51,238 nucleotides of DNA, from contig NZ_LASA01000088.1 of assembly GCF_001562015.1 (NCBI RefSeq), positions 1 through 51,238 on the forward strand, written 5' to 3'. Of this stretch, positions 1-51,238 are shown in pieces (within the stretch, counting starts at the first letter, position 1; the number at the start of each line of letters is the position of its first letter). The notes beneath the pieces were generated by a model. The model had not been told where the DNA came from. It worked only from the letters and a program-made list of their open reading frames with translations, and did not search any database. This DNA comes from Endozoicomonas arenosclerae. Its GTDB lineage: Bacteria; Pseudomonadota; Gammaproteobacteria; Pseudomonadales; Endozoicomonadaceae. Both the position numbers and the translations under genes were made by a program.

Positions 1-196
1 ACGCAATAGAGGCCAGTAGCTGGTGGTAACAGCCCGTTGCTTCCATAGCCAGGGCTGTTGACTGGGGCAGAGAGAGAACCCACTCCGTGATCTCTGTGGG
101 TGAATTAGCAATACGTTTGAAAGAACCATCCTGACTACAAATGTCTAACCATTGCGAAGACACATCAATACCAATGAAGTTAAGTATTGTTTCCAT
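1..196 (-). CDS. IS110-family transposase, N-terminal part (cut by window edge)
   Basis: Reading the minus strand from an ATG at 196 gives about 65 residues that open METILNFIGIDVSSQWLD and continue to AMEATGCYHQLLASIA at the window edge. The G-I-D-V-S block (first catalytic Asp) and the A-M-E-A-T-G-C-Y-H block (Glu) are the start of the N-terminal DEDD nuclease domain of IS110-family transposases. The C-terminal part lies outside the window. IS110 elements usually lack classic terminal inverted repeats, so no element boundary can be placed. The bases upstream of the start (about 197-300) show no other gene and may belong to the element's end. Confidence 0.85.
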   Translation of the reverse strand, partial: METILNFIGIDVSSQWLDICSQDGSFKRIANSPTEITEWVLSLPQSTALAMEATGCYHQLLASIA

Positions 197-390
197 AACG
201 GTCACCTAGATCTAATCTTCATACGGGGGGGGTGACCACAAGCTGGCGTTAGCTTGCAAAAATTGTCTACCGTAAGGTAGGAGTGCTCCTAATCGTCGCT
301 CATGCTTGTGGGTGGGGATTTCTCAGTCAGTCTGTCCGAAAGGCAGTAAGCAGTCGATGCCCCTCACCCCCGCCTCTAACCTTATACAAA

Positions 391-479
391 TAATTAGAGA
401 CAGGTTAAACATACAAGCTTGTCGAAGTGCATTACCAGCATCCTTCGACAAGCTCAGGATGAACGGAGTATGTATGACT
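391..479. repeat. REP/MITE-like palindromic repeat, copy 1
   Basis: A perfect 12-bp inverted repeat, AGCTTGTCGAAG (416-427) and CTTCGACAAGCT (443-454), sits inside a longer unit ending GGATGAACGGAGTATGTATG. The left part (TAATTAGAGACAGGTTAAAC) is the reverse complement of sequence at about 38500-38525. The right part matches, inverted, the block near 43141. Together with copies at 25205, 38434 and 43141 it forms a dispersed family. The rest of 197-540 holds no convincing gene. Confidence 0.8.
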
Positions 480-540
480 ATTAACGATGGCTGCACTAGT
501 GCCTATCCTGCTCAAAAAGCGCTTCAGGAGTCTATCCAAC

Positions 541-984
541 TCACAGAGGCTGAGGTGTCGCCTGCTGGCTTCGTTCAGCCAACATTTTTCGACAATACTT
601 CAACCAGAAACCATAGGGAGCACCAAGTACAAACAGTGCCAGTGTTTGACTGATGGATGCCTTGATGATGCCTTCCAGACTGGTACCCGCAATCAACAAA
701 ATCACAATATACAGAGGCAGCTGGAAACTCAGATAAGCCAGAATATCCGCCAGCACAGATTTCAGCCAGTGAGGTCTGGAACCGCTCAGCCAGACCACCA
801 CTTTATCCCGATAGTAGCCATACCCCCGGGCTGTAAGAATATTCACAGGTTGGCAAAGTAGCCGCGAAATCAACGACTGCTGCAGTGTAAAGCCAGCAAT
901 GGCCACTTCAATAAACATGCCAGTGACAAAGGTAAATGAGATCAGCGCACAAGTGTCCGCCAACCAGAAACGATTGATTTTCAT
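541..984 (-). CDS. alaE: AlaE-family L-alanine exporter
   Basis: This inner-membrane exporter pumps out L-alanine. About 147 residues from the ATG at 984. It matches E. coli AlaE along its length as I recall that sequence: an N-terminal L-A-D-T motif, a helix with a central E-V motif (FIEVAIAGFTLQQSL), the R-L-L-C-Q-P-V-N-I-L block, Y-G-Y-Y-R-D, the A-D-I-L-A-Y segment and a final Y-G-F-W-L-K-Y-C-R-K. Four membrane segments are expected. An upstream TTG at 1011 would add nine residues; I prefer the ATG, although no clear ribosome binding site is seen before it. The gene lies 360 bp downstream of the SDR at 1345 on the same strand. Confidence 0.85.
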   Translation of the reverse strand: MKINRFWLADTCALISFTFVTGMFIEVAIAGFTLQQSLISRLLCQPVNILTARGYGYYRDKVVVWLSGSRPHWLKSVLADILAYLSFQLPLYIVILLIAGTSLEGIIKASISQTLALFVLGAPYGFWLKYCRKMLAERSQQATPQPL

Positions 985-1249
985 TGGATAAAAAATAGTT
1001 TTGCACTGCAAACCTGTTAGGACAGCTAACCTGGATGCAGAATTAAAATTTAAATGCCTGGAAAAGTGCAGATGAACTGCAAAAGACAGAAGGGATCAAT
1101 CGTAATAAACAGTCAGACAGCGGCCACCGAACAGACCCAGAATGGCCCGTAAAGTAGAGAGAGTAACCTTTTGGTAGTACTGAGTGTTCATTGGGTAAAG
1201 ACAGAAAACAAATGAATGAGATAATCCGACGAGAATAAGATTGCATGCA

Positions 1250-1277
1250 ATCGTGATCAATCAGTATTAATCACGAT
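1250..1277. promoter_or_regulatory. Inverted repeat upstream of alaE, possible operator
   Basis: Perfect 8-bp arms ATCGTGAT (1250-1257) and ATCACGAT (1270-1277) are separated by 12 bases, next to the palindrome TTGCATGCAA (1241-1250). It lies about 270 bp upstream of alaE in the otherwise empty 985-1344 gap. There is no T-run, so a terminator is unlikely. An operator or a structured RNA is possible. It is not the same motif as the ATCGTC-N6-GACGAT box. Confidence 0.35.
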
Positions 1278-1344
1278 CCGATCAAACAGAGAAGCCTTAC
1301 CCAAAAACTATGCGCAGGTAAGACTTCCCGTCATGACTCACAAA

Positions 1345-2208
1345 CTACTCAATAACGGCGGGGTTGGCTTCAGCAGGACCACCCAGAAAGGCTCTATGAG
1401 AAGGTGGTTGCTGGCCATCAACATCCGTTACACCCAACTCTTCTGCCAGTTCAGCGGCTACCCAAACCTTTCCGGAACGTTCCAGCAGATCATCGGCATT
1501 CGCCAGCGCATTAATGACTCGACCACCAAACTCTGGGGTTTCAGCAGTAGCCGCCATATCGGCATACTTGTCGGGCTCAGCATCAAATACCTGCTGGGTT
1601 CTTTCTGTTTTGACCAGTCCCATCCAGAGCGACAAACAGGTGACATTGTAGGGTTTGAAGTCCACCGCCATGTCAGAAGAGAACTTGTCCAAAGCCGCCT
1701 TTCCTCCCCCATAGGCAGGACCGTGCATATAGCAACGGGCACCGAATGAGGAAATATTAACGATCAGCCCTTCTTTTTGTGCAGCCATTATCTTCCCGGC
1801 ATAAAAGCTGGCGACATAACTGGATCGGGTTCCCACTTCCATAATATCCAGCATGCCCAGACTCTTTTCCCAGAATGGGCCAGGCTGTGTCAATTCAGAA
1901 GGAATGGCTGTGGCATTGTTTACCAGAATATCCAGTCGACCACTTTCACGCTGTATGCGATCAAAGAGCTGCCTTACCTGAGAGTCATCACTGTGATCAC
2001 ACTCAATGGCAATCCCTTTGCCACCCAGCTCTGAAATTTCTGCTGCAGTGGCATAAATAGTGCCCGGAAGAGGGTTATCCCCTTCCTGGGTAGTGCGACC
2101 GGTGACATAAACAGTAGCGCCGGACTTGCCCAGTGCCAGAGCTATGCCCTTACCTACTCCCCTGCTGGCCCCTGTGACCAGAACCACTCGATCATGCTTC
2201 AACGGCAT
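1345..2208 (-). CDS. SDR oxidoreductase, DHRS1-like
   Basis: NAD(P)-dependent short-chain dehydrogenase of about 287 residues. It has the T-G-A-S-R-G-V-G cofactor loop near residue 15, an N-N-A-T motif, the I-S-S catalytic serine region and Y-G-G-G-K (YxxxK). The longer spacing with an insertion and the G-A-T-V-Y-V-T-G-R block resemble DHRS1-type SDRs, a family with reported steroid reductase activity. The ATG at 2208 is chosen over a TTG at 2214 because AGGAAG lies seven bases upstream. The start overlaps the end of the ketosteroid dehydrogenase gene by 17 bp, which implies translational coupling. It is the last gene of a three-gene operon starting at 4739. Substrate is inferred from context only. 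Confidence 0.85.
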   Translation of the reverse strand: MPLKHDRVVLVTGASRGVGKGIALALGKSGATVYVTGRTTQEGDNPLPGTIYATAAEISELGGKGIAIECDHSDDSQVRQLFDRIQRESGRLDILVNNATAIPSELTQPGPFWEKSLGMLDIMEVGTRSSYVASFYAGKIMAAQKEGLIVNISSFGARCYMHGPAYGGGKAALDKFSSDMAVDFKPYNVTCLSLWMGLVKTERTQQVFDAEPDKYADMAATAETPEFGGRVINALANADDLLERSGKVWVAAELAEELGVTDVDGQQPPSHRAFLGGPAEANPAVIE

Positions 2209-3952
2209 TCTCAACTTCCTGCTTGTTCTCGGTTGTCGCTTTTGGTTCGTACTGGCTCAGATGTTCTGCCGCCAGATAGCCAAAGGTCATAGCAGGACCA
2301 ATGGTTGAACCCGCCCCCGGGTAAGTATGGGCCATAACCGACGATGACGTGTTACCAATGGCGTAAAGTCCTTCGATGGCTTCACCATTTTCATGCAATA
2401 CACGCGCATTAACGTCTGTATACAGGCCGCCCTTGGTACCAATATCACCGGCATTGACTTTCAGAGCATAAAAAGGTCCTTTTTCAACCGGGGCAACACA
2501 AGGATTAGGTTTACAACCCGGATCTCCATAGAAACGATCAAACAGAGATTCACCTTTATTGAATTCAGGATCCTTACCGTCCTTCGCATGAACATTGAAG
2601 TCAGCAACGGTATTCACCAGCCCTTCTTTATCAATGCCAATTTTTTCAGCCAAAGCTTCCAGAGTGTCGGCTTTAACAAAATAATCCTTCAAACGCTTAG
2701 GCAGCGCGGCATCAGGCTGTGCATATCCTGGAAGAACCGCTCCACAGGGATACTTGTTGCGGAAGGTGGCATCAAATACAAACCAGCAAGGTACACCGGT
2801 GACACCTTCTTTATGGGTGTCGTACATGGCATAGCCGATGTCACTGTAGGGAGCGGCTTCGTTCACAAAACGTTTGCCACTACTGTTCACCATGATGCAA
2901 CCTGGCAAAGCTCTCTCAACAAACAACGCTCTGGCCTGAGGCTCACCGGTTGGCGTTGTGGTCGGAGCCCACCAGCTGTGATCCATCAGAGCGGTTTGTG
3001 CGCCTACTTCCAGACCTGCCCGGATAGCGTCACCGGTATTATTGCCAGCCGGGGTAGCACTCCAGCTGCTGTTGGATGGCTGTGGATGATACTTTTCACG
3101 CATGGCCTGATTCTGCTCAAAGCCACCCGCTCCCAGCACCACACCTTTTCTGGCATGAATGGTTTCAACCTTGCCATTCCTGCGAATAGTGATACCTGTT
3201 ACACGGCCATCTTCTTGAACCAGCTTTTCCATGGGAGAACTGAGCCACAGAGGAATATCACGATCCATCATGGATTTTCTGAGTGAACCGATCAAAGCAC
3301 CACCCAGAGTCAGGTGACGATCTTTTGGCCCTTTAATACGACCACCGATGTCTGTGTAATAGCGAATCATGACTTTCATGTTGGTCCAGATCCAGCCAGG
3401 TGCTCGGGTGAGCATCTGCCGGGCTTCTTTCACACTCATGGTCATCCGACCCATCATGAGAGTGCCTTTACCTGGTGGACGCTGAAGATCAAATTGATCA
3501 CCCAGTTTACGGGCATCAAAAGGGATAGGGTCCATGGAACGATAGCCTGGCATGCCATGATCCAGCTCCGGGTAGTAGTCGGTATACTCGGCCTGAGCTT
3601 CAAACTTTACATGACTATTGTCTTCCAGGTATTTGACCATCTTGCGGGCATTGGCCACATAGGCTTCAATTCGGCCATCTTCTACCGGGTTCTGAATGAC
3701 ATTCTTGATGTATTCCACGCCGGCTTCATCATTATCTTTCTGACCCATCTGGCTGATCTGGTGATTGTTGGGAATCCAGATACCACCACCGGAAATGGCC
3801 GAAGTACCGCCATAAAGGTCGGACTTCTCAATGACCAGTACTTTCAGGCCAAGGTCGTGAGCCTTGATAGAAGTGGTCAGCGCTCCTGCACCAGACCCCA
3901 CCACTACCACGTCAAATTCATGATCCCAGTTCTTGTTATTATTGCTCATCAT
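2192..3952 (-). CDS. kstD: 3-ketosteroid dehydrogenase, KstD-like flavoprotein
   Basis: FAD-dependent dehydrogenase that introduces a double bond into steroid ring A (Delta1, or possibly Delta4(5alpha)). About 586 residues. The N-terminal Rossmann motif is V-V-V-G-S-G-A-G-A-L followed by V-I-E-K and Y-G-G-T-S-A-I-S-G-G. The C-terminal half has G-P-F-Y-A, G-T-K-G-G-L, G-L-Y-A-I-G-N-T-S and Y-P-G-A-G-S-T-I-G-P-A-M-T-F-G, typical of the fumarate-reductase/KstD family. The ATG-ATG at 3952/3949 follows AAGGA, so I reject the ATG at 3979, which lacks a ribosome site and lies inside the upstream gene. It is co-transcribed with SDR genes on both sides. Sequence alone does not decide between Delta1 and Delta4 regiochemistry. 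Confidence 0.85.
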   Translation of the reverse strand: MMSNNNKNWDHEFDVVVVGSGAGALTTSIKAHDLGLKVLVIEKSDLYGGTSAISGGGIWIPNNHQISQMGQKDNDEAGVEYIKNVIQNPVEDGRIEAYVANARKMVKYLEDNSHVKFEAQAEYTDYYPELDHGMPGYRSMDPIPFDARKLGDQFDLQRPPGKGTLMMGRMTMSVKEARQMLTRAPGWIWTNMKVMIRYYTDIGGRIKGPKDRHLTLGGALIGSLRKSMMDRDIPLWLSSPMEKLVQEDGRVTGITIRRNGKVETIHARKGVVLGAGGFEQNQAMREKYHPQPSNSSWSATPAGNNTGDAIRAGLEVGAQTALMDHSWWAPTTTPTGEPQARALFVERALPGCIMVNSSGKRFVNEAAPYSDIGYAMYDTHKEGVTGVPCWFVFDATFRNKYPCGAVLPGYAQPDAALPKRLKDYFVKADTLEALAEKIGIDKEGLVNTVADFNVHAKDGKDPEFNKGESLFDRFYGDPGCKPNPCVAPVEKGPFYALKVNAGDIGTKGGLYTDVNARVLHENGEAIEGLYAIGNTSSSVMAHTYPGAGSTIGPAMTFGYLAAEHLSQYEPKATTENKQEVENAVEA

Positions 3953-3959
3953 TGATTCC

Positions 3960-4739
3960 TTAAACGTGATAGCCGCCATCGACAGAGATCATCTGCCCGG
4001 TAATGTATTTCGCCCTGGACGATGCCAGGAAGCTGACTGCATCAGCCACTTCTTCCGGCCTGCCAAAGCGCTGCACACATAATCCTGATTTCACCAGCTC
4101 ACACCACTGATCATCAAAAACACCTTCTTCCCTCAAACGCAGGAAAATGCCGGTCTCTATAACTCCAATAGCGACACTGTTCGCCCTGACGCCATGATGA
4201 CCTTCTTCTTTGGCAATGCCTTTAATCAGCGCCTCAATAGAAGCCTTGGGTGCTACCGATAAAACGTCACGGGCCGGGTATCGGCTTAACCCTGCTGAGC
4301 TGATATGAACAATGGAACCGTGACTTTTTCTTAGATAGGGAATCGCTGTATGGGCAACGTTATAAAAGCCGTTAACGTCACTCTGGATAACTTCCTGCCA
4401 GAGTTGAGGTTTAATATTGGCGATGTAATCTTGAGGAATGTCATAACCTGTAGCCATGACAAGGGTGTGAACCTGTCCATACTGGCGGGAAAGCTGCTCA
4501 AACAATGTGGCAATGGTATCCAGATTGGCCATATCCAACTGAAAGGCTTCTACAGAACCTCCTTCAGCTTCAATCTCTGATACCACTTCCTGTGCCCGGG
4601 CCTGGTTCTTGTGATAGGTCAGGGCAACCTTCGCCCCTTGCTCTGACAGGCGTTTGCAGACAGCACTACCGACTCCGCCACTGCCGCCTATGACCAGCGC
4701 GACCCCGCCGGGGAATTCTTCATTATTGTTATTATTCAT
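3960..4739 (-). CDS. SDR-family protein lacking the catalytic tyrosine
   Basis: SDR fold of about 259 residues, first gene of the KstD operon. The cofactor loop G-G-S-G-G-V-G is intact near residue 18 and the C-terminal Y-I-T-G-Q-M-I-S-V-D-G-G-Y is classical. The usual N-N-A-G is replaced by M-A-T-G. The active-site Y-x-x-x-K reads S-V-A-P-K, so the tyrosine is a serine while the serine block (H-I-S-S-A-G) is present. It may be a pseudo-enzyme, a binding partner, or use another acid/base. The N-terminus MNNNNNEEF is a low-complexity Asn run. The stop is eight bases before the KstD start. Confidence 0.8.
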   Translation of the reverse strand: MNNNNNEEFPGGVALVIGGSGGVGSAVCKRLSEQGAKVALTYHKNQARAQEVVSEIEAEGGSVEAFQLDMANLDTIATLFEQLSRQYGQVHTLVMATGYDIPQDYIANIKPQLWQEVIQSDVNGFYNVAHTAIPYLRKSHGSIVHISSAGLSRYPARDVLSVAPKASIEALIKGIAKEEGHHGVRANSVAIGVIETGIFLRLREEGVFDDQWCELVKSGLCVQRFGRPEEVADAVSFLASSRAKYITGQMISVDGGYHV

Positions 4740-4767
4740 GAGGTGTCTCTGCAGAGAGAAGCAAAAG

Positions 4768-4796
4768 ATCTATTTATAGTGTTCCTATAAATAGAT
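4768..4796. promoter_or_regulatory. 12-bp perfect inverted repeat in the KstD operon leader
   Basis: Arms ATCTATTTATAG (4768-4779) and CTATAAATAGAT (4785-4796) are separated by TGTTC. It lies 29 bp upstream of the first gene of the operon and carries TATAAA- and TATTTAT-like sequences that could be a -10 element on the minus strand. An operator overlapping the promoter is the likely reading. The hairpin is AT-only and lacks a downstream T-run, so a terminator is less likely. Confidence 0.5.
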
Positions 4797-4834
4797 TGGA
4801 TACCTGAATTTTTTCGTCTGGCACCCAATCTATC

Positions 4835-4852
4835 ATCGTCCGAAGAGACTAA
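4835..4852. promoter_or_regulatory. Candidate steroid-regulon operator box (KstD operon)
   Basis: ATCGTC-CGAAGA-GACTAA, read on the plus strand. It is one of six boxes of the form ATCGTY-N6-RACKAW in this window. It lies 95 bp upstream of the ATG at 4739, so on the operon strand it reads TTAGTC-N6-GACGAT. Confidence 0.6.
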
Positions 4853-4896
4853 CGGCCTGATAGTACTTAAATGGCATTTAGTAAATATCTGGTCTG

Positions 4897-5760
4897 CTAT
4901 TTGCGATCTTCATATCGAAGTGCGGCAAAAGTCAGAGAGACCAGTCTTTTGACATCATCCTCTGGCAACTTTCGGTAATAGCTCTCAACAAGCAGTTTTA
5001 TAGTTTGAACATCATCATTACTCACCGGACGGGCAAACATTTTCCTGAACATCATGGCCATTCTTTTTATACGATCATCATCGTTCGATTCAAAACTGCT
5101 TGCAGACATCCTGGCCAACACAAGGTGTATCAGTCGAACCTGCTCATGCTCATTGACTTCCTTGCCATAAAGATCCTTCACTAAGGCCTTCAGAATTTCA
5201 AAGTGTGCATCCCCAAGCTCACTGGCAATATATCTACCAGCCATGTTCACCAGGTGCTCAACCCGCTCATCTCTTTTGAGCCTGCTTTCATAGTCTCGGC
5301 AGGCTCTTGAGAATTCCTGAGCCTGTAAGCAGGTTCTTCTGATCTTTTCCTGCTCAGGTAATGCTTCCAGAGCTTCACAAACACTGCTGCTCAATAGCTC
5401 AGCCTCCACCTTATCGAGACGTGGATAGAGGCATTGAGTCAAAAAGAAAATGCGATCTCTGCGGTGCCATAAGTAAGGCGCGTCCAGCACATTGGTCACC
5501 AGATTTTCGACCTTGTCCTGTTCGGTTATCTCCCAATCTTCAAGAGCTTTGGGTGCAGAAGCTGTAAAGGCTGGATTCAAGTGTTGGTAGCCGGTACTGA
5601 TTGTCGAACATGCAGGCACAGCATAAATAACAGTTCCCGAATTAGAAGCCAATGCAGGGCTACGGGTCACAACGCCTGTTTGAGTGCTGGAAACGACGGG
5701 CTGCCAAAGGGGGTTCAAACTTTCCATGTCCTGTTTATCTCTCAGTCGGTCCTCGATCAT
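4897..5760 (-). CDS. Hypothetical protein
   Basis: Unrecognised protein of 287 residues starting at ATG 5760. The first 70 residues are Ser/Thr/Pro-rich and look disordered. From about residue 75 on the chain is predicted helical, charged and leucine-rich (for example VEHLVNMAGRYIASELGD). There is no signal peptide, no membrane segment and no enzyme motif that I can see. A second candidate start at 5727 has AGGA too close to the ATG. The gene is followed by the KstD leader and preceded by a strong terminator, so it is transcribed alone. A disordered N-terminus plus a helical body is seen in secreted effectors, but nothing here proves that. Confidence 0.7.
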   Translation of the reverse strand: MIEDRLRDKQDMESLNPLWQPVVSSTQTGVVTRSPALASNSGTVIYAVPACSTISTGYQHLNPAFTASAPKALEDWEITEQDKVENLVTNVLDAPYLWHRRDRIFFLTQCLYPRLDKVEAELLSSSVCEALEALPEQEKIRRTCLQAQEFSRACRDYESRLKRDERVEHLVNMAGRYIASELGDAHFEILKALVKDLYGKEVNEHEQVRLIHLVLARMSASSFESNDDDRIKRMAMMFRKMFARPVSNDDVQTIKLLVESYYRKLPEDDVKRLVSLTFAALRYEDRK

Positions 5761-5817
5761 TCTTTGACCGAAAAATTAAGAGATAGTTCCAGAGACAAGA
5801 GAAGTAGAGTGCTCAGT

Positions 5818-5855
5818 AAAAAAAGCAGGAAGGCCCAATCATCAAGCCTTCCTGC
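5818..5855 (-). terminator. Rho-independent terminator
   Basis: On the minus strand the stem GCAGGAAGGC / GCCTTCCTGC (10 bp, plus-strand arms 5825-5834 and 5846-5855) is followed by seven T. It lies eight bases past the stop of the gene at 5863, so it ends that transcript. Confidence 0.9.
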
Positions 5856-5862
5856 AGAGGTA

Positions 5863-7239
5863 TTAAAGTTTGGCCTTTGCCTTGCCAATCTGTGACTGCA
5901 GCCAGGCAATTTCACTGAAGGTTTTATGCGTCTCAGCAGCATTCTTCAGCAATACTTGCAAAACCTGAATATGGGTCTCAGTCACTTTCTTGTTATCGGG
6001 CTCCGCTTCCAAAGCCACCTCAACCAGGTGAATCGCTTTGATCGGATCGCCTTCTTTCAAGCGTTTTTGCGCCATCTTGATGACGTTATCCACACCACCA
6101 GCCAGTTCTACAAGATCGGAATAAACTACAGTGGGCCTATAAGGATAGAGTTCACTGGTGTACTTGTATTGGAACCAGGCTCCAGCTTGATTGACAGTCT
6201 CACGAATCGTCCACTCAACACGACCATGCTGCTGGCTCAGCCCTGCGTACTCTTCAGGCAATTGAATGTCACGCATCAACTGGTAAACATCCTTACCCTG
6301 ACTCAAGCCTGTCCAGATTTCATCATGAACATAAGTCGCAGCATCCCTGAGCAGTGTCAGGTTACTCATGATCTCTTTCTTATCAGTAATGGGCTTATCC
6401 TGACCTGGCAGCAGAATTTCAGGCTCCAGGTTGATCATGGTATTCAGGGTTTCAATGTACTCTTCCAGAATACGGTTCCGGTCGGAACGTACTGTTCCCA
6501 GGTTTGGCCACATGGGAATTTCAGGCCCTACTGAACCACCACCGGCGAAGAGTATTTTTTCATCCGGCATCCAGAGACCGGCTGAGTTAATTCCCTCTGC
6601 ACCCGGTAGAGCAATCACTTCAAACTTAACGCCACCCAGCTCGAATTTATAGCCGTCATGGTCTTCAACCATGATGTCCGGAGTAATGGGTCTGTAAGGG
6701 AAAGGATCTTTTTTCCTGGCTTGCTGCTGGGACTTTTTCATCAGCTCCTTTGTCCAGCTGTAAAGCTCTGCATAACGTGGCAACAGGAACTGACTGGCTT
6801 TCTTACGATGCACCATGTATTCAGCCGATGAGCGAGTCATGATGATCTGGGTATCTTCATCCCTGATCATAGGAATCCCCCCTACATCGTCATGCTGACC
6901 CTGAGGCAGGAAGATGTATTTGACCGGTCCTTTCAACACCTCTTTCAAAAGCGCCATCTGCTTAGGCGCCTGGTGAGCAAAGCCGGTATCAATAACAACA
7001 GCCCCTTCAGGAGTGTTCACCAGATACACATTGGCCAGGCCGGAGACATAAAAAACATTTTCGGTTATGGCGACACGTTCAATAGGTACACGAATAAGGT
7101 CACCTACTGGAGTACCACCAGCACGGACATCCTTGGTGTTGAGATTCACATCGGTACCGGTGGAAGCACTGCTGGCAACACTGAGGCTCAAGCCAAACAG
7201 CACAGCAGAGATCTGTTTCAAACTGGAGGGAATGGACAT
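5863..7239 (-). CDS. Exported MBL-fold, alkylsulfatase-like protein with degenerate metal site
   Basis: 458 residues. The N-terminus (MSIPSSLKQI, then a hydrophobic stretch to A-S-S-A-S) is a signal peptide. Residues about 60-290 follow the metallo-beta-lactamase fold. The last 90 residues (E-L-A-G-G-V-D-N-V-I-K-M-A-Q-K onward, with E-A-E-P-D-N-K) match the dimerisation domain of SdsA1-like alkyl sulfatases. The metal signature H-x-H-x-D-H is replaced by Q-G-Q-H-D-D (113-118), the later P-G-H is P-G-A, and the G-D-S loop reads G-G-G-S. Zinc binding is therefore doubtful and catalysis may be lost or altered. The ATG at 7239 follows GGAG. It is divergent from the TetR gene. Confidence 0.75.
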   Translation of the reverse strand: MSIPSSLKQISAVLFGLSLSVASSASTGTDVNLNTKDVRAGGTPVGDLIRVPIERVAITENVFYVSGLANVYLVNTPEGAVVIDTGFAHQAPKQMALLKEVLKGPVKYIFLPQGQHDDVGGIPMIRDEDTQIIMTRSSAEYMVHRKKASQFLLPRYAELYSWTKELMKKSQQQARKKDPFPYRPITPDIMVEDHDGYKFELGGVKFEVIALPGAEGINSAGLWMPDEKILFAGGGSVGPEIPMWPNLGTVRSDRNRILEEYIETLNTMINLEPEILLPGQDKPITDKKEIMSNLTLLRDAATYVHDEIWTGLSQGKDVYQLMRDIQLPEEYAGLSQQHGRVEWTIRETVNQAGAWFQYKYTSELYPYRPTVVYSDLVELAGGVDNVIKMAQKRLKEGDPIKAIHLVEVALEAEPDNKKVTETHIQVLQVLLKNAAETHKTFSEIAWLQSQIGKAKAKL

Positions 7240-7457
7240 GGGTTAGGCTCCACACTTTTGTTTTTATTCTTGCTATGAGCCTTGTCTCACTCGCTCACAG
7301 CCGTTTGCCCTTAAACCCCAAACCTGACAACAAAACAGTACATCATGGTAAATTTGATTTGAACTATGACAAATAGGGTTACACTTTTCAATATCTGTTT
7401 CATTTTTCCGAGTTTCTTTTACATCCATTAAGAATTTCATAGAATCCAGAGAACAGC

Positions 7458-7490
7458 CATGAGCGATAAAAGCAGTCATGAGCGATAAAA
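7458..7490. repeat. Direct repeat of 14 bp upstream of tetR-type gene
   Basis: CATGAGCGATAAAA occurs at 7458-7471 and again at 7477-7490, 19 bp apart, 23-55 bp before the regulator's start. The first copy opens a nine-codon ORF (MSDKSSHER). Tandem sites about two helical turns apart could bind a regulator, or this may be a chance duplication. Confidence 0.45.
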
Positions 7491-7512
7491 TAGCCCAATA
7501 ACGAGTTTGACC

Positions 7513-8130
7513 ATGAGCAGTGATCCATTTAGCCAACAGAGCCAGAGCAGGGACACCAAAGCCAGTCGCACGCTTAACCTGATTCTGGATGCCGCTCTGA
7601 GCTGTTACGAACGCAATGGCATCGATAAAACCAATATTGATGAAGTGGCCCGTGAAGCTGGCGTAAGCCGCACCACTTTTTATCGGTATGCCAAGAATCG
7701 TGAAGACTTGTTTAACCAGGTACTCAAACGGGATGCCCAGGAGCGAACCGAAGAAAGAAATGTCGCCCTGCGATATCATGATAATCTGGCCGATGTTTTG
7801 ATTGATGGTGCCCTGTTCAACATGCGTGGCAGAAAGCATCGCACCATGTTTAAACTGCTGTTTTCTGAGGATCAGCCTTCTGCCATTGGAAGAGGCAATC
7901 TATCACCCGCCAACTTCAGACCCATGGCTCGCTCCATGATAGAAAATGCTTTTAATCGTGAACTGGAACGAGGCAATATTCGCGAGGGCATGACACTCGA
8001 TCTGGCTGTAGAGTTTATTTGCCGAATTCTGCTGTCACTCATGGCCCACCCCGACCCGTTTCTGGATGACGAGAGATCTCTCAGACAGTTTTTGGAAGCC
8101 ACCCTGCTTCCTCCCATCATTAAGGACTAA
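7513..8130 (+). CDS. TetR-family transcriptional regulator
   Basis: One-component regulator of about 205 residues. The N-terminal helix-turn-helix (T-N-I-D-E-V-A-R-E-A-G-V-S-R-T-T-F-Y-R-Y) is standard for TetR, and the C-terminal ligand domain is divergent. The ATG at 7513 is preferred to a TTG six bases upstream. It is divergent from the MBL-fold gene and adjacent to steroid genes, so it could sense a steroid or acyl-CoA intermediate. It is a candidate binder of the ATCGTC-N6-GACGAT box, although none of those boxes lies in its own promoter. The stop is two bases from the next gene. Confidence 0.85.
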   Translation: MSSDPFSQQSQSRDTKASRTLNLILDAALSCYERNGIDKTNIDEVAREAGVSRTTFYRYAKNREDLFNQVLKRDAQERTEERNVALRYHDNLADVLIDGALFNMRGRKHRTMFKLLFSEDQPSAIGRGNLSPANFRPMARSMIENAFNRELERGNIREGMTLDLAVEFICRILLSLMAHPDPFLDDERSLRQFLEATLLPPIIKD

Positions 8131-8132
8131 AG

Positions 8133-8612
8133 ATGTTTACTATTCGTCCCGCAGAAATAAAGGATTCAAGAAGTCTCGCCATAATCGGGCAAACCGTCTG
8201 GATTACCACCTATGCCATTGAAGGCATTCGCAACAGCTTTCTGGATTTTATTGCTGAAGAATTTTCAGAGGCGCACATGCACGAAAGAATCAAAACCGAG
8301 CAGGTACTGGTGGTAGAGTCGGGCGAACATTTATGTGGTTATGCCGTTTTGGAGCGCCCCGAAAAAGAACAAAAAAGTGAGCTGGTTACGCTTTATCTGT
8401 TACCGGAATTTCAGGGAAACGGGCTTGGAAAAACACTACTGGATGAAGCCATAAAGCTGGCGCCTCAAGGCATATGGCTTAGCTGTTACGAAGGTAATCA
8501 AAAAGCATTAAATTTCTATAAGAAGCAGGGGCTGACCGTGACGGGAACCCGCTATTTTGAGCTGGATAACGAGAAGCATCTGAATTGGATTTTAGAAAGT
8601 CAACCAGCTTAA
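8133..8612 (+). CDS. GNAT-family N-acetyltransferase
   Basis: 159 residues with the acetyl-CoA binding motif A: L-Y-L-L-P-E-F-Q-G-N-G-L-G-K (QxxGxG), and a C-terminal A-L-N-F-Y-K-K-Q-G-L motif typical of GNAT enzymes. It starts two bases after the TetR stop with AAGGA seven bases upstream, so the two are coupled. The substrate is unknown. Confidence 0.85.
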   Translation: MFTIRPAEIKDSRSLAIIGQTVWITTYAIEGIRNSFLDFIAEEFSEAHMHERIKTEQVLVVESGEHLCGYAVLERPEKEQKSELVTLYLLPEFQGNGLGKTLLDEAIKLAPQGIWLSCYEGNQKALNFYKKQGLTVTGTRYFELDNEKHLNWILESQPA

Positions 8613-8636
8613 CACGAGCCTGAATCTTCACACAAT

Positions 8637-8654
8637 ATCGTCCAAAAAGACGAT
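8637..8654. promoter_or_regulatory. Candidate steroid-regulon operator box (luxR-type gene)
   Basis: ATCGTC-CAAAAA-GACGAT, a perfect palindrome apart from the spacer, flanked by T and A that extend it to 7-bp arms. It lies 24 bp after the GNAT stop and 236 bp before the LuxR-type gene. No T-run follows, so it is better explained as a protein site than as a terminator. Confidence 0.6.
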
Positions 8655-8890
8655 AAAGCGCTTGCTTGACGGGTCTGTAACGAAGTATCCTGCAGCCAGA
8701 ACTGTGGTGACCGAAAGGAGTTTACGGGTTACCGAAACGGCAGCAGGGATAATCCCATCAGTACCATTGCATCTGATGTATACCAACAAACCCTGAGCGA
8801 CTGTTAACCAGCTAGCACCAGTCCTGACTCGTTCAGGCTAAAGCTGAGTAAAAATACAGTCCTTGGGGTAAGAAGAAAAAGAACAGATCC

Positions 8891-10021
8891 ATGAGCGAGA
8901 TTATCAGCGTAGAAGAGTTCAGCAGCCTTACAGGCGCATTATATGAGGGGCTACAACAAAAGGTTCCCTGGAAATCCTTCCTGCACAGCTTGCAGGAAAA
9001 AATGGATGCCAATTATGTGACCTTTATCATACGCCCACCTTCCAACGAGTCTGACGGCCTGATCCTGAGCACTGGCCACACCGGTGACGAAGTCGTAGCC
9101 TCTTACAACAAACATTTTTTTGCCATGGATCCTTTTGTTGACCTGCCCAGCAGCAGCGTGGTGACACTGGACGAGTTTATTCCGGAAGGTGAACGAAAAA
9201 ACTCAGACTATGTTCAGCAGTTCCTGGCACCCATGAATGTTCATCACATTCTGGGAACGGACATTAATACCCGCGACGGAGCCAAATACAGCCTCAGAAT
9301 CAGCCGCAGTTCCGAAAGCGATCCATTTACCCAGAAAGATAAAGAAGTCATCAGCCTTTTTGTCCCACACCTGCAACATGCTATTGATATCAACCACCAG
9401 ATAAACCGTGTTGAAACCGAGCGAGACCTTTATGCTGGCGCTGTTGATCAGTTAGCGGTAGGCACAATCATTCTGGACGAAGAAGGCAAGGTCCTTCAGA
9501 CCAACCATGTGGCCCAGGACCTGCTTCAGGAAAATGATGGACTTAAACTGAGTGGCCATTCTCTGCAGGTAGGCACCAGCCGCGACACCCGAAAACTTCG
9601 CGAGCTGATCAAGCAGGCACTTTCTGCACAATTGAACAATACACCATCTGTCGTTGAGGCTTTGAGAATCCAGCGTCCATCCGGCAAGAGCGACCTTGGT
9701 ATTGTTGTACGCTCAGTTCCCACCAATCAGTGGGCTGAGGGCAAGCATTGCCCATCGGTGGTTATTTTTGTCAGTGATCCTGACAGACAATCCCAGGCTC
9801 CTCAGGAAATTGTTAAGGCACTGTTCGACCTGACACCTGCAGAAGCGCAACTCGCCATGCTGCTGGCTAACGGCTTAACACTGGACGAAACATCCGAACA
9901 ACTGTGCATCAGCCGAAACACGGCCAGAGCCCACCTGCGCTCCATCTTTTCCAAAACCGGTGTTACCCGCCAGACCATGCTGGTAAGACTGATTCTCAAG
10001 AGTGTTGCCACCCTGGGTTAA
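8891..10021 (+). CDS. LuxR-family transcriptional regulator with PAS-like sensor region
   Basis: 376 residues. The C-terminal 65 residues (L-T-P-A-E-A-Q-L-A-M-L-L-A-N-G through N-T-A-R-A-H-L-R-S-I-F-S-K-T-G) form a LuxR/NarL helix-turn-helix. A central segment around residues 180-290 (G-T-I-I-L-D-E-E-G-K-V-L-Q-T-N) looks like a PAS domain, and the N-terminal part may be another sensor domain. The size and layout resemble TeiR, the LuxR-type activator of steroid degradation in Comamonas; identity is not proven. It sits just before kshA and is preceded by one of the operator boxes, so it may be part of the regulon it controls. Confidence 0.85.
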   Translation: MSEIISVEEFSSLTGALYEGLQQKVPWKSFLHSLQEKMDANYVTFIIRPPSNESDGLILSTGHTGDEVVASYNKHFFAMDPFVDLPSSSVVTLDEFIPEGERKNSDYVQQFLAPMNVHHILGTDINTRDGAKYSLRISRSSESDPFTQKDKEVISLFVPHLQHAIDINHQINRVETERDLYAGAVDQLAVGTIILDEEGKVLQTNHVAQDLLQENDGLKLSGHSLQVGTSRDTRKLRELIKQALSAQLNNTPSVVEALRIQRPSGKSDLGIVVRSVPTNQWAEGKHCPSVVIFVSDPDRQSQAPQEIVKALFDLTPAEAQLAMLLANGLTLDETSEQLCISRNTARAHLRSIFSKTGVTRQTMLVRLILKSVATLG

Positions 10022-10028
10022 TCTTCAG

Positions 10029-10066
10029 GTTTTGAATCAACTCTTTAAAAAGGGTTGATTCAAAAC
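10029..10066 (+). terminator. Hairpin after luxR-type gene, probable terminator
   Basis: Perfect 13-bp arms GTTTTGAATCAAC (10029-10041) and GTTGATTCAAAAC (10054-10066), eight bases past the stop. Only a pyrimidine-rich tail follows instead of a clean T-run, so termination may be weak or the hairpin may protect the 3' end. Confidence 0.6.
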
Positions 10067-10243
10067 TTAAACACTCTCCTCTTCTTCTTAAGAAGCTTCA
10101 AAACGATGCATTAAATAAAAAACGCACAAAAATAAAGCTATTCATTAGTAAAAAACAAAATAAAAAAACAACAAAACCATCAACATTCAATCATCATAAT
10201 GTCATAAAAAGCCTAATAACCTCACCTCCACCCCTTAAAAGCC

Positions 10244-10260
10244 ATTACTTGATAAGTAAT
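10244..10260. promoter_or_regulatory. Palindrome upstream of a sigma-54 promoter
   Basis: ATTACTT-GAT-AAGTAAT, with 7-bp perfect arms, ends 20 bases before the -24 element at 10280. It is close to the promoter for an enhancer site but is a plausible binding site for a regulator. The rest of 10067-10243 is AT-rich and shows no gene. Confidence 0.4.
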
Positions 10261-10279
10261 AAAGCATGACCGACATTAG

Positions 10280-10295
10280 TGGCACACTCTTTGCC
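10280..10295 (+). promoter_or_regulatory. Sigma-54 (-24/-12) promoter
   Basis: TGGCAC-ACTCT-TTGC matches the RpoN consensus TGGCAC-N5-TTGC, with GG (10281-10282) and GC (10293-10294) exactly ten bases apart. It would start transcription about 150 bp before the hotdog gene at 10456. No sigma-54 activator (enhancer-binding AAA+ protein) is encoded in this window. Confidence 0.65.
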
Positions 10296-10380
10296 TTAAT
10301 AATTACAAACATCAAATTAATAACTTCTCCCAACCTGCTCAGATATATGGAATAGAGCACTCAACTTCAATGGAGGAATT

Positions 10381-10401
10381 ATGAAAAGAACCTTCCCTTA
10401 G
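10381..10401 (+). CDS. Possible six-codon leader ORF (MKRTFP)
   Basis: TGGAGGAATT precedes an ATG that opens only six codons before TAG. The ribosome site is better than that of most genes here. It lies in the leader between the sigma-54 promoter and the hotdog gene. It may be a regulatory leader peptide or the remnant of a lost gene. There is no evidence that it is translated. Confidence 0.3.
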   Translation: MKRTFP

Positions 10402-10455
10402 AAATAGAAGCGGATAACCAACGAGAGACACCAACAACCTAAAAGGATTTACCAA

Positions 10456-11031
10456 ATGGCTAGAGTTAGCATTAATGCACCCGAAGAGTACGATTACAAA
10501 AAACTTTTCACTGTTACCTACAGCGATATAAACTGCGCCGGGCATATGGCAAACAACATGTTTCTGTCTCATTGTAACGAGGCATTACTTCAGTACCTCC
10601 TGGCGAAAGGGCACCCAAAGACTCCACAGAACTACCCTGGCATGATTGGCGATATTGCCATGATCACCACTGACTGCGCTCTGACCTTTAAATCAGAAGT
10701 GTTCTATATGGACGAACTTCTTTTGGAAGCCACCGTTCATGAGTTCAGCAAGAATGGTTTTGACTTTGCTTTCAAGATCTCCAGAGAATCAACAGGAAAA
10801 CTGGTAGCCGTTGCCAAGATAGGTGCAATTTATATTGATACCGTTAATCACTCCGTAGTGCCAATACCCGACCTGATAAAGGAAATATTTTCAGATAATA
10901 TGGCAAGAGATAAAAACAGTAACTTTATGCCCCCAGTAAATAACACTCTAAGTCACGACCCAAAAAAACATCCTAACCATATTAACAATGAATCACAGAG
11001 TAGTCCTAATTACATTATTAAGCGGATGTAG
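10456..11031 (+). CDS. Hotdog-fold acyl-CoA thioesterase-like protein
   Basis: 191 residues; the first 145 form a 4HBT-type hotdog domain. The motif Y-S-D-I-N-C-A-G-H-M-A-N-N (residues 22-34) corresponds to the family's YxDxDxxGHxNN signature, with D24 in the catalytic position. The last 45 residues are polar, Asn/Pro-rich and probably disordered, which is unusual for the family. AAAGGA precedes the ATG. Together with the next gene it sits behind a sigma-54 promoter. It could hydrolyse a CoA thioester released in sterol breakdown; the substrate cannot be read from sequence. Confidence 0.75.
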   Translation: MARVSINAPEEYDYKKLFTVTYSDINCAGHMANNMFLSHCNEALLQYLLAKGHPKTPQNYPGMIGDIAMITTDCALTFKSEVFYMDELLLEATVHEFSKNGFDFAFKISRESTGKLVAVAKIGAIYIDTVNHSVVPIPDLIKEIFSDNMARDKNSNFMPPVNNTLSHDPKKHPNHINNESQSSPNYIIKRM

Positions 11032-11081
11032 CTCTTAGTTATTTTTTATCCAAACAATGCTAACTAAGAAAGAGGCAGATT

Positions 11082-11489
11082 ATGAAAAGTAACAAAGAAG
11101 TCATTCAAAAGTTCTTAAGTAATGTTAATCACAGAAACTACGATGCCCTGGAAAATATACTGGCACCAAATTTTCAAAGGCATTGCCAGGCCACTCCGCA
11201 GGTTGAAATCAAAAACAAAGAAGCCTTTATTGAATTCATTAAACTGGATCATCAGAGTTTTCCTGACGGTGTTATGAAACCTAAAATGATGATCGCAGAA
11301 GAGAACACAGTAGCAGGTATGTACACCTACTCCGGAACACAAGAGGGCACTCTGGGTGAGCTTCCCGCTCTGGGCAACTCATTCACACTCAACTTCCTTA
11401 TGTTTAATACCATTGAAAATGGGAAAATCATGGATATGCACGTTGAATGGGATAATATCTCTCTGCTCGGACAGTTAGGTCATATGTAA
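11082..11489 (+). CDS. SnoaL-like (NTF2-fold) polyketide-cyclase family protein
   Basis: 135 residues with the N-terminal helix and cone-shaped fold pattern of SnoaL-like proteins: N-K-E-V-I-Q-K-F-L-S-N-V-N near the start, A-P-N-F-Q-R-H, F-I-E-F-I-K, and a final hydrophobic strand (G-K-I-M-D-M-H-V-E-W-D). AGAGG lies eight bases before the ATG. It is 50 bp after the hotdog gene and probably in the same transcript. Members of this fold include cyclases, isomerases and hydrolases, so the function is open. Confidence 0.75.
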   Translation: MKSNKEVIQKFLSNVNHRNYDALENILAPNFQRHCQATPQVEIKNKEAFIEFIKLDHQSFPDGVMKPKMMIAEENTVAGMYTYSGTQEGTLGELPALGNSFTLNFLMFNTIENGKIMDMHVEWDNISLLGQLGHM

Positions 11490-11627
11490 AAGATTCTCTG
11501 TAGCAACCCACACTCCCTCAATACCAAAGCTGTGTTTCAATCAGGTGTTTGAGGGGGAGACCTTGCCCTTTCTGGCTTCTGGTTCCCGCTACCAGAATAT
11601 TGACATAGATCAACACTGACCATCTTA

Positions 11628-11645
11628 ATCGTCCAGTTAGACGAT
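11628..11645. promoter_or_regulatory. Candidate steroid-regulon operator box (kshA)
   Basis: ATCGTC-CAGTTA-GACGAT, a perfect two-arm match to the box at 8637, 117 bp before the kshA start. It is followed by a run of nine C (11648-11656 region) of unknown meaning. Confidence 0.65.
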
Positions 11646-11762
11646 GCCCCCCCCTACCCTAAATCTACAATGCCAGAAAAGCATTATAAAAATTCCATAC
11701 AGAATAGGCGTCTACCGTAGTTCTAACAGACTCCTAGACAGCCCAGCGGGAGAAGAATAACG

Positions 11763-12830
11763 ATGAGCCAGCTGCACAGAATCGAAGCCAAAGAAATTGA
11801 AGACCGTTACGCCAGAGGTTGGCACTGTATTGGCCTGGCGGAAGAATACAAAGACGGGAAAGCACACACTCTGGATATTTTTGGCACCAAACTGGTGGCC
11901 TACCAGGGTGAAGACAAGCAGATCCATATCCTGGATGGCTACTGCCCACATATGGGGGCTGACCTGAGCAAAGGCTGCATCGAAGGTAATTCTATTCGCT
12001 GCCCTTTCCATGACTGGCGCTGGGACTCTGACGGCAAATGCGATGATATTCCTTATGCCAAACGCATTCCTCGCAAAGCCCAGATAAAGTCCTGGCCTAT
12101 TTGCGAGCAGAACAACCTGCTGTTTATCTGGAACGATCCTGAAGGCAACCCACCCATCGAAGAACAGGCCATTCCACGTGTTGAAGCCTGCTTCAGCGAT
12201 GAATGGGCAGACTGGGAAGTGGCCAACCTGACCATCAACACCAACTGCCGTGAGCTGATTGATAACATTGCAGACAAGGCCCACTTCGGTCCGGTTCATG
12301 ACGCTCCCAACAAATTCTTCTCAAACCGTTTTGAAGCTCACGTTGCCGAGCAGACAATGATTGGTAACAGTCCTCGCCTGTCCGGAGAAGCTGATCTGAA
12401 GACAGTAGCCACCTATTACGGTCCGGCTTACCAGATTACAGAAATGACCGGTGAAATGGATGGCATGCCTATTCATTCCATTCTGCTGAACTGCCATGTT
12501 CCCATTGACCGTGACAGCTTCCAGCTGCGTTACGGCGTACTGGTTCAAAAGGTTCCAGGTTTGAGCGATGAACAGAACCGTGAAATTGCTCAGGGCTACA
12601 TTCAGCTGGCTCAGGAAGCATTCTTTGAAGACGTAGCTATCTGGGACACCAAAGTCCGCGTTGACAACCCGATCCTGTGTGATGGTGACGGTCCTGTCTA
12701 TCAGCTGAGAAAGTGGTATGACCAGTTCTACACCGATATTGCTGACGTGAAGGAAGAACTCAAAGAGCGTCAGTACTTTGAATACGTAGAAGAAAGCAAA
12801 AAGGAAGCACTGGAAGCTGAGCCTGCTTGA
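11763..12830 (+). CDS. kshA: 3-ketosteroid 9-alpha-hydroxylase oxygenase KshA
   Basis: Rieske non-haem iron oxygenase that hydroxylates C9 of ring-A-oxidised steroids and, with KstD, opens ring B. 355 residues. The Rieske [2Fe-2S] cluster ligands are C61, H63, C80 and H83 (C-P-H ... C-P-F-H-D-W). The mononuclear iron motif is D-N-I-A-D-K-A-H-F-G-P-V-H around 167-179 (H174, H179). The Y-C-P-H-M-G-A-D-L-S and N-C-R-E-L-I-D-N-I blocks match KshA of actinobacteria. GGGAGAAG precedes the ATG. It needs the reductase KshB, which is not in this window. It is monocistronic, ended by a terminator at 12864. Confidence 0.9.
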   Translation: MSQLHRIEAKEIEDRYARGWHCIGLAEEYKDGKAHTLDIFGTKLVAYQGEDKQIHILDGYCPHMGADLSKGCIEGNSIRCPFHDWRWDSDGKCDDIPYAKRIPRKAQIKSWPICEQNNLLFIWNDPEGNPPIEEQAIPRVEACFSDEWADWEVANLTINTNCRELIDNIADKAHFGPVHDAPNKFFSNRFEAHVAEQTMIGNSPRLSGEADLKTVATYYGPAYQITEMTGEMDGMPIHSILLNCHVPIDRDSFQLRYGVLVQKVPGLSDEQNREIAQGYIQLAQEAFFEDVAIWDTKVRVDNPILCDGDGPVYQLRKWYDQFYTDIADVKEELKERQYFEYVEESKKEALEAEPA

Positions 12831-12863
12831 TAGCCCAGACCACTTCCAAGCAATATTGAGATT

Positions 12864-12888
12864 AAAGGGATGCCAGGCATCCCTTTTT
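12864..12888 (+). terminator. Rho-independent terminator of kshA
   Basis: AAAGGGATG (12864-12872) pairs with CATCCCTTT (12878-12886), loop CCAGG, followed by a run of T. It lies 33 bases after the kshA stop. Confidence 0.85.
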
Positions 12889-12902
12889 AGAAACTGTTTG
12901 AA

Positions 12903-12922
12903 GGTAAGTCATTCGACTTACC
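12903..12922. promoter_or_regulatory. Palindrome upstream of GMC oxidoreductase gene
   Basis: GGTAAGTC-ATTC-GACTTACC, perfect 8-bp arms, between the kshA terminator and the start at 12994. It could be an operator or part of the 5' leader. It differs from the shared ATCGTC box. Confidence 0.4.
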
Positions 12923-12993
12923 CCTAAAAACACTTCTATTGAAAATCCCCAATAAAGAGCCAGCGACAGGTTCACAAACAATAAGGGATCAAC

Positions 12994-14601
12994 ATGATTA
13001 ATGCCGTTGACTATATCGTGATCGGAGCAGGGTCAGCCGGATGCGTCCTGGCCAACCGCCTCTCAGCCTGTGGCAAATACCAGGTAGTGCTGCTGGAAGC
13101 CGGAGGTGGTGATGGCAACCCTCTGATCCATCTGCCCATGGGCTTCAGCCAGCTTATTGCCACGCCCAGCGTAAACTGGGGCTACAAGACTGAGCCGGAA
13201 CCTTTTATGCATAACCGGGTTATTGATTGGCCTCGTGGTCGGGTAGTTGGCGGCAGCAGCTCCATCAACGGCATGGTATACGTCCGCGGTCAAATGGAAG
13301 ACTTTGATGATTGGGCAGACCTCGGTAATGAAGGCTGGTCGGCACAGGACGTACTCCCCTACTTCAAGAAGAGTGAAAAGTTTGAGCGTGGGGGTGACGC
13401 ATTCCATGGCGACAAAGGTGAAATGGCCGTTTCAGACTCCGACTACCGGGATCGCCACCCACTGACCAACCTGTATGTTCAAGCCGCCAACCAGGCCGGA
13501 CTGCCCTTTAATAATGACTACAACAGCTCTGTTCAGGAAGGGATTACCTTTACCCAGAACACTATTAATAACGGCCGAAGAGCCAGCACATATCGAGCAT
13601 TTGTAAAAGATGCACTGAAAGAACGCAGCAACCTGACCGTCATCACTGACGCCCTGGTCGAAAAAATCGATATTGAAAACGGTGCAGCCACAGGTGTTAC
13701 CTTCCAGCATAAAGGCAAGCAGCACACCATTAAAGCCGCCAAAGAAACCCTGCTGGCCGCTGGCGCCAATAACAGCCCAAAGATTCTGGAACTCTCAGGC
13801 ATAGGCCGAAAAGACGTTCTCGAAAAAGCCGGTATCAAACAGCTGCATGAGCTAAGTGGTGTCGGTGAAAACCTCCAGGATCATATCCAGATGCAGGTGG
13901 TTCACGAATTAAAAGGTGTAGGCAGCGCCAATGATGCTCTGAAACCCCACCGACTGATTATGGAAGCGTTCAAATACCTGGTGAAAAGACGTGGCTTCCT
14001 GGCTAACGGTGTTGCACCAATCCTTGGCTTCATAAAAAGTAATCAAAATGAATCCCGTCCGGATATCCAGCTGCACTTTGCCCCTGCCGGTGGCGACGTA
14101 ACAGACACTGGACGCTTATTACCTGCCAAAGTACCGTCCATTACTTCTACTGCCAATGTCATGCGACCAGAGAGCAGAGGCTATAGTCACATCAAGAGCA
14201 GCGACCCCAAAGAAGCCCCAACGATACTGGCTAACTATCTTTCTACCGAACTCGACCGTCAAAAATCCATCGATTGTGTGAAGTGGCAAAGGAAGATTTA
14301 CTCCCAGTCGCCCCTGGCACCGCTCCTTGATCAGGAAACCTTTCCCGGTAATAAAGTAGTCAGCGACGAAGAGATTCTGGATTACGTGATGCGGGAAGCT
14401 AAAACAGCTTACCACCCCGTAGGGACCTGCAAGATGGGCAATGATTCAGAAGCGGTTGTGGATAACAAACTGAAAGTACACGGTGTTGATAAACTGCGAG
14501 TGGTTGATGCATCGGTCATGCCCTTGATTCCATCGGCCAATACTAATGCAGCCACCATTATGATTGCTGAAAGAGGAGCTGAGTGGATTCTGGCCAGTTG
14601 A
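12994..14601 (+). CDS. GMC-family FAD oxidoreductase (alcohol/choline dehydrogenase type)
   Basis: 535 residues. The N-terminal FAD motif is G-A-G-S-A-G-C-V-L-A-N-R-L-S, followed by E-A-G-G, R-G-R-V-V-G-G-S-S-S-I-N-G-M (GMC signature 1) and G-A-N-N-S-P-K-I-L-E-L-S-G-I-G (signature 2). The C-terminal active site has Y-H-P-V-G-T-C-K-M-G and N-T-N-A-A-T-I-M-I-A-E-R-G. AAGGGA lies six bases before the ATG. Family members oxidise primary or secondary alcohols. Beside kshA it could oxidise a sterol 3-hydroxyl or side-chain alcohol, but it does not look like classic cholesterol oxidase. Confidence 0.85.
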   Translation: MINAVDYIVIGAGSAGCVLANRLSACGKYQVVLLEAGGGDGNPLIHLPMGFSQLIATPSVNWGYKTEPEPFMHNRVIDWPRGRVVGGSSSINGMVYVRGQMEDFDDWADLGNEGWSAQDVLPYFKKSEKFERGGDAFHGDKGEMAVSDSDYRDRHPLTNLYVQAANQAGLPFNNDYNSSVQEGITFTQNTINNGRRASTYRAFVKDALKERSNLTVITDALVEKIDIENGAATGVTFQHKGKQHTIKAAKETLLAAGANNSPKILELSGIGRKDVLEKAGIKQLHELSGVGENLQDHIQMQVVHELKGVGSANDALKPHRLIMEAFKYLVKRRGFLANGVAPILGFIKSNQNESRPDIQLHFAPAGGDVTDTGRLLPAKVPSITSTANVMRPESRGYSHIKSSDPKEAPTILANYLSTELDRQKSIDCVKWQRKIYSQSPLAPLLDQETFPGNKVVSDEEILDYVMREAKTAYHPVGTCKMGNDSEAVVDNKLKVHGVDKLRVVDASVMPLIPSANTNAATIMIAERGAEWILAS

Positions 14602-14622
14602 GTAACCTGACCCGCTGACATT

Positions 14623-14674
14623 GAGGGATTTTTACTGATAAGGCGAAAATCTTAACAGTAAAAAATCTCTCCCT
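14623..14674 (+). terminator. Imperfect inverted repeat after GMC gene, possible terminator
   Basis: GAGGGATTTTTACTG (14623-14637) pairs imperfectly with CAGTAAAAAATCTCTCCCTC (14655-14674) across a 17-base loop, 21 bases past the stop. A pyrimidine-rich tail follows. The rest of 14675-15009 is AT-rich leader with no gene; no convincing -35/-10 pair was found there. Confidence 0.5.
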
Positions 14675-15009
14675 CTCTTGTTTCACCACTTTTCTTCTTC
14701 GCAACCCCGTACTTTTAACAATAACCAGGGTATAGCCCGACCTTTTATAATTAAACGACAGTTTACGAGCCTGTCACGTATCTACCCACCGCAAGTAACT
14801 CTTCGAAAAAATCCCCAAATTCATTTAATACAGACACATCAAACAATCATTTAACACAATTGACTTAAAATATATATACGACACTTCCACATTATTTTAA
14901 GGGTTTTATCTTACTCCATAAGTTAAACCACTTGCCTTACTACTAATCCCGTCGAGGTTAATACCAAGACACAGAACAAAAACATTTCAAGCAAACAAAA
15001 AGAATAATC

Positions 15010-16668
15010 ATGAACATTAAGAAAGCCATTGCTCCGGTGATGATGCTGTCAGCATTGTCTGCATCCATGGCTGTAGTTTCTGAAGAAGCACAGGCCAAAC
15101 AACCCAACGTAGTTGTGATCGTAGCGGACGATCTCGGCTCCTATGACCTGGGTTTTCATGCCAAGAAGTTCCAACAAGCGGAAGACGCACCTACAGTCAT
15201 CAGCACTCCAAACCTGGACAAGCTGGCTGAAGAAGGCGTTCAGATGACTCGTTTCTATACCAGTCCTAAGTGCACCCCGACCCGTGCAGAAATGTTCACC
15301 GGCCGCAACACAATCGATATGGGTATCCAGTACGCTACCATCTACCCATGGGAGCAGACTTCTGTGCCTCTGTCTGAGCACTTCATGCCAGAATCTTTCC
15401 AGGCCGCTGGTTACGACACTGCTATGATCGGTAAGTGGCACCTAGGTCATACTTATGAGCGTCAAGCACCTCTTGGTCGTGGTTTCGATTACTTCTTTGG
15501 TCACCTGAACACCAACGGAGACTACTTCAAGCACACCGTTCAACGCTCTCCGGACCTGCAGCGTAACGGCGTAACTGCTCATGAATACTTCCCGGACAGA
15601 CCAGAATTCAACCCGGAACTGCCTAACTACGGTCCGTTTGTTCTGAGTCATGAAGCGGTTCAGTGGCTGCAAAACGAAAGAACTGACAAGAACAACAACA
15701 AGAAGAACCCATTCTTCCTATATGTGCCTTTCAAGGCACCACACTCCCCCTTGCAGGCACCGGCTGAGCTTATTACAGAAACCGATGAAAACGGCGAACC
15801 ATGGGAAACCCCTGAGCGCGCGACTTATGCAGCAATGGTTACTGCAATGGATACCGCCATTGGTGAGATCGTAGAAGAGCTGGAAGATCAGGGCATTAAA
15901 GATGACACTATCATCATGTTCTTCAGTGACAACGGCGGCATGATCGGCAGTGGCGGTGCCAGCAACTTCCCACTAAAAGGTAAGAAAGGCCTCGCGTATG
16001 ATGGCGGCATTCGTGTCCCAGCTATCATCAACTATCCTAAAAAACTTAAACCTGGCATCAATGATCAGTTCATGTCAGCTATGGACATCTTCCCAACCTT
16101 TGCCACCGCCACTGGCATTGAAGCCCTGAACAAGAAAGAGTTTGTTGGCGAAGACCTGTGGAAAGAGATCAAGAAAGGCAAGACCAAACCTCGTGAAGAG
16201 TCACTGATCTACGGATCAAACGACGTAGTGGGTGATAAGCACCACTTTGCAGTCATTCGTCCGGATGGCATGAAGATGGTACAGACTGTACGCACCACTT
16301 TCGAAGAGCAGGAGATCACCAGCGAACTGTATAACATCATTGATGATCCTTCTGAGTCTGTCGATCTGTGGGGCACACGCCCTCAACTGCAACAGGAAAT
16401 GCAGGAAGAGCTGACCGAATGGCGCAAGCGTCGTCCATGGGCTGGCGGCATCTCCCGCACCGTTCCACAGGCGGGTTGGAGAGCACCTGCTGACTGGGCT
16501 GTTGAACTGAAACTGCGTAGCTCCAATCTGCGTGAAGACGACGCTGGCTACGAAGATAAGATGGACAATATCTACGGTTTCCTGAATGTAGTCGATAACC
16601 CTGAAGCCCTGTTCTTCCAAGACATGAAGTACAAGAAAGCAGGTGTTGGTGTACTGAAGTATGAGTGA
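15010..16668 (+). CDS. Exported type I sulfatase (arylsulfatase-like)
   Basis: 552 residues with a signal peptide (MNIKKAIAPVMMLSALSASM, cleavage near A-Q-A-K). Metal-binding D40-D41 (V-A-D-D-L-G-S) and the sulfatase signature C88-T-P-T-R92 within K-C-T-P-T-R-A-E-M-F-T-G-R are present, so C88 should become formylglycine. G-K-W-H-L-G-H and F-S-D-N-G-G complete the active site. It acts in the periplasm or outside. Beside sterol genes it may desulfate sulfated sterols; sulfated glycans are the alternative. No sulfatase-maturing enzyme is in the window. The gene is monocistronic between a long leader and a strong terminator. Confidence 0.85.
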   Translation: MNIKKAIAPVMMLSALSASMAVVSEEAQAKQPNVVVIVADDLGSYDLGFHAKKFQQAEDAPTVISTPNLDKLAEEGVQMTRFYTSPKCTPTRAEMFTGRNTIDMGIQYATIYPWEQTSVPLSEHFMPESFQAAGYDTAMIGKWHLGHTYERQAPLGRGFDYFFGHLNTNGDYFKHTVQRSPDLQRNGVTAHEYFPDRPEFNPELPNYGPFVLSHEAVQWLQNERTDKNNNKKNPFFLYVPFKAPHSPLQAPAELITETDENGEPWETPERATYAAMVTAMDTAIGEIVEELEDQGIKDDTIIMFFSDNGGMIGSGGASNFPLKGKKGLAYDGGIRVPAIINYPKKLKPGINDQFMSAMDIFPTFATATGIEALNKKEFVGEDLWKEIKKGKTKPREESLIYGSNDVVGDKHHFAVIRPDGMKMVQTVRTTFEEQEITSELYNIIDDPSESVDLWGTRPQLQQEMQEELTEWRKRRPWAGGISRTVPQAGWRAPADWAVELKLRSSNLREDDAGYEDKMDNIYGFLNVVDNPEALFFQDMKYKKAGVGVLKYE

Positions 16669-16704
16669 TCACCACTCTGACCTTCATTAACCTGACTTAA
16701 TAGG

Positions 16705-16743
16705 CCACCCCCATAGTTTGTTGTCATGGGGGTGGTTTTTTTT
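16705..16743 (+). terminator. Rho-independent terminator of sulfatase gene
   Basis: CCACCCCCAT (16705-16714) pairs with ATGGGGGTGG (16726-16735), followed by eight T. One of the strongest terminators in the window. Confidence 0.95.
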
Positions 16744-16940
16744 GACCATTTTAAATGTTCTTTAAACACATCTTTCTCAATCTGATAGGCACACCTGAAT
16801 ACCCGGCTTCTGCAAACAATCCATAACAGAGAAAGACTTTGCAATTCAGTCCCAGTCTCTGTATATCATTACTGACTCTAAGCGTTTCTCAAACTTCATA
16901 CATGCTCACCCTCTCAATAAATGAACTACAGGAGTATTCA

Positions 16941-17150
16941 ATGAAATCCTTGTACCTGGCTATCATCTCCAGCGTTATCCTGCTGGCTGGCTGCTCTTCT
17001 CCCCACGTCATCACCATGAAAGATGGTCGTACCATTACCACCCAGGGCTCCCCTGAAATGAACGATGATGGTTTTTACGAATATGAAACTCTGGAAGGTT
17101 CAGACGCAAAGATAAATGGCTCTGAAGTCCTGGAAATTAACGAAAAGTAA
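16941..17150 (+). CDS. YgdI/YgdR-family small lipoprotein
   Basis: 69-residue lipoprotein starting at ATG 16941 with AGGAG six bases upstream. A longer in-frame version from 16839 is not needed. The signal peptide ends in the lipobox L-L-A-G-C, with the lipidated Cys at about 19. The mature part, S-P-H-V-I-T-M-K-D-G-R-T-I-T-T-Q-G and G-F-Y-E-Y-E, is the SH3-like YgdI/YgdR (DUF903) domain. Its role is unknown. It stands alone between two terminators. Confidence 0.9.
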   Translation: MKSLYLAIISSVILLAGCSSPHVITMKDGRTITTQGSPEMNDDGFYEYETLEGSDAKINGSEVLEINEK

Positions 17151-17157
17151 TTGAACT

Positions 17158-17226
17158 GGAGGGTCCCTGATTAAGTCTGGACAAAAGCTCACAAGCGTCC
17201 AAACAAAAGTCAAAACCCTCCTTTTT
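17158..17226 (+). terminator. Terminator with branched stem
   Basis: GGAGGGT (17158-17164) pairs with ACCCTCC (17215-17221), followed by five T. An inner TGGAC/GTCCA stem shortens the long loop. It lies seven bases after the lipoprotein stop. Confidence 0.65.
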
Positions 17227-17428
17227 ATTGAAATCTACCCTTCTTGCTTCACCCCACCTTCTTTAAACACCTGCACAAACATTTTCCTGAATCACATTCT
17301 GCATATTACTCCTGAGAGACTACTTTTCTATCTGGTACTGCTGATTACCCTGACGATGAGGACATTCCCCTGCTGTCAGGTCACTCTATCCAGAACTAAC
17401 TAACTCATAGTCAGAAGCAGGTTTCTCC

Positions 17429-18250
17429 ATGAAAAAATCGTTCATTCTCTATCTGGTTTCAGCCCTGTTTTCGTCGACATGCCTGACAGCCCAGCTACCA
17501 CTTGTACTCACAGCCAAAGTGAATGGCTTTACCCAAGCCCACGGTGACTACGGCCAACTTTCTGAAGTTGAAGTTATAGCTTTGGAAACAGGAAAAAAGA
17601 TGGCCACTTCGGGTGAAGATGGAACCTTTTCATTTGAATACCCGATAGGAGAACAACTGACACTGATGTTCAAGCATGGAGACTACCATCCCTCACAATC
17701 AGCAACGATTGTCGTCCAGCCTTCAGATGGTAATGATCAGAAGAAGAATTTCTTTACCTACCAGGCTATATCCTACTCAAAAACAGAGCTGATCACCTGG
17801 ACCCGGCACCTTCCTGAATTTGCCCCCAAGATAAAAAATGATCATTGCCAGATGATTGTTACCGTGGCGGGCAAAAATAAAACGCTATACGACAACGAAC
17901 AGGGTGAGGAAGGAGCAGAACTGCTAATTAACTACTGGCCAACAAAAAAAAACACCTCTCGCCTTCCCGGCACGGCAGATACATTCCATCAATGTTACTA
18001 CGGAACACTTCCCATTTTTCACACCAACCCGACCTGTATTGGCTCTAAAACCAGCCCGGACGGAGGGGTTTTCGTCTCTAATATCCCCAGTGACAACCAG
18101 CAAATGTATAAAGTGCTTGCCCATAAGCCACAGGTTTCTTTCAGTCATGCTTTCATTCAGTGTCGAAAGGACTGGTGGGAAGAGCATGCGCCTGAACATT
18201 ACTACAAGCTGATCAATCTTTCCCCACCGAATGGGCCTACTGTTCAATAA
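17429..18250 (+). CDS. Hypothetical exported protein with Ig/CarboxypepD_reg-like start
   Basis: 273 residues with a clear signal peptide (MKKSFILYLVSALFSSTCLT, then A-Q). Residues about 28-95 (V-E-V-I-A-L-E-T-G-K-K-M-A-T-S-G-E-D-G-T-F-S-F-E-Y) resemble the beta-sandwich of carboxypeptidase-regulatory-like domains. The rest has several Cys residues (C-Q-M, C-Y-Y, C-I-G, C-R-K) that could form disulfides, and no enzyme motif I recognise. The gene is convergent with the SDR at 18290, 39 bp away. A surface or periplasmic protein of unknown function. Confidence 0.7.
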   Translation: MKKSFILYLVSALFSSTCLTAQLPLVLTAKVNGFTQAHGDYGQLSEVEVIALETGKKMATSGEDGTFSFEYPIGEQLTLMFKHGDYHPSQSATIVVQPSDGNDQKKNFFTYQAISYSKTELITWTRHLPEFAPKIKNDHCQMIVTVAGKNKTLYDNEQGEEGAELLINYWPTKKNTSRLPGTADTFHQCYYGTLPIFHTNPTCIGSKTSPDGGVFVSNIPSDNQQMYKVLAHKPQVSFSHAFIQCRKDWWEEHAPEHYYKLINLSPPNGPTVQ

Positions 18251-18289
18251 CGATGGTTAAAAACGGGTAGTCTTCGAGGCTGTCGGAGA

Positions 18290-19120
18290 TCACCCCTGCT
18301 CCTTCGCAAACTGTTTGGCAAAGGGTTTGTGGATAGCTGAAGGCAGGAATCGTTTCAGAATTTCCACGATTTTGGCATCCACACCAATCACGACTCGCTG
18401 CTTGTCTTTCTTCACAGCATTCAGAATTTTTGCCACACACTTTTCAGGTGCCATAGCAAACTTTTCAACCTTCTCAGCTGTTTGAGTCGCTACTTTCACG
18501 TTGGTTGAACTCTCAAGGTGCGCTCTCATAATGTTGGTTTTGATTGCGCCCGGATGCACACTGGTTACACCCACATTATCGCCATGTAACTCAGCCCACA
18601 TGGTTTCACTGATGGTTCGAACTGCAGCTTTGGTTGCACTGTAAGAAGCTGTGTTGGGCATCCCCATAAACGCAGCCAGGCTCGACATATTGATAATGTG
18701 AGCATTACCACGACCGGCTTTGGCGGATTCTTTCAGAGCGGGCAAAAAGAAATTACTGCCGTAGATAACACCCCAAAGGTTAATACCCAGGGCGAACTCC
18801 CAGTCTTCGATGGAATGACCTTCAAAGGTCTTTTGCAGGGTAATACCGGCGTTATTGGCAAGAATGTTGACCTTGCCGTGAACCTCCAGCACTTCAGCAG
18901 GCAGAGCTTCCATTCTTTCACGACTGGTTACATCGACTACGTGATGACTGACTTTGACATTATACGGCTCAAGTAGCTTAACAGATTCCAGAAGACCTTC
19001 TTCACTGATATCCGCCAGTGCCAGATTACAGCCTTCACTGGCCAGTTGCATAGCCATGGCTCTGCCAATGCCACCACCACCGCCGGTGATCACCGCTACC
19101 TTGTCTTTAAAGTCTTTCAT
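18290..19120 (-). CDS. Classical SDR oxidoreductase, last gene of meta-cleavage operon
   Basis: 276 residues with T-G-G-G-G-G-I-G near residue 12, the N-N-A-G motif, N-M-S-S catalytic serine and S-Y-S-A-T-K (YxxxK). The A-L-A-D-I-S segment after strand 2 suggests NAD(H) rather than NADP(H). The C-terminal K-R-F-L-P-S-A-I-H tail is seen in SDRs acting on hydrophobic substrates. It lies 121 bp downstream of the aldolase gene, separated by an inverted repeat at 19180, so it may be only partly co-transcribed. A hydroxysteroid dehydrogenase role is inferred from context. Confidence 0.85.
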   Translation of the reverse strand: MKDFKDKVAVITGGGGGIGRAMAMQLASEGCNLALADISEEGLLESVKLLEPYNVKVSHHVVDVTSRERMEALPAEVLEVHGKVNILANNAGITLQKTFEGHSIEDWEFALGINLWGVIYGSNFFLPALKESAKAGRGNAHIINMSSLAAFMGMPNTASYSATKAAVRTISETMWAELHGDNVGVTSVHPGAIKTNIMRAHLESSTNVKVATQTAEKVEKFAMAPEKCVAKILNAVKKDKQRVVIGVDAKIVEILKRFLPSAIHKPFAKQFAKEQG

Positions 19121-19179
19121 CTACACCACTCTTATTATTGTTTTAGAAGACAATTTGAAGTTATGAGATAACAGTTTGA

Positions 19180-19221
19180 AGTTGACAGTAGAGAGCCAGA
19201 AAATACTGCCAACTGTCAACT
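19180..19221 (-). terminator. Inverted repeat between aldolase and SDR genes
   Basis: AGTTGACAGT (19180-19189) and ACTGTCAACT (19212-19221), 10-bp perfect arms with a 22-base loop, 21 bp past the aldolase stop. No T-run follows on the minus strand. It could attenuate read-through or protect mRNA ends. Confidence 0.4.
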
Positions 19222-19241
19222 CTCCACTGTTAACGCTTCAC

Positions 19242-20270
19242 TTAAATCAGGCCTTTCTCTTTCGCCATAGTCAGCGCCAGATCTTCGATCATGTCTTCCT
19301 GACCACCGACAGTGCCACGGCGCCCCAGCTCAACCAGAATGTCACGAGCCTGAATGCCGTACTTGGCTTCAGCACGCTTGGCGAACAGCAGGAAGGATGA
19401 GTAGACACCGGCATAACCCAGAGTCAGAGCGTCTCGATCCAGACGAATAGGCTGGTCCATAATGGGCACGACCCGATCTTCGGCCACGTCCATGATTTTG
19501 TAGAGATCAACGCCACTCTCAACACCCATGCGATCCAGAACTGCAACAAACACTTCCAGAGGTGTATTACCTGCACCAGCACCCAGACCCGCTACAGAGC
19601 CGTCAATACGGGCGGCACCTGCTTCAATAGCAGCCAGCGAATTAGCAATACCCATAGCCAGGTTATGGTGACCGTGGAAACCAATCTCAGTGTTAGCGTT
19701 CAGCTCAGAACGCAGCAGACCAATTTTTTCAGTGACTTCCGCAGGCAGCATGTAACCGGCAGAATCGGTCATATAGATGCAGTTTGCGCCGTAGTGCTCC
19801 ATCAGTTTGGCCTGCTCCAGAATCTTTTCCGGGCTGACCATGTGAGCCATCATCAGGAAGCCTACCGTGTCCATTTCCATCTTGGCAGACATACCAATGT
19901 GCTGTTCGGACACATCGGCTTCTGTGCAGTGGGTAGCAACACGAATGCAGGAAACACCCACATCTTTAGCCATTCTCAGATGATCCAGAGTACCAATTCC
20001 GGGCAACTGCAGGGCTGAGATTTTGGCATTTTTCATCTTTGGAATAACAGCACTCAAATACTCTTCATCGGTATGAGCAGGGAAGCCATAGTTCAGGGAA
20101 GAACCTCCCAGACCGTCACCATGGGTCACCTCGATCAAAGGCATACCGGCGTCATCCAGAGCAGTTGCAATGCTGACCATTTCGTCCAGAGAAATCTGGT
20201 GCTGTTTGGCGTGCATGCCATCACGCAGACTCATGTCGTGAAGCTTGACTGTTTTACCTTGTAAATCCAT
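19242..20270 (-). CDS. hsaF: 4-hydroxy-2-oxovalerate (HOA) aldolase
   Basis: Splits 4-hydroxy-2-oxo acids from ring-A cleavage into pyruvate and an aldehyde. 342 residues, the normal family length. Catalytic R16-D17 and H20 (S-L-R-D-G-M-H) and the metal ligands H199 and H201 (G-F-H-G-H-H-N) match BphI/DmpG positions. The C-terminal [12 protein letters not shown] region is conserved. Its product is channelled to the acylating aldehyde dehydrogenase encoded four bases upstream; GGGGAG before the ATG overlaps that gene's end. The symbol follows the steroid pathway (hsaF/tesG). Confidence 0.95.
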
Positions 20271-20274
20271 CGTC

Positions 20275-21189
20275 TTATTCTCCCCGCTCTGGCAGACTGG
20301 TGTTACCTGCTGCTACTTCTTCAGCAATCATTTCAGCCGTTCTCAGACCGGCCGCGGTCATGATGTCCAGGTTACCTGCATACTTGGGCAGGAAGTCTCC
20401 AAGCCCTTCAACCTCCATAAACACAGAGACTTTACGGCCATCAAAGATAGGACCGTTTACCAGCTTATAACCGGGAACATACTTCTGTACGTCTGCAACC
20501 ATGTCATGGATGGATTGAGTGATGGCTTCAACATCTGGCTCACCTTCCGTCAAACAGTGAATGGTGTCACGCATGATCAGCGGTGGTTCGGCCGGGTTAA
20601 TAATGATGATGGCCTTACCTTTCTTGGCTCCACCTACCTTCTCAACAGCACCGGAAGTGGTACGGGTGAATTCATCGATATTCTGACGGGTACCGGGACC
20701 TACTGAACGGGAGGAAACAGTGGCTACAATCTCACCGTATTCAACAGGCTGAACCCGGGAAACAGCGGCTACCATAGGAATGGTCGCCTGACCACCACAA
20801 GTCACCATGTTGACGTTCATTTTCAGATCCGTCGTATGCTCTTTCAGGTTGACTGGCGGCACACAGAAAGGACCAATTGCAGCAGGCGTCAGATCCACCA
20901 TGATCACACCTTTCTCGTTCAGCTTGCGACTGTTTTCAGCATGAACGTAGGCAGAAGTAGCATCGAATGCAATACGGATGTCGTCTTCCAAAACGTGGGG
21001 GATAACACCATCTACACCTTCAGCGGTGGTTTTGATTCCCATTTCACGGGCACGCTTGAGACCTTCTGAATCCGGGTCGATACCCACCATCCAGACTGGC
21101 TCGATCCACTCGGAGCGCTTCATTTTCATCAGCAGGTCGGTACCGATATTACCGGGACCGATAATGACCGCGTTGAGTTTTTTACTCAT
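20275..21189 (-). CDS. hsaG: Acylating acetaldehyde/propanal dehydrogenase
   Basis: Oxidises the aldehyde released by the aldolase to acyl-CoA with NAD+. 304 residues. The N-terminal G-P-G-N-I-G is the NAD motif and the catalytic Cys is C131 in [11 protein letters not shown]. The D-L-T-P-A-A-I-G-P and [15 protein letters not shown] blocks are typical of BphJ/HsaG/TesF. AAAGGAAG lies before the ATG. It forms a bifunctional complex with the product of the next gene. Confidence 0.95.
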
Positions 21190-21282
21190 GCTTCCTTTAT
21201 CCTATTCTTTATTATGAAAAATCTTTCACTCCCCGAGGGATTGAAAATTTTTTCCATCGCTCATGGCTGTCTATTTTTTAGC

Positions 21283-22080
21283 TCAGGATCCGAAGGTCAC
21301 TGCAGCAGTGCCCATACCTTCGATCTCAAGGGTCATGACGTCTCCCGGACCTACAGGCTCCAGAGGCACCAGAGATCCGGAAAGAATGATCTCTCCCGCC
21401 TTGAAAGGTATGCCAAACTCACCCAGGGTATTGGCCAGCCAGGCCACGGCTGTCAATGGGTTGCCCTGTACAGCGGAACCCAGACCTTCACTGATCAGTG
21501 TTCCGTTTTTAAAGACTTTCATCTGGGCATTGGGCAGGTCAATATCCCGAGGATCCACCTCATTTTCACCCAACACAAAAACACCGCAGGAAGCGTTGTC
21601 AGACACCGTATCCTGAATCTTGATCTGCCAGTTATGAATACGGGAATCAACAATTTCAAAGCAGGGCATGACGCACTCAGTAGCTTCCAGCACGTCTTTT
21701 TCTGTCACTCCGGGCCCCACCAGATCTTTCTTCAGTTTGAAGGCAATCTCACCCTCGGCCCTTGGCTGGATCAGTTTGTTCGCAGAGATAGAAATGGTTT
21801 CAGCATTCTCGAACCACATCTCATTAGTGATAAAGCCAAAGTCAGGCTGATGGACGTTCAGCATGTCCTGAACCGCTTTAGAGGTCACACCAATCTTTTT
21901 ACCGACTATTTTGTCACCGGCAGCTACCCGTCTTTCCACCATATGCAGTGAAATGTGATAAGCATCTTCAATGGTGATATCCGATTCCCTATCCGTCAGG
22001 GGATCAATGGTTTTACCCGCTTTAAGAGCTTCGTAGAGCTCATCGCCGTACTGCGCTCTTTTTTCTTTAGTGAAAGACAT
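21283..22080 (-). CDS. hsaE: 2-hydroxypenta-2,4-dienoate-type hydratase
   Basis: Hydrates 2-hydroxy-dienoates (2-hydroxyhexa-2,4-dienoate in steroid breakdown) to 4-hydroxy-2-oxo acids. 265 residues. Metal ligands E109 and E111 (R-A-E-G-E-I-A-F) and E142 (C-F-E-I-V-D-S-R-I) match MhpD/HsaE. The D-N-A-S-C-G-V and G-N-P-L-T-A-V-A-W-L-A-N blocks are diagnostic. It follows the hydrolase gene by 15 bp. A 93-bp gap without features precedes the dehydrogenase gene. Confidence 0.92.
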   Translation of the reverse strand: MSFTKEKRAQYGDELYEALKAGKTIDPLTDRESDITIEDAYHISLHMVERRVAAGDKIVGKKIGVTSKAVQDMLNVHQPDFGFITNEMWFENAETISISANKLIQPRAEGEIAFKLKKDLVGPGVTEKDVLEATECVMPCFEIVDSRIHNWQIKIQDTVSDNASCGVFVLGENEVDPRDIDLPNAQMKVFKNGTLISEGLGSAVQGNPLTAVAWLANTLGEFGIPFKAGEIILSGSLVPLEPVGPGDVMTLEIEGMGTAAVTFGS

Positions 22081-22095
22081 TTTGCTACACCGTTT

Positions 22096-22914
22096 TTATT
22101 GTTGGATAAACTGGATACATTCACGATTGAACAGAGCCTGATGCTCTACCATCACCCAGTGACCACACTCGCTCATAAGGTTAAAACGGATATTGCTGCA
22201 GTTTTCCATCATGGTCTGGGCGCCACTGACGGGACAGAACTTGTCGTTCATGCCCCAGAAACCGAGAATCGGGCACTGCAATTCTTTCAGCCGCTCTGTC
22301 AAAACAGGCACCTGCATAGTGGACAGCACACATTTGGGCTGATTCAGAACAATGGCCACACGCTCGTGAACAATGTCATCGGTGATTTGTTCCGGGTTAT
22401 AAAGCTGCAGGCCCAACAGGCGTTTCATACCTTCAGGCTCGTTCAGTTCTCCAGCAGCAAAAGCAGCTCCCATCTTCTGAATGCCTTCCATTTGCAGGTA
22501 GTACTGCTCTTTTTCCATCAAGCCACCGGGAGCCATCAAGATGAGCTTCTCCACCAGCTCTGGCTTATCCAGTGCCATTTTGATGGCAATGGCACCGCCC
22601 AGAGAGTTGCCGACCAGCGTGACTTTATCGACATTCAGCTTGTCCAGAAGCCCCATCATGGCATCGACAAAAAAATCCAGAGTGTATTCCGTTTCAGGCT
22701 TGTCGCTGAGACCGTAACCGGGAAGGTCCGGAAGAATTGATCGATAACCGGCTTCGGCAAAGATCGGATAGTTGCCCTTGAAGTTACTGAAACCACTGGC
22801 CCCCGGACCACTGCCATGAATGAACAGAACAGCGGGCCCTATGCCGGCTTCCTGATAATGAAGGGTTAAGCCGTCGTCGAGTTTGACAAACTCAGCTTCC
22901 GGAATCCTGCTCAT
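22096..22914 (-). CDS. hsaD: Meta-cleavage product hydrolase (HsaD/TesD-like alpha/beta hydrolase)
   Basis: Hydrolyses the C-C bond of the ring-A meta-cleavage product (4,9-DSHA in steroid catabolism). About 272 residues from ATG 22914, which has AGGAGGT six bases upstream; the TTG at 22959 is rejected. The oxyanion region H-G-S-G-P-G-A-S-G, the nucleophile elbow G-N-S-L-G-G (Ser near 104), the acid in M-N-D-K-F-C-P-V and the final E-C-G-H-W form the triad. It is the first gene of a five-gene operon running to 18290, with an operator box 105 bp upstream. Confidence 0.92.
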   Translation of the reverse strand: MSRIPEAEFVKLDDGLTLHYQEAGIGPAVLFIHGSGPGASGFSNFKGNYPIFAEAGYRSILPDLPGYGLSDKPETEYTLDFFVDAMMGLLDKLNVDKVTLVGNSLGGAIAIKMALDKPELVEKLILMAPGGLMEKEQYYLQMEGIQKMGAAFAAGELNEPEGMKRLLGLQLYNPEQITDDIVHERVAIVLNQPKCVLSTMQVPVLTERLKELQCPILGFWGMNDKFCPVSGAQTMMENCSNIRFNLMSECGHWVMVEHQALFNRECIQFIQQ

Positions 22915-23019
22915 GACCTGACCTCCTGATGATGACAACCGGCCAGCGAATAGAGACAAATGGATTCACTGCGCGGTTTTTCTTAGCAAGAGATTTTTTC
23001 AATGCCTGCATCAGCAATC

Positions 23020-23037
23020 ATCGTCTGTGTGGACTAA
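23020..23037. promoter_or_regulatory. Candidate steroid-regulon operator box (meta-cleavage operon)
   Basis: ATCGTC-TGTGTG-GACTAA on the plus strand, or TTAGTC-N6-GACGAT in the direction of the operon, identical in its arms to the box of the KstD operon. Confidence 0.6.
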
Positions 23038-23200
23038 CACTGACCAGCTCTGGCCTAAAACCGGAGACACCCGCTTTCTGGTTGTCAAACCCGGTTAGCT
23101 GAAACTGTCTACTTCAATACAATCGGATCATCCTCCCAATAACGTATTCTCCTGCTTTGACGATCAGCCCATACAGGCATTTCGAAACAGGATCAGAATC

Positions 23201-24214
23201 ATGTCAGTGGATGGACTGGGAAAACACTCTCGCTCTACGAGCCCTCTGTCACATACAGAAGACGAACATTCAGGCCATAGTACTGATGAAAGCTCGGGCA
23301 AGGCCTTTAATCGAACCGTTGATGCTACCGCCACCCTGAAAAGAGGCAGGCTCTCAAGAAAAACATCTTCAAAACACCGTTCAGGCAGTCTCAACAGGAA
23401 ACGCAGTCAATCCTTACGAAGGCGTCTGACTACACGAAAAGCCAATAATCCTGATGACCGATCCCGGGCCCCTACCAGCTTCCAGGAACAGCTGGTCCGA
23501 GAGCTGTTTACCATAAACCCAAAGGATCAGAGAGAAATTGCACGCTGGGCAGGCACTCTGAGGGCAGTTGAGCCAACGGAACAGGACTTTGAGAGCTGGG
23601 ACATGGAATACTCGAAACAAGCTGCCATGGATATCCTGTTCAGAGATTTGCACTTCACCCTTAATGACCTCGACACCCTCATCAAACTCAATCAGATAAA
23701 GGGGTCTGATAAAACCCTCAGCCACCTGGAGAGTGTTGTTGCCAAACAGATTGCCGAGAGCACCCAGGGGGAAGCCGACCCTTTAGTAGAAAACATCACG
23801 ACCAGAGATCAATACACAGCGGCAGAAGCCAGTACAACCCGGAGGTTTTTTCTGACTGACCATAATCTATCTAGCTTCAAAGTTTATGAGATCAAGGACA
23901 TTCTATGTGGCTTGATCGGTCGCCCCTATGGATTGAGAGAAGACCTGACGGCCCTGAAAGATCAGCTTGAAAAGACTTTGTCGAACGGCTCGCCACTCAG
24001 CAGCAGCGCCAAAAAAGAAATCAAAAAGATGTGTGACAAGATCAATCGTTTATTTGCCAATGAACAGAAACGCAGCGATGTGCTGAAAGTTAACCGATTG
24101 GTACTGAAACTAAAACGCGCTATAGAGAGTAATCCTGAACTGACCGTAAACATGCCAGACATATCTGGATGGCCTGTCAGATTTGCCAGAATCATGCAGG
24201 GTCAGGAGGACTGA
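23201..24214 (+). CDS. Hypothetical protein with basic Ser/Arg-rich N-terminus
   Basis: 337 residues. The first 90 are rich in Ser, Arg, Lys and His (S-R-K-T-S-S-K-H-R-S-G-S-L-N-R-K-R-S-Q-S-L-R-R-R) and probably disordered. The rest is a helical, charged domain with no motif I recognise. There is no signal peptide or membrane segment. The R/S-rich stretch could be a nucleic-acid binding, secretion or localisation signal. It is transcribed divergently from the meta-cleavage operon. The start at ATG 23201 has only AGGAT upstream as ribosome site. Confidence 0.7.
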   Translation: MSVDGLGKHSRSTSPLSHTEDEHSGHSTDESSGKAFNRTVDATATLKRGRLSRKTSSKHRSGSLNRKRSQSLRRRLTTRKANNPDDRSRAPTSFQEQLVRELFTINPKDQREIARWAGTLRAVEPTEQDFESWDMEYSKQAAMDILFRDLHFTLNDLDTLIKLNQIKGSDKTLSHLESVVAKQIAESTQGEADPLVENITTRDQYTAAEASTTRRFFLTDHNLSSFKVYEIKDILCGLIGRPYGLREDLTALKDQLEKTLSNGSPLSSSAKKEIKKMCDKINRLFANEQKRSDVLKVNRLVLKLKRAIESNPELTVNMPDISGWPVRFARIMQGQED

Positions 24215-24336
24215 GAGATCTTCCTGCAATGCTTCCAAGACTCCATGAATATCGGTTTCTGAATATCAGGAGACATTGACTTCGGCGCTGCTTTTATAGA
24301 GATTCAACCTCACAATAAAGCAGTGAGTGTCTTTCA

Positions 24337-25080
24337 ATGGAGTTCGTACAGGACAAATTTAACGGTATTATTATCGAGAGTGGCTCTGTCAGTGATTGCA
24401 GTAATACATTTCATACCTCACTGGTTGAAATTATTACCTTTGCACAAAACACAGAAAAGAACCTGATATGGCTGACCCTGCCTATTCATCAGTCACACCT
24501 GATTGAACCCTGCACCAGGGAAGGTTTTAAATTCCATAACTGCCTTGAGACAGAAATCACGCTGGTCTACAAAAATGTCAGCAACGTTTTTGTCCCTTTC
24601 ATCCCTACTCATACCCTTGGTGCTGGAGCCTTGATCGTCAACAGCTCCCACGAAGTTCTGCTTGTTAAGGAACATGGCATGAATGGCTATAAACTGCCTG
24701 GCGGCCATATTGACCTGGGAGAACCCATAGAATCGGCTATTCAGCGAGAGGTTTTGGAAGAGACCGGCATTGAGAGTGACTTTGAAAGCATCGTTGGTAT
24801 TACGACAAAGCATCCGTATCGATTTGGCAAATCCAACATGTATATTATTTGTCGTTTAAAGGCGGTCACCGACATCATTTCAATACAGGATAAAAACGAA
24901 ATTGAAGATGCCCGTTGGACGCCCATATCGGATTACCTGCAGGACACCAATAACAGCCTTTTCAACCGCCAGATGGTAGAAAAGTTATCCAATGAACAGG
25001 GTCTCAGGCGAGTCCAGCTTGAAGGTGACCGGGGACCTCATAAAAAACAGGAAGTTTTCTTTTCCAACTCAAAGAACTGA
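24337..25080 (+). CDS. Nudix hydrolase, NUDT6-like
   Basis: 247 residues. The Nudix box is complete: G-G-H-I-D-L-G-E-P-I-E-S-A-I-Q-R-E-V-L-E-E-T-G-I (GX5EX7REUXEEXGU), near residues 126-148. The N-terminal 90 residues look like the pre-Nudix domain of NUDT6-type proteins (L-T-L-P-I-H-Q-S-H-L-I, then E-G-F-K-F-H-N-C). Such enzymes cleave nucleoside diphosphates linked to another moiety; the substrate cannot be told. No close ribosome site is seen before the ATG at 24337. Confidence 0.85.
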   Translation: MEFVQDKFNGIIIESGSVSDCSNTFHTSLVEIITFAQNTEKNLIWLTLPIHQSHLIEPCTREGFKFHNCLETEITLVYKNVSNVFVPFIPTHTLGAGALIVNSSHEVLLVKEHGMNGYKLPGGHIDLGEPIESAIQREVLEETGIESDFESIVGITTKHPYRFGKSNMYIICRLKAVTDIISIQDKNEIEDARWTPISDYLQDTNNSLFNRQMVEKLSNEQGLRRVQLEGDRGPHKKQEVFFSNSKN

Positions 25081-25084
25081 CTTC

Positions 25085-25148
25085 ACAGCTCTGGGAAGGT
25101 CTTTGGATGACTGAACAGTCTTCTACCACCCAAAGACCTGAGAGCTGT
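25085..25148 (+). terminator. Long two-part hairpin after Nudix gene
   Basis: ACAGCTCT (25085-25092) pairs with AGAGCTGT (25141-25148), and AGGTCTTTGG (25097-25106) with CCAAAGACCT (25130-25139). It begins five bases after the stop. No T-run follows, so it may be a weak terminator for either convergent gene. Confidence 0.5.
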
Positions 25149-25204
25149 ACAAGCGTTTAAGAATTAAGGACTCGTCTCGAAATAAATTCCCGGTTTACAT
25201 ACGG

Positions 25205-25271
25205 ACTCCGTTCACCCTGAGCTTGTCGAAGGGTCGTGGCATTGGACTTCGACAAACTCAGCCCGAACGGG
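25205..25271. repeat. REP/MITE-like palindromic repeat, copy 2
   Basis: ACTCCGTTCACCCTGAGCTT and the block TTCGACAAACTCAGCCCGAA form an imperfect palindrome around a 20-base centre. This is a more diverged member of the family at 391, 38434 and 43141. It lies between two convergent genes. Confidence 0.75.
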
Positions 25272-25312
25272 TTTGAGTAGGGTTCAAAAAAGGAAGCTGT
25301 TTAGGACTATTC

Positions 25313-26707
25313 CTAAGGATTAAATGCAGGCCTTGGATAAGCAGCATTATCGTCTGGACTGGGTGTAAAACAGGAAGCCTGGATATCTGCATTAACAATC
25401 TTGCAGATTTCACTGGCCAGACTGGCATAAACTACACGTGTCGGATGCACCACATCCCAGAAGAAATAGTCATCCTGTTTATCAGACGCACAGGGTTTAA
25501 CCGTACTTTTCTGATGAATATTTTCCATCAGAAGAGCCGATGAAAGCATATCGTTGGGATAGCAGGCATCGACTTTATTTGAAACCGTGCTGCCCGCATA
25601 AAGCCGCTCAAAAATCGAGAAGGTATCAACGAATCGAAAATTAACCTTTCCATGATAAGCAGGATTGGCCACCAGCTTATCAAAAGCAGCCTTTAATAAA
25701 CGGTTGTGTTCCAGAACATCTGCATCGACATATTTTCCCTGTCCTTTCTTGCCACCGGACCGATATCTGGGCGCAATACTCATCCTGGGAAGGTTGGCTA
25801 TATAGATAAAAGACTCAGGTGCTCCTTGAGGCGCTTTACTGGCCCAATCTGCCAGCCGAACCAGCTCATGATTAATGTCATTGACCGTACTTTCAGGAGT
25901 GATTCTTGGAGGGAACTTTCCTGGTTTTGCCAGGTAATCATTATTCATGTAATCGTTCGCACCATAGAATACAGCAATCAACTCTCCACCCTCTGATGCA
26001 GGGTGTTCCAAGTCGATATACGCGCTGACAATAGAGTGCATATTAGGCGGCAATAACTTGCCATTAACAAACTCTACGATGGATGCCTTGAGTTTTCTGA
26101 GATTCCAGGTCCAGTCAATTTTCTGCTGCCCCAGCCTGGAAGCCCAGCTACCTCCATAAGCCCGGTTAACGTAAACCTCGGGTAACTGAACCTGATTGCC
26201 AAGAATCATGTATCCCAGCCACTCTGACCAGTTGGGACCATTGCTGAATCGTCCAAACCCCTTGCCGTCAGGACCGTTGTAGTAATAGTGATCCGGATAA
26301 ACGGGTATATCCACAAAGAAATCAATAATGCGGATAAAGAACCTGGCTATTTTGTCTTCCAGATTCTCGACAGCTGAAATAGAAAGATTCAGATAACTCA
26401 AGAGTTTTTGGAATTTTTCATTTTTATTCAGGGGTTTGAAGATGACTCCCGGTGTTTCCTCACCCGCCAGAGTTTTAAGCAACAATTGCGTATTCCCTAT
26501 TTCTGACAGACTGTCTCCAAAAATAATCACTTTTTCAGGTAAAAAGGTTTGCCCACTCAGGACTTTCCTAGATGGCTCTTGCTCATGGATAAAGTCTTTT
26601 ACAGCTTCAACGGGATTCGTGTCTTTTGAGAACCCAATCGGGACAGCATGCCCCCCAACCGGAATGGCAAACATCGCCAGGACAGCCAGTCTCTTAAACA
26701 TAGACAT
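25313..26707 (-). CDS. Secreted GDSL (SGNH) lipase/esterase
   Basis: 464 residues with a signal peptide (MSMFKRLAVLAMFAIPVGGHA). Block I is F-G-D-S-L-S-E-I-G-N with the nucleophile Ser near 66, block II the R-A-Y-G-G-S region, block III Y-G-A-N-D-Y, and block V F-W-D-V-V-H-P-T with the catalytic Asp and His. The family includes thermolabile haemolysin and glycerophospholipid:cholesterol acyltransferase, so lipid or sterol-ester hydrolysis outside the cell is plausible and would fit a sterol feeder. An insertion of about 100 residues between blocks I and II is long. AGG lies eight bases before ATG 26707. Confidence 0.85.
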   Translation of the reverse strand: MSMFKRLAVLAMFAIPVGGHAVPIGFSKDTNPVEAVKDFIHEQEPSRKVLSGQTFLPEKVIIFGDSLSEIGNTQLLLKTLAGEETPGVIFKPLNKNEKFQKLLSYLNLSISAVENLEDKIARFFIRIIDFFVDIPVYPDHYYYNGPDGKGFGRFSNGPNWSEWLGYMILGNQVQLPEVYVNRAYGGSWASRLGQQKIDWTWNLRKLKASIVEFVNGKLLPPNMHSIVSAYIDLEHPASEGGELIAVFYGANDYMNNDYLAKPGKFPPRITPESTVNDINHELVRLADWASKAPQGAPESFIYIANLPRMSIAPRYRSGGKKGQGKYVDADVLEHNRLLKAAFDKLVANPAYHGKVNFRFVDTFSIFERLYAGSTVSNKVDACYPNDMLSSALLMENIHQKSTVKPCASDKQDDYFFWDVVHPTRVVYASLASEICKIVNADIQASCFTPSPDDNAAYPRPAFNP

Positions 26708-26907
26708 ACAACAACCTGATGTTAACTACGACAGGAAACAGAAATGAGTGATGCCACGCAAATTAAGGGGAATATAGTCAAGCTTTTTTGAATGAGCATT
26801 AAAATTATCTTTCACCTTAAAACATCAAACAACACAACAAATCAATTCAAATCACATCCATTTCCTAAGTATTCATAGAGCCCACTCTATTGTTGAAGTA
26901 GCCTTAA

Positions 26908-26925
26908 ATCGTCCACTTGAACTAA
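26908..26925. promoter_or_regulatory. Candidate steroid-regulon operator box (SDR-SRPBCC pair)
   Basis: ATCGTC-CACTTG-AACTAA, 80 bp before the SDR at 27006. The right arm differs in its first base from the boxes at 4835 and 23020. The rest of the 26708-27005 gap is AT-rich without a gene. Confidence 0.5.
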
Positions 26926-27005
26926 TACAGCTTTACAGGCAGTGGTTAACATCGCCTCATAAAAGCCAATATCATTTAACACAATAAATAGAATAAGAGG
27001 CGAAG

Positions 27006-27782
27006 ATGCAGAACCCATTGGATTTCACAGGCAAAGTGGTGCTGGTAACCGGGGGTGGCAAAGGCGCTGGCAAGGGCATCAGTGAGCGTTTTCTTGAGCA
27101 GGGTGCCGACGTGGTCATCTGTGGTCGCAGCGAACCCGAAGATATGCCTGAGCATAACGGCAGGAAAGCGGTATTCTTTTCCTGTGACGTTCGTGATGTC
27201 GAACAGGCTCAACAGCTGGTTGACGCCACGGTTGAACGATTTGGCCGTTTAGATGCTCTGGTCAACAATGCCGGCGGTGCTCCCCATGCCGATGCAGCCA
27301 CCGTATCACCCCGCTTTTCTGAAGCGATTCTTCGCCTGAACCTGATTGCTCCCCTGAATCTTTGCCAGATAGCCAATACCGTCATGCAAAAGCAGGAAAG
27401 CGGTGGCTCCATCGTTAACATTTGCAGTGTCAGCGCCAAACGACCTTCTCCAGGCACCGCCGCTTATGGTGCTGCCAAAGCAGGCTTGCTGAACCTCACC
27501 ACCTCACTGGCTGTTGAATGGGCACCTAAAGTCCGGGTGAATGCCGTGATTGCCGGTATGATTCTGACAGAACAATCCCACCTCCATTATGGCGACGATG
27601 ACGGCATTGCCAGTGTGGCTTCAACGGTTCCATTGCAGCGTCTGGCCAACCCTTCTGATATAGGCGACACCTGCCTTTATCTGGCCTCTTCACTGTCGTC
27701 TTACGTCAGTGGCGCTGATGTCACTGTTCACGGTGGTGGTGAACGTCCGGCATTTCTTGATGCGGCCAATACGGAGGGCTGA
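27006..27782 (+). CDS. SDR oxidoreductase
   Basis: 258 residues with T-G-G-G-K-G-A-G near residue 16, N-N-A-G-G, I-C-S-V-S and A-A-Y-G-A-A-K (YxxxK). The C-terminal V-S-G-A-D-V-T-V-H-G-G-G-E-R-P-A-F-L resembles SDRs found in actinobacterial steroid C/D-ring clusters as I recall them; this is a loose assignment. AAGAGG precedes the ATG. It is two bases from the SRPBCC gene and downstream of an operator box. Confidence 0.85.
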   Translation: MQNPLDFTGKVVLVTGGGKGAGKGISERFLEQGADVVICGRSEPEDMPEHNGRKAVFFSCDVRDVEQAQQLVDATVERFGRLDALVNNAGGAPHADAATVSPRFSEAILRLNLIAPLNLCQIANTVMQKQESGGSIVNICSVSAKRPSPGTAAYGAAKAGLLNLTTSLAVEWAPKVRVNAVIAGMILTEQSHLHYGDDDGIASVASTVPLQRLANPSDIGDTCLYLASSLSSYVSGADVTVHGGGERPAFLDAANTEG

Positions 27783-27784
27783 AA

Positions 27785-28270
27785 ATGAGCTCTGAGATCA
27801 GCACTCAAGTCATGATCAACCTGCCTCTGGAGCAATCCTGGGACAAATTGAAAGACTACACACTGTCGCCCAACTATGTACCCAACCTGACTCACTGTGA
27901 ACTGCATGAGGGTCCTTCAGAGGGTGTTGGAGCCAGCCGCAGGGTGTATCAGAAGAACGGCCAATATCTGGATGAAACAGTGATTCACTGGCAGGAGCAG
28001 CAGGGATTCATTATGCGCCTGCACAAAGGTGACAAGGTAGCGCCTCCTTTCAAGGAAGCCAACTTTCGATACAAGATCAAAGCTGTGGGTGATCAGACTG
28101 AAATGACCACCACCATGACCTATGAACTGGGTGGCGGGCTTTTTGGCAAACTGATCGACCGTCTATTGTTCCGACTGATTGTCAAAGGCATGGTGAAAAA
28201 GATTGCGGGCAATCTGAAATCTTTTTATGAAACCGGCCAACCTGCAAATCCGGCCATGAACACTCAATAG
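27785..28270 (+). CDS. SRPBCC-family (START-like) protein
   Basis: 161 residues. The N-terminal pattern I-N-L-P-L-E-Q-S-W-D-K-L-K-D-Y, the mid V-I-H-W-Q-E and the C-terminal helix (L-L-F-R-L-I-V-K-G-M-V-K-K-I-A-G-N-L) are typical of SRPBCC/polyketide-cyclase-like folds, which hold hydrophobic ligands in a deep pocket. GGAGGG is six bases before the ATG. Co-transcription with an SDR under a steroid-type operator suggests binding or reacting with a sterol intermediate; this is inference. Confidence 0.75.
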   Translation: MSSEISTQVMINLPLEQSWDKLKDYTLSPNYVPNLTHCELHEGPSEGVGASRRVYQKNGQYLDETVIHWQEQQGFIMRLHKGDKVAPPFKEANFRYKIKAVGDQTEMTTTMTYELGGGLFGKLIDRLLFRLIVKGMVKKIAGNLKSFYETGQPANPAMNTQ

Positions 28271-28292
28271 AAGAAGGGCTCTGCCCTTCTTC
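28270..28292. terminator. Bidirectional terminator between convergent genes
   Basis: GAAGAAGGGC (28270-28279) pairs with GCCCTTCTTC (28283-28292) around TCT. It sits right at the SRPBCC stop and eight bases from the stop of the giant gene's second part on the other strand. A T-run is weak on both sides. Confidence 0.65.
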
Positions 28293-28299
28293 CCCAATT

Positions 28300-30225
28300 C
28301 TACTTTTTCACTCCAAACACTCTTTCGTACATAAACTCTGAGGTAATTTGCTGACAGAACTCTGCCACATATTGTTTCATCAAATCCCGGTCAACAAAGG
28401 TTGCCTCTGGTTCATCGATGGTATCCATCACCCTTGCAGGATCGAGCTTATAGTAATTTTTGCCATTTTGATCCCTGACAAAGTCTTTGCTGTGGACTCG
28501 TCCCAGAAGCGCAATTTTAGCGCCATCAGCTCCATAGCGACCGGCATGAAGATGCCCTTCCTGCCCAGACTTTAAACGCGAAGCAAGATAACCAGGCGCA
28601 TTCAGCTTTTGGGGAATGATCGCTTGCAGATTAATCTTACCCTGATAGCTGAGCAATGAGTGCACAAAAATCGAGTAAAGAACCTGAACAGATTTCCCTT
28701 TCGTTCCTGGCATCAACAGTTCCGGAAAATCGTCCAACACTTCCGATAAAATCACTTCCAGTTCTCCCTTCTGGGCCACCATGACCAATAGCGGTCTATC
28801 TTCACCTCCCTCCTGGAGTTCATAGGGAGCCACTCTTCGGGTAAGCCTGCCAATATCTATGGGACTGCCGCTATCATAATCCACCCAGTCATCCTGAATG
28901 GTTCTTTTGCCCAACATGGCATCAATCGACGGTATGGAAAAGAGTTCCGGGACTGAAGCCTGTTCTATGACAAGATCACCTGGAAAAGCAGTCGGGACCG
29001 TTCTTTCAACCGAAATGTCCCCGCTGTATAGAGCCTCCAAAGTTTCTGTAGCCCAACGGCTGTGTACAGGGTGCTTCAACAGATCAGGAATGAGATGGAT
29101 TGCCAGCATAGGCTCTACCTGAGGTTTCTGGGCAATCGACATATACAGAATCTTGCTATAGGCCTCGTAAGATAGTTTCCCCTGGTCATACAAATCTTTA
29201 AATCCATTCAACAGCAACAGGGTATTGAGTTCATGAGGAGAATCATTTACCAACTTGGCTATGTCAGTCGAGAGAGCCTTAAAACACCCCATAAACCTGA
29301 CCAGCTCCTCACCATCAGCGTCAGAATCACTTAGATGATCTGAAAGCAGTTCAAAAAGTGCTCTTACACCCTCATCAGGTAATACCGCTACTACATTGCC
29401 TGGTACTTCCTGAACATACCAGGACAAAATTTCAGTAACCGGGGTACTCTTCTGAATCCCTCCCATGTACAGATTGGGCAGCTTAGTGTTCGGCCCACCA
29501 TACTGTTTCATTTCTGTCCTGGCTTTCATCGCTCTGAAAGTCATTCGAGTAACGGGACTGCCTGCTCCAGTCACAAGTTGTTGTCTTTTACTGACATCAG
29601 GTTCATTCAATACCTTGTTACGGTGTGCTTCCAGGAGTTTTTTCTTTACTCCTGGAGGAAAACGAAAAATTGTCAGGTTATTCAGTTGAGAAAAGCTAAG
29701 CCTTTCAAACAGGGCTTCAGCTTCGGTTTCATTCGCAGATTTGAGAGCTTTGAATAACTTGCTTGAGTCTAAGCCCGATAGTTCTGATTCTTCTACTCCA
29801 GCACGTGCCAGAAAAGTCTCAATAGGCGGCCTGCTATCCCCTCGCTGAACAGAGGGAGTTTCAGTATGCTCCACAGCCCTGAAGACTACGGTTTCTTCAG
29901 GTTCAGACTCATCAGACTGATTCTCACTCTTGAGACTGCCCACCGTATCCAGGCGGTTAGCAATACGCTCCAGGAGATCCCTCTTATCACCAGCCTCGAA
30001 TTTGGCCTTGAGGGAGTCCAGTTTTTCCTTGGGGACTTTTTCCGCCAGCCTTTCAAAAGTGCTGGAATCAAAGCCCTGGGTAAGGGTTTTCAGTTTATCC
30101 GCAGACAGGTTCTCTGCCAGCTTTTCAAAACGGGATGGATCAATGTTTTCAAAAGCACCGGCAAAACGATCAAGATCGATATTCTCTGCCACTCCCACCA
30201 GCTTATCGATAGGCAGATACTCCAC
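28300..30225 (-). CDS. C-terminal part of a giant AAA+ protein (separated by frameshift)
   Basis: 641 residues opening at a GTG (30225) inside the end of the upstream frame. The first 75 residues are six 12-residue repeats, such as LPIDKLVGVAEN and IDLDRFAGAFEN, which directly continue the repeat array of the upstream ORF. Removing one GGCT unit from the tract at 30228 joins both frames and restores exact 12-residue spacing, so this is best read as the C-terminal quarter of one protein of about 2390 residues. After an acidic linker (residues 100-130) there is a helical region without recognisable motifs. No independent ribosome site is evident. Confidence 0.7.
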   Translation of the reverse strand: MEYLPIDKLVGVAENIDLDRFAGAFENIDPSRFEKLAENLSADKLKTLTQGFDSSTFERLAEKVPKEKLDSLKAKFEAGDKRDLLERIANRLDTVGSLKSENQSDESEPEETVVFRAVEHTETPSVQRGDSRPPIETFLARAGVEESELSGLDSSKLFKALKSANETEAEALFERLSFSQLNNLTIFRFPPGVKKKLLEAHRNKVLNEPDVSKRQQLVTGAGSPVTRMTFRAMKARTEMKQYGGPNTKLPNLYMGGIQKSTPVTEILSWYVQEVPGNVVAVLPDEGVRALFELLSDHLSDSDADGEELVRFMGCFKALSTDIAKLVNDSPHELNTLLLLNGFKDLYDQGKLSYEAYSKILYMSIAQKPQVEPMLAIHLIPDLLKHPVHSRWATETLEALYSGDISVERTVPTAFPGDLVIEQASVPELFSIPSIDAMLGKRTIQDDWVDYDSGSPIDIGRLTRRVAPYELQEGGEDRPLLVMVAQKGELEVILSEVLDDFPELLMPGTKGKSVQVLYSIFVHSLLSYQGKINLQAIIPQKLNAPGYLASRLKSGQEGHLHAGRYGADGAKIALLGRVHSKDFVRDQNGKNYYKLDPARVMDTIDEPEATFVDRDLMKQYVAEFCQQITSEFMYERVFGVKK

Positions 30226-30473
30226 CCAGCCAGCCAGCCATTCGATCCAGGGGTAAATGAGAAGCGGCTGAAATCAGTTTGTCCAATGGCAGTCGTGATG
30301 CCATATCAATCATTCTTTCATAGGGGAGATACTTCAGTGCGCCCACCAGCTTATCCAGAGGCAACTTGCCCAGTAGCCAGAGCGCTTTTTCAAACGGAAT
30401 GTAGCCCAGTAGCGAAGCCATCTTGCCAAGAGGTAAAACAAGAAGCACTTTCAAAACCTTGCCTAAGGGGAGT
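30003..30473 (-). repeat. Array of 13 diverged 36-bp (12-residue) repeats
   Basis: The units LPLGKVLKVLLV, LPLGKMASLLGY, IPFEKALWLLGK, LPLDKLVGALKY, LPYERMIDMASR, LPLDKLISAASH and LPLDRMAGW- close the first ORF. Six more open the second ORF, ending VPKEKLDSLKAK. The pattern is (L/I)-P-x-(D/E)-(K/R)-hydrophobic-x-x-hydrophobic-x-x-x. Early units are hydrophobic and may insert in or bind a membrane; later ones are charged. Confidence 0.8.
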
Positions 30474-33400
30474 ATTGAGACAATAGACACCAGTCGTTTT
30501 ACGGAGAAGAACTTATACATGCTGCTTAGCATCCCACCGCCACTGCCTGCCTGTCCTTCATCCGTTTCATCAACCGGATCCGTCATGGCTTCTGCTTCGA
30601 GCTTTTCTTCTTTTTCTATGTCATCCAGCCTGCTCTGTATCTTTTCAACAGCGACCTCTGCCTGTTCATCCGGATGTAAAAGCTTCATGGCAGAGGCTAC
30701 CAGGGCGGGCATATCCTCCTGATCGGGCAATAATAAAGTCCCATTCGCAAAGGAGAATATCCCGGCTTGATCAGGGTCGGTCAAAGTAATGCAGACGGGA
30801 TCAGAACTGTCTTGATTAATGATTCGAGATAACTTCCTTTCCCTTTCCTGTCTCTGTGCACTCCCTTTCTCTTCCTGCACTTTTGCGTGATGAGCTTTCT
30901 GATAGCTCAGAGCCATTCGGGCTAATCCATACTCTGCCTCAAAAGCCTCTTCTCTTTGAAAACCGGGCACTGATTTCAAAGCCTTTGCAGCATCGAGCAG
31001 CTTGACTAAAGGCAATTTCACAGAAGCGCCGTACGACTCCAGCTCCCTGTTTAAGTGACAATGTTTGCTCACCAGCCAGTCACTGAACGACCGGGTAAAG
31101 CCACTGAACGACCGGGTAAAGCCACTGCGCCGATGCATCAGGCCTTTCAGCTCTGCTTCTGTAAACTGGCCAATTCTGGCCAGAGTGCATCGGCTCTCCA
31201 TGGCACTGGACAACTCTTCACGGCCACTGTAGCTGGCGGGATTGATCGTGGCGAGCAGCTTGAATCCTTCCACTGCCTCCCCGTTCAGGACTTCGTTAAA
31301 CAAGCCTTCGAGGTAGCGACTGGGCAAAGTATTCAGTTCACTGATAACCAGTACTGAGCCTTCTTCCATAGCTTTTCTGGCTAATCTTTTGATCTCATCC
31401 CAATTCTCCGGACTGGCGTTTATTCTGTTGATGCTGCGGGCCTTGCCATGGGATTCGATCCAGGCGGGTAAAAGACGATCCAGTAATACATCCTTACCCC
31501 GCCCGGCCTCACCTTCTATGACCAGGGCATGCTTACCACCCGTCTTTTCAAGATCCAGCCAGACTTTCATCGCCAGCTGTCGTACAGAAGGTACGTCGTA
31601 ATCAAAATCATCCCTTGGATTAGATCGTATCAGGGCAAGATAAAAACCTTCAAACGCCACCTTTCTGGCATCCACAGGCGTGCTGTCGCAAACGTAATGA
31701 GCGTGGAACCAATGATCAAGCGCCATGGCGTTCCGAGCCTGATCCGGTTTGACTTCACCAGCCAGGGTGTCGGAAATCGCCTGCCACAAAATGGCATTGA
31801 CCTGTGCTTGTGAAAGGTCATCTACTCCAGCTACATAACCTTCTATTCGGGCCAGAATATCTTTGAGATCCCTGGGCCCAAACGTGTGATCGGGCAATAC
31901 TTTGTGATAGGCCTGATAGATCTTCAAACCTACCGTTGTGGCGTGTTTTTTCAGTTCGGGTGACCATGCTTCTGGCAACCCTGGAGCAAAGACAGATTCC
32001 GCCAGGACTGCAGAAGGAATCTTTCGATAGTACAGAGTGACCGCTTCTTCCCTGATTCTGCGATCCATCACCCGACCATCATACGACTCAGGATTACCTG
32101 TCATGATCACCCGGTGACGATCCGTCAGCTCAATCCGCTCGCCAAAAATAAACAGCTCCGGAGGCTTTTTCTTCAGGCCTGCCAGAGGCTGTAATACTCC
32201 CTGTTTCACCAGATTGGCTTCATCCAGAATCAGCACCGGTGGATCCTTCATCCTCGCCCATTCCAGAATCGGACCAGGCTGGAAGACACTCTGACTGTCC
32301 TGAAAAGCTTCCAGAAGTTCATGAAACTCCTTTTCTTCCATGACTTTCTTCAGGCTGTCACAAGTCTCCTGATCAAAAGTAATTTTGACTTCCCCGGAAT
32401 TCAGGGGAACTTTGGTCAGCTGACAGAGGGTTTGCCAGGTGGCATCAGGTGAAGGGCTGAAGACTAACTGTTCTTTCTTCAATCGAACTTCATTGGCCTT
32501 CATTACCTGACGACCAAACAACTCCTCCTGGGTATGTTCAGGACTCAGAGAAATCACGATCGGCTCTTTTCCTGGAGCATAGAGTCGAGCAGCAGCATCA
32601 GCCGTATAAGTTTTACCTGTTCCTGCTTCCCCCTTAATCATCAACAGCGGATTGGCTGCCAGCTTTTGCACCAACCTAACCACTCTGCGCATTTGCCTGA
32701 GCTTGCTGGTTTGTCCTGAACAGAATGCCTCGGCCAGATCACTGAAGTCATGCTCCAGTAATTCCGGTGACAGGTAATGGCTTAAAACGGACAGGACTTC
32801 CAGACGATCCAGGGGCTTGCCCAGTTGATCCAGTTGCCTTGAGAAAAGCAGCGCCTGCTCGTGAACAGGCTCCTTTTTTAACCTTCTCTCATGACCCGCC
32901 ACCATCAGGGCATTGTAAGTCCTTCGATACTGCTCATCATTAACGGCAAGGAACGGTTCAATAATCTGCACAGTGCAACCCAACTGCCCGGCCAGGCTGA
33001 CCTTTTCAACTTCAGGGACTGACTGCACCAGAAGATGGACCAGTTGCTCCACTCCATCAGCAGTTACCTGCCCCATACTCTCAGGGACAGTACAGCTGGG
33101 AGGGCTGAAATGTCGGGCCAGTTCCCAGTAATGTTGCTGGATAACTTCCCTGTTTATTTTGGGCTGATCTTTAAGCCACTGGCTGACGGCAGTCACATTG
33201 ACACGACCGGGCATGACCGGGTCGGGGAAGCAGCGAACAATCTGGCTTTTCACAAAGCCATAAGCCAGAGGATCACCCCGATATTCTTTTGCCACCACAT
33301 CATTAAGGGCCTTTTGCCAGTGATATGGGCCAACCTCTTCGGCACCATCGGAATGTCTTTCCATTTCGACTTGTGCCAGCAGCTTTTTCAACAACGTCTG

Positions 33401-35479
33401 GCTCAGGGTCTGGGGGCTTCCTGGATAAATTTTACTTTTACTTCGCGGGATGGAGCCCAGGCTGACCAGCAACTGGTTGACTTGCTGAAGTGTTCCCAAT
33501 TCTATCTGCCCATGCAGTTCCACTGACTTGAGCCAATCAAGATTGACGACTGGAGTAGGGGCGGCTTTGGGTAATGGCAATTGCTGCCAAAGCCCTTCCA
33601 GTTTTTTCCCCCGGCCGACAACACAGGTCAGATTCACTTCTGGCAAAGCAATAGAGTTACCTGCAACAAAAAGGCTGGCCTGGGGAGAAAGCAGAGGCTC
33701 CAGTAACCGTGCCACTGCTGGATTGGTTTCCAGACCGTACAACCGTATCGGCTGGCCTTTTTGCAAAGCCTCCATCAGAGGGGTCAGTTTCTGATTAAAA
33801 GACATCGCCTGCAGACTCGTCATTGAAACAACGTTCAGCAGGGTTTGAGGGGCAGTACGAGCAGTTATTTCGTACTCAAAGACAGTTTTGTCCGATGTCT
33901 CTTCGTCGCTGATCTGCTGAACCAGTTTGACACCAGGCGACAACTGCGGCTTTCTGACAAAGGGCTTCAAGGCCAGCGCCTCTGGCTGCCTGACACGAGG
34001 ATCAATCATTAAAGCCGGGCCAGGTTTAAGCTGCTCAAGACGATTGATCAACCTTACCCACTGTGATTCCAGCAATTTGCCGGTCACCAGTAAGGCTTTA
34101 CCGCCTTTCAGCAACTCCGTCAGGGTATCATTCTCTTTGAACTGACCATCCTGCAGGGAGATATTGGCGACAACATTGTCAAAGTTATCGGCATTCAGAC
34201 TGGCAAAAGCCTGTTGTGGTTCAGCCGGTGTGAGCTTTGACAACTTCTGGTTGATATCATCATGACTGGTATTGCTGAACTGAAACTGGATATCAACAGG
34301 AATAGTGACCCACTGCCCATTGGCCCAGTAGCCTCCGTCCCTGACTGCTTTTGCCAGAGACCTCATAAACTCGGGATCATCCTTGGGCGCATTCACCAGT
34401 TCCAGAAGACTTCCCCTGCGATCCAGCCTGGACAATATGCCATCGCTGAAATGCAGCCGGCCTTCTGAAGAGATCTGAAAACCACCATAGAGCTGACTTT
34501 GCCAGCTGCCCGCCTGACCATAAAAGTCTAACTTCTGGGCACCGGCTGTTGTTGCCGGAGCTGTGACAAATTCATCTTCGTCTTCGCTGAGGCTCAGACT
34601 GTCTATCAGTTCCTGATCTCCCAGAAGCTTTTTTTCCACTTCCGGAATACCCTTTACGCCCAGTGCATCGAGCCGCCGCCAACTGTCAGGCCCAGGATTT
34701 TCTTTGCCCCCGGCCAGCATTTCCTGCTTAACCAGACAGACCAGAGCCACATTATCGCCGAGGCGTCGTCCCTGATACCGGGGAGGACGATCAAACAGTT
34801 CATTGAGGGAAGCAATCTGGCCCGGGGACATATTGGCAAAGTCTAGTACCAGGGTTACGGGCTCCTGACCAAACAAACGGCCTGGTCGCGATTCAATACC
34901 AGCCCCTTCCAGGCAAGAGACTCGTCTCACCAGATCATCATGATCAAAGTCGGAAGGTTTGCCTATATAGGCTGTGTCACCTGGATAACCATTTTTCCGG
35001 TAGTGCTCCATGACGGCCTGGCGTTCTTTCTCATCCTTGACGAAGAAAGTTCCGCCTTCCTGTTTTCTGGGTGCATCGGATCTTGAAAGTAAGGGCGCTG
35101 CGGGATTAACACCGGAAATATTGGCGAAACGAAAAAGATCACCTTTTTTTCTACGCAGATCACCGGCTTCCTTACGACTGAAACAGGGCATCACCTCACC
35201 CGCAATACAGTCCAGAATCTGCCTTTTCAGCTCCTTGTCGGTCTGGCTGTCTGCCAGAGCCCAGACCACAGAGGCCCGGAACTCCTTATCTGCCTTTGCG
35301 CCTTTCAGCCACAGCCAGAAACGGGTCAACAGCGCTCGTCTGGGGACTTCCTTCACCACCAGCCGCCCTTTCATCCTACAGACATGGACCCGCCCTTTAT
35401 CCCGGGCACGAGTCACCACCGACATTTGCTGTCGAATGTCCGAACGGGTGACGCTGGTGCCATGGGGGCCAGTAGTCAT
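30203..35479 (-). CDS. Giant AAA+ ATPase with two dynein/MoxR-type AAA modules
   Basis: 1758 residues. AAA module 1 has Walker A G-E-A-G-T-G-K-T near 948 and Walker B L-I-L-D-E-A-N near 1083, followed by M-T-G-N-P-E-S-Y (sensor 1) and an arginine pair. Module 2 has Walker A G-E-A-G-R-G-K-D near 1323, lacking the usual Ser/Thr, and Walker B V-L-V-I-S-E-L-N near 1376, then A-T-I-N-P-A-S-Y. These are AAA_5 (dynein-related/MoxR) features. The N-terminal 900 residues contain a D-F-A-N-M segment that may be degenerate AAA-like, otherwise unknown. A hydrophobic 12-residue repeat array closes the ORF. It probably reads on into the ORF at 28300. No signal peptide is seen. Role unknown; remodelling of a host or membrane target is possible. 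Confidence 0.8.
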   Translation of the reverse strand: MTTGPHGTSVTRSDIRQQMSVVTRARDKGRVHVCRMKGRLVVKEVPRRALLTRFWLWLKGAKADKEFRASVVWALADSQTDKELKRQILDCIAGEVMPCFSRKEAGDLRRKKGDLFRFANISGVNPAAPLLSRSDAPRKQEGGTFFVKDEKERQAVMEHYRKNGYPGDTAYIGKPSDFDHDDLVRRVSCLEGAGIESRPGRLFGQEPVTLVLDFANMSPGQIASLNELFDRPPRYQGRRLGDNVALVCLVKQEMLAGGKENPGPDSWRRLDALGVKGIPEVEKKLLGDQELIDSLSLSEDEDEFVTAPATTAGAQKLDFYGQAGSWQSQLYGGFQISSEGRLHFSDGILSRLDRRGSLLELVNAPKDDPEFMRSLAKAVRDGGYWANGQWVTIPVDIQFQFSNTSHDDINQKLSKLTPAEPQQAFASLNADNFDNVVANISLQDGQFKENDTLTELLKGGKALLVTGKLLESQWVRLINRLEQLKPGPALMIDPRVRQPEALALKPFVRKPQLSPGVKLVQQISDEETSDKTVFEYEITARTAPQTLLNVVSMTSLQAMSFNQKLTPLMEALQKGQPIRLYGLETNPAVARLLEPLLSPQASLFVAGNSIALPEVNLTCVVGRGKKLEGLWQQLPLPKAAPTPVVNLDWLKSVELHGQIELGTLQQVNQLLVSLGSIPRSKSKIYPGSPQTLSQTLLKKLLAQVEMERHSDGAEEVGPYHWQKALNDVVAKEYRGDPLAYGFVKSQIVRCFPDPVMPGRVNVTAVSQWLKDQPKINREVIQQHYWELARHFSPPSCTVPESMGQVTADGVEQLVHLLVQSVPEVEKVSLAGQLGCTVQIIEPFLAVNDEQYRRTYNALMVAGHERRLKKEPVHEQALLFSRQLDQLGKPLDRLEVLSVLSHYLSPELLEHDFSDLAEAFCSGQTSKLRQMRRVVRLVQKLAANPLLMIKGEAGTGKTYTADAAARLYAPGKEPIVISLSPEHTQEELFGRQVMKANEVRLKKEQLVFSPSPDATWQTLCQLTKVPLNSGEVKITFDQETCDSLKKVMEEKEFHELLEAFQDSQSVFQPGPILEWARMKDPPVLILDEANLVKQGVLQPLAGLKKKPPELFIFGERIELTDRHRVIMTGNPESYDGRVMDRRIREEAVTLYYRKIPSAVLAESVFAPGLPEAWSPELKKHATTVGLKIYQAYHKVLPDHTFGPRDLKDILARIEGYVAGVDDLSQAQVNAILWQAISDTLAGEVKPDQARNAMALDHWFHAHYVCDSTPVDARKVAFEGFYLALIRSNPRDDFDYDVPSVRQLAMKVWLDLEKTGGKHALVIEGEAGRGKDVLLDRLLPAWIESHGKARSINRINASPENWDEIKRLARKAMEEGSVLVISELNTLPSRYLEGLFNEVLNGEAVEGFKLLATINPASYSGREELSSAMESRCTLARIGQFTEAELKGLMHRRSGFTRSFSGFTRSFSDWLVSKHCHLNRELESYGASVKLPLVKLLDAAKALKSVPGFQREEAFEAEYGLARMALSYQKAHHAKVQEEKGSAQRQERERKLSRIINQDSSDPVCITLTDPDQAGIFSFANGTLLLPDQEDMPALVASAMKLLHPDEQAEVAVEKIQSRLDDIEKEEKLEAEAMTDPVDETDEGQAGSGGGMLSSMYKFFSVKRLVSIVSILPLGKVLKVLLVLPLGKMASLLGYIPFEKALWLLGKLPLDKLVGALKYLPYERMIDMASRLPLDKLISAASHLPLDRMAGWLGGVSAYR
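30228..30239 (-). repeat. Tetranucleotide tract (GGCT)3 at a frame break
   Basis: On the coding (minus) strand ATG-GCT-GGC-TGG-CTG-GGT contains three GGCT copies. With two copies the frame would read L-P-L-D-R-M-A-G-W-V-E-Y-L-P, keeping the 12-residue period and joining the two ORFs. With three copies the first ORF stops at 30203. Confidence 0.75.
31081..31122 (-). repeat. Perfect 21-bp tandem duplication inside the AAA+ gene
   Basis: CACTGAACGACCGGGTAAAGC occurs twice in tandem (31081-31101, 31102-31122). It encodes the repeated peptide S-G-F-T-R-S-F twice in frame, near residue 1460, after the second AAA module. The perfect identity points to a recent event. Confidence 0.9.
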
Positions 35480-35598
35480 AGTCTTGATAGATTCACAATA
35501 CCAAGAGTATTTATCGACGAAAGGAAGAGAAGGTTTGGCTGGATCTGCAACAGAGAGGTTTTGAAAAGAGGTGATGGCATACCATCACCCCTGACAGG

Positions 35599-36039
35599 TC
35601 ACTCGGATTTTTCAGTATTGTGGACTGAATGAGCCTTGAAGGTAGTGCGAACGATTTTCCATTCGCCTTCTATACGCTGGTACTCATCTTCATAGATACC
35701 GCCCAGCTGCTTGGTAGCCCCTGACCGGGCATCAATATTGAAGTAAAACAGCGCCCAGCGAGCCAGAGCTGTGTCACCTTCTATCTTGATTTCCGGATTA
35801 GAACCATGATGAAGATCCACTACATGATTGTGGCAGGCCATCACCCTGAACAATTCGGCAAACTGGTCACGGTCTTTGAAAACACCCACCGGGCCATAAT
35901 CAATGAGAATTTCACCCTCTGCGAAGCAATCCCGAACCCTTTTCACCTGTTTGGTGTCACAGGCATTCAGATAGCGATGCTTGAGCATGCGGATAGCTTC
36001 GATATCTTCCAGACGTTGAATACGTTCTTCCAGAGTCAT
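35599..36039 (-). CDS. NTF2/SnoaL_4-like protein
   Basis: 146 residues. The N-terminal helix pattern (L-E-D-I-E-A-I-R-M-L-K-H-R-Y-L-N-A-C-D) and later H-H-G-S-N-P-E-I and A-R-W-A-L-F-Y-F are typical of SnoaL_4/NTF2-like proteins. Its ATG overlaps the end of the ketosteroid isomerase gene by four bases, so the two are translationally coupled. A role as a second steroid-binding or isomerase/dehydratase-like protein is likely but unproven. Confidence 0.8.
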   Translation of the reverse strand: MTLEERIQRLEDIEAIRMLKHRYLNACDTKQVKRVRDCFAEGEILIDYGPVGVFKDRDQFAELFRVMACHNHVVDLHHGSNPEIKIEGDTALARWALFYFNIDARSGATKQLGGIYEDEYQRIEGEWKIVRTTFKAHSVHNTEKSE

Positions 36040-36437
36040 GCCAGTTGCTCCACCTCAGTGCTCTTAACATTGTCTTCATAGCTCCAGTAAGCTTTCATGG
36101 AAGTCACTTTGCCTTCGTCGTTCAGCTCCATAACATCCAAAGTGTCGATCAGCATCTTCATGCCTTCCATCTTGATTTTCACCTGGAAGGCCATGGCGCC
36201 TTCATTGGCACTGGTGGTTCTGACCGGACCAATCAGGTTGGCAGAAGCTTCAGCCTGACCCAGACCGTTGCGGTAGAAATCTTCAATCGCCTTGATACCC
36301 ACGTGAGGATCACTGCCCACAGGATCTTCAACCACTGCATTCGCGTCGTACAACGCCAGAATGCCGTCGATGTCTCCTGCATCCACCAGTTCAACGTATT
36401 TTTCCAGAACCGATTTTATAACTTTGGTGTCTATCAT
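36036..36437 (-). CDS. ksi: Steroid Delta5-isomerase (ketosteroid isomerase)
   Basis: Moves the double bond of 3-oxo-Delta5-steroids to Delta4, feeding KstD and KshA. 133 residues, close to the 125-131 of known KSI. The catalytic residues align with Comamonas/Pseudomonas KSI: Y14 (E-K-Y-V-E-L-V-D-A-G-D), D38 (V-V-E-D-P-V-G-S) as base, and D101 (D-T-L-D-V-M-E-L) for the oxyanion hole. The E-D-P-V-G-S block is diagnostic. GGAG lies upstream of the ATG. It heads a two-gene operon without an ATCGTC box. Confidence 0.88.
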   Translation of the reverse strand: MIDTKVIKSVLEKYVELVDAGDIDGILALYDANAVVEDPVGSDPHVGIKAIEDFYRNGLGQAEASANLIGPVRTTSANEGAMAFQVKIKMEGMKMLIDTLDVMELNDEGKVTSMKAYWSYEDNVKSTEVEQLA

Positions 36438-36652
36438 TGTTTTTATTCTCCACCCGTTGATCGTGCGGCTTTGAATACCAAGCCCCAGAGTCGAACTTCA
36501 GTTTATTGCAACTGCTTTGAAAAAGCGACGAGTGAAACTCTGGATCAAAACAATTAGTAGATTAATTTTAATTTTCAAACCTATTCCAGCGATGTCCGCT
36601 ATTGGCAACTATAGTTATCTCTTATTTCATTTGAACGACCATTCAATGCAGC

Positions 36653-37258
36653 ATGAATTTAAAATCATCCCCGCTGATTCCAGCCATCTTTTGGCTCTTA
36701 ACGACCACCGCACCATCACAGCAGGCAAAAGCAGAAAGCCTGCTTTCCACAGCCGCATCAATGCTCATTAGCTATCCATTTTTCATGAGTTCAGTAGCAC
36801 ACCCCATTGGAGAGGGTACAGAGTACCCTTCTAACCACAACAACACTAACATCGACACATTAGCCTTAAGTACCTGTTTATGTTTAATCTCAGCCTCATC
36901 CGATGAACTCCCAAAAGCCGTTGAAGAAGCCAATGCTACTGGCCTCTCATGCACTATTTATTTCTCTGGGCAAATCACTCTGTAGCAGCCATTAAAAGTC
37001 CATAACCATCACTTGTTCGGAATATTCGACTCATCCGTTGGTTATTCTGCATCAGGGCAGATTGTGCTTGTTCCAACATACTCTATGGTCAGTACATCTG
37101 GTCACTTACACTTTCTTAAGCCTGATCCTGCAACAACCCGAACCAAGCCAGCACCCTACAGCTCTGAAGGACTGCCAGTCATCAGACCCTCTAAAAACTT
37201 TCACGGAACAGGCCTCCATCCAGGGTCAACTTTGATCGCCTGCACTCAGCTACATTAG
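36653..37258 (+). pseudogene. Possible broken exported-protein gene (in-frame TAG)
   Basis: From ATG 36653 the first 27 residues (MNLKSSPLIPAIFWLLTTTA...) look like a signal peptide. The frame stops at a TAG at 36983-36985 and then stays open in the same frame to 37258. The combined product would be about 200 residues with no recognised domain. There is no good ribosome site. The area from 36438 to 37413 holds nothing else convincing, so it may equally be non-coding. Confidence 0.3.
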
Positions 37259-37416
37259 GGATGGGAAGTATTAACGAGACTGCTGATGAGCATGAGGAGG
37301 AGGCGGCAGAACTATGAAACTCATAAAATCTCTCATACATAAAAAAGCCATGTAGAGCAGATAGGTTTTTCGAAATCTTGAAGCTATGCTTTCTGAAAAG
37401 CTGAACTCTCTAATTG

Positions 37417-38433
37417 ATGAGCGAACCCCTCGCAGTAAGCCACTTAAGCACTAAAATGAAAATAAATTCTCATTTAAAAATAAAAAAAATAAAAGCGGCC
37501 ATCATTGGCGAATGCATGATAGAGCTCAATGGTTCTCTTTTTGGCCCGATGCATCAGAGCTTTGGTGGCGACACTCTCAATACTGCGGTTTATCTGAGCC
37601 GAAGCTGTTCTCTTAACTCGCCAGAAACGGCAATTGAAACTTCCTATATTACGGCTCTGGGTTCTGATCCAGTCAGCAATGGCATGCTCACTCGCTGGCA
37701 GGATGAAGGCATTGATACCCGCCTGGTACTTCGTGACAACACCAGAACACCGGGCATCTATTTAATACAAGTGGATGACCAGGGCGAAAGAACCTTTCTT
37801 TACTGGCGCGATCAGTCACCTGCACATTATTTATTGCAACACCCTGACTTCCATTTGATTCAGCAGCAATTAAAAGACTTTGATCTTATATTCATCAGCG
37901 GGATCAGTCTGGCTATCCTTCCTGAACAGGATCGTTACAAGCTGATGTCTCTGCTATCAGATCTAAAAAGGAAAGGTATCGAAATTGTATTTGATAGTAA
38001 TTTCAGAGCAGCATTATGGCCTCAGGATGATGGACTGAATACGGTTAAAAACTGTTATCTGAACATGTATTCGAACACGGACCTGGCATTAGTGACTTTC
38101 GATGATGAGCAGGTCATCTGGGACGACAAAACACCTGAAGACACCCTTGAGCGCCTGCTCAAGTCTGGCGTCAACAAGGTCATTGTCAAAACAGGAGCCA
38201 GAGGCTGTCTGGCGGCTGAAGCCTGCAACACCACTCCTGTCGCAATCAAAGCCGCCCCTGTTGAAACCGTTGTTGATACCACTTCTGCCGGAGATGCCTT
38301 TAATGGAGGATTTCTCTCAAGTTATCTGGCCGGAGGGAGTCTCATTGCATCATGCGAAAGAGGCAATCGTCTCGCAGCGGCAGTGATACAACATAAAGGG
38401 GCCATTGTTCCAAAATTAGTCACCAATAACTGA
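37417..38433 (+). CDS. kdgK: 2-keto-3-deoxygluconate kinase-like PfkB sugar kinase
   Basis: Phosphorylates 2-keto-3-deoxygluconate. About 338 residues, matching E. coli KdgK blocks as I recall them: I-G-E-C-M-I-E-L near the start, F-G-G-D-T-L-N-T-A-V-Y-L, G-E-R-T-F-L-Y-W-R, S-G-I-S-L-A-I-L and the PfkB signature D-T-T-S-A-G-D-A-F-N-G-G with the catalytic Asp, then I-Q-H-K-G-A-I-V-P. The start is uncertain: about 28 residues precede the family's usual N-terminus. A start at 37456 (M-K-I-N) is possible, and no ribosome site supports any of them. It stands alone, without other uronate genes. Confidence 0.85.
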   Translation: MSEPLAVSHLSTKMKINSHLKIKKIKAAIIGECMIELNGSLFGPMHQSFGGDTLNTAVYLSRSCSLNSPETAIETSYITALGSDPVSNGMLTRWQDEGIDTRLVLRDNTRTPGIYLIQVDDQGERTFLYWRDQSPAHYLLQHPDFHLIQQQLKDFDLIFISGISLAILPEQDRYKLMSLLSDLKRKGIEIVFDSNFRAALWPQDDGLNTVKNCYLNMYSNTDLALVTFDDEQVIWDDKTPEDTLERLLKSGVNKVIVKTGARGCLAAEACNTTPVAIKAAPVETVVDTTSAGDAFNGGFLSSYLAGGSLIASCERGNRLAAAVIQHKGAIVPKLVTNN

Positions 38434-38537
38434 CTAGTGCACCCCATACCGTTCGCACTGAGCCTGTCGAAGTGCATTACCTGCATCCTTCGACAGGCTT
38501 GTGTGTTTAACCTGTCTCTAATTATTTGTGGGTGCAC
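38434..38537. repeat. REP/MITE-like palindromic repeat, copy 3
   Basis: The element starts at the stop of the sugar-kinase gene and ends with GTGGGTGCAC, the inverse of GTGCACCCC near its start. It contains CTGTCGAAG and CTTCGACAG inverted arms around TGCATTACCTGCATC. Its right half is the reverse complement of copy 1's left half, and its left half matches copy 4 inverted. About 100 bp with terminal inverted repeats, so it looks like a MITE. Confidence 0.8.
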
Positions 38538-38778
38538 TCATTGCCTGAATGTTGATCCAATGCTCTCTGTGCTGGCTGTTGCCGTTATCACCAACATTAG
38601 CTGTAACCTGATCACCTACAGCCATGCCAGAAACCTTTTGCTAATGGGCTACGGTTATCATACGATCGAGGAATGGATGAAGATCGGACTGGTGATTTCC
38701 ATAGCGGGCATTATTATTTTCATCTACCGGATTGCTATGGTGGGTACTGATTGGAACCTGATAAATAAAAGAATCTAG
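38538..38778 (+). pseudogene. C-terminal remnant of a SLC13/DASS-type transporter
   Basis: The open frame after the repeat encodes about 80 residues: a membrane segment (L-S-V-L-A-V-A-V-I-T-N-I-S-C-N-L-I-T), then R-N-L-L-L-M-G-Y-G-Y-H-T-I-E-E-W-M-K-I-G-L-V-I and another membrane segment. The N-L-(L/M)-V-x-G-x-G-Y motif and a following I-G-L are the usual C-terminal end of sodium/dicarboxylate-type carriers. No upstream part is present; the repeat at 38434 abuts it. Non-functional as it stands. Confidence 0.5.
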
Positions 38779-39141
38779 AAGCCAGCTATTTAGTGTGCAT
38801 GAAATACCTGTGCCAAAAGAAACCACCACCTATGATAACCTGTCATTCAAAGTGATGAACAAATCTCTAATATTAATAACAATCTAGAAAGGACAAGAAA
38901 AACCATAGATAACAATGAGTTATAAACTTTTTCATAATTCTCTTTTCTAAACCTACTCAGCACTTATACAAGAAAAATACGTATTTTATGATAAAATATC
39001 ATAGAAGTACTTTACCACCCCTAACTCACTGAAAGAAAAAGAAAAATATATTTTTTTATGTGAACTGCTACATTTTTTTCACTCTTTGAGTTGCAATGGT
39101 ATTGAGGTTTACATATATATTAACTTATAGTTCGTGCTCGT

Positions 39142-39531
39142 ATGGAAGACTATCATGGATCTCGTTACAAAATTCTTCACTGTAAAGGCGCAAAGGAGAG
39201 TTTTGATGAAGCTCTGAAAAAGCATAAGAGTATGCGTACAAGGTATAAAGCACGCATGCGAAGCTTAATTGAAAGGCTAGGGAAAGGAGAGCCCCTCTCT
39301 AGCAGCAGTTTTCCAAGAGAAGGTTCTCTACCAGACGGTAGCCGCTTCAGGGCACTAAAAAAAATACCCATAAGAGCTTACCTTTGGCTCTCAAAAAAAC
39401 ACCCTGATACTTATTACATTAGCCATTATATTTATAAAGATTTTCAGAAGTTGAAAGATAGTGATACTAGAAGAGTTTGTGATAACTGGGAAATAATTGA
39501 GCAAGGAGATAAGAATGACGAAGTATCTTGA
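39142..39531 (+). CDS. RelE/HigB-like toxin of a TAC module
   Basis: 129 residues, basic. The segment F-R-A-L-K-K-I-P-I-R-A-Y-L-W-L through Y-Y-I-S-H-Y-I-Y-K-D-F-Q-K-L-K fits the beta-strand core and final helix of RelE/HigB mRNA interferases, with many Lys and Arg for RNA contact. It precedes the antitoxin (toxin first, as in higBA) and overlaps it by 17 bp. No ribosome site is visible at ATG 39142. The surrounding 38779-39141 is strongly AT-rich and shows no other gene, consistent with acquired DNA and a promoter region. Confidence 0.65.
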   Translation: MEDYHGSRYKILHCKGAKESFDEALKKHKSMRTRYKARMRSLIERLGKGEPLSSSSFPREGSLPDGSRFRALKKIPIRAYLWLSKKHPDTYYISHYIYKDFQKLKDSDTRRVCDNWEIIEQGDKNDEVS

Positions 39532-39919
39532 AGATTGGGTTAATAAGTCTGACCACAATCAACGCATCTGTGCTCAAGAAGATTTAATCATGAACGTAAC
39601 GGAAGACCTTCTAGTTGCCATGGAAGGCTCAGGCATGACTAAGTCTGACTTAGCAAAGAGACTGGGGAAATCAAAGTCTTTCGTCACTCAAATTTTGAGT
39701 GGAGCAAGAAATATGACACTAAAGACTCTTTCCGATATCTGCTTTGTTTTGAATATAGAACCTAATTTCAATTTGAATAACTCAGATTGCCATCCAATGA
39801 GTAAATCTGGTTGGGAAGATGAGGAGTGTTTCACAAATGTACGCCCCTTAAAGCGAAAGGCGTACAGCCAAAAGCAAGTTTTTCAAGAAACCAGAGATTT
39901 AAGATTTGCATCAGAATGA
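39515..39919 (+). CDS. XRE-type antitoxin with C-terminal extension (HigA-like)
   Basis: 134 residues from ATG 39515, with AAGGAG six bases upstream; a TTG at 39497 is rejected. The helix-turn-helix covers about residues 41-83: M-T-K-S-D-L-A-K-R-L-G-K-S-K-S-F-V-T-Q-I-L-S-G, then L-K-T-L-S-D-I-C. It should bind its own promoter and the toxin. The last 45 residues (from N-N-S-D-C-H-P-M to the end) are polar, with aromatic W-E-D-E-E-C-F and K-A-Y-S-Q-K-Q-V-F blocks. This is the position of the chaperone-addiction (ChAD) tail known from TAC antitoxins. Confidence 0.8.
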   Translation: MTKYLEDWVNKSDHNQRICAQEDLIMNVTEDLLVAMEGSGMTKSDLAKRLGKSKSFVTQILSGARNMTLKTLSDICFVLNIEPNFNLNNSDCHPMSKSGWEDEECFTNVRPLKRKAYSQKQVFQETRDLRFASE

Positions 39920-40410
39920 AACAGGAAATTTTGAATAAAGCAGGTAGCAAGCTAACGCTTGGCGGAGTATTTTTATACAGAAGCAGCGTTGAGTTCTGCG
40001 ATAATTATATTACAGAAGTGGACGATAACTTCGAAGCAGCTTATTCGACGCAATCATATAGGTATGTTCGAGAATGCAACCAATTCCAATCTGAAGATGA
40101 TAATGGCAATGTCGTCTTTTTATACAAATTTATATATGAGGTAGGCTTAAGGCTAGTTGATCCAGAGCAGGATCAACAAGATGAAGAATTCATCAAATCG
40201 GAAATTGAAGCTTCATATAGTGTTGAATATGCTTCAAATGAGGAGTTAGACCAAGAGCAAATTGCTGAGTTTTCAAAGCATAATGTAGCATATCATGTAT
40301 GGCCATACTGGAGAGAGTTTGTGCAAAATAGCTGCATGAGAGTTGGAGCATCACCAATAATTGTGCCTCTATATACACAATATCAACAGCAAGCAGGCCA
40401 AGAAAAGTAA
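39916..40410 (+). CDS. SecB-like chaperone of a TAC module
   Basis: 164 residues. Its ATG overlaps the antitoxin stop (ATGA), so the three genes form one unit. The middle has a strand-rich acidic pattern (Y-K-F-I-Y-E-V-G-L-R-L-V-D), and the C-terminal block V-W-P-Y-W-R-E-F-V-Q-N-S-C-M-R-V-G-A-S-P matches the SecB helix consensus (L-F-P-Y-A-R-E ... R-G-x-F-P). The length fits SecB (about 155). In TAC systems such a protein binds the antitoxin tail and keeps it active. A solitary general SecB is unlikely in this context. Confidence 0.75.
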   Translation: MKQEILNKAGSKLTLGGVFLYRSSVEFCDNYITEVDDNFEAAYSTQSYRYVRECNQFQSEDDNGNVVFLYKFIYEVGLRLVDPEQDQQDEEFIKSEIEASYSVEYASNEELDQEQIAEFSKHNVAYHVWPYWREFVQNSCMRVGASPIIVPLYTQYQQQAGQEK

Positions 40411-40422
40411 TATGCAAAATAA

Positions 40423-40448
40423 TTGTGGAGGCTGTAATGCCTCCACAA
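40423..40448. terminator. Hairpin between TAC module and thiolase gene
   Basis: TTGTGGAGGC (40423-40432) and GCCTCCACAA (40439-40448), loop TGTAAT. On the minus strand it is followed by TTATTTT, so it more likely ends the thiolase transcript; it could also end the TAC transcript. Confidence 0.65.
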
Positions 40449-40458
40449 TACGGGATGA

Positions 40459-41661
40459 TTAAACGACTTCAAACAATCCCGCAGCACCCATACCACCACC
40501 AATGCACATGGTGACGACTACATACTTCACACCGCGACGCTTACCTTCCAGCAGCGCGTGACCCACCATACGGGCACCGGACATACCGAATGGGTGACCG
40601 ATGGAAATAGCACCACCATTGACGTTCAGGTTTTCATTGGGAATACCCAGCTTGTCCTGGCAGTACAGAACCTGGGAAGCAAACGCTTCGTTCAGCTCCC
40701 AAAGACCAATGTCGTCCATTTTCAAACCATTACGCTTCAGCAGCTTGGGAATGGCAAACACAGGACCAATACCCATTTCATCGGCACTGCACCCGGATAC
40801 CGCCAGACCACGGTAGATACCCAGAGGATCAAGCCCTTTCTGCTCGGCCAGAGTACTGCTCATCAGAACCGAAGCAGATGCACCGTCAGACAGCTGGGAA
40901 GCATTACCCGCAGTGATGAAACGACCTTCTTTCACCCACTGACCGTCTTTGAAGACTGGCTGCAGACCACTCAGGCTTTCAAGTGTTGCGCTGGGACGAT
41001 TACACTCATCAGCACCCAGAGTCACCTGCTCGAAGGTTGTCTCTTTGGTTTCCCTGTTGAACACCGCTTTCGTGGTGGTCATGGGAACAATTTCCTTGGC
41101 GAACAGACCGTCACGCTGAGCCTGGGCAGTGCGCATCTGACTCTGGTAACTGTATTCATCCTGAGCTTCACGGGAGATGCCATAGCGGTCAGCTACAATC
41201 TCACCGGTTTCAATCATAGGAATATAAGCCGTAGCGTCCTGCTCCAGCACCAGCTTTGACTGGTTACGGTAAACATTCTTGTGCTTGTTCTGAACCAGAG
41301 AAATAGACTCCAGACCACCGGCAACGGCCACATCAATCTCATCGCACATGATGCTTTTGGCTGCAGTGGCAATGGTCATGAGACCGGAAGAGCACTGACG
41401 CTCCATGGCCATACCGGAAACCGAATCTGGCAAACCACCGGCTACGGCACATAAACGACCAAGATTATACGATTGAGTACCCTGCTGGGCCGCAGCTCCC
41501 ATCAGTACATCGTCCACTTCGCCAGGCTCAATGCCCGCTCTTTCTACTGCTTCACGAACTACATGGCCACCCATAGCAGGTGCTTCGGTATCATTGAAAG
41601 CTCCACGAAAAGCTTTACCAATGGCGGTACGTGCGGTGGATACTATAACGGCTTCTTTCAT
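40459..41661 (-). CDS. Thiolase (acetyl-CoA acyltransferase), FadA5/FadA6-like
   Basis: Last step of beta-oxidation: thiolytic cleavage of a 3-oxoacyl-CoA. 400 residues. Nucleophile C90 (R-Q-C-S-S-G), the N-E-A-F-A-S motif, [11 protein letters not shown] (His) and the final C-I-G-G-G-M-G (Cys) are all present. AAGGAG precedes the ATG. It ends a three-gene operon with a MaoC hydratase and an SDR, which is a full set for a steroid side-chain or C/D-ring cycle. Whether it equals FadA5 or FadA6 needs phylogeny. Confidence 0.9.
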
Positions 41662-41713
41662 ATCAGGCTCCTTGATCGCTTTTCGTTATTCTGGTTGGGT
41701 TATTCTGGCGTCT

Positions 41714-42187
41714 TTATTCTGGATAGTAGCGGGAGATGGTATCCACAACACAGGCGGGTCGGTCTTCACCTTCTACCTCGACTGTGACACGAACAGTGGA
41801 CTGGATACCGCCTTTCACTTCTTCCACCTGCACCAACTCTCCAACCCCGCGTACACGAGAACCGACTTTTACAGTATTGGGGAAGCGCACTTTATCGCAG
41901 CCATAGTTAACACCCATTTTTATCCCCTGGACATCAACAATGTCAGGCAGGAATAGATTGACCAGAGACAAGGTCAGGTAACCGTGAGCAATGCAGGCAC
42001 CAAAAGGTCCGTCTTTGGCTTTAACCGGATCAACATGAATCCACTGATGGTCGCCGGTAGCTTCTGCAAACAGATTGATCCGTTCCTGATCGATTTTCAG
42101 CCAGTCGCTGGTACCCAGTACTTCACCGACCTTGTCTTTCATGTCCAGGGGGGATTTGAATACGGTTGTCGCTTGTTTTTGGCTCAT
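41714..42187 (-). CDS. MaoC-like enoyl-CoA hydratase
   Basis: 157 residues, single hotdog domain. The catalytic pair D46 and H51 lies in A-T-G-D-H-Q-W-I-H-V-D-P, followed by G-A-C-I-A-H-G-Y-L-T-L-S-L, the (R)-hydratase signature. It hydrates 2-enoyl-CoA esters before the SDR and thiolase steps. It starts six bases after the SDR stop and ends 52 bp before the thiolase start. Confidence 0.9.
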   Translation of the reverse strand: MSQKQATTVFKSPLDMKDKVGEVLGTSDWLKIDQERINLFAEATGDHQWIHVDPVKAKDGPFGACIAHGYLTLSLVNLFLPDIVDVQGIKMGVNYGCDKVRFPNTVKVGSRVRGVGELVQVEEVKGGIQSTVRVTVEVEGEDRPACVVDTISRYYPE

Positions 42188-42192
42188 GACTG

Positions 42193-42975
42193 TTACGCCC
42201 TCTGACTGCTGGCTGAAATCACTTCACCGGCCAGATAAGAACTGTAATCACTGGCCAGGAACATCATAATGTTGGCGATTTCCCAGACTTCTGCGGCACG
42301 GCCGAAAGCTTCTCTGGAAGCCAGCTGATCCAACAGATCCTGAGGTGCAGACTTTTTAAGGAAGTCATGCAGTGCAATACTGGGGCTGACGGCATTGATG
42401 CGAATACCGTGTTCTGCCGCTTCAACCGCAGAACAACGAGTCAGCGCCATAACTCCGGCTTTGGCAGCAGCGTAGTGAGCCTGTTCTTTCTGGGCTCTCC
42501 AGCCAAGAACAGAAGCGTTGTTAACAATGGCTCCGGCCTTGCGCTCCATCATTTTTGGCAGCATGGCACGGGTCATACGCATGGTTCCGGTCAGAGTAAC
42601 GTCCAGAACACGGTTCCACTCTTTGTCTTCCATTTCCACCAGCAGCTTGGAACCACCCAGACCTGCGTTATTGATCAGGACATCCACACCGCCGAGCTGT
42701 TCTTCAGCCACACTCACCAGTGTCTGTACATCGTCTTCTACAGTAACATTGCAAACCTGGGTATAAACTTCTTCCAGCCCGGTTTCGTCCTTGATCTTTT
42801 CAGCCGCTTCTTTCAGACGACCATCGTGTATATCACTGATCATCAAAGCGCGGCAACCTTCTTCAGCCGCCTTGATAGCCGCGGCATAACCAATACCTGC
42901 ACCGGCGGCTGCAGTGATCAATACTGACTTGCCCGCCAGCAGATTGTGTCCTTTGACGTACTCAGGAATCAGCAT
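42193..42975 (-). CDS. SDR oxidoreductase, IpdF-like
   Basis: About 260 residues from ATG 42975, with AAAGGAG upstream; a longer version from 43056 is rejected. The cofactor loop is A-A-A-G-A-G-I-G, then I-N-N-A-G, N-N-A-S and H-Y-A-A-A-K. The opening V-K-G-H-N-L-L-A-G-K-S-V-L-I-T and final S-D-Y-S-S-Y-L-A-G-E-V-I-S resemble SDRs of the actinobacterial HIP (ring C/D) pathway such as IpdF, from memory. It is first in the operon with MaoC and thiolase, so it may oxidise a 3-hydroxyacyl-CoA. Confidence 0.85.
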   Translation of the reverse strand: MLIPEYVKGHNLLAGKSVLITAAAGAGIGYAAAIKAAEEGCRALMISDIHDGRLKEAAEKIKDETGLEEVYTQVCNVTVEDDVQTLVSVAEEQLGGVDVLINNAGLGGSKLLVEMEDKEWNRVLDVTLTGTMRMTRAMLPKMMERKAGAIVNNASVLGWRAQKEQAHYAAAKAGVMALTRCSAVEAAEHGIRINAVSPSIALHDFLKKSAPQDLLDQLASREAFGRAAEVWEIANIMMFLASDYSSYLAGEVISASSQRA

Positions 42976-43140
42976 CTGTGATCCACTCCTTTCATTATTC
43001 TTTTTTGGAAGGTAGCAGCGCTTTTTATCAGTCTCGTTTCCATACCATGCATGCAAACAAGACCTTTCAACAATTCCGCTCTACCTACTGTTTATTCTTA
43101 AACTGTTAACTGACCACTAGTACTGCCAAGCGTTAATGCT

Positions 43141-43226
43141 CATACATACTCCGTTCATCCTGAGCTTGTCGAAGGATTCTGGTAATGCACTTCAACAGGC
43201 TCAGTGCGAACGGTATGGGGTTTAGC
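43141..43226. repeat. REP/MITE-like palindromic repeat, copy 4
   Basis: CATACATACTCCGTTCATCC opens the element and GAACGGTATGGGG closes it. It is the reverse complement of copy 1's right half joined to copy 3's left half. It sits between two same-strand steroid operons, 22 bp from the stop of the acyl-CoA dehydrogenase gene. Confidence 0.8.
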
Positions 43227-43247
43227 GCTTAGCTGCACTAACACTCT

Positions 43248-44438
43248 CTACCGGCCTTTGGGTTCCTTGGGCATTCCCAGAGCACGCTCGGCAATGATGT
43301 TACGCTGAATTTCGTTAGTGCCACCGTAAATGGTGTCTGAGCGGGTAAACAGGTACATGGACTGGAGACGGTCCAGTTCATAAGGGCCTTCAGGCAGAAC
43401 TTCAGAGTCAGCACCCCGAACATCCATAGCCAGTTTGCCCAGATCGGAATGCCAGGTAGCCCAGTAAAGCTTGTAGATCATGGCTTCTTTCTGAAGGCTG
43501 CCACCCTGTGGACCGGAAAGCATTCTCAAAGAGTTGTAACGCATGATCCGCAGACCCATCCAGGCATCAGCAATGCGCTGTCGTATGGCCGGATCTTCAG
43601 CAGCGCCATTCTCTTTGGAAATGTTGATGACTTCATCCAGCTCATTCTGGAAGTGCATCTGCTGACCCAGGGTGGAAACACCGCGCTCAAAGCCCAGCAG
43701 CGCCATAGCGATCTTCCAGCCATCTCCTGGTTTGCCAACAATATTGGCAGCGTCGGTCACAGCATCGTCAAAGAAGACTTCGTTAAACTCGGAAGTACCC
43801 GTCAGCTGTTCAATAGGACGCACTTCGATATTGGGCTGGTCCATAGACACCAGCAGGAAAGAGAGCCCTTTGTGGCCCTGACTGCCCGGTTCGGTTCTGG
43901 CGATCACAAAACACCAGTCCGATTCATGAGCCAGCGAGGTCCAGACTTTCTGGCCATTGATGCGCCATTTGCCACTGGCTTCATCCAGAACCGCTTTGGT
44001 TTTTACGTTGGCCAGGTCAGAACCAGCGCTGGGCTCAGAGTAGCCCTGACACCAGTACTCAGTGCCATCAACAATACCGGGCAGGAATCTCTTTTTCTGT
44101 TCCTCGGTACCAAAGGCAATAATGGTAGGTCCTGCCAGACCTTCACCAATGTGCCCCATATGACCCGGACCACCCACACGGGCGTATTCTTCATGGAAGA
44201 TCACCTGCTGGTTGATGGACAGCCCGCGGCCACCGTATTCTTCTGGCCAGCCGGGACAGGTCCATCCTGCCTTGGCCATGTGCTGCTCCCAAACTTTTCT
44301 TTCTTCCGGGAACATATGTTCATCGCCAGGTCCACCCCGGTGGCGGAGCTGCTCGAATTCACCGGTCAGATTTTCTTTCAGCCAGGAGGCTATCTCTTCG
44401 CGAAACTGTTCGTCTTCAGAACTGAAGCTGATTTTCAT
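43248..44438 (-). CDS. Acyl-CoA dehydrogenase, steroid-type subunit 1
   Basis: 396 residues. FAD acyl-CoA dehydrogenase with Y-S-E-P-S-A-G-S-D-L-A, the K-V-W-T-S-L-A strand and F-T-R-S-D-T-I-Y-G-G-T-N-E-I-Q-R-N-I-I at the C-terminus. The N-terminal S-S-E-D-E-Q-F-R-E-E and the G-G-x-G-L-S motif are like FadE proteins of steroid catabolism, which act as heteromers of two different subunits. GGAGAGG precedes the ATG, 20 bp after the partner gene. Preferred substrate unknown. Confidence 0.88.
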   Translation of the reverse strand: MKISFSSEDEQFREEIASWLKENLTGEFEQLRHRGGPGDEHMFPEERKVWEQHMAKAGWTCPGWPEEYGGRGLSINQQVIFHEEYARVGGPGHMGHIGEGLAGPTIIAFGTEEQKKRFLPGIVDGTEYWCQGYSEPSAGSDLANVKTKAVLDEASGKWRINGQKVWTSLAHESDWCFVIARTEPGSQGHKGLSFLLVSMDQPNIEVRPIEQLTGTSEFNEVFFDDAVTDAANIVGKPGDGWKIAMALLGFERGVSTLGQQMHFQNELDEVINISKENGAAEDPAIRQRIADAWMGLRIMRYNSLRMLSGPQGGSLQKEAMIYKLYWATWHSDLGKLAMDVRGADSEVLPEGPYELDRLQSMYLFTRSDTIYGGTNEIQRNIIAERALGMPKEPKGR

Positions 44439-44458
44439 TGTTTATACCTCTCCAGAAC

Positions 44459-45610
44459 TTAGAGGATTGCCTGAGCAATCTTTTCGCGGTGATAGGCGCC
44501 ATTGCCCAGGAATGTTTCGGTAGACTTTGCCCGCTTGAAGTAAAGATGGGGGTCGTATTCCCAGGTAAAGCCAACACCACCATGAAGCTGGATGGATTCT
44601 GCGGCGCAGTGGAAAAAGGCGTCGGAGCAATAGGCTTTGGCCAAAGCAGAGGCAACGGGCAGTTCGTCTCCAACGACACCACCAAACACAGCTTCCTGAG
44701 CAACACAGGCTGCGTAATAGATTGCGGATCGAGAGCACTCAACTTGCAGCATCATATCCGCTGCACGATGTTTGATGGCCTGAAAGCTGGCAATGGTTCG
44801 GCCAAACTGAACGCGCTCCTGAGTGTATTCAACGGTCAGGTCCAGAGCCTGTCTTGCACCGCCGCACTGTTCAGCAGACACGGCAACGGCGGCCAACTGC
44901 AGGATTTTCTCAAGATCTGACCAGCCTTCACCGGCTTTGCCCAGCAAAGCGTCAGCACTGATAAACACATTATCGAGTGAAACTTCGGCCTGCTTGCGGG
45001 TCTGATCCATGGTCGGTGTCCATTTACGACTGACACCTTCGGAGTCCGCAGGCAGGGCAAACAGACTGATCCCTTGCTGACCCTGAGTATTTGGATTTCG
45101 GGCGGCAACAATTAAGAGACCGGAGGTATGACCATCGGGAACATATTTATAGGTACCCGAGAGCACGAAGCCTTCACCTTCTTCTGTAGCGATCACACCC
45201 ACAGAGTCAGCATCCCAACGATTACTGGAGGTATAAGCCAGAGTGGCAGTCAGACTGCCTTCTGCAATCTGTGGTAACCATTGTTGTTTCTGCTCTTCAT
45301 TACCGGCTACCAGCAAGGCATTAACACCCAGCCCAACGGTAGAGAAGAAAGGTGAGCAAAGCAGCCTGCGCCCCATCTCTTCCAGCAGTATGGTCAGCTC
45401 AACATAACCAAGCCCAAGACCACCATACTCTTCCGGAATGGTTAAAGCCTGCCAGTACATCTCTGAACAGATACGTTGCCACAATGCAGAATCAAAACCG
45501 GATTCAGTCACCATGGCGGACCGAACGGCTTCGGAAGTGGAAACGTCCTGAAGAAAACTTTCGGCTGAATCCCGGATCATTTCCTGTTCATCGGTGAAAG
45601 CGAACTCCAT
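44459..45610 (-). CDS. Acyl-CoA dehydrogenase, steroid-type subunit 2
   Basis: About 383 residues from ATG 45610 (MEFAFTDEQ, the common family start); an ATG at 45631 would add seven residues. It keeps the three-domain fold, R-V-Q-F-G-R-T-I-A-S-F-Q-A-I-K-H and G-G-V-G-F-T-W-E-Y-D-P-H-L-Y-F-K-R-A. The mid-domain F-S-x-x-x-A-G-S motif is degraded (T-S-S-N-R-W), as often in one subunit of the alpha2beta2 FadE enzymes. It is first in a two-gene operon with an operator box 84 bp upstream. Confidence 0.88.
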   Translation of the reverse strand: MEFAFTDEQEMIRDSAESFLQDVSTSEAVRSAMVTESGFDSALWQRICSEMYWQALTIPEEYGGLGLGYVELTILLEEMGRRLLCSPFFSTVGLGVNALLVAGNEEQKQQWLPQIAEGSLTATLAYTSSNRWDADSVGVIATEEGEGFVLSGTYKYVPDGHTSGLLIVAARNPNTQGQQGISLFALPADSEGVSRKWTPTMDQTRKQAEVSLDNVFISADALLGKAGEGWSDLEKILQLAAVAVSAEQCGGARQALDLTVEYTQERVQFGRTIASFQAIKHRAADMMLQVECSRSAIYYAACVAQEAVFGGVVGDELPVASALAKAYCSDAFFHCAAESIQLHGGVGFTWEYDPHLYFKRAKSTETFLGNGAYHREKIAQAIL

Positions 45611-45694
45611 CCCCAGCGACCCTCTTATCATTCTTGTTCAACGACTACACGCCGCGCATTGGGGCATACTGTGAATCGAATGGCGTTTTGGTTA

Positions 45695-45712
45695 ATCGTT
45701 CGAATGGACGAT
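45695..45712. promoter_or_regulatory. Candidate steroid-regulon operator box (acyl-CoA dehydrogenase operon)
   Basis: ATCGTT-CGAATG-GACGAT, with one T in place of C in the left arm. It lies in the divergent region between the acyl-CoA dehydrogenase operon and ycjX, 84 bp from the former and 136 bp from the latter. Confidence 0.55.
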
Positions 45713-45848
45713 TTCAGGGTGGTCACAACGTTGAGCACGCTCTCTTGTAGCGCCCATAACTCTTGCCATCTGGTGACCTGGCACTTGAAAAAAGACCTTC
45801 TCGACAGCACTATCTTTATAACAACAGGCGTACTGGCAGACCATCATA

Positions 45849-47279
45849 GTGCGAAGTCACTCAATTAAAGCGTCACTTAAAAATACTCGTAAAAAGGCCA
45901 AAGACCTGGCTGCAAACACAGCTGACTCTCTAGTTTCAGGTATGGACCGTTTACTGGACAGAAGAATCTGTCTGGGGATCACCGGATTCAGCGGCAGTGG
46001 TAAAACCACCATGATCACCAGTCTGATTCATCAGCTGCGCTACTACCCTGATGCCGCTTTGACAGCTCTGCCACCCGCACTGCAGGACCGTTTACTGGGT
46101 GTTGAGCTGTCTCCTCTAAGAGATTTGCCGCTGTTTCCCTATCAGGAAGGTGCTAATGCACTTGATCGCGAAACATGGCCCAGTGCCACCCGACAGGAGT
46201 CCGGTTGCCTGCTGGAAATCAAATACCGGGCTCGCAGCCATTTCATACCCGGAAAAAAGCCCGGTGTCGGCCGTCTGTTTCTGGAAATACACGATTACCC
46301 TGGCGAGTGGCTGCTGGACCTCCCTCTTCTGGAAATGAGCTATCTCGACTGGTGCCAGCAAAACCGGCAGCTCTCTTCTTCTCTGCTTGAAGATCCTTTT
46401 GTTCAAAAGCTTCAAACACTGAATCCACTTGAGCCCGTTGATGACTTTACTCTTAACGCTCTATGGCAGCAGCAGCTCGATTTTCTGAAACGCTGCCAGC
46501 AGCAGGGAATGAGCCTGATTCAACCCGGCAGGCTTCTGCATATTGCCCCTGACAGTCCTGAGAGTGCATTCCCCTTCATACCTCTGCCTACACTTTTGGA
46601 ACCGAGCGATGAAGAAAAAGCCAATGCGCCTGATAACGCCCTGTACAGAATCTGTGAGAAAAACTATCAACACTATCTGAACCAGTGGGTGAAACCTTTC
46701 TATAAAAACACGTTTCAACGTGTTGACCGCCAACTGGTGCTGATTGATGTACTCCGCAGTCTTAATCAGGGTCAAGAAGCTCTGGATAATCTGAGACTCT
46801 CTCTTACCCAGGTATTGCAGAGCTTTGAATACGGCAGCAACAGTCTGATCCGACGACTGATCCAACCCCGCGTTGACCGAATCGTGTTTGCCGCTAGCAA
46901 GATTGATCAGGTTTTACCGGATCAGCATGAACAGGTTCGTTCACTCACTGCCTCACTGGTGAGAGAGTCCCAACGTCAGGCCACCTTTAATGAAGTGGAT
47001 ATCCGCTGCGAAGCCATTGCCTCTGTCCGCTCCACATCTTATACCGACCATCAGGGGCAAAAAGTACTGAAAGGCAACACAGAAGACGGCCCCGGCCTTC
47101 TGATGCACCCACCCCTGCCGGAAAAATACCCTGACAGTGACTACTGGAAGAACAGTAAATCATGGCAACTCAGAAGACTGCTGCCACCCGGCGGGCTCGA
47201 TCTGCACAACGGCAGTCGTTTGCCCCATATCCGTCTGGACAGTGTTCTGAATGACCTGCTGGGAGATAAATTTTTATGA
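45849..47279 (+). CDS. ycjX: YcjX-like P-loop NTPase
   Basis: 476 residues. Walker A G-F-S-G-S-G-K-T at 46-53, then L-F-P-Y-Q-E-G, I-H-D-Y-P-G-E-W-L-L-D-L-P-L-L (Walker B region) and K-I-D-Q-V-L-P match the YcjX/DUF463 family, a dynamin-like GTPase linked to the phage-shock (Psp) regulon in E. coli. The GTG at 45849 gives a length close to E. coli YcjX (465), but no ribosome site is visible. The stop overlaps ycjF by four bases. Confidence 0.85.
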   Translation: MRSHSIKASLKNTRKKAKDLAANTADSLVSGMDRLLDRRICLGITGFSGSGKTTMITSLIHQLRYYPDAALTALPPALQDRLLGVELSPLRDLPLFPYQEGANALDRETWPSATRQESGCLLEIKYRARSHFIPGKKPGVGRLFLEIHDYPGEWLLDLPLLEMSYLDWCQQNRQLSSSLLEDPFVQKLQTLNPLEPVDDFTLNALWQQQLDFLKRCQQQGMSLIQPGRLLHIAPDSPESAFPFIPLPTLLEPSDEEKANAPDNALYRICEKNYQHYLNQWVKPFYKNTFQRVDRQLVLIDVLRSLNQGQEALDNLRLSLTQVLQSFEYGSNSLIRRLIQPRVDRIVFAASKIDQVLPDQHEQVRSLTASLVRESQRQATFNEVDIRCEAIASVRSTSYTDHQGQKVLKGNTEDGPGLLMHPPLPEKYPDSDYWKNSKSWQLRRLLPPGGLDLHNGSRLPHIRLDSVLNDLLGDKFL

Positions 47280-48292
47280 GCACCATTGACCCGTCTAAGC
47301 CTGCCCCTGAACAGAAAGATGATTACTTCATTCCCCTGGATCAGGAAATAAAACTGGAAACCCCTGATGCTCTCAGCGAAGAACGCGACCTGCCATTACT
47401 AAGTGATCCCTCACTTTCACTAAAACCTTTACGCTTTATCAGTCGTGCGGCTAAAGGGGTACTGGCGTTGGTAGCCATTCTGGCAACCTGGCAAACGGTG
47501 GAATTCTTCCACTTCCTTTATCAATCCCACTGGTCACTGGCGGCCATTTTTGGTGTTCTGGTGGCTGGATTAATAGCGGTATTGGGTAAAGCAGGCTGGG
47601 AATACTTTGGTTATCAGAAAGAATTTAAAGGCGTCGATCATCTGCAATCCGCCGCTGAAGGGATTTACCAAAGTCGCTCCAGTGGGAAAGCCAAAGGCTG
47701 GCTCAGCAGACTGAGACAACTTTACCAGAACAAGCCTCATCAGAATCTTCTTGATCAGTCACTGAGCAACCTTCCTGATTATGCGGATGATGCCGAAACG
47801 CTCAAACATGTTGATCAGCACTTGCTGACCCGACTGGATCAGCAGGCTCTGTCCAGAATAACAAAACACAGCCAGCAAACCGCTGTGATGGTGGCACTGA
47901 GTCCGGTCGCTATTCTGGATATGTTACTGTCCGGATGGCGCTGCCTGAAAATGCTGGACGAAATCTGTCAGGTATACGGCCTGCGCCCGTCCCTGCCAGC
48001 CCGCATCAAACTCTTGAAAATGATTCTGACCCAGATGGCTCTGGCCGGAGGCACTGACCTGATCACTGACCAGCTGGCAGACATGACTTCAAGCAAACTG
48101 ATCGGTACTGTCAGCACACAGGCTGCCACAGGTGTAGGGATTGGTTTATATACAGCTCGAATAGGTTTTTTGGCCATGGAACAATGCCGTCCAATTCCTT
48201 TTGTGGAAGGCAAACGACCGGGAATGGGCAATGTGGCCAGAGAGATAGCCGGTTCAATCAGAAAGTTATTCAGAAAAGACGATCAGGTCTGA
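47276..48292 (+). CDS. ycjF: YcjF-like membrane protein (DUF697)
   Basis: 338 residues. An acidic N-terminus is followed by two membrane segments (V-L-A-L-V-A-I-L-A-T-W and A-I-F-G-V-L-V-A-G-L-I-A-V-L, about residues 60-110). A C-terminal DUF697 region has A-L-S-P-V-A-I-L-D-M-L and G-I-G-L-Y-T-A-R-I-G. The order ycjX-ycjF with ATGA coupling is conserved in gammaproteobacteria. Neither pspF nor pspABC is in the window. Confidence 0.88.
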   Translation: MSTIDPSKPAPEQKDDYFIPLDQEIKLETPDALSEERDLPLLSDPSLSLKPLRFISRAAKGVLALVAILATWQTVEFFHFLYQSHWSLAAIFGVLVAGLIAVLGKAGWEYFGYQKEFKGVDHLQSAAEGIYQSRSSGKAKGWLSRLRQLYQNKPHQNLLDQSLSNLPDYADDAETLKHVDQHLLTRLDQQALSRITKHSQQTAVMVALSPVAILDMLLSGWRCLKMLDEICQVYGLRPSLPARIKLLKMILTQMALAGGTDLITDQLADMTSSKLIGTVSTQAATGVGIGLYTARIGFLAMEQCRPIPFVEGKRPGMGNVAREIAGSIRKLFRKDDQV

Positions 48293-48673
48293 TTATTTAC
48301 ACCGATCAGAAGAACATTTTCCAGGCCAGCGCCCTTCTTTCTTCAAGCGGACCTTTGTCATCCAGTCATAGGTCCATTTCAGAAACTGTTTCAGACCGGG
48401 AAGGCTCATAAAACGTCCAAGCCATGACCATCGGGGTAACTCTTTAAGCAGGAGAGCGTAGCTGTCGATACTGGTATAAACCTGACCGCTATCGGTCATG
48501 GTGTGTAATTCCAGTAAGGCTTTTTGTGGGTCTATACCCCAGTCTTCCAGTACTTTCTCCTGACCTGTTATATCAAACCACTCAACCTCACTGCTGAAAC
48601 GGGCATTGCGCCAACGAGCTACTTCTTTGACACACAGAGGACAGAGGCCATCATACAGAACCCTTATTTTCAT
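48293..48673 (-). CDS. DCC-family (DUF393) thiol-disulfide oxidoreductase-like protein
   Basis: About 126 residues from ATG 48673, with AAAGGAGGTG upstream; a longer start at 48700 is rejected. The N-terminal V-L-Y-D-G-L-C-P-L-C (CxxC in the DCC motif) and T-S-I-D-S-Y-A-L-L-L-K are typical of the DCC family. A hydrophobic C-terminal half suggests membrane contact. It overlaps the 3' end of the kinase gene by 23 bp. Confidence 0.85.
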   Translation of the reverse strand: MKIRVLYDGLCPLCVKEVARWRNARFSSEVEWFDITGQEKVLEDWGIDPQKALLELHTMTDSGQVYTSIDSYALLLKELPRWSWLGRFMSLPGLKQFLKWTYDWMTKVRLKKEGRWPGKCSSDRCK

Positions 48674-49982
48674 CGCCTTCACCTCCTTTCTGAAAATCAA
48701 CGGCCTGACGAAGTGTTCTTAAGGCTTGCTCCCTGTCTATTGTACGCTCAGTAAACCAGGGATGCTTCAATGCCTGCTCTGGAGTCATTCTCAGTTCGGG
48801 AACCGGATGCAACAAGCTGTTAATCATATCAATCATCTGGCTTTTACTTCGCTTCATCTCTTCTGCAGATTCTATCAGGTGTCCCAGACCGGCTACCGTC
48901 TCTCTCTCAGGCGTTGTTAATTTGTTATAAAGTAATCGTTTGATGGCTTTGATATCCTGGAATGAGAGCGGCCCATCCAGCAGTGTTTTAGCGGTCTCAC
49001 TGTCTTTGGAGGACAATTTACCCTTCAACATTCCTTTGATTTTTTGCACGTCACTGTCGCTCAAATCTCCATCCAGAAGCCTTATGATGCCTTGAATATC
49101 ATCACTGGAGGTCAGCTGACTATCGAGATTAACTTCTTTCAACTTCATACGTTCAGACTCAGCTTCCAGATCATCCTCTGTTAATTCAGGACTCACTGGA
49201 ACCATTGCCTGCTTGTAACTGCCATCAGCGTTGGGCTTCTGGTAATCAAGAAATGCCCTGAGCACCTCAAAAGCCGATTCAGATCGTTGATTGGGAGCAT
49301 ATTTACCCCATGGTTCTGCGCCATGGGTAAAAGAGTGGGTATGGAGCTGGCCCGGACTGTTCAAAACGCGGTAGAGGTGTTGTCCCTGAGCAAATGCATC
49401 CGTCGCATAACTGGCTTTCACCACGGCTTCCTTAAGCAGTTCCGACCGGTACAACTCCGGAGAGGCGTAGTCTTCATGACTATAACTGGCTTTTTCACCT
49501 TCTTCTTTGGCCCCACCAAAGTCAATCAGTTTCAAGTGGCCCGTTTTTAAATCAATCATGGCGTTATTGGGTTTCAGGTCGTTATGGATAATGCCTTTCT
49601 TATGCAGGTGATCAAGTGCCTGAAACTTCTCGTACTCCATATACGCCACAGCATTGAAAAATTCCTGACTGCTGAGCCTGCCACTCCCATAAAGATCAAC
49701 CAGAACCACCATCACGCTATCTTGAGAAGGGCCATCAACAAACTCAGTCAATAGCCCACTGACACCATCGACCTCTACCATTCCATAACTTTTGACAATA
49801 TTTGGATGATCTCCCAGTTTCTTTAAAATCCTGGCCTCCACTTCTCCCTCGTCACCCAAATGAGCCTGTTTCAGGGCAAAGTGTTCTTGTTTATCTTTAC
49901 TTTTTTCCTGAATAACCCGATGCACCGTGGCAAATCGCCCTCGCCCCAGCACTTTTTTTGCCAGATGAGCGGTTTCATTCAA
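48651..49982 (-). CDS. Eukaryotic-like Ser/Thr protein kinase with helical repeat insert
   Basis: 443 residues from the TTG at 49982. Glycine loop G13-R-G15-R-F-A-T-V, ATP lysine K38 (A-L-K-Q), catalytic H-N-D-L-K-P-N-N (D135, N140; HRD is HND), D154-F-G and S-P-E-L-Y for APE are all present, so it should be active. Four 16-residue helical repeats (about residues 286-355) interrupt the C-lobe before the last conserved block L-H-P-V-P-E-L-R-M-T-P-E-Q-A-L-K-H-P-W-F. The frame stays open, without any start codon, up to 50243 and encodes a Ser/Pro/Asp-rich stretch. The true N-terminus is therefore probably upstream across a poly-A frameshift. No transmembrane helix is seen. Confidence 0.8.
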   Translation of the reverse strand: MNETAHLAKKVLGRGRFATVHRVIQEKSKDKQEHFALKQAHLGDEGEVEARILKKLGDHPNIVKSYGMVEVDGVSGLLTEFVDGPSQDSVMVVLVDLYGSGRLSSQEFFNAVAYMEYEKFQALDHLHKKGIIHNDLKPNNAMIDLKTGHLKLIDFGGAKEEGEKASYSHEDYASPELYRSELLKEAVVKASYATDAFAQGQHLYRVLNSPGQLHTHSFTHGAEPWGKYAPNQRSESAFEVLRAFLDYQKPNADGSYKQAMVPVSPELTEDDLEAESERMKLKEVNLDSQLTSSDDIQGIIRLLDGDLSDSDVQKIKGMLKGKLSSKDSETAKTLLDGPLSFQDIKAIKRLLYNKLTTPERETVAGLGHLIESAEEMKRSKSQMIDMINSLLHPVPELRMTPEQALKHPWFTERTIDREQALRTLRQAVDFQKGGEGDENKGSV

Positions 49983-50238
49983 TGGAGAGGGTTGCTGGAA
50001 GACATCATCTTCTGGAAAAAGCTCAGTATCACTGTAATTGCCAGGGGTTAAAGGGGAAGAGGAGACAGAATAGTCAGAAAGCTCATCAAAATCGGAATCG
50101 ACATCGGAAGCAGAGGTTCTGATAACTATTTCCGGAACATCCTTGATCTGGACTTTTTTACTTTGCCATTGGCCGGACTTTTTATCTGCATTTGCAGCAT
50201 TCTGATCCGTTTTGGGGGCGACAGGTACAATCGGCCCG

Positions 50239-50245
50239 TTTTTTT
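50239..50245 (-). repeat. Poly-A7 tract at a frame break upstream of the kinase
   Basis: On the coding strand GGT-A7-CGGG. The upstream frame from 50314 reads ...V-D-I-P-G-K-K then goes off frame. Eight A instead of seven would continue G-K-K-N-G-P-I-V-P-V-A-P-K into the open frame of the kinase. It may be slippage, a mutation or a base-calling error. Confidence 0.6.
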
Positions 50246-50379
50246 ACCTGGAATATCCACAGAACACACCCCTGAATTCTTCAAGTCATGAAGATGTCCA
50301 TCGGCAGGGATCAAAGCCTTTTAACGGATGTTATTGAAAGAAAAGAAAAAAAGAGGAGAATGAGGATACTGCAGAGTAC

Positions 50380-50697
50380 TTAGTCACGAAAAGCCAGATT
50401 GAACCTGAGGCTTTTCAGCTTTTCTGTATATTCAATAAAGTCCATGGCGCCAATCAGCTCGTCAAAGCTGACAGAGCTTGGGGTCTCTTTGCTTTTGGCC
50501 TCTAATTTTTCCAACTGGCTCAGCTGTTGTTTGATTTTCTGAACTTTCTCACGGGTCTCCTGTACATCTTGCTCTGAGACTGTGTTTTCAGCTACCGGGG
50601 TATCATGGATGGTGGCGATGATTTCGGCTCTGACTATTGCCGGTGACATCAGTAATGTCAGGCATAAAATGCGAAATATTCTGGAAAAACTCGTCAT
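50380..50697 (-). CDS. Small exported coiled-coil protein
   Basis: 105 residues from ATG 50697. A signal peptide (M-T-S-F-S-R-I-F-R-I-L-C-L-T-L-L-M) ends near I-V-R-A-E. The mature part has a charged heptad-like helix (V-S-E-Q-D-V-Q-E-T-R-E-K-V-Q-K-I-K-Q-Q-L) and a short tail. A longer version from a GTG at 50784 would bury the signal peptide, so it is rejected. Family not recognised; periplasmic location likely. Confidence 0.6.
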   Translation of the reverse strand: MTSFSRIFRILCLTLLMSPAIVRAEIIATIHDTPVAENTVSEQDVQETREKVQKIKQQLSQLEKLEAKSKETPSSVSFDELIGAMDFIEYTEKLKSLRFNLAFRD

Positions 50698-50971
50698 GGA
50701 TGAATACAGCTCTGTTTTTGGATTTATACTGCTTCGACTGCCTGCCTGGCTGTCTTGGGATTCAGCTTGAACCCTTCTGATCACATACCTTGAGTTCCAT
50801 CTGATTACGGCTCCGATTTAATAGGTATTTTTACCTAAGGTCAAGAAACTGTGACAAGGTTAGCTGTTTTTTACATTTCTCCAACATTCGTCAGTTGACT
50901 TATATTTATGACATCTCCCTGACACCGAAGGTAGGATAAGATGAAGATCAGGACATCAGGGAAGAATAAGA

Positions 50972-51028
50972 ATGAATCGTTCCATTATCACCGGCTTTTT
51001 ATTTTGGCTCTTAATGGATTCCGGGGAG
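50972..51028 (+). pseudogene. Gene start disrupted by an insertion sequence (possible)
   Basis: GGGAAGAATAAGA precedes an ATG opening M-N-R-S-I-I-T-G-F-L-F-W-L-L-M-D-S, which resembles a signal peptide. The frame then runs into the 3' end of the transposase gene and stops at 51062. An IS insertion near 51016 is the simplest reading. The preceding 50785-50971 has no other gene. Confidence 0.35.
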
Positions 51029-51238
51029 TTATCCAAACAACACTCCCAGAAGACCGGTTAGAGCTGCTTTCCCGCGCTTCTTGATATTGTGCAGGCACTC
51101 GAAGAAACCCAAATACAGCGGTAACTTCTCTTGTGATATACCCCGATGAGGACGCAACCAGGAACGCAACAGCGACCAGAACCCCTCCATTGTATTCACA
51201 TGAATCTCATGAAAACCGTCGCCGTCCTCATCTCGTGC
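51029..51238 (-). CDS. IS1595/ISXO2-like transposase, C-terminal part (cut by window edge)
   Basis: Minus-strand reading from the window edge gives about 69 residues to TAA at 51029: H-V-N-T-M-E-G-F-W-S-L-L-R-S-W-L-R-P-H-R-G-I-S, then L-Y-L-G-F-F-E. The N-T-M-E-G-F-W-S-L-L motif holds the last acidic residue (Glu) of the DDE-type catalytic domain of ISXO2-like transposases. The rest of the element lies outside the window, and its inverted repeat could not be assigned. Confidence 0.75.
   Translation of the reverse strand, partial: ARDEDGDGFHEIHVNTMEGFWSLLRSWLRPHRGISQEKLPLYLGFFECLHNIKKRGKAALTGLLGVLFG

What the first reader, a model, noticed from the sequence alone, without database searches (positions are those of the whole stretch)
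4835..45712. Shared palindromic operator marks a steroid regulon across six intergenic regions
ATCGTC-N6-GACGAT or a close variant occurs at 8637, 11628 and 45695 (two GACGAT-type arms) and at 4835, 23020 and 26908 (right arm GACTAA or AACTAA). All six are intergenic and lie 80-236 bp upstream of the KstD operon, the luxR-type gene, kshA, the meta-cleavage operon, the SDR-SRPBCC pair and the acyl-CoA dehydrogenase operon. A chance set so well matched to function is unlikely. The LuxR-type (8891) and TetR (7513) regulators are the candidate binders; KSI and the SDR-MaoC-thiolase operon lack the box.
Basis: seen in the sequence. Interest (0 to 1): 0.85.

Follow-up and report, generated by a model that had tools for sequence, protein, structure and literature searches.

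The report
Steroid-catabolism operator for a LuxR-type activator
A short palindromic DNA box sits at a fixed place in front of many steroid-degradation operons of this Endozoicomonas-type bacterium, and the same box recurs beside relatives of one LuxR-type regulator in Pseudomonas and other bacteria, so it is very probably the switch by which that regulator turns the pathway on.

Summary
In the 6.45-Mb genome it has nine exact places: the six in the window and three elsewhere, each before a steroid-type operon; the reversed-pattern control gives three hits. A one-mismatch copy precedes hsaC-ipdAB-like genes. With a free spacer and two mismatches the motif is not enriched (231 vs 273). The LuxR-type gene (8891-10021) tracks the box; the TetR gene does not. 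In 298 genomes of one Pseudomonas genus, 49 of 53 with a LuxR homologue carry a narrowed GACTAA form, against 1 of 245 without. In 80 loci around LuxR homologues there are 121 exact boxes against 0 in reversed sequence. A -10-like hexamer tends to start 20-21 nt downstream, centring the box near -42.5, the class II activator position. Best reading: the operator of a TesR/TeiR-like LuxR activator, shared by Endozoicomonas, Pseudomonas and two Binataceae MAGs, looser in Cupriavidus. My searches found no printed operator for this class. Binding and steroid response are untested.

The parts
4835..4852 (-). Operator ATCGTCCGAAGAGACTAA before the SDR2-KstD-SDR1 operon (- strand); -10-like AAAAAT at about 4813-4808
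8637..8654 (+). Operator ATCGTCCAAAAAGACGAT before the luxR-type gene; identical letters before the ortholog in Endozoicomonas sp. OPT23 (L106) and strain Hp36 (L107); no clear -10 at the usual distance
11628..11645 (+). Operator ATCGTCCAGTTAGACGAT before kshA; -10-like TACAAT at about 11666-11671
23020..23037 (-). Operator ATCGTCTGTGTGGACTAA before the hsaD-hsaE-hsaG-hsaF-like operon (- strand); -10-like AAAAAT at about 22998-22993
26908..26925 (+). Operator ATCGTCCACTTGAACTAA before the SDR4-SRPBCC pair; -10-like TAACAT at about 26947-26952
45695..45712 (-). Operator ATCGTTCGAATGGACGAT before the acyl-CoA dehydrogenase operon (- strand); -10 weak
8891..10021 (+). LuxR-type regulator (376 aa), the proposed binder; GAF-like part, PAS-like part, LuxR HTH
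   Evidence: Pfam GerE 28.3 bits over cut-off 23.5, PAS 20.1 bits under its cut-off 22.6; model mean pLDDT 75; co-occurrence with the box
7507..8130 (+). TetR-family regulator, rejected as the binder
   Evidence: of the 36 other family genomes only G009 has a close match (51%; G024 28%), while boxes recur in genomes without it
2192..3979 (-). 3-ketosteroid delta-1-dehydrogenase-like KstD
   Evidence: NCBIfam PRK12844 E 9.8e-179, 595 bits, below the curated cut-off 789
11763..12830 (+). KshA-like Rieske oxygenase
22096..22959 (-). HsaD-like hydrolase, first gene of the meta-cleavage operon
   Evidence: NCBIfam HsaD E 2.4e-52, below cut-off
27006..28270 (+). SDR4 and SRPBCC genes
40459..45631 (-). 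two acyl-CoA dehydrogenase genes, then SDR, MaoC and thiolase genes, one strand, one box at the head

Best explanation
The palindrome is the direct DNA-binding site of the LuxR-type protein encoded at 8891-10021, which works like the TesR/TeiR activator of Comamonas. A dimer binds the two ATCGTCY arms (one arm may weaken to TTAGTC) centred near -42.5, touches RNA polymerase in place of a good -35 box, and activates the steroid operons when its GAF/PAS-like sensory part meets a steroid or a catabolite. One box between two divergent genes can serve both. Shown here: the sites, their consensus, their specificity in the genome, their recurrence, co-occurrence with this LuxR, and the preferred distance to a -10-like hexamer. 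Inferred: binding, activation, the ligand, autoregulation.
For: Nine exact places in the genome, nine before steroid-type operons, reversed control 3. 121 exact boxes in 80 LuxR-centred loci against 0 in reversed sequence, 61 of the 80 loci with at least one; 97 of 121 lie within 500 bp of the projected start of a reference homologue, 92 if generic SDR and MBL references are not counted, and 1 lies inside one. Pseudomonas: 49 of 53 LuxR-positive against 1 of 245 LuxR-negative genomes. Endozoicomonadaceae, distinct places: seven carriers 4, 5, 11, 9, 8, 8, 6; eight non-carriers 0, 1, 0, 3, 0, 0, 0, 0 (15 of 37 genomes). A -10-like hexamer starts exactly 21 nt past the box in 51% of 49 hand-chosen promoters, at most 10% at any other offset; taken without choice, in 31 of 104 flanks of 54 boxes, next offset 9; at 20 nt in 89% of 37 kshA promoters of loci L111-L185. 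In G009, G017, G021 and G022 one box lies between divergent luxR and kstD-type genes. Residues 342-357 of the HTH are invariant in 12 family members and nearly so in Cupriavidus, where 12 loci hold 39 relaxed boxes against 1 in control.
Against: No binding or expression data. G011 has boxes before kshA, the acyl-CoA dehydrogenase operon and hsaC but no LuxR at E 1e-20 (it was not among the genomes); its kshA, kstD and ipd genes are shortened or split and repeated transposase-like ORFs lie near, so I read it as decay, an inference. One LuxR-positive Pseudomonas (G305) has no box under either pattern, and G287 has one without LuxR. The luxR promoter has no clear -10 at 21 nt, and in the second luxR copy of G009 and G017 the box ends 24 bp from the projected start, so autoregulation could be negative. 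Near LuxR homologues, boxes were absent in a Spongiibacteraceae MAG, a Burkholderia and a Novosphingobium plasmid, and no better than control in a Sphingobium plasmid. Co-occurrence is not corrected for phylogeny, and one search scored only the best few candidates of each genome. The consensus letters were fixed after some off-window sites had been seen, although the six window sites alone give the same letters.
Confidence: 0.82

Rival explanations
1. The box is bound by another regulator co-inherited with the pathway, and the LuxR protein acts indirectly or elsewhere.
For: Co-occurrence links box, pathway and LuxR alike; only sequence association is available. G011 and G287 show boxes without a detected LuxR.
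Against: In the window's genome the boxed operons lie on five contigs while a box lies right before luxR, and in four relatives one box lies between luxR and kstD-type genes; the HTH of this LuxR is conserved as the box is.
Confidence: 0.1
2. The LuxR protein binds the box but represses, with steroid relieving it, as KstR does in actinobacteria.
For: Box close to the start codon in the second luxR copy of G009 and G017.
Against: Centre near -42.5 next to a -10 without a good -35 is activator geometry; TesR/TeiR of Comamonas is reported as a positive regulator (PMC6678751, PMC6895838, passages).
Confidence: 0.06
3. The TetR-family protein at 7507-8130 is the binder.
For: It lies in the cluster; TetR proteins bind palindromes, and KstR/KstR2 are TetR (for the latter).
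Against: Of 36 other family genomes only G009 has a close match (51%), while boxes recur in G017 and G021-G024.
Confidence: 0.02
4. Chance or composition.
For: The loose motif is not enriched genome-wide; the refined pattern at one mismatch is not either (42/44 against 58/60).
Against: Exact refined pattern; preferred -10 distance.
Confidence: 0.005

Closest known systems
TesR/TeiR, LuxR-type positive regulator of steroid genes in Comamonas testosteroni
   Same: LuxR-type HTH, lies with steroid genes; TesR is reported necessary for tesB-tesR, tesA1-tesG and tesA2-ORF18, gene clusters for the A/B rings and C/D rings like those boxed here (passages of PMC6895838 and PMC13101464); in two unnamed Burkholderiales genomes (G468, G620) a 38-41% homologue directly follows SDR-MaoC-thiolase genes, which resembles the end of the tesB-tesR cluster (inference).
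KstR / KstR2 regulons of actinobacteria
   Same: A palindromic operator marks the steroid operons (recalled for the operator).
   Different: TetR repressors; here a LuxR-type activator by geometry, one box for both pathway halves. PMC8399759 (section read) states that KstR homologues are absent in bile-acid-degrading Proteobacteria.
LuxR/lux box quorum sensing
   Same: LuxR-type HTH; palindrome near -42.5 (lux box position recalled).
   Different: No autoinducer-binding domain match; GAF/PAS-like sensory part; a different, 18-bp box.
EdcR operator of Caenibius tardaugens
   Same: Palindromic operator of a steroid (estrogen) cluster.
   Different: Different sequence, TnnCnnTACnAnTnGTAnnGnnA, overlapping the -10, for a repressor (PMC8700777 passages).

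Membership tests
TesR/TeiR-type LuxR steroid regulator | C-terminal LuxR-type HTH | tested here: met
   PF00196 28.3 bits, cut-off 23.5
TesR/TeiR-type LuxR steroid regulator | encoded among steroid catabolism genes | tested here: met
   kstD- and kshA-like neighbours in the window and in relatives
TesR/TeiR-type LuxR steroid regulator | sequence homology to Comamonas TesR | tested here: inconclusive
   no named Comamonas sequence retrieved; homologues after SDR-MaoC-thiolase genes in two unnamed Burkholderiales genomes
TesR/TeiR-type LuxR steroid regulator | required for induction of steroid genes | not testable with these tools
   needs a deletion mutant
TesR/TeiR-type LuxR steroid regulator | kinase activity and polar location (reported for TeiR) | not testable with these tools
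   no kinase family among the Pfam matches; the NCBIfam PnpS match (19.1 bits, cut-off 400) covers residues 148-249, outside any catalytic part
KstR/KstR2 regulon | TetR regulator conserved with the operator | tested here: not met
   the window's TetR is not conserved with the box
KstR/KstR2 regulon | KstR-type operator (AACnnGTT core, recalled) | tested here: not met
   core here is GTCY-N4-RGAC
LuxR/LuxI quorum sensing regulator | autoinducer-binding domain | tested here: not met
   no such Pfam match at E 0.001
class II activated sigma-70 promoter | activator site near -41.5 with a -10 at fixed distance | tested here: met
   20-21 nt to a -10-like hexamer at kshA, hsaD, hsaC, kstD, SDR4 and other promoters, not at luxR; transcription starts are not mapped

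The most novel reading that the evidence does not exclude
One LuxR-type steroid activator and its ATCGTCY-N4-RGACGAT box form a regulatory module that has travelled with the aerobic steroid pathway across Gammaproteobacteria and Betaproteobacteria and into Binataceae, is the direct operator of the whole TesR/TeiR class, drives both halves of the pathway from -42.5 (sometimes two divergent promoters from one box), and can be used as a bait to find unknown steroid genes.
Probability: 0.6. Interest if true: 0.8.

Novelty: new member of a known kind. Interest (0 to 1): 0.7.

Why it matters
[quoted passage not shown] testosteroni (PMC6895838 passage). The box, its consensus, its promoter position and its spread with a LuxR homologue make the question directly testable and give a genome-mining handle on steroid genes. 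A 2025 family review says that no steroid-utilisation genes were found in Endozoicomonadaceae genomes, although E. montiporae and E. acroporae use steroids (PMC12491435 passage); the boxed operons here suggest otherwise for some members.

Tried and rejected
TetR as binder: rejected by distribution. The free-N6 motif: too loose. Window site 19137 (3 mismatches): fails the refined pattern, not pursued. Exact palindrome C282:10887: A at position 7, between secA and a peptidase-type gene, treated as chance. ATCGTCYNNNNRGACKAW in 298 Pseudomonas genomes hit 201 of them, so about 149 of the 245 without a LuxR match; several of the listed hits are one recurring sequence (ATCGTCCTGTGGGACGAT). I narrowed by position 8 and the GACTAA arm. 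The letters at positions 7 and 12 were set after off-window sites had been seen, and position 8, so searches are not blind. G008 carries about twenty copies of ATCGTTTATATTGACGAA, probably a repeat, and was left out. A search for exact 6+6 palindromes in Cupriavidus gave no shared operator candidate that I could use. Foldseek of the LuxR model gave GAF/PAS multidomain chains and SdiA/RhlR at query TM-scores of 0.19-0.34 in the 50 rows shown; only the domain types are used. In the order of Cupriavidus, 4 of 399 genomes had a homologue at E 1e-40; none could be named as Comamonas.
Full report
1. Observation. All are outside the selected ORFs, in a window that is 86.7% covered by such ORFs. Read together they give ATCGTY-Y-N4-R-RACKAW: besides the outer arms, position 7 is always C/T and position 12 always A/G. 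The window has 6 matches, the reversed window 0, and 300 Markov sequences 0.02 on average with a maximum of 1. Since the consensus comes from these six, the test that counts is outside the window.

2. Whole genome. The window is contig C246 of a 6.45-Mb assembly in 327 contigs. The refined pattern has nine exact places: the six, and C109:6816, C242:2140 and C267:5805; the pattern read backwards has 0 hits on one strand and 3 on the other. I had seen these three places under looser patterns when I wrote the refined one, but the six window sites alone give the same letters. C109:6816 lies 124 bp before a RutF/HpaC-type flavin reductase, followed by an FAD oxidase, an SDR and a KshB-like reductase; C242:2140 lies before an enoyl-CoA hydratase, a FabK-like protein, a second hydratase and acyl-CoA dehydrogenase-like genes; C267:5805 lies before a nitroreductase, a nitronate-monooxygenase-like protein and two acyl-CoA dehydrogenases. 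These are gene types of ring oxygenation and of C/D-ring degradation; the pathway names are inference from families and order. A one-mismatch site (GACTAC arm) lies before an HsaC-like dioxygenase (E 1e-98, under the curated cut-off) and two genes that I name ipdA and ipdB from recall (the one scanned, ipdA, had no NCBIfam hit at E 1e-25). At one mismatch the pattern is not enriched as a whole (42/44 against 58/60), and the free-N6 motif at two mismatches is not either (231 against 273). So only the exact pattern is a usable marker.

3. Which regulator. In 37 family genomes, our own included, the LuxR protein has matches in 9, and the TetR protein, at E 1e-12, in 3: our own, G009 at 51% and G024 at 28%. 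With the pattern narrowed by position 8, seven LuxR carriers have 4, 5, 11, 9, 8, 8 and 6 distinct places (G021, G022, G023, G024, G009, G017, G018) and eight non-carriers 0, 1, 0, 3, 0, 0, 0 and 0; reversed-control hits run from 0 to 5 per genome. Only 15 of the 37 genomes were given to that call. Left out were our own, the carrier G008 (full of a matching repeat) and 20 others, among them G011, which has three boxes before steroid genes and no LuxR match; there kshA, kstD and ipd genes are shortened or split among transposase-like ORFs. In 298 genomes of the Pseudomonas genus around G053 (the genome of L135, P. jessenii) a LuxR homologue (E 1e-60) is in 53 and ATCGTCYRNNNRGACTAA in 50, with 49 in both; Fisher p about 3e-50, not corrected for kinship; reversed-control hits fall in 8 genomes, one each. 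One search scored only up to six candidates per genome, so a LuxR may have been missed. The four LuxR-positive misses are G048, G040, G052 (which have hits under the broader pattern) and G305 (none). The one box without LuxR is G287.

4. Spread. A scan of named genome contigs with the LuxR alignment kept 80 loci of 306 relatives: Endozoicomonas, many Pseudomonas, Stutzerimonas, an Oceanospirillaceae MAG, two Binataceae MAGs, a Spongiibacteraceae MAG and 12 Cupriavidus loci. The exact pattern occurs 121 times in these loci and 0 times in the reversed sequences; 61 loci have at least one. Of the 121, 97 lie within 500 bp of the projected start of a homologue of a reference protein (kshA 49, SDR3-like 37, kstD 32, luxR 7 among them, some boxes counted on both sides), 92 if generic SDR and MBL references are not counted, 24 do not, and 1 is inside a luxR gene. 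The Binataceae MAGs L171 and L173 carry before kshA the same 18 letters that precede luxR in the window. In 50 whole genomes reached through these loci, 45 have a match of ATCGTCYNNNNRGACKAW and 3 have one reversed-control hit each; the context of most of these matches was not looked at. The 12 Cupriavidus loci have no exact site but 39 relaxed ones at up to one mismatch against 1 in control, the same places recurring between species, so not independent. A Vibrio alfacsensis plasmid has 3 against 0, before an acyl-CoA dehydrogenase gene, electron-transfer-flavoprotein genes and an SDR operon; Sphingobium 1 against 1; Burkholderia, Novosphingobium and the Spongiibacteraceae MAG 0. Six regions of three unnamed Burkholderiales genomes have 1, 1, 2, 1, 3 and 0 relaxed sites and no control hit.

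5. Promoter anatomy. In 49 hand-chosen oriented promoters of Endozoicomonadaceae a -10-like hexamer (score 3 or more) starts exactly 21 nt after the box in 51%, and at no other offset in more than 10%. Taken without choice, both flanks of 54 boxes, it is 31 of 104 at offset 21, the next offset 9. In 37 unique kshA promoters of loci L111-L185 such hexamers (score 2 or more) start at 20 nt in 89%; hsaD 3 of 4 at 21; kstD 34% at 21 and 34% at 49, which fits two boxes about 50 bp apart; the SDR3 side (31) shows no such peak and luxR (2) is too few; over all 108 promoters it is 31% at 20 and 16% at 21. With the -10 at -12 to -7 the box spans about -51 to -34, centre -42.5 (or -41.5). The -35 place falls on the box edge, and I see no TTGACA there in the printed promoters. 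That is the geometry of class II activation. One box between divergent genes has a -10-like hexamer at 21 nt on both sides for SDR4 and hsaD in G009 and G022.

6. The protein. Pfam gives a LuxR-type HTH above its cut-off and a PAS match below. The AlphaFold2 model (mean pLDDT 75, pTM 0.50, 12 sequences) shows an N-terminal part that I read as GAF-like, a PAS-like part from about 181 to 295 and the HTH; Foldseek returns GAF/PAS proteins and SdiA/RhlR at low TM-scores. Residues 342-357 of the HTH are invariant in the 12 family members and nearly so in Cupriavidus.

7. Mechanism. Most likely: a steroid or catabolite sensed by the GAF/PAS part, a dimer on the box at -42.5, activation of the boxed operons. 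Shown: sites, specificity, recurrence, co-occurrence, geometry. Inferred: binding, activation, ligand, autoregulation.

8. Known work. TesR/TeiR is the positive LuxR-type regulator in C. testosteroni and is reported necessary for three steroid gene clusters (PMC6678751 and PMC6895838, passages). In P. stutzeri Chol1 deletion of a TeiR-like gene delayed growth on cholate, cited there as unpublished (PMC8399759, section read). Searches and the passages seen showed no operator for this class; the primary TeiR paper is not held, so an operator in subscription papers cannot be excluded. L169 is P. resinovorans DSM 21078 with LuxR and the kshA box; a P. resinovorans strain is marked positive on testosterone in a table of PMC4810484 (passage).

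9. Verdict. The finding is right in substance, with a sharper box, the LuxR as likely binder and the TetR dropped. The regulator class is known; the box and its spread appear undescribed in the literature searched.

Noticed in passing
L066-L068 (G011): A related genome keeps boxes before kshA, the acyl-CoA dehydrogenase operon and hsaC but has no LuxR match; its kshA, kstD and CoA-transferase genes are shortened or split and repeated transposase-like ORFs lie among them: a steroid pathway apparently in decay.
   Followed up: partly
L073:15072 and L200:5902: In E. elysicola (G009) and E. cretensis (G017) a box lies 74 bp before a gene that in G009 has metallo-beta-lactamase and alkyl-sulfatase domains; the window has an alkyl-sulfatase-type gene (5863-7239) and a sulfatase (15010-16668) near kshA, hinting at use of steroid or alkyl sulfates.
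   Followed up: partly
L206 (Vibrio alfacsensis plasmid pVa1): A plasmid carries a LuxR homologue (37%) amid acyl-CoA dehydrogenase, thiolase, ferredoxin reductase and ETF genes with three box-like sites: a possible plasmid-borne steroid pathway.
   Followed up: partly
window 30203-35479: A 1758-aa protein with an AAA-type ATPase region and weak STAND/NACHT-type matches, function unknown, with no evident link to the steroid genes.
   Followed up: no
G008: About twenty copies of ATCGTTTATATTGACGAA, probably inside a dispersed repeat, inflate loose motif counts.
   Followed up: no
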